The position numbers were made by a program, and so were the translations under genes. DNA of 36,222 nucleotides, taken from contig JAFASQ010000152.1 in the NCBI GenBank assembly GCA_019244395.1, positions 1 through 36,222 of the forward strand, given 5' to 3'. This document shows, piece after piece, positions 1 to 36,222 of this stretch (its first letter is position 1; each line of letters starts with the position of its first letter). A model generated the notes under the pieces. The model was not told the origin of the DNA and made no database searches. It saw only the letters and a list, made by a program, of their open reading frames with translations. This DNA is from Solirubrobacterales bacterium (lineage in GTDB: Bacteria; Actinomycetota; Thermoleophilia; Solirubrobacterales; Solirubrobacteraceae).

Positions 1-133
1 GCGCGATCGGATTCGGCTCGGGCAATCCGCGGCGCCGCGCGGGCACCTCGCTCGCGCGGCGCGGTCGCTCGCCGGCGGGCGGCAGCACAACGCTGCGCTG
101 CCGGACGATCACATAATTGAGCTGGGCGTGCAT
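1..133 (-). CDS. Small protein of unknown function, N-terminus only (runs off left edge)
   Basis: An ATG at 133-131 on the minus strand is preceded by a consensus AGGAGG four bases upstream, and the frame stays open for 44 codons to the window edge. The peptide begins MHAQLNYVIVRQRSVVL and continues with an Arg/Pro-rich stretch. I have a vague memory of short actinobacterial proteins opening with M-x-x-QLNY followed by a basic segment, but no function is known to me. The excellent ribosome binding site is the main support. The C-terminus is not visible, so length and topology cannot be judged. Confidence 0.55.
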   Translation of the reverse strand, partial: MHAQLNYVIVRQRSVVLPPAGERPRRASEVPARRRGLPEPNPIA

Positions 134-301
134 CGAGCCTCCTGAAAAGCCACTTGGTAGATGCGCCCAAGCTAGGCGTAAGCACGCCCGCTGCCATCGG
201 GCAGGTGCCCGATCTTCGGGCTTAACCCACCCCGATGACCGCTTAGATGCGGCGCTGGGAAGGCGTCACCGGCGTCAGACGCAGCGGGGACCCGCCCGTC
301 G
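134..301. other. Intergenic stretch with no gene seen
   Basis: Between the left-edge gene and the regulator remnant at 302-600 I see no convincing gene. Frames on both strands are Arg/Pro/Ser-rich without recognisable motifs. The stretch next to 134 presumably holds the promoter of the left-edge gene, but no clear hexamers stand out. The stretch 601-727, on the other side of the remnant, is similarly featureless; it contains a short imperfect repeat around 664-700 in which the sequence GCCGAGCTGACGGGG is partly reiterated. Confidence 0.4.
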
Positions 302-600
302 CCGGGGTTACTCCATCCACTTCGGGCACGGGAAGGAATCGCCTCCGCGCGCGAGTTCGGGGTCGAGCGCCAAGGCGGCGATGTCCTTCCCGCCAGACTG
401 GCCCACCGTTTGCTCCAGGTCGGGCGCTGGCGCGAAGCCGAGCCTCTGATAGAGGAGGTGATCGATGGCTCTCCGACCGGGGTGAGCGCGGGGTGGGCGT
501 ACCGATCGCTTGGGTATCTTCGGGCCGAGCGGGGAGAACTGGATGCTGCGGCGCGGGCGCTCACCCAGGCCGAGGGGCACGTTGACTCCTCAGCGTGCGA
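302..600 (+). pseudogene. Remnant of a LuxR-type AAA ATPase regulator (helical-repeat segment)
   Basis: One plus-strand frame reads without a stop from about 302 into the 590s. It encodes peptide typical of the helical, TPR-like middle of large AAA/LuxR regulators: AREFGVERQGGDVL, then LLQVGRWREAEPLIEEV, then YLRAERGELDAAARALTQAE. The repeating pattern of a Leu-rich helix, GRW-x-EAE, and RGELDAA is characteristic of these proteins, two full-length members of which lie at 18-24 kb. There is no Walker motif upstream and no HTH downstream. After about 600 the frame becomes Pro/Arg-rich and unrelated. It is therefore a decayed internal fragment of roughly 100 residues out of about 900. Confidence 0.55.
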
Positions 601-727
601 CGCGGTTCAGCCGAGACGAGGCCCACCACCTGGCCGAATATGGCGCCGGCCTGGTCCCGCGCTGACGGGGCCGCCGAGCTGACGGGGGCCGCTGAGCTGC
701 GGCGGCCACCGTCTACGTCACCGACGG

Positions 728-1408
728 TCACATGGGCAGCTCCGCGCCGGCCCGCTCCGCGACCATGTACGTGGCATACCACTGGGGCCAGTCCGCGTCC
801 GCCTGGCCGGTCCGCCGCTCGTGCTCGGCGTGGGCCGCCTCGGCGCGTCTCATCGCGCCGGCAAGGTCGCTTGACGAGGCGAAAGTCGTCTCGCTGGCAT
901 CGACGCGCCCGGGAAGCCGGCTCGTGATCTCCTGCAAAAGCCACCGGTTGCCGTCCGGGTCGTTGAACGTCGCGAAAGAGCTGTAGGTCCGGTGGTCGGG
1001 CGCGGGCCCGCTGACCTGCCCACTCGCCCCGGCAGGCTGGAACTGCGCCCCCGGGGCTTCGGGATGAAACACCTCGCCGACCTCCGCGCCACGGGCCACG
1101 AGCTCGGCACGAGCAGCCTCGATGTCCGAGACGATCAGGTACAGGTTCTCGGCCGATCCTGGGGCCGCCGACGTCATGCCGGTGCCGAACTGGATCGAGG
1201 CCGGCGAGCCGGGCGGGGTCAACTGCACGACCCTGACGCCGTTGTCGAAGGAGAAGTCTGCGTCGAGCCGCCAGCCGAGCCGTTCGTAGAACGCCTTCGC
1301 GCGGTCGACGTCCGAAACCGGGATGACGACCACCTCGAGTTTCAGGTCGACGTTCTCAACGGGTTCGGCGGGCGCCCCCGCGCCGCTGGGAGCTTCTGTG
1401 GTGCTCAT
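728..1408 (-). CDS. VOC-superfamily (glyoxalase/bleomycin-resistance-like) protein with C-terminal tail module
   Basis: A 226-residue protein. The start at 1408 is chosen because GAGGAGG lies just upstream and MSTTEA begins the plausible protein; an upstream in-frame extension looks non-coding. Residues about 20-160 form a vicinal-oxygen-chelate domain: LKLEVVVIPVSDVDRAKAFY, then ERLGWRLDADF, a second half with NLYLIVSDIEAARAELVARG, and a terminal FNDPDGNRWLLQE. Residues about 175-226 are an added helical tail ending in DWPQWYATYMVAERAG; a related tail survives as a remnant at 6677-6879. VOC proteins act as metal-dependent lyases, dioxygenases or ligand-binding proteins, and the substrate cannot be inferred here. 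A copy of the window's shared 22-bp upstream element ends 51 nt before the start. It is probably monocistronic. Confidence 0.88.
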   Translation of the reverse strand: MSTTEAPSGAGAPAEPVENVDLKLEVVVIPVSDVDRAKAFYERLGWRLDADFSFDNGVRVVQLTPPGSPASIQFGTGMTSAAPGSAENLYLIVSDIEAARAELVARGAEVGEVFHPEAPGAQFQPAGASGQVSGPAPDHRTYSSFATFNDPDGNRWLLQEITSRLPGRVDASETTFASSSDLAGAMRRAEAAHAEHERRTGQADADWPQWYATYMVAERAGAELPM

Positions 1409-1459
1409 GGCTACCTCCTCGGGGTCGTGTCGCGATGAGCTTCCCGCCTTCATCGAGTG

Positions 1460-1481
1460 CTCGCGCCAGGGGAGCCCCTGG
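1460..1481 (-). promoter_or_regulatory. Shared 22-bp upstream element, copy 1 (VOC gene)
   Basis: Reading on the minus strand, the element starts CCAGGGG and ends CTGGCGCGAG. It lies 51 nt upstream of the VOC start codon and points toward it. It is the most divergent copy in the right half (CTGG for CGGG, final G for C) but keeps the fixed 22-nt length. Its left part, CCAGGGGCTCCCCTGG, is also almost palindromic. Function is inferred only from recurrence and position. Confidence 0.5.
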
Positions 1482-1525
1482 TCGGGTGCCTGGTCAGCTG
1501 CGACGGCGAGGGAGCGCTCTGATGG

Positions 1526-3817
1526 TCATGCGACGCCGCGCTCGTGCCGCTGATCGACCCGGTCGGCGAGCGCGATGCGGTAGGCAGCCGCGAGTCGGTC
1601 GAGCGCTGCCTCCCAGCTTCGGCCGCGCACGGCGCTCAGCGCGCCCCGACGAATGCGCTCGGATAGCCGTGGAGTGCTCGTCAACGACACCACGGCGTCT
1701 GCGAGGGCACTGACCCCGGGGGCCGCGAGCAGCCCAGTCTCGCCGTGCTCGATCAGGCAGGCGGGGCCGCCGCGGCCGACGGCGACCACCGGCAGCCCGC
1801 TGGCCTGGGCCTCGAGAATCACCTGGCCGAACGTCTCGGTGGTGCTGGCGAACAGGAAGACGTCTGCGCTGGCGTAGGCCCTAGCCAGGGTGTCGCCCGA
1901 AAGCCAGCCGAGGAACGTCGCCCGGTCGCCAAGGCGCTCGCGAAGGAGGCCCTCCTCCGGACCACCGCCGGCGAGCACCAGGTGCAGGCGAGGGTCCCGG
2001 CAGTGGGCCTCCAGGAAGGCGTCGGCGAGCAGGTCCACGCCCTTCTCCTTGCTCAGACGGCCCGCATACAGGACGCTTACCTCGCCCGGAAGCAGCGCAG
2101 CGTCCCGAAGCCCCGGATCGAATCGGCGAACGTCGACGCCGCGATCCCAGCGGTGGATCCGCTCGGGCTCGATTCCCAGCTCGCCCAGGCGCTGGTCGCT
2201 GGCCGGGCTCGGCGAGAGCACCAACTCGCACGCACGGTAGAACCCGCCCAGTGCCCGGTCGGCCAGCACCCCCACCTGGAGCTGTCCGGTCCGCAGGGCG
2301 GCGTAGGCGCCGAACTCGGTGTGGTAGCTACCGACGCACGGGAGCTCGAGCATCCGGGAGAGGAGCCAGGCCGCGATGCCGGCGGGGCCGGGGGAACACA
2401 CGTGCACGACGTCGTAGCGGCCCTCGGCCAGCGCCTCCACGATGGCGGGAACGGTGGGAACCCCGATCTGGAGCCCAGGGTAGAACGGGATGTCGAGCTC
2501 GGCCACGGCGCTGAGGCGGCGATCGACGTCGGCGTCGGTGCCGATTACCTCCACGTCGAAGCCGCGAACCCCGTGGCCGCGGATCTGTTGGATCGTGTGC
2601 GTGACCCCGTGCATCCCGCCGATGCCGTCCACGACCAGCGCCACACGCGGCCGGTCGCCGTCGCTGTGGGTCAGCTTGTTCTTCTCGCGTCCCAGGAACG
2701 CGGCCGCGACGCCGTAAGGAATGGCCGGCATGCAGGCATCGAACAGTGCGAGGGCGGCGCGGCGGGCATCCGGCGTGCCGCGTTCGAGGCTCCTCACGGT
2801 GCCGTGCACCACGCCGGCCAGCTTGCGCTCGTGGACACGGCGGCCCCGCCGATCGAGATCGGCGTGGGTCAGCTCGCCCTCCTGGAGGTGGTAGAGCAGC
2901 TCGTGCTCGTCGATGTCGAGCTCCATCGAATAGAGCCAAGCGCGCAGCAGGGCGAGCGCATCCCCCGCGGCGAGGTCAGCCCCGCCGCTCCCGTGCCGCA
3001 CATCGCCGTCCCTCATCACGCGTTCGACGATTCGCAGCACGGTCGCGGGATTAACCTGCCCGCCCGTCCCGCCCGCACGGGCGGGCGCGTCGCGCTCCCC
3101 GAGTGAGCGGACGGCCAGCGCCATCGCGGCGTGCGCCCACTTGGCGGCGCTGCCCTGCTGGCCGTGGGCGGAGACTCGTCCCGCCCGTATGTGGGCGAGG
3201 AACTCCGCCGGTGTGTGGGCGCGCGGCGTTTCGGTGAACGTGCGGCCGACATCGATTCCGGCGTGGTCATCGGATCCCCCGATGGCGGTTCCCCCGTGGG
3301 TCTCGATGTATACGAACGCCGGCAGATTCAGTTCCTTGGCGCGCGAGCCGTTCCGGGTCTCCCAGATCGGGAAGAGCTCGGCCAGGCGTCGGCGGTGGCG
3401 CGCGGTGAGCGGCGCGGCCACCGCATAGAACGGGTGGGCGAGCGCGGCGGCGATCTCGTGCTCGTCCAGGTATGCCGCGCACGTCTCGACGTCGTCGCGG
3501 AGGGCTTGGAGGGACTCGTGCTGATCCGGGGTGATGCCATAGCAGAGGACATGCACGGCCTGCGATTCGCCCTTGAAGCCGGCGGTCAGCTCCTCGGAGA
3601 TGAACGTGTCGGGCAGGTGATCGAGCGATAACGCGCCATCGATCGTGTCGTGGTCGGTGATCGTCACGAAGTCCATGCCCCGGGCCTTGGCCAGCTCGTA
3701 GACCTCAAGCGGGTCGGTGGCGCATTCGGGGATGCTCAGCATCCGCTGCACCCCCAACCTGGAGACTGCTGACGCCGACGAATGGACGTGGAGGTCGGCG
3801 CGGCTCGTTTTGTTCAT
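1526..3817 (-). CDS. PHP-domain / GT4 glycosyltransferase fusion protein
   Basis: A 763-residue two-domain protein. The N-terminal PHP metal-dependent phosphoesterase domain has its ligand motifs: H10-x-H12 in LHVHSS, TDHD at 54-57, H89, H128 in LAHPF and SDDH at 182-185. Residues about 240-385 are an alpha-helical linker. From about 390 comes a GT-B fold, family-4-type glycosyltransferase: VDGIGGMHGVTHTIQ, GSYHTEFGAY near 497-505, YAGRLSKEKGVDLL near 584-597, and the nucleotide-sugar site ETFGQVILEAQASGLPVV at 661-678 (E-x7-E). GT4 enzymes of this kind transfer hexoses from nucleotide sugars to lipids or glycans, and the PHP part may hydrolyse a phosphate ester. The ATG at 3817 lacks a strong ribosome site; a TTG seven codons upstream is possible. 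It is divergent from a GH31 gene, which suggests a glycan role. Confidence 0.9.
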   Translation of the reverse strand: MNKTSRADLHVHSSASAVSRLGVQRMLSIPECATDPLEVYELAKARGMDFVTITDHDTIDGALSLDHLPDTFISEELTAGFKGESQAVHVLCYGITPDQHESLQALRDDVETCAAYLDEHEIAAALAHPFYAVAAPLTARHRRRLAELFPIWETRNGSRAKELNLPAFVYIETHGGTAIGGSDDHAGIDVGRTFTETPRAHTPAEFLAHIRAGRVSAHGQQGSAAKWAHAAMALAVRSLGERDAPARAGGTGGQVNPATVLRIVERVMRDGDVRHGSGGADLAAGDALALLRAWLYSMELDIDEHELLYHLQEGELTHADLDRRGRRVHERKLAGVVHGTVRSLERGTPDARRAALALFDACMPAIPYGVAAAFLGREKNKLTHSDGDRPRVALVVDGIGGMHGVTHTIQQIRGHGVRGFDVEVIGTDADVDRRLSAVAELDIPFYPGLQIGVPTVPAIVEALAEGRYDVVHVCSPGPAGIAAWLLSRMLELPCVGSYHTEFGAYAALRTGQLQVGVLADRALGGFYRACELVLSPSPASDQRLGELGIEPERIHRWDRGVDVRRFDPGLRDAALLPGEVSVLYAGRLSKEKGVDLLADAFLEAHCRDPRLHLVLAGGGPEEGLLRERLGDRATFLGWLSGDTLARAYASADVFLFASTTETFGQVILEAQASGLPVVAVGRGGPACLIEHGETGLLAAPGVSALADAVVSLTSTPRLSERIRRGALSAVRGRSWEAALDRLAAAYRIALADRVDQRHERGVA

Positions 3818-3929
3818 GGCGTCAGGATCACCCTGCAAACTGCCAGATTCGTGAAGAACGAGGTCACGTCCTGTGACGATTTGGTTACGGGGGCATGGGA
3901 TCGCGGACAGTTAGGAGAACCTTGGTGGC

Positions 3930-6170
3930 ATGTCCGTCCCGAGACCGCGGAGCGCCGATGCCGTCGTGCTGCGGCGCGGCACGCTCGAGGTCGAGGTAGC
4001 CCTCCGGCCGTTCGAGATCATCGTCCGCCGGGGTCACCGGCGGCTCATCCGCTCGCTGGGCGCCTGGCTAGCCGACGGCACCGTCCACGACCACTTCATC
4101 CAGCTCACCGAGGGGGTGGTGGCGCGAGAGGAGCTGGCGCCTTTCGAGCGGGCGCTGTCCGCCGCGGTCCTGCGCCGCACGGACGAGGGGCTCACGCTTG
4201 TGCTCGAGTGCAGCGGAGGCCGGCGAGCGCGACTGGAGGTGCGCGTCCCGGAAGCCGACTGCGTCAGCCTCGAGCTCTACGCCGAAGACGATCCGCTCAG
4301 GAGTGCGCTCGACTGGCGGCGGCGCGCGGACGAGCGCTTCGTGGGGCTGGGCGCCCGGCACTCCACCCAGCTCGACCAGGCGGGCAGGAGCGTCCAACTT
4401 GGCGCCGATCGCCGCTACACCGGTCCCGATTGTCCGGCCGAGCTGCTTGCCGGCGGCGGCATCCCCCAGGGGGACTGCGCGCCGGTTCCGTGGCTCCAGT
4501 CGAGCCGCGGGTACGCGCTCTGGCTGCGCTCGGAGGCGAACGGAATCCGCTTTGACCTGGCCAGCGAGCGGGTGTCGGTGTCGACGCGCTCGAGCGCCGG
4601 GCCGCTGTCGCTCAAGGTCTTCTGCCACCCCACTCCGGCGGCGCGGCTGCGCGCCTTTTGCCGCCTGACCGGCTTCCCCGCCGTCCTACCCGAATGGGGC
4701 TACGGATTCTGGAAGAGCCGCGACGTGTACGAGCACCAGGACGACGTGCGAGACGACTTCGAGGGCATGCGCCGGCACGACATCCCGCTTGACGCGGTCG
4801 TGATCGACTCGCCCTGGGCCACCCAGTACAACACCTGGGAGTTCAACCCGCACCAGTTTCCCGACGCCCCGGGGCTGATCAGTGACATGCGGTTGGACGG
4901 CGTGCGCACGGTGGTGTGGGTCACGCCGTGGGTCAACCTCGATTCCCGCGATGGGCAGATCCCGCCCCAGCCCGACTCCGAGCGGCTCCATTGGGAGCCC
5001 GCGTCGAACTACGCGCCGGGTGCCGCCGCCGGGCACTTCGTCACCGACCAGGACGGGGAACCCTTCGTGACCCAATGGTGGATGGGGACCGGCTCGCCGG
5101 TCGACTTCACGAGCCCAGCCGCGGAGGAATGGTGGCGAGCGCAAGCGCGGGACGTGCTGGAGCTGGGCGTGGAGGGAATCAAGGCCGACGACGGCGAGGG
5201 CTACTACCTGCCCGAGCACGTCCGGTTCGCCGACGGCCGGTCCGGGGCACAGGCGGCGTGGTCGAACGGCCGGCTTCATCGCGAATGCCTGCAGCGCGCG
5301 CTCGATGAGTCCCATCCGGGGCGGGGCGTCGTGTTCGGGCGCAGCGGATGGTCCGGGCAGCACGCCACGGGCGTCACCTGGGGCGGCGATCAGGCGTCAG
5401 ACTTCTGGTCGCTGCGCGTGCTCCTCGTGGCCACGCTGTCAGCCGCCTGCAGCGGCGTCTCGAACTGGTCGCACGACATCGGCGGGTACCTCGGGCACCG
5501 GTTGGTCGAGCGCTGCCCGTCCGAGCTGCTCGTGCGCTGGCTTCAGTTCGGTTGCTTCACCCCGCTCATGCACGCGCACGGCCGGATGCCGCAGGAGCCC
5601 TGGCACTACTCCGAGCGCGTGCTCGGGCTGTATCGCGCCTACGTCCTGCTGCACGAGCAGCTCGTGCCCTACGTGCGGGCCGCCGCGCTCACCGCGGCGC
5701 GCACCGGGCTGCCGATCATCCGACCGCTGTGTCTGACCGATCCGACCGATCCGCGCGCCTGGTCGATCGGCGACGCCTACGGTTACGGCCCGGCGCTCTG
5801 GGTCGCGCCGGTGCTCGAAGACAAAGCGCGCGAGCGAGAGGTGGCGCTGCCGCACGGCGATTGGATCGAGACCTGGTCGGGCCGGCGGGTGCGCGGCGGC
5901 GGCCCGGAGGTCGTGGTCGAGGCGCCGCTCGAGCGCATCCCGGTGTGGGTCCGGGCCGGCTCGATCATCGTGACTTATCCGTCCTGGCACGTGGCGCGCG
6001 GACTGGGCGACGTGGCGGAGTCCGAGCGGCCGCTGGTGGCGACGCTGTGGGGCGAGCCGCGCGCGGGTCGGGCGGCAGTGGGGCTGGCCGACGGGACGTG
6101 GATCGCCTGGCGCCGGGGTGAGTGGTCGGTGGTGCCGAGACGCGAAATCTCATTCCGCGAGGTGCGATGA
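3930..6170 (+). CDS. Glycoside hydrolase family 31 (alpha-glucosidase/alpha-xylosidase type)
   Basis: A 746-residue protein with GH31 architecture. Residues about 10-240 are an N-terminal beta-sandwich (GLGARHSTQLDQ near 139-150). The barrel begins at WGYGFWKSRDVYEHQDDV near 256-273, followed by LDAVVIDSPW and VVWVTPWV. GIKADDGEGY near 416-425 gives the presumed nucleophile D420, and TWGGDQASDFW near 483-493 gives the presumed acid/base D487. A C-terminal beta domain follows (PVWVRAGSIIV). GH31 enzymes retain configuration and act on alpha-linked glucose or xylose. No signal peptide is visible, so it is probably cytoplasmic. AGGAGA precedes the start by about 11 nt. It is divergent from the PHP-GT4 gene across a 112-nt spacer. 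Confidence 0.93.
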   Translation: MSVPRPRSADAVVLRRGTLEVEVALRPFEIIVRRGHRRLIRSLGAWLADGTVHDHFIQLTEGVVAREELAPFERALSAAVLRRTDEGLTLVLECSGGRRARLEVRVPEADCVSLELYAEDDPLRSALDWRRRADERFVGLGARHSTQLDQAGRSVQLGADRRYTGPDCPAELLAGGGIPQGDCAPVPWLQSSRGYALWLRSEANGIRFDLASERVSVSTRSSAGPLSLKVFCHPTPAARLRAFCRLTGFPAVLPEWGYGFWKSRDVYEHQDDVRDDFEGMRRHDIPLDAVVIDSPWATQYNTWEFNPHQFPDAPGLISDMRLDGVRTVVWVTPWVNLDSRDGQIPPQPDSERLHWEPASNYAPGAAAGHFVTDQDGEPFVTQWWMGTGSPVDFTSPAAEEWWRAQARDVLELGVEGIKADDGEGYYLPEHVRFADGRSGAQAAWSNGRLHRECLQRALDESHPGRGVVFGRSGWSGQHATGVTWGGDQASDFWSLRVLLVATLSAACSGVSNWSHDIGGYLGHRLVERCPSELLVRWLQFGCFTPLMHAHGRMPQEPWHYSERVLGLYRAYVLLHEQLVPYVRAAALTAARTGLPIIRPLCLTDPTDPRAWSIGDAYGYGPALWVAPVLEDKAREREVALPHGDWIETWSGRRVRGGGPEVVVEAPLERIPVWVRAGSIIVTYPSWHVARGLGDVAESERPLVATLWGEPRAGRAAVGLADGTWIAWRRGEWSVVPRREISFREVR

Positions 6171-6182
6171 TCAGGGCGCGCC

Positions 6183-6204
6183 GACGCGGGTCAGGCCGCG
6201 CGTC
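6183..6204 (+). terminator. Possible terminator after the GH31 gene
   Basis: Twelve bases after the GH31 stop codon, GACGCG pairs with CGCGTC across a 10-nt loop, and TCTGTTTAT follows at once. The stem is only six pairs and the T tract is interrupted, so this is a moderate candidate for intrinsic termination. It lies where a terminator would be expected, because the next gene is small and apparently unrelated. Confidence 0.35.
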
Positions 6205-6215
6205 TCTGTTTATCG

Positions 6216-6533
6216 GTGCCCTCCGCGGTTAGCAGCCGGGCTACGCATGCAGGAAACGCAATGCTCCGTAGTGCCAATAGCTGCCTAGCGGCGGATGCTC
6301 GCGCCGCAGCGAACGCCGTTACTCCGGTAGATCAAGTCGGTGTGTATCTGACCGACGAGGTCTTCCTGTACCGAGTCGTCGACCTGCCGGTGATCGCGTC
6401 GGGTGAGATGGTCGACCTCGAGGACTGCTACTGGCTCGATGTCGTGCGGGTTCCAATGAACGCTCTCAAAGCGCGGCGACTTCGAGTCGTGACGCCACGG
6501 CGTGCCGGCGCAAGCTCAGGCGCCGGCGAGTGA
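6216..6533 (+). CDS. Small conserved-looking protein, function unknown
   Basis: The frame encodes up to 105 residues. The central part is protein-like: VGVYLTDEVFLYRVVDLP, then ASGEMVDLEDCYWLDVVRVP, then LKARRLRVVTP. This alternation of beta-strand-like hydrophobic residues with acidic turns suggests a small beta-rich domain of about 60 residues. The first 40 residues are Ala/Arg-rich and unconvincing, so translation may start later: an ATG at 6261 removes 15 residues, and a start nearer the VGVYL segment is possible. No ribosome site clearly decides this. I do not recognise the family well enough to give a function. It sits alone between the GH31 gene and a minus-strand remnant. Confidence 0.5.
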   Translation: MPSAVSSRATHAGNAMLRSANSCLAADARAAANAVTPVDQVGVYLTDEVFLYRVVDLPVIASGEMVDLEDCYWLDVVRVPMNALKARRLRVVTPRRAGASSGAGE

Positions 6534-6676
6534 TTCGACGAGACGCCGGCCGAGGGACCGCTCGAGGTCGCTGTCGGTGTTCAAATCGAGGCGCCTCGAG
6601 CCGGGCGGAAACTGGCTGGCGGCGGGTTAGGTGACGCGGGAATTCCTCAAGGGAGCGGGTGGCTAGCGTCTGGCCG

Positions 6677-6879
6677 TCAGGCGGGCGGCACGACGACGTG
6701 CTTGACCTCGGCCATGTAGCGACCAGCGGCGGCGGCCTCTCCTCGGTGCTCCCGCTCTTGCGAGCCTGGGCGTATGCGGCATACCAGTCCCACCAGTTGT
6801 GCGGCGGCGCGACCGCCTCGAACTCGCCGTGATGCAGGAACGTTTCGTGGAGCAGGTCGGCCGGGGACGCGACGTCCAT
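6677..6879 (-). pseudogene. Frameshifted remnant of a VOC-type C-terminal tail module
   Basis: On the minus strand an ATG at 6879 opens MDVASPADLLHETFLHHG, followed by FEAVAPPHNWWDWYAAY and ARKSGSTEE. The frame then turns to Arg/Pro nonsense. Shifting the frame after the two Glu codons (an extra AG near 6737) restores AAAAGRYMAEVKHVVVPPA and a stop at 6677. Together these give a coherent peptide of about 66 residues. As I recall, such segments occur behind VOC-domain proteins in actinobacteria, and the W-x-x-WYA-x-Y motif resembles the tail of the intact VOC gene at 728-1408. The whole VOC domain is absent here. It could be a tiny gene broken by one indel or the last part of a lost larger gene. 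Confidence 0.6.
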
Positions 6880-6913
6880 GCTGTCGTCCCATTCCTGTGA
6901 GAGGCTTGGCGGT

Positions 6914-7750
6914 ATGCCGTGGTACCCGGATCTCTTCTCGGCTTCGGTCCTCGAGCGGATTCGAAGCCAAGCCGCCGACGCCCGTGCGGCTGCGCCGGTG
7001 CCGTACTTCGATGGGATCACGTCCGGCGAGACCGACGCGCTGATCGGCTCCTTCACCGCCGAGCCGGAGCTCCATCATCCCGTCCGCGGGCGCGTCAGGG
7101 GACGTCGGGCCTTCGAGCGGTTCGTGACCGATATCAACGCTTGGCTGACCGCGCGCCACGCTGAGTTCAGTCCGGTGGAGCGGATCCTCACGCCGCGACG
7201 TACGATCGAAGAGACGATCATGACGCTCGACGCCGAGAGAGGTCGCGTTGAGGTGCCGGTCGTGGTCGCGGCTGACCGCAACGATGACGGGCGCATCATC
7301 GAACTGCGGATCTACTGGAGCATGTGGCCGATTACCGGCGAGCACCACCACCGTGCGCCGCTACTCGAGCCAGAACCCGACCTTCGCGCGCCCGACGTCG
7401 TCGGCGACTATCAGCGCGCCCTCGCGGCGGGCGACGCCGAAGCCATCGTGGCGACATTTGAGCCCGACGCATACGTCCGCGAGCCCGCCGGCAGTGCATA
7501 TGTCCATCGCGGCCACGACGAGCTATTCGCGCTGTACCAGCGGTTCTTCTCAAACGGCGGCGGCGTTCTGCTCGAGCATTGCGCTCTCACCGACGACGAT
7601 CGTGTGTGCGCGCTGGAATACAACGTCCTTAGATGGGGCCGCGCCGAACTGTCACCGGAGGCCGGCCTCGCGGTGTATGTCCGTGGCCGCAGCGGAAAGC
7701 TCGCCAGTGCCCGCATCTACGACGACCTCGAGCCGCCGCTCGGGCGGTGA
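6914..7750 (+). CDS. Protein with two SnoaL-like (NTF2-fold) domains
   Basis: A 278-residue protein. The ATG at 6914 is preferred over one 12 codons upstream because GAGAGGC lies in the right place and MPWYPDLFSASVLERI is a sensible N-terminus. Residues about 20-150 form the first NTF2-like domain (YFDGITSGETDALIGSFTAE, HPVRGRVRGRRAFERFV, ELRIYWSMWPITG). Residues about 165-275 form the second (VVGDYQRALAAGDAEAIVA, TFEPDAYVREPAG, ELFALYQRFFSNGG, SARIYDD). Such folds make a cone-shaped pocket and serve as isomerases, hydrolases or binding proteins; no specific catalytic set is recognised. The 5' part of its upstream region is shared with the divergent remnant at 6677-6879. Confidence 0.85.
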   Translation: MPWYPDLFSASVLERIRSQAADARAAAPVPYFDGITSGETDALIGSFTAEPELHHPVRGRVRGRRAFERFVTDINAWLTARHAEFSPVERILTPRRTIEETIMTLDAERGRVEVPVVVAADRNDDGRIIELRIYWSMWPITGEHHHRAPLLEPEPDLRAPDVVGDYQRALAAGDAEAIVATFEPDAYVREPAGSAYVHRGHDELFALYQRFFSNGGGVLLEHCALTDDDRVCALEYNVLRWGRAELSPEAGLAVYVRGRSGKLASARIYDDLEPPLGR

Positions 7751-7777
7751 GGCGGAGGGCCTGGACCCGTACATCGA

Positions 7778-7799
7778 CCAGGGGATCCACGGGGGCGAC
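7778..7799 (+). promoter_or_regulatory. Shared 22-bp upstream element, copy 2 (flavoprotein operon)
   Basis: CCAGGGG, four bases, then ACGGGGGCGAC, preceded by ATCGA as in other copies. It matches the 22-bp consensus except for one G in place of C. It lies 75 nt upstream of the flavoprotein start codon and in the same orientation, in an otherwise non-coding gap. Confidence 0.6.
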
Positions 7800-7874
7800 C
7801 GGTCGCCGCGAGTGGGACGCTGACCATCGGCGGCCCCCAAGCTGCGACGCCACCAGCACGCGACGGAGGTAACG

Positions 7875-9263
7875 ATGAGTTCGAGCCATGACTATGACGT
7901 GATCGTTCTCGGTGGCGGGGCGCCGGGGGAGCATTGCGCGGCGGCGCTGGCCGCGCGTGGCCTGCGCGTCGCCGTGGTTGAGCGGGAGCTTGTCGGGGGT
8001 GAGTGCTCGTATTGGGCGTGTATTCCGTCGAAGTCGCTGCTGCGCCCGGGGGAGGCGGTCCAGAGCGCGCGCGAGGCCGGGGCGCGGGCTGAGGTCGATG
8101 TCCAGGCCGCGCTGGCGTGGCGGGACTTCATGGTGTCGGGGTATTCCGACGCGGGGCAGGAGCGCTGGCTGGCGAGTCGCGGGATCGACCTGCTGCGCGG
8201 CACGGGCCGGCTGGCGGGCACCGGCGTGGTGGAGGTCGACAACGCCCGGCACACCGCGGAGCACGTCGTCGTGGCTACTGGCGCGGACCCGGTTGTGCCC
8301 CCGATTCCCGGGTTGGGTGAGCTGGAGGGGGTTTGGGGCACCCGCGAGGCGACGAGCATGAAGACGGTTCCGCGGCGGTTGCTCGTACTCGGAGGCGGAT
8401 CGGCGGGTGTCGAGCTGGCGCAGGTGGTTCGACGGCTGGGGGGCGAGGCGGTGATCGTGGAGGGCGCCGAGCGGTTGCTTCCTCGCGAGCCCGCGCCGCT
8501 GGGCGAGGCGCTCGGCGAAGCGCTACGACGGGACGGGATCGAGCTGATCCTCGGGATGCACGCCAGCGCGGCTCGGCGTGACGGCAGCGATTACGTCCTG
8601 GAGTTCGACGGTCGCGACGAGTTACGCGGCGACCGGCTGCTGGTGGCCACCGGTCGGCGACCGCGAGTGGAGGGGATCGGCCTGGAGACGGTCGGGGTGG
8701 AGGTTCAGCCCCACGGCATCCGGGTCGACGAGCATCTGCGCGCCGGCGAGCGGCTGTGGGCGATCGGCGACGTCAACGGCATCTGGCCGCTCACCCACGT
8801 CGGCGAGTACGAGGGCGACGTGGTCGCGGCGAACATCGCCGGCGATCCGCACCCGGCCAACTACGAAGCGGTTCCACGCGTCACCTACACCGACCCCCAG
8901 GCCGGGGCCGTGGGCGCGGTCGAGGCGCCCTACAGCGCGACGGCACCCGTGTCCGAGGTGCCGAAGACGGCCACCTACACCCACGCCTACGCCGAGTCCA
9001 ATGGCTTTCTGACGCTTTTGAGTGACGGCGAGCGGCTGACCGGCGCCTACGCGCTCGGCCCGGAGGCCGGCGAGTGGCTACAGCAAGCGACGCTCGCCAT
9101 TCGCGCGCACGTCCCAATCCAGATACTCAGCGACACGATCCAGCCGTTTCCCAGCTTCTCGGGGATCTACGACGCGGCCGTGATGACGCTCCGCATGGAG
9201 ATCATGGACCGGCCGCGGCCCGTCCGGCCGATCGACTCACAAATGGCAAGCCTTTCGGCGTGA
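7875..9263 (+). CDS. FAD-dependent pyridine nucleotide-disulfide oxidoreductase, dihydrolipoamide-dehydrogenase-like
   Basis: A 462-residue class I flavoprotein disulfide reductase. GGAGG precedes the ATG. The FAD-binding site is DVIVLGGGAPGEHCAAAL (8-25). The redox pair is C44 and C49 in GGECSYWACIPSK. The NAD(P)H site is LLVLGGGSAGVELAQVV near 170. The second FAD contact is LWAIGDVNG, and a dimerisation domain follows from about 345. Canonical E3 enzymes carry an HPT-type catalytic His near the C-terminus; here the equivalent stretch is IQPFPSFSGIYDA, without that His. It is therefore unlikely to be a true lipoamide dehydrogenase and more likely reduces another disulfide, quinone or metal, or acts as a transhydrogenase. 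It is transcribed with the SDR-like gene nine bases downstream and preceded by a 22-bp shared element. Confidence 0.92.
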   Translation: MSSSHDYDVIVLGGGAPGEHCAAALAARGLRVAVVERELVGGECSYWACIPSKSLLRPGEAVQSAREAGARAEVDVQAALAWRDFMVSGYSDAGQERWLASRGIDLLRGTGRLAGTGVVEVDNARHTAEHVVVATGADPVVPPIPGLGELEGVWGTREATSMKTVPRRLLVLGGGSAGVELAQVVRRLGGEAVIVEGAERLLPREPAPLGEALGEALRRDGIELILGMHASAARRDGSDYVLEFDGRDELRGDRLLVATGRRPRVEGIGLETVGVEVQPHGIRVDEHLRAGERLWAIGDVNGIWPLTHVGEYEGDVVAANIAGDPHPANYEAVPRVTYTDPQAGAVGAVEAPYSATAPVSEVPKTATYTHAYAESNGFLTLLSDGERLTGAYALGPEAGEWLQQATLAIRAHVPIQILSDTIQPFPSFSGIYDAAVMTLRMEIMDRPRPVRPIDSQMASLSA

Positions 9264-9272
9264 GGAGAAACG

Positions 9273-10031
9273 ATGACCGCCACGACCTCTCCCGTGCCCA
9301 CCCAGCACGAACCGCAGCTCCTTGGCCAAACCGTCGTGCTAATCGGCGGCAGTGCCGGCATCGGCTTGGAGGCCGCCCGACTCGCCCGCGCCGAGGGCGC
9401 CGAGGTCGTCCTCACCGCCCGAAATCCTGAGCGCCTCAAACAGGCGGCGGATGAGGTTGGCGCGCGCAGCACCGCCGCCTTCGACGCGACCGATGCGGCC
9501 GCGCTGAAGCGGTTCTTCGCCGGGCTTCCCGGCGCGATCGACCATGTGCTGGTGACCGGCCCCGGTCCTCGATACGGCCCGCTCCTCGAGATGGACGCCG
9601 CTGAGGTCCGCGAAGTACTGAGCGACCACGTGGTGCTGGGGCTCGAGATCGCAAAGAACGCCGTCGGCAAGCTGAGACCCGGCGGCACGCTCCTGCTCAT
9701 GGGCGGGACGGGCGGCCGGCGGATCACTCGCGGCCTCGGGATCGCCTCGGCTGCGACCGCCGCGCTGCCCCCGTTCGTAGCCGCGCTCGCGCTCGAGCTC
9801 GCGCCTGTTCGGGTCAACCTCATCGCGGCCGGTTTCGTCGACACCCCGCTCTCCGCGGCGCTCCTCGGCGATGACCTCGAAGCCCGCCGCGAAGAACTGC
9901 GAGCGACGCTGCCGATCGGGCGCGTGGTCGGCCCGGCCGACGTGGCGGCACTGGCGGTTCACATCATGACGAACACCGCGCTCACCGGGGCGACCTACGA
10001 CATCGACGGCGGGCAGCAGTTCGTGGGCTGA
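9273..10031 (+). CDS. SDR-family protein lacking the YxxxK catalytic motif
   Basis: A 252-residue Rossmann protein starting nine bases after the flavoprotein stop, with GAGGAGA before the ATG, so the two are co-transcribed. The nucleotide-binding loop GGSAGIG is at 25-31 and VVLTARNPERL follows, with the Arg pattern favouring NADP(H). The C-terminus is typical of the SDR family (LELAPVRVNLIAAGFVDTPL, ending TYDIDGGQQF). Where classical SDRs have Ser and Tyr-x3-Lys, this protein reads LLLMGGTGGRRITRGLGIAS, then AATAALPPFVAALALEL, with neither Tyr nor Lys. An atypical SDR branch with this loss exists. It may be a non-classical reductase or a nucleotide-binding partner of the flavoprotein. Confidence 0.9.
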   Translation: MTATTSPVPTQHEPQLLGQTVVLIGGSAGIGLEAARLARAEGAEVVLTARNPERLKQAADEVGARSTAAFDATDAAALKRFFAGLPGAIDHVLVTGPGPRYGPLLEMDAAEVREVLSDHVVLGLEIAKNAVGKLRPGGTLLLMGGTGGRRITRGLGIASAATAALPPFVAALALELAPVRVNLIAAGFVDTPLSAALLGDDLEARREELRATLPIGRVVGPADVAALAVHIMTNTALTGATYDIDGGQQFVG

Positions 10032-10207
10032 GCCGCAACCATCAGAGGCCGCTTGGCTTTCGCGTCCCTCCGGGCTTTCGAGGGCGTCTGGTCGAGGTGA
10101 CCACGAGCCGATCCCGTCGCGGATGCCCAGTCCCCGTGCGCTCGGCCACCCGTCAACGGAGACCGGCGCGCGGTTTATGTCCCACCTTGGGAGATCACCC
10201 TAAGCTT

Positions 10208-10819
10208 ATGAGCTTGTCGGTCCCGGGTTGGAATCCAACGTTCGTTCGGCTTCCGCAGACGCAATCGGCGATCGAGTACGCCGAGCGGTTGCACGCCGGC
10301 CAGCGGCGCCCGGACGGCACCCCCTTCATCCTGCACCCACTCGAGGTCGCCTCATTGCTCTACTACGCCGGCGCCCCGGATCACCTGATCGCGGCCGGCG
10401 TGCTCCACGACGTCGTTGAGAAGGCCAGCGCCCGCGAGGAGGACCTGCGGCAGAAATTCGGGCTCCGGACAACGCGGCTGGTCCTCGCCGTAAGCGATGA
10501 CGATCGGATCACGAGCTACGCCAAGCGGAAGGCGGCGCTGCGCCGGCAGGTCGCGGCTGCGGGCGATGAGGCCCTGATGCTGTTCGCGGCCGACAAGCTC
10601 TCCAAGGTGCGGGAGCTGCGCCGGGAGCAGACGATCGATCCGCACGCCACAGGCTCGCCCGGTCGCCGGCGGGAACTGCGTACCCGACGGCTGAAGCATT
10701 ACCAGCGCTCCTTGGCCCTACTCCAGGAGGGCCTGCCGGACTGGCCGATAGTCACAGAGCTCCAGGACGAGCTGCGCGGGTTCTCTCGGGAGCATCCGGC
10801 GCTCGCCTCGGCACACTGA
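10208..10819 (+). CDS. HD-domain protein resembling the (p)ppGpp hydrolase domain (small alarmone hydrolase type)
   Basis: A 203-residue protein if translation starts at the ATG at 10208; an in-frame upstream extension of 37 residues is Arg/Pro-rich and unconvincing. The sequence follows the RelA/SpoT hydrolase domain: AERLHAGQRRPDGTPFILHP (26-45, metal His H29), then AAGVLHDVVEKA (62-73, H67-D68), and FAADKLSKVREL (126-137, metal Asp D129). RelA/SpoT proteins have HDVVEDT at the second motif; here the ED pair is EK. No synthetase, TGS or ACT domain is present. Stand-alone members hydrolyse (p)ppGpp or related nucleotides such as NADPH, and the activity here is inferred. No clear Shine-Dalgarno is seen. 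Confidence 0.82.
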   Translation: MSLSVPGWNPTFVRLPQTQSAIEYAERLHAGQRRPDGTPFILHPLEVASLLYYAGAPDHLIAAGVLHDVVEKASAREEDLRQKFGLRTTRLVLAVSDDDRITSYAKRKAALRRQVAAAGDEALMLFAADKLSKVRELRREQTIDPHATGSPGRRRELRTRRLKHYQRSLALLQEGLPDWPIVTELQDELRGFSREHPALASAH

Positions 10820-10869
10820 GCATGGGCCGTCGAGGTCCCTGCGAGAACTCATGAATGCCGGGGCGCGAG

Positions 10870-11847
10870 TCATCCGGCTGGGTAGGCGTGGAGTCGCCCA
10901 CCACGCGCCGTTATGGCGGCTACGACCGCGTCGGCTGAGTCAGCGAGGGTGATGAGGTCGTCGAACGGTGCCGCGGCACGGCTGGCGCGAGAACGGGCAA
11001 GGTGGAACGGTGATCCTGGCTGCCCGTATGCGGGGGTGTCGACGAAGACCATGGCCATCTGCCGTGCTGGCGCGGCGGAGTCGTTCTGGGCGAGGTCCTG
11101 GAAGATCTCCCGAAGCGTTCCGAAGCCGCCCTCGAAGTAGACCACCCCGGCGTCGGCGATGCTGAGGAGCCCGTCCTCGCGGACCGAGTTCTGAAAGAGC
11201 TTCGCGATGTGTGTGGCGAACTGGCTGATCGGCTCCTCGTCATAGCGCCAGGTGGCCACGGCAAGGCTCGGCGCGCCAGCGGGCAGGCGGGCGATGATCG
11301 AGCGTGCGGTGTCGATGTATTGGGCCTCGTGGCCGCGGTAGACCGGGCAACGTTTCAGGTCGTCGATGGCAGCGTGGAGCTCCTCGTGTAGACGTCCCGC
11401 GAAGTAGGCGCCCAGGTTGCCCGCCTCCATGATTCCGAGGCCTCCGCCAGTAGCCACGAGAAACCCCGCCTCGCTCAGTGCCTTCGCGGTCTCGGCGGCG
11501 AGCCGATAGGCGGGCGCATCCCTGGGGGTCGACGAACCACCCATCACGCCGGCGACATGCCGTCCGTTCGTCACGGAGGCCGCGACGTAGGCGCGCATGG
11601 CCCGGTCCATGCCCTGGTCATGAACGACCTGAGCGATCGCTTCCTCGACGGCTTCTGGCGGAATACCGGACGCCTTAACGTGAGCGGCGAGACGCGCGTC
11701 GAGGCTCTGCATCGGCGCGTCCGACCGGTAGCCGGCCATCAGTTCCTCGACCGTGTAGAGACTGTCGCGGCCCGCGAGGTACAGCCTGCCGCCCCCCAAC
11801 ACTGCGGCAACCTCCTCGCGAGTCATCGATGAGGTGATCGAGTCCAT
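10870..11847 (-). CDS. LOG-family (lysine decarboxylase-like) nucleotide-binding protein
   Basis: A 325-residue protein. The ATG at 11847 is chosen because GGGAGAGCGG precedes it. The Rossmann-like core includes GRHVAGVMGGSS, FLVATGGGLGIMEAGNLGAY and, near residue 240, VYFEGGFGTLREIFQDL, corresponding to the PGGxGTxxE signature of cytokinin riboside monophosphate phosphoribohydrolases (LOG) but with FEGG instead of PGG. An N-terminal helical extension of about 90 residues makes it longer than the 180-220 residues of classic LOG proteins, in line with the larger TIGR00725/YgdH-like relatives. The likely reaction is hydrolysis of nucleoside monophosphates to base plus ribose phosphate. It appears monocistronic. 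Confidence 0.85.
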   Translation of the reverse strand: MDSITSSMTREEVAAVLGGGRLYLAGRDSLYTVEELMAGYRSDAPMQSLDARLAAHVKASGIPPEAVEEAIAQVVHDQGMDRAMRAYVAASVTNGRHVAGVMGGSSTPRDAPAYRLAAETAKALSEAGFLVATGGGLGIMEAGNLGAYFAGRLHEELHAAIDDLKRCPVYRGHEAQYIDTARSIIARLPAGAPSLAVATWRYDEEPISQFATHIAKLFQNSVREDGLLSIADAGVVYFEGGFGTLREIFQDLAQNDSAAPARQMAMVFVDTPAYGQPGSPFHLARSRASRAAAPFDDLITLADSADAVVAAITARGGRLHAYPAG

Positions 11848-12051
11848 CACACCGCTCTCCCGCCGTGAGGTGATTGCCGGACGGATGGCACCACGGGCGA
11901 TCGTAAGCGGCCCAGCCAAGCTGAATCAACCCGCCCACGGAGCAATGCGCGGGCGCGGCCGTACGTCGCGAGCGAGGCGCGGCGGCGCGCTTGGCCTGGC
12001 GCGCCCGGACCTTGCATGAGTGGACGGCGTGCGAGAGCGATCGCCTCGGAG

Positions 12052-12252
12052 TCAGCGGGGAGCGCTGAGGAAGGCCTCAACGTCGCCGGCGAAGGCCGCG
12101 TGGTGCTGGAACAAGAACCCGTGCGCCGAGTCCCCGTAGATCCTCACCTGGGCTTGGGGCATCAGCCCGGCGAGCAGATAAGAGTAGGGCGGCCGGACCA
12201 TCGGATCGCTGTCACCGTTGGCCACGAACACCCGGGAACCGTACCCGTTCAC
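12052..12252 (-). pseudogene. C-terminal stump of an alpha/beta hydrolase
   Basis: A GTG at 12252 opens a 66-residue frame: VFVANGDSDPMVRPPYSYLL, AGLMPQAQVRIYGDSAHGFL and FQHHAAFAGDVEAFLSAPR. This is the last third of an alpha/beta hydrolase, with the GDSDPM strand-turn carrying the acidic triad residue and DSAHGFLFQ carrying the catalytic His. The nucleophile elbow and the rest of the fold are missing. The stump lies in the same frame as the upstream MBL-fold gene, separated from its TGA by a single codon. A deletion that joined the two genes is the simplest explanation. Alone it cannot be an active hydrolase. Confidence 0.75.
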
Positions 12253-12255
12253 GGT

Positions 12256-13158
12256 TCACAGCCAGGCAGCGACGATGATCTGGCGGACGTCCTGCTCGGG
12301 GTGTTCGCGCACGCCGTAGAGCACGCTGGTGCCCACCCACAGGACTGTCCTCCCGAGATGGTTCGGGTAGCGCTTGAGCTTGGCGTTGAAGAAGTCGATC
12401 GCAGTGTCCTCGGTGCGCAGGAGCTCTTCCGCGTCATCGAGGTATTGCCGGGTCTGGGCGATCGTCCGCTGGGCGTCGTCGTCGAGTTCCTTGTTCTGGT
12501 GTCCGGCGACGATGTGCCGAGGCCGAAGAGCCTCCACCTTGTCGATCGCCTCGCGCCATGGCCCGAACCCGCCGACGAGCACGCTTTGCGCGAGATACAT
12601 GTGAACGCCGTTGTAGATCACGTCGCCGGCGACGATCAGCTCGAGATCCGGGACGTGCAGGATGGTGGTGTCGTCGCTGTCGGTGGAGCCGACTTCGACG
12701 ATTACGAGATCGTGTCCCTCGAGGGTAAAACGATTGCCCGGGACCGTCGCCGCGGTCACAGGCGAGGCCGGGATCCCGGTATACACCTTGTCCCAGAGCA
12801 ACGGCCGTGTCGCGACGTTGGCGTGCATCTGCGCGATCGTTCCCGCCGAGGCGACGACGCGGGCCCCGAACCGTTCGGCCAACGATGCGGCGGCGAACCA
12901 ATGATCGCCGTGGCCGTGGGTGATGAAGATGTCTGTCAGGTTCCGGCCCTTGCCGGCCACCCAATCGCCGAGCGCTTGCGCCTGATCGGTCGTCATCCCG
13001 GGGTCCGTCAGCACTGCATCCTTGCTGCCATAGATCAGCGTGCTGGCCGTGGGAGAGAACCGCTTTGGCTCCCCGTTCGGGAGAAGACCGTCCTGGGGCG
13101 GCGGCTCGTTGACGAACACGTCGTAGGTGAGGGTCTCGGTTGCTGTGGTGGTGCTCAT
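12256..13158 (-). CDS. MBL-fold metallo-hydrolase
   Basis: A 300-residue protein. The ATG at 13158 is preceded by AGGAGGTCGAC, a strong ribosome site, so the 21-codon upstream extension is rejected. The metallo-beta-lactamase signature is H81-x-H83-x-D85-H86 in FITHGHGDHWFAA. Further ligand regions are LELIVAGDVIYNGVHMY (Asp) and RHIVAGHQNKE (His). The preceding strands (STLIYGSKDAVLTDPGM) fit the fold. The C-terminus ends DVRQIIVAAWL, immediately before an alpha/beta-hydrolase stump, so a few terminal residues might have been altered. MBL-fold hydrolases cleave lactones, thioesters and phosphodiesters; the substrate is unknown. A shared 22-bp element lies 56 nt upstream. Confidence 0.92.
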   Translation of the reverse strand: MSTTTATETLTYDVFVNEPPPQDGLLPNGEPKRFSPTASTLIYGSKDAVLTDPGMTTDQAQALGDWVAGKGRNLTDIFITHGHGDHWFAAASLAERFGARVVASAGTIAQMHANVATRPLLWDKVYTGIPASPVTAATVPGNRFTLEGHDLVIVEVGSTDSDDTTILHVPDLELIVAGDVIYNGVHMYLAQSVLVGGFGPWREAIDKVEALRPRHIVAGHQNKELDDDAQRTIAQTRQYLDDAEELLRTEDTAIDFFNAKLKRYPNHLGRTVLWVGTSVLYGVREHPEQDVRQIIVAAWL

Positions 13159-13214
13159 GTCGACCTCCTGAGGTGGTCCGTGGCCCGGGACCACATTCGC
13201 GGTTTCGGCTGCAT

Positions 13215-13236
13215 GTCGCACCCGTGTAGGCCCTAG
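13215..13236 (-). promoter_or_regulatory. Shared 22-bp upstream element, copy 3 (MBL gene)
   Basis: On the minus strand it reads CTAGGGC, four bases, then ACGGGTGCGAC, a 22-bp match with a few substitutions. It ends 56 nt before the MBL start codon and has the same orientation as that gene. Copy 4 lies 140 bp away in the opposite orientation, facing the divergent gene. Confidence 0.55.
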
Positions 13237-13375
13237 TCTGGTGCCCTGGCCTGCCTCATCCTGGCGCCATCGGGGCGGGGTAGGGTTGCTGCGCTGAGAA
13301 CGAGGAGGGGGAATGGATCCTCTCGCAGGCGAAGACTCAACGCGACGTACCTAACCGCGTGCACCAGTGCTGTGA

Positions 13376-13397
13376 CCAGGGTCGCCACGGGCGCGAC
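13376..13397 (+). promoter_or_regulatory. Shared 22-bp upstream element, copy 4 (small conserved gene at 13427)
   Basis: CCAGGGT, four bases, then ACGGGCGCGAC, a near-perfect copy. It ends 29 nt before the proposed ATG at 13427, closer than the other copies. This suggests either a short leader or a start codon further downstream than chosen. Confidence 0.55.
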
Positions 13398-13426
13398 CCT
13401 GCCGCGCACGCATCAGCCTTGTGCCC

Positions 13427-13951
13427 ATGAACCCGTCGCATTGTGGCAGTCGGACTCCGGCCGGGGCTGTAGTGCGCGGCCTGATTGCCGGGGCGGCGGG
13501 AACCGCGGCGATGGACACGTTCTTGTTCTTGCGCTATCGCCGGACAGGCGGGACCACCAGTGCTTTGGAGTGGGAGTCTTCGGCGGGGGTGACGAGCTGG
13601 GAGCAGGCGCCAGCGCCGGCCCTGGTCGGCAAGCGCCTCGTAGAGGGCCTGTTCGCCATCAAGCTTCCGGCCACCCGTACACGCCTGGTCAACAACGTGA
13701 TGCACTGGTCCTACGGGATCTTCAACGGCGCGCAGTACGGGATCGTCGCGGAGTCGTTGCCCGAACCTCGGATCCGCTACGGGCTGCCATTTGGCGCGGC
13801 GGTCTGGATCGGCGATTACGTCATCCTGCCCGCCGCGAAGCTGTACGAGCCGATCTGGAAGTACGACGCCAAGACGCTGGCCAACGATCTGAACGCGCAC
13901 CTGGTCTACGGGCTGGCGACGGCGACCGCGCTGCGGCTGCTGTCGAGGTAG
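13427..13951 (+). CDS. Conserved small membrane-associated protein, function unknown
   Basis: A protein of about 174 residues. The N-terminal part has a Gly/Ala-rich hydrophobic helix (GAVVRGLIAGAAGTAAMDTF) followed by LRYRRTGGTTSALEWESS. The C-terminal half contains VNNVMHWSYGIFNGAQYGIV, then YGLPFGAAVWIGDYVILPAA and NAHLVYGLATATALRLL. The pattern of short hydrophobic, Gly-rich helices suggests three or four membrane-embedded segments. I have seen comparable YGLPFGAAVW-type proteins annotated as hypothetical in actinobacteria; no function is known to me. The ATG at 13427 or a GTG two codons upstream could be the start; no Shine-Dalgarno decides. A 22-bp shared element precedes it. Confidence 0.78.
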   Translation: MNPSHCGSRTPAGAVVRGLIAGAAGTAAMDTFLFLRYRRTGGTTSALEWESSAGVTSWEQAPAPALVGKRLVEGLFAIKLPATRTRLVNNVMHWSYGIFNGAQYGIVAESLPEPRIRYGLPFGAAVWIGDYVILPAAKLYEPIWKYDAKTLANDLNAHLVYGLATATALRLLSR

Positions 13952-13971
13952 ACCGAGACGCGGATTGACGA

Positions 13972-14127
13972 TCAGCTGAGTTCGTCGAGCACCCGGGCCC
14001 AGTCCATCTCGGCGTCTCGGGTCTGCAGGCCATGCTCGAACGCGGCGTTCGACTGCCGCTGCGCCGCGGGGTCACGCACCCCCTCACGAAGCGGTGTCTC
14101 GAACGACCAGAAAACCTTCGCTCGTGC
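13972..14127 (-). pseudogene. In-frame coding remnant behind the membrane protein gene
   Basis: Directly after the membrane-protein stop (14130-14128), the same minus frame stays open for about 51 codons to a TGA at 13974-13972. It reads KVFWSFETPLREGVRDPAAQ, then SNAAFEHGLQTRDAEMDWAR and VLDELS. The composition is protein-like (acidic, aromatic, no Arg/Pro nonsense) and unlike random frames here. An ATG overlapping the membrane-protein stop (ATGA) begins MSTSEGFLVVRDTAS in a different frame and stops after 15 codons. A coupled small gene broken by a frameshift, or a lost C-terminal gene fragment, are both possible. I do not recognise the family. Confidence 0.35.
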
Positions 14128-15216
14128 TCATACGGCTGCTCCCGCGGCGGCTGCTGCCTCAGTGTCGGCCGGGTCCATGATGCGGCCGCCGAGCGCGAGC
14201 GCGAGCAGCGTGCCCATGACCGCCCAGCCCACCAGCACGAGAATTGGGCCCGCGGTCCGCGCGCCGTTGAAGAACAGGGCCGACCGCGTCAGGTCGACGC
14301 TTGCGCCGGGCGGCAGCACACCGCCGAGCGTTCTCCACAGGCCGGGGAGCAGTGGCCTGGCGAACGGTCCGCCTGATGCGGAGTTGCCGAGGATGACGAA
14401 GACGAGAATGACGAGCCCGGTCCCTGCCGGACCGGCGGCGGCCTGGATGCCGGCTGTGGCGGCGCCGCTGGCGAAGATGGTCAGCGCCGCGATCGCGCAA
14501 AGCGCGACGACGTGGCCCGAGAACACGTCAAAGCTCGCGCGGAGTAGGACCACGCTGAGGATCCCGCCGACGATGGCAAACCCGGCGAGCGCTCCGATCC
14601 GCGCTGTGGCGCGCTGCCTGCTGGTGCTGCGCGGGGTCCCGATCAACCCGATCAGCGTCGCACCGATGTAGCCGCCGAACATCCACGCGATCACCGCATA
14701 GAAGGCGGCGGTGCCGTTGGGGTCCGTGGGCGACAGCGGTTTGACGTCGGTGACCCGGACGGCTGGGCGGCGCTGCGCAGCAGCGATACGGTTGAACGTC
14801 TCTTCCAGCGCGATGGCGGTCGCCCGGTTGGCGGCCGAGGCGACGAACAGGCGGTTCGTGGCCGCCTCGTAGGCACCGTAGACCTCGCGATCGTCGATCT
14901 GCGACAGCGCATCAGGGCGGGAGGAGGCCGGGCGCGCGTCGAGCGGGTCACCGGGCAGGCGGTTGAGCTGGGCCGCAGCCGCGGGCGGGCCGACGACGGC
15001 GACCGGCACGCGGTGTGGGGTGGGATCGTGGAAGGCGCCGACGTAGAAGAAAGCGAACGCGAGCATCAGCACGAGCGCCGGGACGAGCACAAGCGCGACC
15101 GCCTTGGGCGTGGGCGCGGTGCTCGCTATCAAACCATCGACGGCTCCTTCAGCGGGCGCATCTCGGTGTGGGTTGTCTGTGAGTCTCGCGCCCTCGGAGG
15201 GCGGCGCGGTTCCCAT
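14128..15216 (-). CDS. Multi-pass membrane protein, YhgE/ABC-2-permease-like
   Basis: A 362-residue protein whose ATG lies five bases after the Rieske-like gene stop, so the two are co-transcribed. After a cytoplasmic N-terminus of about 35 residues comes a membrane helix (AVALVLVPALVLMLAFAFFY). A soluble loop of roughly 150 residues follows (HRVPVAVVGPPAAAAQLNRL, REVYGAYEAATNRLFVAS). Then come five or six further helices (YAVIAWMFGGYIGATLIGLI, LAGFAIVGGILSVVLL, VVALCAIAALTIFASGA, GTGLVILVFVILGNS, AGPILVLVGWAVMGTLLAL). One helix, a large outside domain and a C-terminal helix bundle is the layout of YhgE/Pip-like and ABC-2-type exporter proteins. There is no ATPase in the operon. It may anchor or export something linked to the oxidoreductase pair. 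Confidence 0.82.
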   Translation of the reverse strand: MGTAPPSEGARLTDNPHRDAPAEGAVDGLIASTAPTPKAVALVLVPALVLMLAFAFFYVGAFHDPTPHRVPVAVVGPPAAAAQLNRLPGDPLDARPASSRPDALSQIDDREVYGAYEAATNRLFVASAANRATAIALEETFNRIAAAQRRPAVRVTDVKPLSPTDPNGTAAFYAVIAWMFGGYIGATLIGLIGTPRSTSRQRATARIGALAGFAIVGGILSVVLLRASFDVFSGHVVALCAIAALTIFASGAATAGIQAAAGPAGTGLVILVFVILGNSASGGPFARPLLPGLWRTLGGVLPPGASVDLTRSALFFNGARTAGPILVLVGWAVMGTLLALALGGRIMDPADTEAAAAAGAAV

Positions 15217-15221
15217 CTCGA

Positions 15222-15557
15222 TCAGGCCCGGATTTGAACGGCGCCGTCGACCTCTTGCACCTCGTACACGTGCAGCGCCTCGGTCGCTGGGCCGTTCATA
15301 ACGGCTCCCGTGGTGATGTCGAACCGGGAGCCGTGGCATTGGCACATGATCGTCGTCCCAGTGAGCAGCCCTCCGGACAACGGGCACCCCTCCTCGGCGC
15401 AGGTGCAGAGGTCGTCGAACGCGTACAGGCGGTCATCGACACGCGCGACCGAGATCCGTAGCTTGCGATCCTCGAGGTAGTAGGGAACGACGAAATCGGC
15501 GGCGATCGCGTCGCCGCGCCCGACCGTGCGGAGGGTGCTCGTAGCGAGCTCAGTCAT
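15222..15557 (-). CDS. Small Rieske-type [2Fe-2S] protein with a Cys-x-Cys first motif
   Basis: A 111-residue ferredoxin-like protein. The ATG at 15557 is preceded by AGGAGAAG and lies 28 nt after the GMC gene stop. The fold matches small Rieske proteins: RKLRISVARVDDRLYAFDDL, then the cluster loops, then HGSRFDITTGAVMNGPATEA and a terminal LHVYEVQEVDG. Canonical loops are C-x-H and C-x2-H. Here the second is present (C72-Q-C-H75), but the first reads L-C51-T-C53-A, with Cys where the first His ligand belongs. The codons are TGC-ACC-TGC. Ligation by three Cys and one His is therefore possible. It is probably the electron carrier for the upstream flavoenzyme. Confidence 0.9.
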   Translation of the reverse strand: MTELATSTLRTVGRGDAIAADFVVPYYLEDRKLRISVARVDDRLYAFDDLCTCAEEGCPLSGGLLTGTTIMCQCHGSRFDITTGAVMNGPATEALHVYEVQEVDGAVQIRA

Positions 15558-15585
15558 CGTCTTCTCCTGTCGTTGCGGCCTGGTT

Positions 15586-17316
15586 TCAGTAGGGATATGC
15601 GGGGATGACGTCGGCCTTCTTCGCATCGAGTCGCAGCTCGCCTGGGGCGCCCGCAGGCACGAGCGGACGGTGCGGCATGACCGGGTCAACGCGCTCATAG
15701 CCAGAGCCCAACGGCGGCCTGGTGTCCGGGTCTCCCTGGTTGGGCCAGAGTGACATCGCGCGCTCGGCCAGGGCGGTGATCATCAGCGACGGGTTCACGC
15801 CCGGGTTGGCCGGCATGACACTCCCGTCGATGACGTGAAGGCCCGGCTGGCCGAACATGCGCAGGTAGGGGTCGACAGCACCGGTTTCGACGCTGTCGCC
15901 GATTGGGATCCCACCGATGAAGTGGGCAGACGCGTTGCGGTTGATGACCTCGAACAGCACCGCCCCCTGGCGGCTTCCCATCTTCTCCGCCACCCGATCG
16001 ACGAAGTCCTCGATGGCTGGGATGTGCACCGACGGGGGCGTTCCAGAAGGTCGGCTGCGCAGCAGCCCGTCGTGCCAGTACAACTCGATCGAGGTGTCGG
16101 TCGTCTGCGAACACAGCGCGATGAAGCTCCGCTCGGACCAGTGGCGAGGGTCGCTAAAGCTGAGCACTTGGCCGGGGTGCCCGACCAGTTCCTTCAGCCA
16201 GGAGGTGGTCGCGTGCTTCTGCTCGCCGTGCTGGTGGTAGGTGACAAGGAAGGCAAACACGTCGCTTCCCACCCCCCAGATGGTCGGCTCGATGCTCGTC
16301 ACCGGATCCGGCCACACACCCGAGGTGATCGACACAGAGCCCGGTGTCAGGCGGATCTTCTCCGGATCGCGCTCCCACTCCCCGTGCGTCCGGGTGACCG
16401 CGAGCAGCTGTTCGGAGTTCGTCCGCGCTCGCTGCCCAAGCTCGCCAGACAGGCCCGTCAGGCCACCCGTGTGCTGCATGTGATGAAGCAGCTTCGCTGA
16501 CCCATACGCGTGGGCGGAGACGATCACCTGCTCGGCGGTGTACGCGCGGTGGTGCAGATGTGGCGCACGCTGCGCCCAGCCAGGATGCCGCGCATGCACC
16601 TCAAATCCGCGTCCATCGAGCGGGGCAAGCTCGTACACCTCCTGCAGCTCGTGGATCTCGACGCCGAGCTTCTCCGCCAAGTACAGGTAGTTCGTCGTCA
16701 GCTTGTTCTTGGCGTTGTGGCCACAGCCGATGTTGCAGTTGCCGCATGAGATGCACCCGGTACGGCGCGGCCCAACCCCGCCGAAATACGGATCCTCGGC
16801 CTCGACGCCCGGAGTACCGAAATACACGCCCACCGGGGCCTTGTTGAACGTTTCCCCGCGCCCCATCTCGAGCGCGACCTGCTGCAGGACGCGATCCACG
16901 TCGGTAGGCATGTACGGATACCGAACGACACCGAGCATCCGCGTTGCCTGATCGATACACGGCGCCAACTCATCTGCCCAATCGGTAATCCTCGCCCACT
17001 CCGGCGCATCGAAGAACTGCTTCGGAGGGACATACAACGTGTTGGCATACACGTGCGATCCGCCGCCGACGCCTGCGCCAGAAAGAACCAGCACGTCGTC
17101 GAGAGGCTCGATCCTCTGGATCCCGTACAGCTCAGCAGCAGGCATCCATATGAAGTGCGGCAGGTCCCATTGCGTCTTCGGGATGTCTTCATCCTTCCAC
17201 CGTCTGCCGGACTCCACGACCCCCACCCGATACCCCTTCTCCGCGGCACGGAGCGCGGCGACGCTTCCACCGAAGCCGGAGCCGATGATCAGTACGTCGT
17301 AGTCGAAACTCGTCAT
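15586..17316 (-). CDS. GMC-family FAD oxidoreductase (cholesterol-oxidase/dehydrogenase-like)
   Basis: A 576-residue flavoprotein. The ATG at 17316 follows GAGGAGG; the upstream extension is rejected. The FAD-binding dinucleotide fold is DYDVLIIGSGFGGSVAALRA (5-24). GAGVGGGSHVYANTLYVPP is at 80-98, and the C-terminal FAD/active-site region includes NASAHFIGGIPIGDS and VIDGSVMPANPGVNPSLMIT, ending ALAERAMSLW. Residues 188-198 hold four cysteines, C188-x2-C191-x2-C194-x3-C198, followed by HNAKNKL. This motif occurs in the cholesterol-oxidase-like GMC branch and resembles an Fe-S ligand set. The likely reaction is oxidation of a secondary alcohol on a steroid-like or other hydrophobic substrate. 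With a Rieske-like gene next, electrons may pass to a ferredoxin rather than to oxygen. A 22-bp element lies 45 nt upstream. Confidence 0.92.
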   Translation of the reverse strand: MTSFDYDVLIIGSGFGGSVAALRAAEKGYRVGVVESGRRWKDEDIPKTQWDLPHFIWMPAAELYGIQRIEPLDDVLVLSGAGVGGGSHVYANTLYVPPKQFFDAPEWARITDWADELAPCIDQATRMLGVVRYPYMPTDVDRVLQQVALEMGRGETFNKAPVGVYFGTPGVEAEDPYFGGVGPRRTGCISCGNCNIGCGHNAKNKLTTNYLYLAEKLGVEIHELQEVYELAPLDGRGFEVHARHPGWAQRAPHLHHRAYTAEQVIVSAHAYGSAKLLHHMQHTGGLTGLSGELGQRARTNSEQLLAVTRTHGEWERDPEKIRLTPGSVSITSGVWPDPVTSIEPTIWGVGSDVFAFLVTYHQHGEQKHATTSWLKELVGHPGQVLSFSDPRHWSERSFIALCSQTTDTSIELYWHDGLLRSRPSGTPPSVHIPAIEDFVDRVAEKMGSRQGAVLFEVINRNASAHFIGGIPIGDSVETGAVDPYLRMFGQPGLHVIDGSVMPANPGVNPSLMITALAERAMSLWPNQGDPDTRPPLGSGYERVDPVMPHRPLVPAGAPGELRLDAKKADVIPAYPY

Positions 17317-17361
17317 GTTGCGGTCCTCCTCTCGTGTGCACAGTCGCGGTTCGCGCGGCGG

Positions 17362-17383
17362 TTCGCGCCCGTGGGGCCCCGGG
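17362..17383 (-). promoter_or_regulatory. Shared 22-bp upstream element, copy 5 (GMC operon)
   Basis: On the minus strand it reads CCCGGGG, four bases, then ACGGGCGCGAA, matching the consensus at nearly every strongly conserved position. It ends 45 nt before the GMC start codon. Copy 6 lies 84 bp away on the plus strand, facing the divergent short-SDR gene, so each gene of the divergent pair has its own element. Confidence 0.5.
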
Positions 17384-17466
17384 CTTGTGCGGCGCGTCGA
17401 CCCAGTGGAACGCCCTGAGCGTTTTGGGTTGACCCGGGGATGCACTGGGCCGACTCCCGGGACACG

Positions 17467-17488
17467 CCGGTGCTCCACGGGGCGCGAC
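17467..17488 (+). promoter_or_regulatory. Shared 22-bp upstream element, copy 6 (short SDR gene)
   Basis: CCGGTGC, then TCCACGGGGCGCGAC, matching the consensus apart from one extra G in the right block, which shifts its left edge by one base, and substitutions in the left block. It ends 49 nt before the GTG at 17538 and points toward it. It is the weakest of the left-block matches. Confidence 0.4.
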
Positions 17489-17537
17489 GGATTGCCGGAC
17501 GCGCGATCGTGAAGGCGATCCGAAGCCCGAATCTGAG

Positions 17538-18065
17538 GTGGATACGACGGTGGGGATGGAGACCAACGGCTGCGGCGGTCCGAGCGCGAGAGTGCTCCGT
17601 CGAGAGGCGGTGGCGATTGTCACAGGCGGCTCGGTTCGAGCCGGCCGCGAGATCGCCCGCGGACTGGCCAGCTGGGGTTGGGCGGTCGTGGTGGTCTACC
17701 TTGAGCAGCAGCGCACCATCGAAGTGACCGTCGCGGAGATCCTCGCCGCGGGCGGGAAGATCGTCGCTGTCCGCGCCGATCTCGCCGACGACCTCGACGT
17801 CCAGCGGCTGTTCGCCGAGTCGAGCGCCGCGTTCGGAGGCGTCGACGTGGTCGTCCACACCACGACGGATAGCCCCTCCTTCCTGTATCACCACGCGGCG
17901 CGGCACGTCCGTCGACGAGGCGCGATCATCACCGTCGCCCCCAGCGACGGCGTGAGGCCTGGCGTCGCACGCCAGTTGCGCGAGCGCGGCATCATCGTCG
18001 GCAGGGCCTCGCCGGAAGAGCCGCTCTCGTTCCTGGACAGGTGGGGACACCAAGTTCCTCGCTGA
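17538..18065 (+). CDS. Short SDR-like Rossmann protein without catalytic residues
   Basis: The frame encodes 175 residues from a GTG, or 169 from an ATG at 17556. The N-terminal half is clearly SDR: REAVAIVTGGSVRAGREIAR, then VVVVYLEQQRTIEVTVAEIL, then IVAVRADLADDLDVQRLFAE and FGGVDVVVH. The usual NNAG is replaced by TTTDSP, and the Ser/Tyr/Lys catalytic block is missing. The C-terminal part (RRGAIITVAPSDGVRPGV, RQLRERGIIVGRAS, FLDRW) is SDR-like but shortened. Classical SDRs have about 250 residues. The absence of stops and the presence of an upstream 22-bp element favour a maintained compact protein, perhaps nucleotide-binding only, over a pseudogene, but decay after an internal deletion cannot be excluded. 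Confidence 0.7.
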   Translation: MDTTVGMETNGCGGPSARVLRREAVAIVTGGSVRAGREIARGLASWGWAVVVVYLEQQRTIEVTVAEILAAGGKIVAVRADLADDLDVQRLFAESSAAFGGVDVVVHTTTDSPSFLYHHAARHVRRRGAIITVAPSDGVRPGVARQLRERGIIVGRASPEEPLSFLDRWGHQVPR

Positions 18066-18098
18066 CGTCTCGGCGGCACCTTTAGAGTTGTCAAGGAG

Positions 18099-20861
18099 AT
18101 GCCTAGCACCCGGGGGTTCGGTTTCTTCGGCCGGACAAGCGAGCGCGAACGCCTCGACGCCCTGCTCGCTCAGGCGCGCGACGGCCAGAGCGGCGTCTTA
18201 GTCATCCGCGGCGAGCCAGGCATCGGAAAGACCGCGCTGCTGCGGTACGCTGCGCGGCAGGCCTCCGGCTTGCGCGTCATCGAGGTCGAAGGCGTCCAGG
18301 CGGAGATGGAGCTGCCGTTCGCGGGGATTCACAGGTTGTGCGCGCCGATGCTCGGTCGGCTCGACGTCCTCGCGCCGCCGCAGCAGCACGCGCTCCGAGT
18401 CGCTCTGGGCGTCTCATCGGGCGATGCCCCGGACATGTTCCTGATCGCCGTCGCCGTGCTCAATCTGCTTTCCGCCCGCGCGGCGGAGCGCCCGCTCCTG
18501 TGCCTGGTGGATGACGCTCAGTGGCTTGACACCGTCTCGGTGCGGGCGCTCGGGTTCGTGGCGCGGCGGCTGCATGCCGACCCAGTGGCGATGGTCTTCT
18601 CGCTGCGTGAGCCTTCCACCACCGGAGCGCTCGACGACCTGCCCCAGCTTTCGCTCCAAGGGCTCGATGAGCACGATGCGCGCGCCCTCCTGTCGAGAGC
18701 CGTTCCGGGTCGGCTCGACGACCACGTTCGCGACCGGATCATCGCCGAGACGTGGGGCAATCCGCTGGCGCTGGTGGAGCTCGCGCAGACCATGACCGTG
18801 TCAGAGAGAGCCGGAGGTTTTGCCCCACCGACGGCGAGCGACCTTCCGAGTCGGCTCGAGGAACGGTACCTGGGGCGCATCACCGGTTTGCCCGAGGGGA
18901 CGCAGCGGCTCATTCTGCTGGCGGCAGCGGAGCCACTGGGGGACGCCGCGTTGCTGTGGCGGGCGGCCGAGCGAGTCTCCACCGACCCGGGCGCGCTGGC
19001 TCCCGCCACGGAAGCCGGGCTGCTGGTGATCGACGACCGCGTTCGCTTCCACCACCCGCTGGTGCGCTCAGCCGCGTATAGAGCCGCGTCACTCGACGAA
19101 AGGCGGCGCGTACACGCGGCGCTGGCCGATGTCAGCGACCCCGAGCTGGCCGCCGACCGCCGCGCCTGGCACCGCGCACTCGCGGCTGCCGAACCGGACG
19201 AAGCCGTGGCTGGTGAACTGGAACGGTGCGCAGGACGAGCGCAGAGCCGCGGCGGCCTCGCGGCCGCAGCGGCACTCCTCGAGCGCGCGAGCGCCATGAC
19301 CCCGGACCCGTCCCTCCAGGCGAGACGCGCACTCGCCGCGGCGGAGGCGAGCTTCCAGGCCGGCGGCTTCGACGCGGCGCAGCGGCTCCTGGCCATGGCA
19401 GAAAGCGGCCCGCTCGACGGCTTCGCGCGCGCGCGAGCCACGCTCCTACGAGGACACGCTGCCGTGGTCTTCGCCTACGGCAATGAGGGAGCCCCGCTGC
19501 TCCTCGAAGCTGCGAGACAGCTCGAGCCGTTCGACCTCAGCCTGGCTCGCCGGGCCTATCTAACCGCGTGGAGCGCCGCCATCACTGCGCACCATCTCGG
19601 CGGAAGGGGCGTCCTGTTCGAGGTCTCGCGCTCCGTGCGCGCGCTCCCACCGCTGCCCCCGAACCCGCATCCACTCGATCTGGTAATCGAAGGGTTCGCC
19701 CTGTTGATCACCGACGGACACGCGGCGGCCATGCCCATCCTCCAACGTGCAGCCAAAGAAGTCATGCAATTGCCGGTGCCGGACGTCTTGCGGTGGGGTT
19801 GGCAGGTTGGCGGCGTGAGGTCCGCGATATGGGACGACGAAGCGATCGCGGTGTATGAGCGACAGGCCCAGCTCGTCCGCGACGCAGGCGCGCTAGCAGA
19901 GCTGCCGATCCACCTCCAGGCCCTAGCGTTGGAACGAGCGTGGCGGGGCGACCTGTCGGGCGCGCGAGGGCTCATCGCCGAATCCGAAAGCATCTCGACA
20001 TCGACGGGGAATCAGGTCCCGCCGTTCGCGCTGCTCCGAATCCTGGCCCTGCAAGGGCGGGAAGCCGAGGCGGCCCGCTTGATCGAGGATGTGATTCAGG
20101 AGGGCACGGAACGAGGGCAGGGAATCGCGGTGATGGTCGCGTACTGGGCCGCCGCGGTGCTCAATAATGGTCTTGGACGCTACGGGGAGGCGGCAGCGGC
20201 GGCAGGACAAGTCGTCACGAACGGCATCCTTCCCTGGCTATCGATGTGGGCACTGTCCGAGCTGATTGAGGCCTCCGCACGCGTCGGTGACAAGAACGCC
20301 GCGCGGGATGCATTGGACGAGCTCGCGGCGACGACACAGCCGGCTCGCGGCGGATTCGCGCTCGGCATCGAGGCGCGTTGTCGGGCGCTTCTCGCCGATG
20401 GCGCCGGTGCCGAAGGGTCGTATCGCGAAGCGATCAAGCAGCTGGGTCGAGCCGGAATTCGTACCGAGCTCGCCCGCGCGCATCTGGTCTTCGGCGAATG
20501 GCTGCGCCGCGAGGGCCGTCTGGGCGAGGCGCGCGAACGGCTGCGGGCGGCCGAGGAGATGTTCACCGAGATCGGCATGGCGGGGTTCGCGCAGCGCGCC
20601 GAAGGCGAGCTGATCGCCGCCGGTGCGAAGCCTCGCATACGCCCCGTCGAGGCCCAGGAGGACCTCACGCCGCAGGAGGAGCAAATCGCCCGGCTCGCCC
20701 GCGACGGCCTCACCAACGCGCAGATCGGCGCCCAGTTGTTCCTCAGTTCGCGCACGGTCGAATGGCACCTGCACAAGGTCTTCGGCAAGCTCGGGGTCGA
20801 CTCGCGCAGCGGCCTCCACGGCGCCCTGCCGCGACGGGAGCAGGAGGCCGCACACCTGTAG
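18099..20861 (+). CDS. Large AAA ATPase / LuxR-family transcriptional regulator (paralog 1)
   Basis: A 920-residue regulator of the LAL/MalT-like type. An N-terminal ATPase domain has Walker A GEPGIGKT at 38-45 and Walker B LLCLVDDAQWLD at 133-144. A helical, TPR-like central region spans about 350-840 (RALAAAEASFQAGGFDAAQR and similar). A C-terminal LuxR HTH lies at about 853-915 (LTPQEEQIARLARDGLTNAQ, then LFLSSRTVEWHLHKVFGKLG). Such proteins are ATP-dependent activators responding to a ligand sensed by the helical domain. The AAGGAG just before the ATG leaves almost no spacing, so the real start could differ slightly. It is strongly similar to the gene at 21448-24216. Its end overlaps no gene; the convergent SRPBCC gene ends five bases away. 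Confidence 0.95.
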   Translation: MPSTRGFGFFGRTSERERLDALLAQARDGQSGVLVIRGEPGIGKTALLRYAARQASGLRVIEVEGVQAEMELPFAGIHRLCAPMLGRLDVLAPPQQHALRVALGVSSGDAPDMFLIAVAVLNLLSARAAERPLLCLVDDAQWLDTVSVRALGFVARRLHADPVAMVFSLREPSTTGALDDLPQLSLQGLDEHDARALLSRAVPGRLDDHVRDRIIAETWGNPLALVELAQTMTVSERAGGFAPPTASDLPSRLEERYLGRITGLPEGTQRLILLAAAEPLGDAALLWRAAERVSTDPGALAPATEAGLLVIDDRVRFHHPLVRSAAYRAASLDERRRVHAALADVSDPELAADRRAWHRALAAAEPDEAVAGELERCAGRAQSRGGLAAAAALLERASAMTPDPSLQARRALAAAEASFQAGGFDAAQRLLAMAESGPLDGFARARATLLRGHAAVVFAYGNEGAPLLLEAARQLEPFDLSLARRAYLTAWSAAITAHHLGGRGVLFEVSRSVRALPPLPPNPHPLDLVIEGFALLITDGHAAAMPILQRAAKEVMQLPVPDVLRWGWQVGGVRSAIWDDEAIAVYERQAQLVRDAGALAELPIHLQALALERAWRGDLSGARGLIAESESISTSTGNQVPPFALLRILALQGREAEAARLIEDVIQEGTERGQGIAVMVAYWAAAVLNNGLGRYGEAAAAAGQVVTNGILPWLSMWALSELIEASARVGDKNAARDALDELAATTQPARGGFALGIEARCRALLADGAGAEGSYREAIKQLGRAGIRTELARAHLVFGEWLRREGRLGEARERLRAAEEMFTEIGMAGFAQRAEGELIAAGAKPRIRPVEAQEDLTPQEEQIARLARDGLTNAQIGAQLFLSSRTVEWHLHKVFGKLGVDSRSGLHGALPRREQEAAHL

Positions 20862-20865
20862 GGAT

Positions 20866-21330
20866 CTACGCGTGCTCGGCGGCGGCCTTCGTGTTGCGCG
20901 CCTCGACCGCCTTGACGGAGTTCACGAACGCCTTCGCCAGGACGCGCTTGCCCACCGTGCCGAGCACGACGCCGAGGAACCGACCCTTGAGGTTCTTCCC
21001 TTCGCGGACGACGACGTAGTCGATCGCGGTCGTCCCGTCGGGCCGTCGTGTGAACGAGTAGGTGTGGCCGGAGTGGCCGCCCCATGTGTTGGAGTCGGTG
21101 GTCGTCGCGACGACCCGGTCGGGATCGGACCAGTCGTAGTCCAGGCGCTCCCAGACGCCACCCGAGCCCTCGGTGACATCTGCGTGGTGGGCGCTCTCGG
21201 AATGCACCTTGAGGTCCTCGTCGGAGCTATTGCCGAACAGCTTCGAGCGGCCCGGCCCGAAGTCCGTGAGCCCGGCGATGTACTGCTCGGGCGTCGCCGT
21301 GGTCGTCTGGCTGAAGTGGATCGTGGACAT
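20866..21330 (-). CDS. SRPBCC-family (START/Bet v1-like) protein
   Basis: A 154-residue protein. GAGGGAGC precedes the ATG at 21330. It follows the SRPBCC pattern: MSTIHFSQTTTATPEQYIAG, then TDFGPGRSKLFGNSSDEDLK, then GGVWERLDYDWSDPDRVVAT and HSGHTYSFTRRPDGTTAIDY. A C-terminal amphipathic helix (FLGVVLGTVGKRVLAKAF) closes the hydrophobic cavity. These proteins bind lipophilic ligands or act as cyclases/aromatases; no catalytic set is recognised. It sits between two paralogous LuxR ATPase genes, convergent with the first and divergent from the second, so it is a natural candidate target. A 22-bp element lies 56 nt upstream. Confidence 0.88.
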   Translation of the reverse strand: MSTIHFSQTTTATPEQYIAGLTDFGPGRSKLFGNSSDEDLKVHSESAHHADVTEGSGGVWERLDYDWSDPDRVVATTTDSNTWGGHSGHTYSFTRRPDGTTAIDYVVVREGKNLKGRFLGVVLGTVGKRVLAKAFVNSVKAVEARNTKAAAEHA

Positions 21331-21386
21331 GTGTGCTCCCTCGCTCGGGGTGTGCTGGCATGCCAAAATCGCCGATCCGCCATCCG

Positions 21387-21408
21387 GTCGCGCCCGTAAT
21401 CCCCCTGG
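21387..21408 (-). promoter_or_regulatory. Shared 22-bp upstream element, copy 7 (SRPBCC gene)
   Basis: On the minus strand it reads CCAGGGG, four bases, then ACGGGCGCGAC, a perfect match to both conserved blocks, preceded by GTCGA as in copy 8. It ends 56 nt before the SRPBCC start codon, the same distance as for the MBL gene. It also lies 39 nt upstream of the divergent regulator gene, in the opposite orientation. Confidence 0.65.
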
Positions 21409-21447
21409 TCGACGCACGGCACGTCGCCGGGCGGTTAGCGTTGAACC

Positions 21448-24216
21448 ATGTCCGCCATCCCGGGGCCGGCGTTCGTGGGTCGGGCCACCGAGCGCGATGT
21501 GCTCGATGGACTGCTGGCGAAGGTACGCGGGGCCGAGAGCGCCGTCCTGGTTATCCACGGCGAGGCGGGCATCGGCAAGAGCGCGCTGCTGCGCTACGCC
21601 GCCCGGCAGGCATCCGGATTCCGGGTCGCGGAAGTCAGCGGAGTGGAGGCGGAGATGGAGTTGCCGTTCGCGGGGATCCATCAGCTCTGCGCGACGATGC
21701 TCGACCGGCTCGACGCACTCCCGGCCCCGCAGCGGGACGCCCTGGGCGTCGCGCTGGGACTGGCAGCCGGGGAGGTGCCGGAGCGGTTCCTGGTTGGGCT
21801 GGCCGTGCTCAGCCTCCTGGCAGCCGTGGCGGAGGAGCGCCCGCTGCTGTGTCTCGTGGAGGACGCGCAATGGCTGGACGGCGCCTCAAGTCAGATCCTC
21901 GGCCTCGTCGCACGACGGGTGCGCGCGGAGTCGGTGGCGATCGTCGTCGCGGTGCGCGAGCCGGCCGCGGAGCACAACTTCCGCGGCCTGCCCGAGCTGC
22001 GCCTCGAAGGGCTGCCGGAGCCGGATGCCCGCACGCTACTGCGCGGCGTGGTGACCGGCCGCCTCGACGGCCGCGTTCGTGACCGGCTGGTCGCCGAGTC
22101 CGGGGGGAACCCGCTTGCCCTGCTGGAGCTCCCGGGGCGCATGACCGCTGCCGAGCTGGCCGGCGGCTTCGAGTTTCCTGCCGCCGGCGAGCTTCCGGCG
22201 CACATCGAGGACCACTACCTCGAGCACGTCGGCGAGTTGCCCGAGGCGACGCAGCGCTTCATGCTGCTCGCGGCCGCCGAGCCCTTGGGTGACGCGGCGC
22301 TGGTTCTGCGCGCGGGCCGAACGCTCGGCATCGAGACCGTCGCGCTCGCGCCTGCCGAGGCTGCGGGACTGTTGGAGATCGGCGCCCGCGTCCGCTTCCG
22401 CCATCCCCTTGTGCGCTCGGCGGTCTACCGCGCGGCGCCAATCGACAGCCGACAGCGCGTGCACGAAGCGCTGGCCGAGGTGAGCGATCCGGATTCCGAC
22501 GCCGATCGCCGCACCTGGCACCGGGCCCTGGCGGCAAGAGGGCCCGACGAGGACGTAGCCTTCGAGCTCGAGCGGTCGGCCGGCCGGGCGCAGGCTCGCG
22601 GTGGCGCCGCCGCCATGGCGGCGTTCCTGGATCGCGCCGTCGCGTTGACCCCGGACCCGGCGCGTCGGCGAGAACGTGCGCTCGCGGCCGCTCAAGCCAG
22701 TCTCGCAGCTGGCGCGCTCCCCGCGGCTCGAGGCCTGCTGGCGATGGCGGGCGCCGGGCCGCTCGAGGAGCACCAGCGCGCGCAAATCGACCTGGTGCGG
22801 GCCCAGCTCGCCTTCGTCTCCAGCCGAGGCACCGACGCGACCCCGCTCCTGCTTGCTGCCGCCCGCCGCCTCGAACCGCTGGACATCTCCGTTGCCCGGG
22901 AGACGTACGTGGACGCGTTCTCCGCGGCGATGTTCGGGGCCAGGCTCAACGGCGCCGTCGGGATGGCCGAGGTCGCGGAGGCCGCGCGGGCCGCGCCGCG
23001 CCCGGCAGGTGCCGAGCCGACCACCGCCGACGGGCTGTTGGATGCGCTCGTTGCACTCGCCGACGACTACGGCAGCGCGATCCCTCGCTGCCGCGAGGCG
23101 GTGCAGCGGCTCTCTGGCGAGAAGGCTTCGGCGAAAGAACGACTGCGCTGGTTGTGGCAGGGTTGCGTCGTCGCTCTCGAGATCTGGGACGATGAACATG
23201 CGGGCTCGCTCTCGCAGTCGAGCGTCGAGATCGCCCGCGAGACCGGGACGCTCAGCGAGCTCGCGCTCGCGCTGAGCGCGCGTGCACCGATCCTCGTCTT
23301 CTGTGGCGACCTCGTCGCCGCAGCCGCGGCGGTTTCCGAGACAGAGTCGGTCGAGGAGGCGACGGGCATCCGGGCCGCCCCGTACGGCGCATTGATCCTC
23401 TGGGCGTGGCGAGGCAGGCCGCCCGAGACGACAGAGCTCATCGAGAGGACGGGTCGCGAGGCGGAGGCTCGTGGCGAGGGCATCGGGCTGGCCATCAGTG
23501 CGTACGCACGCGCGGTGCTTTGCAACGGGCTCGGTCGCTACGAGGAGGCCCTGGCCGCCGCCGTCACCGCCAGCGAGCACCGAGAGGTCGTGGGCGAGAA
23601 CTGGGGGCTGAGCGAGCTGATCGAGCCGGCGACGCGTTGCGGAAGGATCGATATCGCGACCGACGCTATGAACCGATTGGTAGTCAAGACCCAGGCCGCG
23701 CGAACCGACTGGGCGCTCGGCATCGAGGCGCGTGCCCGGGCCCTCCTCGCCCAAGGCGGCGACGCCGAGCGCTGGTTTCGCACGGCGATCGAGCGTTTCG
23801 GTCGAACTCGCGTGCGCGCCGAGCTCGCCCGCACGCACCTACTGTATGGCGAACGCCTGCGGCGCGAGGGGCGCCGGGTCGCTGCTCGCGCCGAGCTCAA
23901 CATCGCGCACGAGCTGTTCACGTCGATGGGGATGGACGCGTTCGCCGACCGCGCCGGCGGCGAGCTCCTTGCAACGGGTGAACGAGCACGCCGCCGAACC
24001 GCCACGACGCGCGACGATCTCACCGCGCAGGAGCGCCAGATCGCCCAGCTCGCCCGCGATGGGCTCACGAACGCGGAAATCGGTGCTCGCCTGTTCCTCA
24101 GTCGACGCACCGTCGAATGGCACCTGCGCCACGTGTTCTCCAAGCTCGACATCCAGTCCCGACGCCAACTGGCAAGCGCCCTGGAAACCTCCGATTCCGG
24201 AGGCCCGGCCGCGTAG
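21448..24216 (+). CDS. Large AAA ATPase / LuxR-family transcriptional regulator (paralog 2)
   Basis: A 922-residue paralog of the regulator at 18099-20861, with the same domain order. Walker A GEAGIGKS is at 38-45 and Walker B LLCLVEDAQWLD near 134-145. A long helical-repeat region follows, and the C-terminal LuxR HTH reads LTAQERQIAQLARDGLTNAE then LFLSRRTVEWHLRHVFSKLD. Both paralogs share the segment EMELPFAGIH near residues 70-78, pointing to tandem duplication followed by divergence, with the helical sensor region having changed most. The ATG at 21448 has no clear Shine-Dalgarno. It is divergent from the SRPBCC gene, and the 117-nt spacer contains the SRPBCC-oriented 22-bp element. Confidence 0.95.
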   Translation: MSAIPGPAFVGRATERDVLDGLLAKVRGAESAVLVIHGEAGIGKSALLRYAARQASGFRVAEVSGVEAEMELPFAGIHQLCATMLDRLDALPAPQRDALGVALGLAAGEVPERFLVGLAVLSLLAAVAEERPLLCLVEDAQWLDGASSQILGLVARRVRAESVAIVVAVREPAAEHNFRGLPELRLEGLPEPDARTLLRGVVTGRLDGRVRDRLVAESGGNPLALLELPGRMTAAELAGGFEFPAAGELPAHIEDHYLEHVGELPEATQRFMLLAAAEPLGDAALVLRAGRTLGIETVALAPAEAAGLLEIGARVRFRHPLVRSAVYRAAPIDSRQRVHEALAEVSDPDSDADRRTWHRALAARGPDEDVAFELERSAGRAQARGGAAAMAAFLDRAVALTPDPARRRERALAAAQASLAAGALPAARGLLAMAGAGPLEEHQRAQIDLVRAQLAFVSSRGTDATPLLLAAARRLEPLDISVARETYVDAFSAAMFGARLNGAVGMAEVAEAARAAPRPAGAEPTTADGLLDALVALADDYGSAIPRCREAVQRLSGEKASAKERLRWLWQGCVVALEIWDDEHAGSLSQSSVEIARETGTLSELALALSARAPILVFCGDLVAAAAAVSETESVEEATGIRAAPYGALILWAWRGRPPETTELIERTGREAEARGEGIGLAISAYARAVLCNGLGRYEEALAAAVTASEHREVVGENWGLSELIEPATRCGRIDIATDAMNRLVVKTQAARTDWALGIEARARALLAQGGDAERWFRTAIERFGRTRVRAELARTHLLYGERLRREGRRVAARAELNIAHELFTSMGMDAFADRAGGELLATGERARRRTATTRDDLTAQERQIAQLARDGLTNAEIGARLFLSRRTVEWHLRHVFSKLDIQSRRQLASALETSDSGGPAA

Positions 24217-24340
24217 CTGAAGGGCCGTGAAGGGACCGCCTCAAGGCCAGGGTGGGGCGACTGCTTCGCCTCGACGACCGGCATTGGATACGGTCGCCGA
24301 CGTGGTTCGCGAGACCGACGCAAGCAGACCCGGGAGTCGA

Positions 24341-24362
24341 CCAGGGGATACGCGGGCGCGAC
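24341..24362 (+). promoter_or_regulatory. Shared 22-bp upstream element, copy 8 (phosphoribosyltransferase gene)
   Basis: CCAGGGG, four bases, then GCGGGCGCGAC, with GTCGA just before. Only one base of the two conserved blocks differs from the consensus. It ends 57 nt before the phosphoribosyltransferase ATG, in the same orientation, in a 203-nt gap with no gene. Confidence 0.6.
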
Positions 24363-24419
24363 GGAGCGTCCCGCGACGCAATCTATGTCTAACCGGCACC
24401 GCGAGACAGAAGGCGACCA

Positions 24420-25235
24420 ATGCACCCTCGAGACACGCCCGCCGTCCTCGGAGAATCCGTTGACGTTCGGCCCGCGCACGATGACTCCGCACTAGTACCG
24501 GGCACGGACGAACTGCTCGCCGCGCGCGTCGCGACGGCTCCCGGGCTGGTCCGAGCCGGCGCCAGCTGCTGGGATCACGCCCGAACTCCTATCCACGCAC
24601 TCTCGATGGAGAGCGCCTATGCCGATCCTCAGCTGCTTCGGGATCTCGGAGTGCGGGGTGGTCGGTTCGCCGCAGACATCGGCGTCGAGATAGTTGTTGG
24701 CGCCGAGACGGCCGGGGTACCGCTGGCCGCGTCGATCTCGCTGGCCGCAAAGCTGCCGTTCGCGTTCGTCCGCAAGCCGGGGTATCGCGGTCACGAGATC
24801 GACGAACCACCGGTCCGAGGGGCAGATGTAGCGGGGCGCCGGGTATTGCTCGTGGACGACGCGATCTCCACCGGCACGTCCGTCGAACGCTTCGCCGCCT
24901 CCCTGGCCGGTGTGGGCGCCGAGGTGGTCGGAGTGTTCGTCCTCGTCGACATGCGTGATGTCGCCGACACCGTCTCACCGGTGGCAGCCGCGCTCCCGAC
25001 GGATGCGGTGAGCACTTATCTGCAGGTGCTCGACCTCGCCACGGCCAATGGCCTGCTCGATCCTACCCTCCACAAGCTCACCGTCGACGCGATGGTGAAC
25101 CGATGGAGCGACGACGATCCGCGCTGGGATCTCATGCCCGTGACGGCAGACGGTCCCTTGCCTCTGCCGTTACGAGAGGCCTGTCCGTTCGTCGGTGCGA
25201 GCAAGCTCGCGGACATCGGCGACTCTCGCGGATGA
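24420..25235 (+). CDS. Phosphoribosyltransferase-family protein (orotate PRTase-like)
   Basis: A 271-residue protein. The type I PRTase PRPP-binding motif is RVLLVDDAISTGTSVERFAA at 141-160. The preceding ADIGVEIVVGAETAGVPLAA (85-104) and LPFAFVRKPGYRGHE (112-126) match the orotate phosphoribosyltransferase pattern of a substrate loop followed by a Lys-rich flexible loop. The C-terminal extension of about 90 residues (VSTYLQVLDLATANGLLD, MVNRWSDDDPRWDLM) is not part of a standard OPRT of about 210 residues. No pyrimidine-biosynthesis genes are nearby, so a salvage or regulatory role is as likely as de novo OMP synthesis. AGAAGGCG precedes the ATG. A 22-bp element lies 57 nt upstream. Confidence 0.85.
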   Translation: MHPRDTPAVLGESVDVRPAHDDSALVPGTDELLAARVATAPGLVRAGASCWDHARTPIHALSMESAYADPQLLRDLGVRGGRFAADIGVEIVVGAETAGVPLAASISLAAKLPFAFVRKPGYRGHEIDEPPVRGADVAGRRVLLVDDAISTGTSVERFAASLAGVGAEVVGVFVLVDMRDVADTVSPVAAALPTDAVSTYLQVLDLATANGLLDPTLHKLTVDAMVNRWSDDDPRWDLMPVTADGPLPLPLREACPFVGASKLADIGDSRG

Positions 25236-25375
25236 CGTCGCTGAGCTCAACGAGCTGCCCCACTACTACGAGGTCGCACCACGGTGCGATGGGCAACTGA
25301 TGCGCCCCGCGGAGACGCCCACGAGGAGGTACAGCGCGACGTCCGGACGGACTCTCTCCGTGCTTACTCGAGGCG

Positions 25376-26254
25376 CTACCGATCGCGCGCGTCGGTCTCG
25401 ATTTGCTCCTTGCGTAACTCCTCTGAAATCTCCCGCTGGTCTTCCACGACCTCTGTGTACAGCCGCACGCGCTCCTTGGGCACGACGCGCTTCTCGACGA
25501 TCGGTTCCTCCTCGTAGAGCAGGACCTCGTGCTCCTCCTCCGTGATCGCGGACTCGGGCAGCGTGCCTTGCCGGCTCGGTTCGGTGATCGGCTCGCGCTC
25601 TACACGCAAGACCTCCCGGCGCACCGGCACGGTCTTCGTCACCTGCTCGGTGACCACGTACTTGTGCAACCGCACTCGACCGCGCTCACGACGCTCGAGC
25701 CCGATGCGAAGCTCCTCCTCAGAGCGCGTGATGGCCTCATCGGCTCGACTGTCCGAACCCGGCTCGGAGAGTGGCAGCTCCGGTTGATCGACGAGATCTG
25801 GGGCCGCGGCTTCGGCTCGAGTCGCAGCTCGACGTGGCACCGTTGGAACGACCGGACCGTCATCGATGGCTCGACCGTTCGCTGTCCCGTCGATGGAGCC
25901 TCGCACCTGGCCGACGACCGCTTTCTCGGGTCGGGGCACGGCGTGGTGCATGCCGTAGTGCGCGAAGAGCCGCCGCTCCTGGTGCTCGGAGAGCTCTTCA
26001 GTGGCCTCGAGCGTAGGCGCCGCATGGACCTGCTCCTTTAGGACCTGGACGCGAACGTCCTCGCCGTCGGGTGAGGCGTCGGTGAGCGGCACCAAGTGTG
26101 AGCGCGAGCCGAACAAGCCTGTGTGAACCAACGCCCACTCTGGCTCTCCGCTCAGCTGATCTTCATAGATCTCCTCGATCTTTCCGACCGGCTCTCCTGT
26201 TTTGTCGACGACTTTACGGCCGTGCCATTCGTATGCCTCGGTCATCTGCGGCAT
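25376..26254 (-). CDS. PRC-barrel / DUF2382 (YsnF/AvaK-type) stress-associated protein
   Basis: A 292-residue protein with AAGGAG upstream of the ATG. Residues about 8-75 form a PRC-barrel (WHGRKVVDKTGEPVGKIEEI, then EWALVHTGLFGSRSHLVPLT). A charged linker follows. Residues about 170-285 form a DUF2382 domain: EEELRIGLERRERGRVRLHK, then VTEQVTKTVPVRREVLRVER, then EEEHEVLLYEEEPIVEKRVV. This domain pair is common in stress-induced actinobacterial and Deinococcus proteins of unknown biochemical role. The high charge and lack of hydrophobic segments indicate a soluble cytoplasmic protein. It appears monocistronic, and its upstream region has no good copy of the 22-bp element. Confidence 0.92.
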   Translation of the reverse strand: MPQMTEAYEWHGRKVVDKTGEPVGKIEEIYEDQLSGEPEWALVHTGLFGSRSHLVPLTDASPDGEDVRVQVLKEQVHAAPTLEATEELSEHQERRLFAHYGMHHAVPRPEKAVVGQVRGSIDGTANGRAIDDGPVVPTVPRRAATRAEAAAPDLVDQPELPLSEPGSDSRADEAITRSEEELRIGLERRERGRVRLHKYVVTEQVTKTVPVRREVLRVEREPITEPSRQGTLPESAITEEEHEVLLYEEEPIVEKRVVPKERVRLYTEVVEDQREISEELRKEQIETDARDR

Positions 26255-26419
26255 ATTTGACTCCTTTTCGGAACTGGACTATTCCGCGGAACGCTCACGT
26301 ATCCGCGCGTGTTGGTCGTCGCTGCTCTGGGAAGGTGCGTTCTATTAGTGGGATCTTCGATCTGATCCGATCGCTTCCTGCAACGAAGGGCTCGCGTCCG
26401 GCCTCCTGTTGTCCAGCCC

Positions 26420-26707
26420 GTGGCTGGCCGCGGAGATGTCATCGAGCTGGTGGAAGAGCAGGTGTGTGCATTTAACGCTGGGCAGGTTGGACGGATGCTG
26501 GCGGGGCTCGCCGCGGACGTGGTTTGGCAGACGGGCTCAGATGAGTTCGTGGGGCTCGATGAGGTCGAGCGTTTGCTGCATGGCGAGGCGGGGCTCTTCC
26601 CGGTGCTCGAAACCAAGCGTGTGCTCGTTGATGGTCAGCGGCGAGCCGAGAAGTCAGCTCGCCGGGGATCCTCAGACCGCGGCCCAGTACTGGCGGAGCG
26701 CTCGTGA
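26420..26707 (+). pseudogene. Truncated SnoaL-like (NTF2-fold) protein
   Basis: From a GTG at 26420 the frame reads DVIELVEEQVCAFNAGQVGR, then MLAGLAADVVWQTGSDEFVG and LDEVERLLHGE. This is the standard first half of a SnoaL-like domain (long helix, -D-VVW-, -FVGLDEVERL-). After RVLVDGQ the sequence becomes Arg/Ser-rich, and the second half of the fold, about 50 residues, is missing. The stop overlaps the next start (GTGA), so translational coupling to the DUF5946 gene persists. A very small functional version cannot be excluded, but a deleted gene serving as a leader is more likely. Confidence 0.55.
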
Positions 26708-27228
26708 TACCTAACGAAACGAGAGCCTGTCCGGGTTGCGGAGCATTGGTGCCCGACATCGACGGGCCGGTGCATAAGTACGTCCCGAGTTCCCCAGGCT
26801 GCTGGAAGGCGTTTGGCGAGGTGCAGGCAGCCGAGGCGCAGCGCTTCGGCCATCCGGCCGCGCACCGGTTGGTGGTCGATGCCTACATGGCGCAGCATCC
26901 CGGCGACGGCCGCGATCGCCGCGACCGCCAATCGGTGTTCGTTCACCTGGTCGGGCTCTGTGCTGTGCTCGAGCATGGCTTGCCTCAACCATTTGCGACC
27001 AGTCTCCTTGGTCAAGTGATTCGGCAGCGCGGTGGCGACTTCCCGACCCTGCAGCGGACCGGTGCGCCAGGTTCGGTCACGGTGCTGCATATGGCCGGGG
27101 CAGCCGACCCCACCGATTACGAGCGGCGAGCCCTCGAATGGGCGACATCGGTGTGGGCCTCGTGGAGCGCGCAGCACGAGCTGATCCGCTCCGCGCTTCG
27201 CGCCGTGCTCGACCGTGTCCAGACGTAG
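26704..27228 (+). CDS. DUF5946-family protein
   Basis: A 174-residue protein starting at a GTG that overlaps the preceding stop, with GGAGCG as ribosome site. It opens with a zinc-ribbon-like CPGCGALVPDIDGPVHKYVP (C9, C12), then SSPGCWKAFGEVQAAEAQRF and HRLVVDAYMAQHPGD, then QSVFVHLVGLCAVLEHGL. I recognise this as the DUF5946 layout: N-terminal CPGCG, DGP-x-H-x-Y, SP-x-CW, and Q-SV-x-VHL. Function is unknown. The His and Cys residues suggest metal binding. It is intact, unlike its neighbours on both sides, which are remnants. Confidence 0.85.
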   Translation: MIPNETRACPGCGALVPDIDGPVHKYVPSSPGCWKAFGEVQAAEAQRFGHPAAHRLVVDAYMAQHPGDGRDRRDRQSVFVHLVGLCAVLEHGLPQPFATSLLGQVIRQRGGDFPTLQRTGAPGSVTVLHMAGAADPTDYERRALEWATSVWASWSAQHELIRSALRAVLDRVQT

Positions 27229-27241
27229 GGGGCCGCTCGCG

Positions 27242-27379
27242 CGCATCCCCGAAGACCTCACCGAGGAAGGCCTTGATGGCCGCAAACGAGGCGCGTGTCG
27301 GCGGTGGCGTCAAACGCGACGCCGGGCGCCCGTGCGGGTCAAGCGCGCCGTGACACACAAGCACCTTGGCCTTCACGTC
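27242..27379 (-). pseudogene. Dienelactone-hydrolase remnant with internal deletion
   Basis: On the minus strand a stretch reads DVKAKVLVCHGALDPHGRPA, then a short Pro/Thr segment, then RASFAAIKAFLGEVFGDA. The first part is the typical dienelactone-hydrolase strand with KVLVCHGA-x-DPH carrying the catalytic Asp. The second is the usual C-terminal helix (RSFAA-x-KAFL-x-E-x-F). In an intact enzyme about 50-60 residues, including the catalytic His (GAMHGF region), lie between them; here there are about 12. The N-terminal two thirds are absent. It is a non-functional fragment. Confidence 0.55.
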
Positions 27380-27419
27380 GCCTGCGCGGGCAGGTTGGCT
27401 GAATCGAGGTTGCCGTGTC

Positions 27420-27840
27420 CTAGTTGGATGAACGGGGTCGTTCAGCCTGGCGACCGATCCGCCTGGCCAGAGCATCCGCCAGCTCGACGAAGTCTTGACA
27501 CGTGAGATCGGGTGCTCGGAATGAGTCCGGGTACGGAACGGCAGTGCGGTTGATCCAGCCGCTCGCCAGGCCGGCGCGGTAGCTCACGCATCCCGGCGAG
27601 CACGAACTCGGTCGCCTCGTCCGGCTCGCGCGCCAGGTCGCCGACGGCTGCCAGGATCGATCTCAATGCGTCGCGTGCTATTTCGGCAAAGTCTGCATAC
27701 GCGCTCGCGGCGCTGAGGGCAAACACGTCGCGGAGCGTGCTGGCAAACCACGTCGCCAGGAGATGGCCGGGGGCGCCGACCTGCTCGAGTCGCCCGGCGA
27801 GCAGACTCATGTCCGAGAGTGTCTCGTTGACATCGAGCAC
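27420..27840 (-). pseudogene. Haloacid-dehalogenase-like (HAD type II) gene with internal deletion and frameshift
   Basis: Starting at a GTG (27840), the minus frame reads VLDVNETLSDMSLLAGRLEQ, including the HAD motif I DVNET. GAPGHLLATWFASTLRDVFA and further cap-domain helices follow, to VLAGMRELPRRPG. The frame then changes. The alternative frame from about 27568 gives AGLASGWINRTAVPYPDSFR, then APDLTCQDFVELADALARRI and a TAG at 27422-27420. GWINR and the APDLT-x-x-DFVELADAL end are the C-terminus of type II haloacid dehalogenases. The central Rossmann core with motifs II and III, roughly 90 residues, has been lost at the junction near 27570-27590. Both ends are well preserved, suggesting a recent deletion. 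Confidence 0.75.
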
Positions 27841-28028
27841 GATGACGGCTGAATGCCGGGTAAAGCTCTACTCCGGTCCGTAACGATGCCAGGCCGGCGA
27901 TCGCATCGAACTCGTCGAGAGCCTCGGCCGAGATGCGGTGCGCGAGGTCTTGGCGTTTCCATACCTGCGGGGCCACGGCGGCGGTGCTGAGCATCGGCGA
28001 CACAGCGGCTAAATGGAAGGAGGAACCT

Positions 28029-28538
28029 TTGACCATCAAAAGGTTGAAGATCGAGCTTGCCGGTGTCGAGCGCGTTGACGAGGTGCGCGAGCTTTGGCTG
28101 GAGCTGCATCGCCACCACCGCGCGGTTGTCGGCACGGTGCCGCTCGTCGAGGACGACGCGGCGTCTTGGCAGCGCCGGCGCGCACTCTACGTGAACCGCT
28201 TGAGCTCCGGGACCGGGTTCCTTGTGCTGGCGATCGATGACGACGCAGTGATTGGGTACGCGCTGGTGTGCATCGAGGACGGCCCCGATGACACGTTCCC
28301 GGTCGGCGACCGTTACGCGGAGCTCTACTCGCTGTCGGTGGCGCCGGCGCTGCGCGGACGCGGCATCGGGACCCGACTGCTCGACTTCGTCGACCGCGAG
28401 CTCGAAACCCGGTCGATCCGGGACCTGAAGATTGCGGTGATGGTCGGCAACACCGCTGCCCAGAGCCTGTACGAACGGCGGGGACTCCGTCCCGCTGAAA
28501 CCGTCTTGTACCGGTTCGGGACAGAGCCCCTCGCGTAG
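28029..28538 (+). CDS. GNAT-family N-acetyltransferase
   Basis: A 169-residue acetyltransferase. The TTG at 28029 is chosen because AAGGAGG sits seven bases upstream; the in-frame extension upstream is not protein-like. The GNAT fold is visible: VDEVRELWLELHRHH (alpha 1), then FLVLAIDDDAVIGYALVCIE (beta 2-3), then ELYSLSVAPALRGRGIGTRL (beta 4 with the acetyl-CoA loop RGRGIG), and KIAVMVGNTAAQSLYERRGL (motif B). The N in GNTAAQSLYERRG is the usual motif-B Asn. The substrate is unknown. It stands alone between the HAD remnant and the AraC gene. Confidence 0.9.
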   Translation: MTIKRLKIELAGVERVDEVRELWLELHRHHRAVVGTVPLVEDDAASWQRRRALYVNRLSSGTGFLVLAIDDDAVIGYALVCIEDGPDDTFPVGDRYAELYSLSVAPALRGRGIGTRLLDFVDRELETRSIRDLKIAVMVGNTAAQSLYERRGLRPAETVLYRFGTEPLA

Positions 28539-28607
28539 AGCGCGTTCTGCTCGGACGACGAACTTGCCCGCCGCTCGAGAGGGCGCGCGGCGGGGGGACA
28601 TGGCGGG

Positions 28608-29534
28608 TCAAGCCGCCCCCGCGAGCTGTCGATACCGGCCCGGTGGCTGACCGCGGTGGCGTGAGAAGGCTCGATTGAACGCGTACTCGGACGTGTAGCC
28701 GACCTCGTGCGCGATGCTCTCAACGGTCTCCGTGGTGTGCTTGAGCCGCTGGGCGGCGATCTGCATGCGCCAGCTCGAGAGGTAGGCGAGCGGTGGTTCG
28801 CCGACCTCGTCGGTGAAGCGGCGCGCGAGTGTGGCGCGGCTGACATGAACCTCGCGGGCGAGCTTCTCGAGCGTCCACGGTCCGCCGGGGCGGTCGTGGA
28901 GTAGAGCCAGGACGCGGCCGATCAGGGGATCCCGGAGCGCGGTGAGCCACGATGGCGGGCCAGCGTCCGGTTGCCGCTCAGCCCACCGGCGAATCGTCGC
29001 GATCAGGAGCAGGTCGATGAGCCGGGCCACGGCCGCGCGCGAGCCCGCCTCCTTGAGCCCGATCTCGCCGGCGAGTAAGTCGACGATCGCGGCGATGCTC
29101 CGACCCGCCACCGGATCCGCCGGCACGTGGAGTACGTGGGGGAGCAGACCCATGAGCGGCTGCCCCGCCTCGAGGTCGTAGTCGTAGGCCGCGCACACGA
29201 ATGTCGTCACAGAGCCGTCGCCGCCCAGCTCGAGGTCGCCGCTGGGCGTCATCAGCTCCTCCTTCATTGAGCGATCGAACGGCCGGCAGTGGCCCTTCGG
29301 CTCGGAGGACAGACGGTGGGCGATGCCGGAAGGAAGCAGCAGCAGGTCCCCCGGCATGAGCTGGACCGGTTGGCGGCGATCGACGCGCAGCCAGGCCGTG
29401 CCCGAGGTCACTGCGTGAAACGACGCTCCGTTGTTCTGCGGAAGCTCCAGACCCCACGGCGCGTGGGCGCGGACGTTGGCCATCAAGGCACCGCGAACGC
29501 GGCTCAGGTCGAGAACGTCGGCGAGCGGATCCAA
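28608..29534 (-). CDS. AraC-family transcriptional regulator with cupin sensor domain
   Basis: A 308-residue regulator from a TTG start, which preserves the usual DPLADVLDLSRVRGALMANV beginning of this subfamily. Residues about 15-190 are a cupin-type ligand domain (APWGLELPQNNGASFHAVTS, then VQLMPGDLLLLPSGIAHRLS). Residues about 205-305 carry two HTH motifs: LEKLAREVHVSRATLARRFT and VESIAHEVGYTSEYAFNRAF, ending in FSRHRGQPPGRYRQL. No clear Shine-Dalgarno is present. It is divergent from the SDR gene at 29751 across 216 nt. In this AraC subfamily the adjacent oxidoreductase is commonly the target, so control of the SDR gene is a reasonable inference. Confidence 0.93.
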   Translation of the reverse strand: MDPLADVLDLSRVRGALMANVRAHAPWGLELPQNNGASFHAVTSGTAWLRVDRRQPVQLMPGDLLLLPSGIAHRLSSEPKGHCRPFDRSMKEELMTPSGDLELGGDGSVTTFVCAAYDYDLEAGQPLMGLLPHVLHVPADPVAGRSIAAIVDLLAGEIGLKEAGSRAAVARLIDLLLIATIRRWAERQPDAGPPSWLTALRDPLIGRVLALLHDRPGGPWTLEKLAREVHVSRATLARRFTDEVGEPPLAYLSSWRMQIAAQRLKHTTETVESIAHEVGYTSEYAFNRAFSRHRGQPPGRYRQLAGAA

Positions 29535-29750
29535 GGGTCGCAGATTACCCGAAATCCAGAGTCCGGACTGTCAGTGAGACGAACGGACAAGAACTAGGCG
29601 ATATCGATCATTTACCAGCGTTCACGTCGAGCTTACGGTTACGAGCATGAGATTCGAGACGCACGCGATCGCCGCACTGACCCAACACGCGGCGGTGCGC
29701 GCGCTGCCTCGGCGTCCAACCGACGACCCCATCAACCCAAAGGAGCCAAC

Positions 29751-30464
29751 GTGGACATCTCAACCTCAACCCCGGTGGTGACCGGAGCCGGCCGCGGCCT
29801 GGGGCGTCACCTCGTCGACCAACTGCTCGATCGGGGCGTCGCGAAGGCGTACGCGCTCGCGCGCGACACCTCGACGGTCCGGCACGACCCGCGCGTCGTG
29901 CCGGTGCAGTTCGATCTGCGCGATCCCGCGAGCATCGAAGCCGCCCCACGCCTGACCGCCGATGCCACCCTGCTCATCAACAACGCGTCGACCGCCGTCT
30001 TCTCGACGCCACTCGAAGCCGAGCTCGACGTCGTCCGTACCGAGATGGAGGTCAACTTCGAAGGCCTCTACCGGACGATCCGCGCGTTCGTGCCGGTGAT
30101 CGAGGCGAACGGCGGCGGGCAGATCGTCAACGTGCTGTCGCTGCTCAGCCTGGCGAGCACCCCGCCGATGACCGGGTACTCGGCTTCCAAGGCCGCCGCG
30201 CATTCCCTGACGCAGGCGCTCCGGCCGGTCCTGGCGGCGCGGGGCATCACGCTGCATGGCGTGTACCCAGGAGGGATCGACACCGACATGCTCGCGGGCA
30301 TCGACGCCCCCAAGACGGCGCCGGCCGAGGTGGCGGGCGGAATCCTCGCCGGCCTGGCCGCCGACCAGGAGGACATCTTCCCCGACCCCAACTCGCAGGC
30401 GATGTCCCAGGTCTGGTGGACTGACCCGAAGTCCGTCGAACGCGCCTTCTCGGGCGTGGCGTGA
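29751..30464 (+). CDS. Short-chain dehydrogenase/reductase (SDR)
   Basis: A 237-residue classical SDR starting at a GTG with AAAGGAG nine bases upstream. The cofactor loop TGAGRGLG is at 11-18, LLINNAS at 74-80, catalytic Ser near 130, and Y143-x3-K147 in TGYSASKAAA. The terminal part (GITLHGVYPGGIDTDMLAGI, then DIFPDPNSQAMSQVWW) resembles small SDRs of unknown substrate. It is divergent from the AraC gene and presumably controlled by it. A 44-codon frame at 29647-29778 (starting MRFETHAIAALTQHAAVRAL) overlaps its start and might be a leader peptide, but I see no ribosome site for it. Confidence 0.92.
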   Translation: MDISTSTPVVTGAGRGLGRHLVDQLLDRGVAKAYALARDTSTVRHDPRVVPVQFDLRDPASIEAAPRLTADATLLINNASTAVFSTPLEAELDVVRTEMEVNFEGLYRTIRAFVPVIEANGGGQIVNVLSLLSLASTPPMTGYSASKAAAHSLTQALRPVLAARGITLHGVYPGGIDTDMLAGIDAPKTAPAEVAGGILAGLAADQEDIFPDPNSQAMSQVWWTDPKSVERAFSGVA

Positions 30465-30534
30465 GTACGCGGAGCGTCTATGTCACGGGCGTGGTCGAGC
30501 GAATGCTCGGCCACCCGCACGCACTAAGCGGCGG

Positions 30535-31134
30535 TCAGGCGGCGAAGGCGGGCCAGAGGGTATCGACGACGTGCTCCGGCCAGCCCTTCTTCGGTTGCCC
30601 CTCGGCGATCCGGTGGTACATGAAGGCACCCATGAGCGCGTGCACGGCAAGCTCGGAATCGAGATCGGGGCGGACCTCCCCTCGCTCCTTGCCGCGCTCG
30701 AGAGCGGCGACGATGTCGGCCATGCGCGGCCGAAGCATGCCTCGCCTGAAGCCCTCGAGCAGTTCGGGATGCTTGCGGCCCTCGACGATCATGGTTCCGG
30801 CCAGCTCGACGGCGAAGCGGCGCCGCGCGAACTCCAGATGGGCGACGAGGTCGCCGCGGGCGCTGCCGGTGTCGATCGGCTGAGTGCGGGATTGCTTGTC
30901 CGCCAGTACCGCCGCGACGAGCTCCGCCTTGTCGCGGTAGCGCCGGTAGATGGCGGGGCGGCCGACGCGGGCCTCCTCGGCCACGCGGGCGATCGACATC
31001 CTGGCGTAGCCCTCCTCGAGCAGCAGCCTCCATGCGGTCTCGAGGATCGCGGCGTCGACGTTCTCGTCCAGGGGCCGCCCGGCGGCGCGGGCGCGCACGG
31101 GATCGATCGGCTCGGCCTGGTCTCGCGCTGGCAT
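30535..31134 (-). CDS. TetR-family transcriptional regulator (paralog 1, next to ABC operon)
   Basis: A 199-residue repressor if started at the ATG at 31134; a longer form from an ATG at 31212 adds 26 low-complexity residues, and neither has a good ribosome site. The TetR HTH is at about 25-75 (AILETAWRLLLEEGYARMSI, then ARVAEEARVGRPAIYRRYRD, then KAELVAAVLA). A ligand-binding C-terminal domain follows (HLEFARRRFAVELAGTMIVE, and a terminal WPEHVVDTLWPAFAA). It is clearly related to the TetR at 33827-34432 (shared YRRYRDKA and the D-LWPA ending). It is divergent from the ABC exporter operon, and the shared spacer has a palindrome that is the probable operator. Confidence 0.92.
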   Translation of the reverse strand: MPARDQAEPIDPVRARAAGRPLDENVDAAILETAWRLLLEEGYARMSIARVAEEARVGRPAIYRRYRDKAELVAAVLADKQSRTQPIDTGSARGDLVAHLEFARRRFAVELAGTMIVEGRKHPELLEGFRRGMLRPRMADIVAALERGKERGEVRPDLDSELAVHALMGAFMYHRIAEGQPKKGWPEHVVDTLWPAFAA

Positions 31135-31226
31135 CGGAGCAAGTCTCGCAGATGGGCCCGACGCGGCATTCGGGCTGGGGCGACTCCGCGGTCGAGTTTC
31201 CGGATTGTTCATATTACGTCACTTGT

Positions 31227-31240
31227 ATGTAGCGTTACAT
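31227..31240. promoter_or_regulatory. Candidate TetR operator between TetR and ABC exporter operon
   Basis: ATGTAGCGTTACAT has ATGTA and TACAT as exact inverted arms around GCGT. It lies between the divergent TetR and ABC genes, 49 nt before the ABC ATPase start. A partial copy, CGCTACA, follows at 31262-31268. The same core recurs in two more promoters to the right (34464-34502 and 35832-35845), which makes a shared operator likely. Confidence 0.6.
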
Positions 31241-31289
31241 AGCTGTATCGTCATGGAACAACGCTACACCACAAGAGGAGAAGTGGCAA

Positions 31290-32327
31290 GTGAACAATCT
31301 CAAGCGCAAGCAGTCGTTCGAGGCCGAAGCGCCGGAGCGCCGCGTTCGGCTGAGGAGCATCGACGGCCTCGGCGACTCGACTGGGGTCGCCGCCGTGGAG
31401 GTCTCCGAGCTTCGCAAGACGTATCCGGGCGGGGTGGAGGCCGTCAAGGGGATCTCGTTCTCGGTCGCTCCAGGTGAGGTGTTCGGCCTCCTCGGCCCCA
31501 ACGGAGCCGGCAAGTCGACCACGATCGGGATGCTGACCACGACGGTGGTCCCCACCTCGGGCACCGCCCGCCTGGCCGGGTATGACGTCGCCCAGCAGCC
31601 GCTGCTCGCGCGCGGCGTGAGCAGCGTGGTCTTCCAGGACTCCGTGGTCGACAGGCCGCTAAGCGGCCGCGCCAACCTCGAGCTGCACGCCCGCCTGTGG
31701 GGCGTCCCCGCGGCGCAAGCCGGCCACCGGATTACCGAGCTGGTCGACGCGGTGGGCCTGACCGAGCTGATCGGGCGGCCCGTCTCGAGCTACAGCGGCG
31801 GACAGCGCCGCCGCCTCGAGATCGGCCGCGCGCTGGTTTCGACGCCGCGCGTGCTGTTCCTCGACGAGCCCACAGTCGGACTCGATCCACGCATCCGGCA
31901 CGAGCTGCTCGACGTGATCGCGGGCCTCCGGGCGCGCGAGGACATGACGATCGTGCTCACCACCCACTACCTGGATGAGGCCCAGCGCCTATGTGACCGG
32001 GTGGCGATCATCCACGAAGGCGCGATCGTCGCGCTCGACAGCCCGCGCGCGTTGCTCGCCGGCCTGGGCCGCGAGATCCTCGAGTTCCGGGTGAGCGGGA
32101 GCCCCGATGCGGCGCTCGGCGCGCTCAGGGACCGAGGCGTGGCCGGCGAGGACGCTTTCGCGGTAGGCGCCCGGGTCACCGTGCCGCTACACGAGCACGC
32201 GGCGGCCGACGCGCTGGCCGCGATCGAGAGCGAGCACCTGCACGTGTCGGAGATCGCCAGCCGGATCCCAACCCTCGACGACGTCTACCTACACCTGACC
32301 GGCGAGCGCATGGCGCATGCCGGCTGA
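31290..32327 (+). CDS. ABC transporter ATP-binding protein (drug-exporter, DrrA-like)
   Basis: A 345-residue ATPase from a GTG start with AGAGGAG upstream. Walker A GPNGAGKST is at 69-77, the signature YSGGQ at 168-172 and Walker B VLFLDEP at 188-194, with the H-loop in TIVLTTHYLDEAQ. The C-terminal extension, about 120 residues ending with IPTLDDVYLHLTGERM, is typical of DrrA/CcmA-type exporters. The first 35 residues are an unusual charged leader before the ATPase fold begins (VAAVEVSELRKTYPGG). The permease follows 30 nt downstream. The pair likely exports a hydrophobic compound and is probably repressed by the divergent TetR. Confidence 0.95.
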   Translation: MNNLKRKQSFEAEAPERRVRLRSIDGLGDSTGVAAVEVSELRKTYPGGVEAVKGISFSVAPGEVFGLLGPNGAGKSTTIGMLTTTVVPTSGTARLAGYDVAQQPLLARGVSSVVFQDSVVDRPLSGRANLELHARLWGVPAAQAGHRITELVDAVGLTELIGRPVSSYSGGQRRRLEIGRALVSTPRVLFLDEPTVGLDPRIRHELLDVIAGLRAREDMTIVLTTHYLDEAQRLCDRVAIIHEGAIVALDSPRALLAGLGREILEFRVSGSPDAALGALRDRGVAGEDAFAVGARVTVPLHEHAAADALAAIESEHLHVSEIASRIPTLDDVYLHLTGERMAHAG

Positions 32328-32357
32328 TCACCACTACGCAAAGAGAGGAAATTTCAG

Positions 32358-33212
32358 ATGTCCGCTATCGCAGAAGCCGGGTCGATTGCCCTGCCCGCTC
32401 CGGGCCGCGCGCGGCCCGCCGGGGTCCTGCTCACGCTCGCCAGCCGGCGGGCGTCGCTGACGTCCAAGACCCCCCGCCAGATCGCCGTACCGCTCCTCGG
32501 ACCGGTGCTGCTCGCGCTGGTCGTGGCGCCGGCGCTCAAGGTCGCCACCGGCGGCCTTCACTCCCACATCGATTACACCTCGTTCGTCGGCGTCGGCGCC
32601 GTCGGTCTGGTGATCCCGCTCAGCTGCATCTTCGCTGGGCTGAGCGTGCTGGTCGACCGGCACTCGGGGGCCCAGCGGGAGCTGCTGGCCGCTCCCGTTC
32701 CCCGCGCCTATCTCGTGCTCGGCAACCTGATCGTGGCGATCGGACTGGCCGCGTTGCAGGTAGCGGTGCTGATCGGGCTGTCGGCGCTCCGGGGCGGGAC
32801 GTTTCACATCACCGGCGCCGGCGTCGCCTGGTTCGTCGCCGCCGCGCTGCTCTTCACCGTGTTCATGTACGGCGTGGCTGAGACGCTGGCCAGCCGGGTG
32901 ACCAAGCAGGAGGATTACGTCGGCGCCACGCCCGCCGTGGCGATCCTGCCCTTCTTCTTCGCCGGCGCGCTGTTCCCGATTGGCGCCATGCCGGCGGTGC
33001 TCACCGCGATCGCGAAGGTATTTCCGCTCACCCACGCGCTGGCGCTGATGCGCTACGGGTTCATCGACCCAAGCGGCAAGGGTCTGCACGACATCTGGGG
33101 CATGCACAACGTCACCGGCGAGGCGTGGCTCAGCCTAGCCGTGGTCGCGCTTTGGGCAGTGGCGCTCACGGCCATCTCGATTCGTGTGTTCTCGCGCTCG
33201 GCGGTGAGCTGA
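32358..33212 (+). CDS. ABC-2-type transporter permease (DrrB-like)
   Basis: A 284-residue membrane protein with GAGGAAA before the ATG. Six hydrophobic segments can be seen: VPLLGPVLLALVVAPALK, VGAVGLVIPLSCIFAGLSVL, AYLVLGNLIVAIGLAAL with VAVLIGLSAL, WFVAAALLFTVFMYGV, AILPFFFAGALFPIG, and LAVVALWAVALTAISIRV. The central SGAQRELLAAPVPR-type loop and the FFFAGALFPI segment are typical of ABC-2 exporters. It forms a transporter with the upstream ATPase; a homodimeric permease is expected. The next gene begins one base after its stop. Confidence 0.93.
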   Translation: MSAIAEAGSIALPAPGRARPAGVLLTLASRRASLTSKTPRQIAVPLLGPVLLALVVAPALKVATGGLHSHIDYTSFVGVGAVGLVIPLSCIFAGLSVLVDRHSGAQRELLAAPVPRAYLVLGNLIVAIGLAALQVAVLIGLSALRGGTFHITGAGVAWFVAAALLFTVFMYGVAETLASRVTKQEDYVGATPAVAILPFFFAGALFPIGAMPAVLTAIAKVFPLTHALALMRYGFIDPSGKGLHDIWGMHNVTGEAWLSLAVVALWAVALTAISIRVFSRSAVS

Positions 33213-33213
33213 C

Positions 33214-33558
33214 ATGGACCGCAAGACAGAGATATCCGACCACTTCATGCACGCCGGCGCGGGGACCAGCGTGGCGCTCGCGTGGGTGGGTCTGATCCCC
33301 GGGGTGTTCCCGTTCCTGGCCCTGACCGTCCTGGTCGGCGTCGTGCTGGTGCTCCCGCTGGTGGTGCTGGGGCTCGCCGCAGCGACCGTTGCGGCGCCGT
33401 CGTACGCGGCGTGGCGGTTCATCGGTTGGGGTCGCCGGCGGATGAGCGCGCGCCGGGGCCGCCGGCGGATGAGCGCGCGGCGGGGCCGGGATGAGCGCCG
33501 CCAGGAGCGAACGCCCGAGCCGACGCCGGTGCCGGCTCCCTACTCGGGCATGTGCTAG
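33214..33558 (+). CDS. Small membrane protein of the ABC operon, unknown function
   Basis: A 114-residue protein whose ATG lies one base after the permease stop, so it is translationally linked. Two adjacent hydrophobic segments (GTSVALAWVGLIPGVFPFLA and LTVLVGVVLVLPLVVLGLAA) are followed by a very basic tail with a tandem nine-residue duplication, RRRMSARRG twice, encoded by an exact-length 27-bp direct repeat. The end is Pro-rich (TPEPTPVPAPY). The topology suggests a hairpin in the membrane with a basic cytoplasmic tail. It may be an accessory subunit of the exporter. No family recognised. Confidence 0.75.
   Translation: MDRKTEISDHFMHAGAGTSVALAWVGLIPGVFPFLALTVLVGVVLVLPLVVLGLAAATVAAPSYAAWRFIGWGRRRMSARRGRRRMSARRGRDERRQERTPEPTPVPAPYSGMC
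33433..33486 (+). repeat. 27-bp tandem duplication inside the small membrane protein gene
   Basis: The 27-bp unit beginning CGCCGGCGGATGAGCGCGCG occurs twice in direct contact (33433-33459 and 33460-33486), differing by one or two bases. Being a multiple of three, it keeps the frame and duplicates a nine-residue basic segment. It probably arose by slippage. Confidence 0.8.
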
Positions 33559-33567
33559 GGGCCTGAG

Positions 33568-33795
33568 ATGGACACCACCCCGAGAACAGGCCGCCGGTCC
33601 ACCATCGCCGTGGTTCCGCAGCGGCGGCGCGCGTTGCGGACGATGTTCAACTGGTGGTGGAACCTCGATCGCCGCCAGCACATCGCGCAGTTGGGCAGCC
33701 AGGATCGCCTTCACCCGCTGAACGAGGCGTTTGTGGTGGATGCGATGGCCCGCCAGCTCGAGGAGATCCGCAACCTGCCGGAGTTCGCTGGCTGA
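33568..33795 (+). CDS. Small protein at the end of the ABC operon, unknown function
   Basis: A 75-residue frame starting nine bases after the previous stop. The peptide is protein-like: TMFNWWWNLDRRQHIAQLGS, then DRLHPLNEAFVVDAMARQLE and EIRNLPEF. The Trp triplet and the amphipathic helix (FVVDAMARQLEEIRN) are notable. It is soluble and not recognised as a family. Its position directly behind the exporter genes suggests it is co-transcribed. The Shine-Dalgarno is weak (GCCTGAG). Confidence 0.65.
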   Translation: MDTTPRTGRRSTIAVVPQRRRALRTMFNWWWNLDRRQHIAQLGSQDRLHPLNEAFVVDAMARQLEEIRNLPEFAG

Positions 33796-33826
33796 CGGCG
33801 GGGTGGTCGCTCGCGTCGCGGGATTG

Positions 33827-34432
33827 TCAGCGGCGCGGGGGGCCACCCGCGGCCAGCGCCGGCCACAGCGCATCGACGATCGCCTCGGACCAACCAGGCC
33901 CGGGCCGGCCCTGGGCGAAAACCGCCCCGAACAGCGCTCCCAGCAGGAGGTCGAGCACGCGCTCGACGTCGACGTCAGCGCGGATCTCGCCGCGATCGAT
34001 CCCCGCCTGGATCACCTCGGCCACCATCTCGCGCTGGGGGATGACCATGCGCTCGCGGAACAGCTCCAGCAGCGTCGGGTTGTAGGGCTCCTCCATAAGC
34101 AGCGTGCCAGCCAGCGACATGCCGTAGTTGCGGCGCACGCTGTCGAGGTGCGCGATCAGGACGCGGCGGGCGTCCGCACCGGCGGCCCGCTTGACCGGCT
34201 GGCGCAGCGTCTGGATCGCGGCGCTCACGAGGTCCGCCTTGTCGCGGTAGCGCCGGTACACCGTGGTGCGCGCGACGCCGGCCTCTCGCGCCACCGCATC
34301 GATGGTCAACCGGTCATAGCCCTGCTCGCGGAGCAGGCGATGCGCCGTCTCAAGGATCAGCCGGTCGGCTTCTGGGTCCATCCGCGCGCCCGGCCGGCGC
34401 GGCTCCCGCGCTTCTTTCGATTCCAAGAACAA
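33827..34432 (-). CDS. TetR-family transcriptional regulator (paralog 2)
   Basis: A 201-residue repressor from a TTG at 34432; an ATG at 34381 (MDPEADRLILETA) would remove the basic N-terminal arm ESKEAREPRRPGAR, which is usual in TetR proteins, so the longer form is preferred. The HTH spans about 20-65 (LILETAHRLLREQGYDRLTI, then DAVAREAGVARTTVYRRYRD, then KADLVSAAI). The C-terminal domain ends WSEAIVDALWPALAAG. It is homologous to the TetR at 30535-31134 and, like it, sits divergent from the genes it probably controls. The three-box operator begins 31 nt upstream of the TTG. Confidence 0.92.
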   Translation of the reverse strand: MFLESKEAREPRRPGARMDPEADRLILETAHRLLREQGYDRLTIDAVAREAGVARTTVYRRYRDKADLVSAAIQTLRQPVKRAAGADARRVLIAHLDSVRRNYGMSLAGTLLMEEPYNPTLLELFRERMVIPQREMVAEVIQAGIDRGEIRADVDVERVLDLLLGALFGAVFAQGRPGPGWSEAIVDALWPALAAGGPPRR

Positions 34433-34463
34433 TCAGTCTACATCTCGCATCGATGTGTATCGA

Positions 34464-34502
34464 AGCGCTACGCTCTGTAGCGCTACAAGGTGTAGCGCTA
34501 AC
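34464..34502. promoter_or_regulatory. Triple AGCGCT operator between TetR paralog 2 and SDR
   Basis: Three AGCGCT cores lie exactly 15 bp apart, starting at 34464, 34479 and 34494. The central copy is a perfect 12-bp palindrome, TGTAGCGCTACA (34476-34487). The third is TGTAGCGCTAAC, and the first is GAAGCGCTACG. They occupy the divergent promoter, 24 nt before the SDR start codon. Cooperative binding of TetR dimers is the simple reading. Confidence 0.7.
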
Positions 34503-34525
34503 TCTCAGATTGCGAGGAGATACAG

Positions 34526-35419
34526 ATGGGAAATTTGGATCTGACCGGCGCCACCGCGATCGTCACCGGCGGATCGCGGGGCATCGGTCCCTATATCGCG
34601 GAAGCGCTAGCCGGCCAAGGAGCCAGGGTCGCGCTAGTCGCGCGCAGCGAGTCAGAGCTCGAGGCCAACGCGCGGAGGCTTGCCGATGCCGGCGGCGAGG
34701 TGATCGCAGTGCCCGCCGACATCACCTCAGCGCGGGCGCGACGCGAGCTGATCGAAGCCGTGGAGCGGCGGCTCGATCCGGTGGACATTCTCGTCAACAA
34801 CGCCGGCGGCGACCTTCAGCGCGAGTTCCACAATCTGACCGAGGAAGAGGTACAAGGCCTGCTCGAGCTCAACCTGACGAGCGCCGTGCTGCTGACGAGA
34901 CTGGTCCTCCCGGGGATGCTCGGGCGTGGGCGCGGCCACGTGGTGAACGTATCCTCGATGGCCGGTCGGGTCTCGTTCCCGTACACCGAGGCCTACGCGG
35001 CCGCCAAGGACGGCCTGATCGGGTTCACGCGCGTGCTCCGGGCCGACTACCGCCGCCGCGGCGTCAGCGCCTCGACGCTGATCCTCGGCCCGGTAGGGGA
35101 GGCAGGAGTCGGCGCCCGCACCGCCGAGGAGGTCGGGATCAAGCTCCCCCCGGTGGGTTTGGTCTCACCGGCCAAGATCGGCAAGGAGACCGTCCGCGCG
35201 ATCCGCCGGGACAAGCGCGAACTTGTCGTGCTTCCGGGACCCGGAAAGCTGCTCCGCGCGGTCATGGACCGCTCCCCGGGCCTCGGCCCGGCGATCAACC
35301 GCGTCAGCGGCACCAGCAGGACGATGCGGACCGTGGTCGAGTACCGTGAGCGCGAGGCGCGCTTGGCGGCCGCCGGCCGCGGCGCACGCCAACGGCGCAC
35401 GGCGGGGGAGACCTGGTGA
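34526..35419 (+). CDS. Short-chain dehydrogenase/reductase (SDR) with extended C-terminus
   Basis: A 297-residue classical SDR with GAGGAG upstream of the ATG. TGGSRGIG is at 14-21, ILVNNAGG at 88-95, VVNVSSMAG with Ser near 143 and Y157-x3-K161 in EAYAAAKDGL. The C-terminal 50 residues (VVLPGPGKLLRAVMDRSPGL, ending EREARLAAAGRGARQRR) extend past the core and include a hydrophobic/basic stretch seen in membrane-associated SDRs acting on lipophilic substrates. It is divergent from TetR paralog 2 and has its triple operator in the promoter, so repression by that TetR is likely. Confidence 0.93.
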   Translation: MGNLDLTGATAIVTGGSRGIGPYIAEALAGQGARVALVARSESELEANARRLADAGGEVIAVPADITSARARRELIEAVERRLDPVDILVNNAGGDLQREFHNLTEEEVQGLLELNLTSAVLLTRLVLPGMLGRGRGHVVNVSSMAGRVSFPYTEAYAAAKDGLIGFTRVLRADYRRRGVSASTLILGPVGEAGVGARTAEEVGIKLPPVGLVSPAKIGKETVRAIRRDKRELVVLPGPGKLLRAVMDRSPGLGPAINRVSGTSRTMRTVVEYREREARLAAAGRGARQRRTAGETW

Positions 35420-35508
35420 TTGGACCGCCGGGCGCGGATTCCCCGCCGCGGCCTTCCGAGGCATCGTCCGGAGGACGCCGAGCTAAGCGAGGTCCGGATC
35501 CGTGTGCA

Positions 35509-35611
35509 TGACGCGCCACGCCGTCGGCTCCTCGGGGGATGTGGCGCGTCAAGCACACCAGGGGGCAACTGACGCGCCACAGCCGCCCGCGGCGAGGACG
35601 AGTGGCGCGCC
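35509..35611. repeat. Four alternating copies of an 11-bp inverted motif
   Basis: TGACGCGCCAC occurs on the plus strand at 35509-35519 and 35570-35580, and as its reverse complement GTGGCGCGTCA at 35541-35551 and, with its last two bases changed, at 35602-35611. The copies alternate in direction with start-to-start spacings of 32, 29 and 32 bp, and so could form two hairpins or bind dimeric proteins. No gene is present; together with the next repeat array this accounts for most of the 456-nt gap after the SDR gene. Confidence 0.65.
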
Positions 35612-35630
35612 GTGCACCCTGACCCAGCCC

Positions 35631-35770
35631 GAACTCGACGCCCGCCACCCGCCGGGCAGGAACTCGACGCCCGCCACCGGCGGGCAGGAACTCGACGCCT
35701 GCCACCGGCGGGCAGGAACTCGACGCCCGCAACCGGCCGCCCAGGAACTCGACGCCCGCCACCGGTTTCT
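35631..35770. repeat. Five tandem 28/29-bp repeats with internal hairpins
   Basis: GAACTCGACGCC recurs at 35631, 35660, 35688, 35716 and 35745, a period of 28 or 29 bp. Between copies lies GCCCGCC-ACC-GGCGGGC, a perfect seven-pair stem with three-base loop in the second unit and near-perfect in others. The units are contiguous without unique spacers, so this is not a CRISPR array. It may act as transcription-termination or RNA-stabilising structure after the SDR gene, or it may be a minisatellite. Confidence 0.75.
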
Positions 35771-35818
35771 CCCCTCGGCTTAACGAATGCTTACAGCAGT
35801 TGACAGCAAGAAGCGCCA

Positions 35819-35845
35819 TTACGTAACATAGATGAAACGCTACAT
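35819..35845. promoter_or_regulatory. Candidate TetR-type operator upstream of the right-edge SDR
   Basis: ATGAAACGCTACAT (35832-35845) differs at one base from ATGTAACGCTACAT, the reverse complement of the operator at 31227-31240. A separate palindrome, TTACGTAA, lies at 35819-35826; a related TTACGTCA lies at 31214-31221 beside the first operator. It ends 30 nt before the SDR start, so the right-edge SDR probably belongs to the same TetR regulon. Confidence 0.55.
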
Positions 35846-35875
35846 TACAGTCACGAATCGAATGAAGGGATCTCG

Positions 35876-36222
35876 ATGAGCGTTTCATCTTCAACGCAGA
35901 ATGGTCGGGCGTCGTCCGGCGCCGGATCGGTTCGGAACAAGGTCGTGGTTGTGACCGGCGCCAGCGGCGGGCTGGGGCTCGAGACGGCCAGGCAGCTGGC
36001 GAGCCAGGGCGGCGAGGTCGTGATGATCGGCCGGAACCGCGATCGCAGCGAGGCGGCGCGATCGCAGGTCGCGCGTGTCGCCACCGGCAAGCCGCCCGTG
36101 CTGATGCTCGCCGACGTCTCCGTGCAGGCCGACGTCCGGCGGGTGGCCGACGAGGTCCGCCGCCGCTACGACCACGTCGACATCCTGATCAACAACGCGG
36201 GCAGCGCCTTCAATCGCCGCGA
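35876..36222 (+). CDS. Short-chain dehydrogenase/reductase, N-terminal part (runs off right edge)
   Basis: From the ATG at 35876 (GAAGGG upstream) the frame is open for 115 codons to the window end. It carries an unstructured 20-residue leader, then NKVVVVTGASGGLGLETARQ with the cofactor loop TGASGGLG at 27-34. VVMIGRNRDRSEAAR follows, then LMLADVSVQADVRRVADEVR, then HVDILINNAG. The Arg residues after beta 2 favour NADP(H). This is the retinol-dehydrogenase-like pattern of SDRs. The catalytic YxxxK lies outside the window. It is the third SDR in the TetR block, with an operator-like site in front. Confidence 0.9.
   Translation, partial: MSVSSSTQNGRASSGAGSVRNKVVVVTGASGGLGLETARQLASQGGEVVMIGRNRDRSEAARSQVARVATGKPPVLMLADVSVQADVRRVADEVRRRYDHVDILINNAGSAFNRR

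Follow-up and report, generated by a model that had tools for sequence, protein, structure and literature searches.

The window, a stretch of 36,222 nucleotides of Solirubrobacterales DNA, encodes two large regulators on the forward strand, LAL1 (18099..20861) and LAL2 (21448..24216), which we regard as candidate activators. The proteins, 920 and 922 residues long, carry an N-terminal ATPase domain (AAA_16, PF13191; E 6.8e-19 in LAL1 and 3.8e-17 in LAL2) and a C-terminal GerE/LuxR helix-turn-helix (HTH; PF00196; 5.8e-13 and 8e-15), which is the LAL (MalT-like) architecture, and the recognition helix reads TVEWHL in both. Eight copies of a 22-letter element lie in the same window, all at the coordinates and on the strands reported in the initial annotation, which had also described every copy as noncoding and aimed at the next gene; none of the eight overlaps a placed gene, and all are indeed directed at the gene that follows. 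The 22-mer is a portion of a larger promoter element, referred to here as an array. Its order is CCNGGG, 6 nt, CCAGGG, 3-5 nt, CACGGG, GCGA at the -35 position, 17 nt, and a -10 of the form NANNNT. The third repeat 12 nt upstream of the box and the fixed -10 had previously been overlooked; a -10 of this type is present at all eight window sites.

Array 1 (1438..1493, minus strand) comprises a box at 1460-1481, the third repeat CCAGGC at 1488-1493 and the -10 GAAGCT at 1438-1443, and its presumed target is a VOC/glyoxalase-fold gene (728..1408, minus; PF00903, 1.2e-10). Array 2 (7766..7821, plus), with its box at 7778-7799, third repeat CCCGTA at 7766-7771 and -10 GACGCT at 7816-7821, precedes a presumed target operon (7875..10031) of a flavoprotein disulphide reductase-like gene (7875-9263, plus; PF07992, 2.1e-52) and an SDR gene (9273-10031, plus; PF13561, 1.6e-28). 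Arrays 3 and 4 are divergent. In array 3 (13193..13248, minus; box 13215-13236, -10 GAATGT at 13193-13198) the upper repeat is out of register by one base, and a metallo-beta-lactamase-fold gene lies downstream (12256-13158, minus; PF00753, 4e-18). Array 4 (13364..13419, plus; box 13376-13397, third repeat CCAGTG at 13364-13369, -10 CAGCCT at 13414-13419) has as its presumed target a small membrane-type DUF1440 protein (13427..13951, plus; PF07274, 4.9e-09 on 13421-13951). The predicted +1 of this array, at about 13426, falls at the ATG at 13427, so that the transcript may be leaderless.

Near the regulators, array 5 (17340..17395, minus; box 17362-17383, -10 GACTGT at 17340-17345, third repeat not clear) faces its presumed target, a GMC flavo-oxidoreductase gene (15586..17316, minus; PF05199, 1.2e-14) that resembles cholesterol oxidase (NF058674, 436.8 bits, below the curated cut-off of 850). 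The divergent and irregular array 6 (17455..17510, plus; box 17467-17488, -10 GATCGT at 17505-17510) precedes a short SDR gene (17538..18065, plus; PF00106, 8.6e-12), which ends 33 nt before LAL1; the array is presumed to serve the short SDR, and perhaps also LAL1 behind it. Array 7 (21365..21420, minus; box 21387-21408, third repeat GCCGTG at 21415-21420, -10 GATTTT at 21365-21370) has a gene for a small protein (20866..21330, minus) as its presumed target. The earlier SRPBCC label for this protein was not borne out, as no Pfam or NCBIfam family matched at E 0.001. Array 8 (24329..24384, plus; box 24341-24362, third repeat CCCGGG at 24329-24334, -10 CAATCT at 24379-24384) is followed by its presumed target, a phosphoribosyltransferase-fold gene (24420..25235, plus; PF00156, 2.3e-14). 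To the right of 24.4 kb no noncoding site was found, as had been stated.

Counts and controls confirmed the 22-letter repeat as genuine. When up to 3 mismatches were allowed, the window contained 8 matches to the pattern, compared with an average of 0.38 and a maximum of 3 over 100 dinucleotide shuffles. Seven of the eight annotated sites fit the pattern at this threshold, and the eighth match, at 8597 within the flavoprotein gene, was treated as chance. The remaining site, 17467(+), reads CACGGGGCGCGAC and has more than 3 mismatches to the pattern; its -10 is correctly placed, and the case for this divergent site, which fits the promoter geometry, rests on that geometry. A second box at 17433(+), found by the matrix, has no -10 where one would be expected and was left out of the promoter count. 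The box-to-start distances of the initial annotation agree with the start-codon caller in 6 of 8 cases and differ for the short SDR (49 nt versus 61 nt) and the DUF1440 gene (29 nt versus 113 nt). The start codon of the latter is uncertain, and two gene calls chose later starts, one at an in-frame ATG 84 nt downstream and another still later. We prefer the annotated start because that ATG coincides with the predicted start site.

The geometry of the element was examined across loci. Column counts of aligned sites gave CCNGGG / CCAGGG / CACGGGCGCGA; the spaced half-sites and the -10 are conserved and the intervening bases are not. Among noncoding matches found with the box alone, the -10 was at the exact place in 44 of 61 and one base further in 8 of 61, compared with 1 and 3 of 54 coding matches. 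For noncoding matches outside the matrix training set, the -10 was at the fixed place in 31 of 48. A subset of 52 of the 61 noncoding matrix matches was chosen by hand, also for the nhmmer model described below, and the nine that were dropped include one (L037, 128) whose score of 16.0 exceeds that of some retained sites, which is why the -10 figures are also given for all 61. In the hand-picked subset, 41 sites had the -10 at the fixed offset (next best offset 8), and 21 had the third repeat CCNGG at offset 12 (next best offset 6). When 11 of 18 strict matches were re-examined, the -10 was present in 6/6 noncoding and 0/5 coding matches. Over 1.0 Mb of loci, the own-genome box matrix yielded 65 noncoding matches versus 9 in reversed sequence, a count that includes the training sites and 4 double-counted matches (L029 is the same as L109). 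An nhmmer model of the box plus 26 nt gave 84 matches at a score of at least 12, of which 78 were noncoding, versus 0 in reversed sequence; these 84 include seeds and overlapping loci, and 71 distinct noncoding sites were obtained at score 11.

The check on orientation and distance that the initial annotation had proposed was run at the sampled loci: of the 61 noncoding sites, 39 have a called start codon ahead of them in the same orientation at 20-130 nt, and 10 have one equally far behind on the other strand. Single weak whole-genome matches are near background (74 versus 68 at 3 mismatches). The best start codon followed the box at a median of 59.5 nt (56 of 71 boxes), in a range bounded by the search, which covered 25-170 nt after the box. 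Relative to the starts predicted from the -10, the repeats lie at the -35 region, as in LAL targets. The families encoded behind the boxes, for which 51 of 56 downstream proteins were scanned and five doubtful calls omitted, include alpha/beta and epoxide hydrolases, flavoproteins, VOC, GMC, MBL and SDR proteins and suggest that small organic molecules are turned over or detoxified. No maltose (mal) families were present among 25 of the 52 families, those listed for the 51 proteins.

The element is not confined to the window. Copies that had been overlooked lie elsewhere in this genome, on contigs C95, C467, C249, C329 and C175, and in some of these copies the middle gap is 3 or 5. In the whole own genome, the gap-4 pattern with GA in front matched 11 times at up to 2 mismatches (6 in the 36-kb window, 2 on C95, 1 on C467, and 2 elsewhere that were not counted as sites) and 39 times at up to 3 mismatches, versus 20 for the reversed pattern. 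Across 61 relatives there was no overall excess of the fixed-gap pattern at 2 mismatches (63 versus 72 reversed); an excess was found in the own genome (8 versus 1) and G023 (5 versus 0). The strict pattern matched the genomes of the class 18 times, 5 of them in coding sequence, against 7 in the reversed control.

Some relatives of the window LALs, in Thermoleophilia, in Rhodococcus opacus and in a Streptomyces, also have the element beside them. Of 349 class genomes, 10 had the strict box, 21 the LAL clade and 5 both (Fisher p 1e-4); restricted to the 6 genomes with noncoding boxes, LAL was present in 4 (p 1.4e-4). Two genomes with boxes, G060 (3 boxes, 84% complete) and G359 (1 box, 70% complete), had no LAL match at 1e-150. 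In held-out LAL-clade loci, 9 noncoding sites were found at score 15 in 5 of 20 loci, versus 0 of 20 distant-LAL loci; the comparison gave 11 sites in 6 loci versus 2 in 2 at score 13, and 15 sites in 8 loci versus 4 in 4 at score 11. On plasmid pRop44186_a (745 kb) of R. opacus DSM 44186, the three sites with up to 2 mismatches, at 10664-10687(-), 11060-11083(+) and 16302-16325(+), flank the LAL gene FXW36_RS00315, all within 1.5 kb. At the strict threshold, 15 of the 20 held-out loci were without a box, and only 3 of 12 Actinomycetes loci scored clearly above reversed sequence, suggesting that many clade LALs use other sites or none that are recognisable. Neither pR1CP1 nor the Streptomyces plasmid had a match to the gap-5 pattern with 3 mismatches beside its LAL. 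The contigs C95, C467 and C249 of the own genome carry boxes but no clade LAL, which requires the assumption that the regulator acts in trans.

The middle gap (3, 4 or 5) is mostly uniform within a locus and varies among loci of one genome. Among the scored sites of the own genome, which leave out the irregular site 17467, the gap is 4 on C507, C95 and C467, 3 on C249 and C329, and 5 on C175. Same-contig pairs shared the gap in 50 of 57 cases versus 31.2 expected, and none of 20,000 permutations was as high; four sites had been re-registered via the upper repeat (two of L118, L122 4700 and L165 8316), L117 3433, G052:C57 and L178 dropped, and contigs that may adjoin in the genome counted as separate. 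Without re-registration, 50 of 58 pairs agreed versus 33.3 expected (0 of 20,000 permutations). The gap did not agree with the LAL tree, in which L032 (gap 5) is near L064 (gap 4). We tentatively consider, as a possible but doubtful reading, that paralogous LAL systems of one genome may use the same half-sites and be told apart by the 3-, 4- or 5-nt gap between the middle and promoter-proximal repeats, a spacing-coded insulation.

Two box types, CACGGGCGCGA and CCCTGATGCGA, enter the question of Trp versus Tyr in the recognition helix. The Trp-type box was found at 16 of 27 Trp-type LAL loci versus 4 of 33 Tyr-only loci (Fisher p 2e-4; nhmmer score at least 11, seeds included), a count that omits 4 loci in which neither residue occurs as well as four duplicates. 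On the tree, the association was not significant: over 200 pairings, an average of 2.2 of 5 pairs were concordant and 0.0 contrary (one contrary pair in a few pairings), a result that cannot reach significance. A sister box, with 13 noncoding matches at a score of at least 12 (5 seeds included) and 0 in reversed sequence, was found mainly near LALs with Tyr replacing Trp. It was present in 8 of 35 Tyr-LAL loci versus 1 of 25 Trp-only loci (p 0.067, or 0.016 without L122, the Trp-only locus with a sister box, which carries a truncated second LAL); these counts were tallied by hand and do not include the Tyr-type L139. If the gap reading is true, gap and helix difference would together form a two-part recognition code in a family of regulators that is large and little studied.

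The initial annotation had proposed a promoter or activator box, perhaps for one of the local LuxR ATPases or for an alternative sigma factor. The former is favoured by the fixed -10, by the three direct repeats and by the presence of this box next to relatives of the LALs, and the element is probably the operator-promoter of a local regulon, bound and activated by the window LALs. The element, its repeats, the -10 with its spacing, the statistics and the LAL association are direct readings of the DNA. From them we infer that an inducer, the class of which belongs to the inference, would activate the two window LALs (STAND-type ATPase plus GerE HTH, as in MalT). The activated LALs would assemble on the direct half-sites CCNGGG, CCAGGG and CACGGG, beginning at about -62, -50 and -40 from the predicted start, and may then recruit RNA polymerase with an ordinary sigma factor to a promoter core of GCGCGA at the -35 position, 17 nt, and a -10 keeping mainly A(-11) and T(-7). 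The recurrence of a ready-made promoter beside one type of large ATP-using regulator in several soil actinobacteria suggests that it is probably the docking array of that regulator, through which scattered detoxification and catabolism genes may be switched on jointly.

Several regulator families use direct repeats spaced by about one helical turn, and the element could be the operator of another activator often linked to LALs (e.g. OmpR-like, SARP-like or AraC-like), as the boxes without a clade LAL match in G060 and G359 would permit. We regard this as unlikely, since the two LALs are the only regulators recognised near boxes among the scanned window ORFs, the AraC and TetR genes of the window lie right of 28 kb where there are no boxes, the R. 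opacus LAL is between boxes (although the genes listed for that stretch also include a helix-turn-helix gene and a kinase), and no box was found at distant-LAL loci under the strict threshold. DNA binding by SARP-LALs is carried out by the SARP domain, and a SARP regulon was rejected as Pfam recognised no families other than AAA and GerE in the two window regulators. A MalT regulon proper was rejected as well, the MalT box GGGGA(T/G)GAGG not being matched by the column counts. It is very unlikely that the LALs are repressors whose array, spanning about -62 to -30 and overlapping the -35, blocks RNA polymerase: the MalT precedents are activators, and a search of the interval from 12 to 25 kb found no TTGACA/TATAAT-like pair, which suggests promoters needing help.

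A promoter of an alternative, ECF-type sigma factor, with GCGCGA as -35, NANNNT as -10 and merely decorative upstream repeats, would account for the strongly conserved GCGA and its near-constant 17-nt spacing to the -10. We consider it highly improbable. The -10 is an ordinary NANNNT that retains mainly A(-11) and T(-7), the hallmark of sigma-70, and conservation extends beyond -35 and -10 to two more repeats upstream, at 12-nt and variable 9-11-nt offsets. Furthermore, the pRop44186_a sites flank a LAL gene, and the incomplete gene table of this plasmid stretch lists no sigma factor gene. That many copies within one region reflect chance or a mobile repeat family has a negligible probability, given the shuffle and reversed controls, the coding/noncoding contrast of the -10, the variable bases between the conserved half-sites and -10, and the many families of downstream genes.

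Activation by the window LALs remains our preferred reading, and it can be placed among known systems. The LAL regulators have been called a poorly studied family (PMC3282765), and the window box was not described in the titles or abstract openings of the literature matches listed. For part of one LAL clade, a searchable operator with exact promoter geometry is now available, and since the box spans uncultured Thermoleophilia and the culturable Rhodococcus opacus, targets, inducer and binding are testable. Because the gap is for the most part constant within each locus and the box comes in two types, the reading of direct-repeat arrays by STAND activators can be studied as a natural experiment.

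SARP-LALs such as PimR share the LAL half and heptameric direct repeats upstream of promoters (PMC5930380, PMC3367932), but differ in their box and in an N-terminal SARP domain that is absent from the window LALs by Pfam. TpdR of the PTTMP system of Rhodococcus jostii TMP1 is likewise an actinobacterial LAL with two direct repeats, at -79 to -65 and -51 to -37, ahead of a catabolic operon, although its 15-nt repeat TnnAAnnGCGGAnTC, spaced 13 nt, is unlike the window element in sequence and period (PMC6099782). MalT of E. coli and Klebsiella, which binds cooperatively as multimers and recruits RNA polymerase, shares the STAND ATPase, the C-terminal HTH, direct repeats and a site at -35 (PMC7567727, PMC6099782, PMC4381067), whereas its box differs from that of the window. 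In the maltose region of Actinoplanes sp. SE50/110, one of two MalT-like LuxR regulators was shown to be the main activator, and a shared box overlaps the -35 at 17 start sites, its 3' end 34.4 nt from the start (PMC7567727). This box is inverted (TCATCC-5nt-GGATGA) whereas the window element has three direct repeats and GCGA, and the Actinoplanes region is maltose-dependent. Two MalT-like LuxR regulators, a shared -35 box and scattered metabolic genes are nevertheless common to both.

The initial annotation had placed eight copies of a 22-bp box at 1460-1481(-), 7778-7799(+), 13215-13236(-), 13376-13397(+), 17362-17383(-), 17467-17488(+), 21387-21408(-) and 24341-24362(+), and all eight coordinates were confirmed in the sequence. 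Each site is intergenic and directed at the next gene. Seven of them lie within 3 mismatches of the pattern, the eighth, at 17467, being divergent from it; one additional match falls inside a coding region. Dinucleotide-shuffled controls for the window gave a mean of 0.38 and a maximum of 3 matches at this threshold. The stretch at 28608-35419, which carries an AraC with cupin, two TetR genes, an ABC transporter pair and two SDR genes, is without boxes and looks like a separate block.

The element is almost certainly a promoter. A box-only matrix, trained on sites of the same genome and applied to 76 fetched loci, found 61 distinct noncoding and 54 coding matches. A fixed A and T stand 29 and 33 nt past the first base of the lower repeat, CACGGG, forming a NANNNT hexamer that we read as the -10. 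It was at this exact place in 44 of the 61 noncoding matches and 1 of the 54 coding ones (one base further, 8/61 and 3/54), and in 31 of 48 noncoding matches outside the matrix training. Among 52 hand-picked noncoding sites, 41 had the -10 (next best offset, 8), and the upper repeat CCNGGG, 12 nt upstream of the middle repeat CCAGGG, occurred as CCNGG in 21 (next best offset, 6). Since the -10 begins 17 nt after GCGCGA, the latter would occupy the -35 position. All eight window sites have the hexamer (GAAGCT, GACGCT, GAATGT, CAGCCT, GACTGT, GATCGT, GATTTT and CAATCT).

Column counts come from a larger collection of 71 sites, detected by a model in which the -10 region was itself included: C57 C55 N G59 G49 G53 for the upper repeat, 71, 54, 55, 68, 63 and 65 for CCAGGG, 57, 55, 70, 58, 70 and 65 for CACGGG, 68, 69, 68 and 70 for the GCGA behind it, and A61 and T60 for the -10. 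In one fetched locus (L178, 8798-8830) the CCAGGG array merges into a palindromic stretch (CCAGGGAGTCCCTGG) in place of the usual right block. Because the predicted start of the 13376 promoter falls on an ATG, the DUF1440 membrane protein gene behind it may begin at its own predicted transcription start and yield a leaderless mRNA (window 13364-13427); the gene caller chose later start codons.

SIGNIFICANCE: the same matrix scan with one duplicate locus, 1,000,399 bases in all, gave 121 matches, 65 of them noncoding, compared with 43 and 9 in reversed sequence; these totals contain the training sites, and four sites enter them twice. An nhmmer model of the box plus 26 nt gave 84 matches at a score of at least 12, 78 of them noncoding, and none in reversed sequence; the 84 include 52 seeds and some overlapping loci, and 71 distinct noncoding sites remain at a score of at least 11. 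As to orientation, in the fetched loci a called start codon lay 20-130 nt ahead of 39 of 61 boxes, versus 10 of 61 with one behind on the other strand. A gene start followed 56 of the 71 boxes at 25-170 nt (median 59.5, 10-90% range 51-122).

The genes behind the boxes suggest turnover of small organic compounds. Among 51 downstream proteins, counted over 25 of 52 families listed, were alpha/beta hydrolase folds (11), Pyr_redox_2 (7), epoxide hydrolase N-termini (6), VOC (6), GMC (3), carboxylesterases (2) and others. The GMC protein of the window is cholesterol oxidase-like, under the curated cut-off. In genome G023, two contigs (L109, 14336-18011; L110, 6219-9914) each hold two divergently oriented genes with a box pair in between, and the product lengths, 576 and 538 aa, are the same on both; the 538-aa product in L110 is a carboxylesterase.

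Two LAL regulators (AAA ATPase plus GerE/LuxR HTH, MalT-like) sit among the box genes of the window: LAL1 (18099-20861(+)) and LAL2 (21448-24216(+)), whose nearest named relative, at 78% identity, is from the Solirubrobacterales MAG CP_BM_RX_R9_18. LAL1 lies 33 nt after the short SDR gene, so the array at 17467(+) may make LAL1 autoregulated. Judged from sequence, the array most likely belongs to this regulator clade, with the LAL as its probable binder. Held-out loci of clade relatives, from genomes unused for the matrix (n = 20), had 9 noncoding sites in 5 loci at score 15, versus none in 20 distant-LAL loci; the figures were 11 sites in 6 loci versus 2 in 2 at score 13, and 15 in 8 versus 4 in 4 at score 11. 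A survey of 349 class genomes detected the strict box in 10 (18 matches, compared with 7 for the reversed pattern), the LAL clade in 21 and both in 5 (Fisher, 1e-4), and a LAL was found in 4 of the 6 genomes with noncoding strict boxes (p = 1.4e-4). Re-examination of 11 of the 18 matches placed the -10 in all 6 noncoding and none of 5 intragenic ones; in the other 7 it was in place in five and one base further in two on G060:C175. The exceptions, genomes with good boxes and no match to a clade LAL, are G060 (L137, L151; 84% complete) and G359 (L144; 70% complete), where the gene may be missing or a different regulator at work.

The clearest named case is plasmid pRop44186_a (Rhodococcus opacus DSM 44186, 745 kb). 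Its three sites of at most 2 mismatches all stand no more than 1.5 kb from the gene for a LAL 49% identical to LAL2. Two face nearby FAD-oxidoreductase and hypothetical genes, and the next listed gene after the third is about 310 nt off; at 3 mismatches there are 4 matches versus 3 for the reversed pattern. With nhmmer, boxes adjoining a LAL scored 17.4 on pR1CP1 and 19.1 on a Streptomyces plasmid (reversed best, 8.2), weak boxes (9.2-10.7) were found in Nonomuraea, Kribbella (L030) and Jiangella, and the other six of 12 Actinomycetes loci had nothing above 8.2. By eye, the hexamer is one base further (spacer 18) in six of seven Rhodococcus, Streptomyces, Nonomuraea and Kribbella boxes, the exception being L030; L031 is outside the seven. 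Because pattern sums over 61 relatives gave no excess over the reversed pattern, and the gap-5 pattern at 3 mismatches had no match adjoining the LAL on pR1CP1 or on the Streptomyces plasmid, our confidence in the LAL reading was lowered slightly and is still good.

The gap between middle and lower repeats is 3, 4 or 5 nt. In the 5.69-Mb assembly of which the window is part, the gap-4 pattern at up to 2 mismatches gave 11 matches, six in the window, two on contig C95, one on C467 and two not counted as sites. Contigs C249 and C329 yield extra sites once the blocks stand one base closer, and C175 has a site with one base more, adjoining a LAL fragment; scored sites have gap 4 on C507 (the window), C95 and C467, gap 3 on C249 and C329, and gap 5 on C175. 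C249, with four gap-3 boxes, also carries an IS110-type transposase (L012, 1798-2961). Same-contig pairs shared their gap in 50 of 57 cases versus 31.2 expected (without re-registration, 50 of 58 versus 33.3), and in both counts 0 of 20,000 within-genome permutations was as high. A like split occurs in G010 (C65 gap 5 versus C180 gap 3, one site re-registered). G001:C281 is not pure, its sites having gap 5 close to the LAL and gap 4 at a greater distance; gaps are also mixed in G060:C175, G023:C93 and G002:C295. That gap length is a spacing code seems rather unlikely to us.

The recognition helix of the LALs has either Trp (TVEWHL) or Tyr (TVEYHL) at a position that aligns inside the HTH of solved GerE domains; the matching NarL residue contacts bases. 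The box was present in 16 of 27 loci with a Trp-type LAL versus 4 of 33 Tyr-only loci. A sister box, CTAGGG-N6-CTAGGG-N3/4-CCCTGAYGCGA, had 13 noncoding matches at score 12 (reversed, 0) and was present at 8 of the 35 loci that have a Tyr LAL, versus 1 of the 25 that are Trp-only (p = 0.067). The LAL tree requires at least 5 Trp/Tyr changes on well-supported branches, with too few independent pairs for a significant association. On C329 (L123, 10610-16265), tandem Tyr-type and Trp-type LAL genes have both box types around them, at 8107, 16544 and 16690, and would form a natural two-channel system within the same genome.

By its -10 geometry and repeats, what the initial annotation likened to a dedicated promoter or activator box is a real, well-defined operator-promoter array. 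In the open-access full-text literature, the box appeared in no title or abstract start among the matches listed. Among described systems, the closest is a maltose-regulated region in Actinoplanes, which has two MalT-like regulators and in which 17 boxes overlap the -35; the box sequence there differs from ours (PMC7567727).
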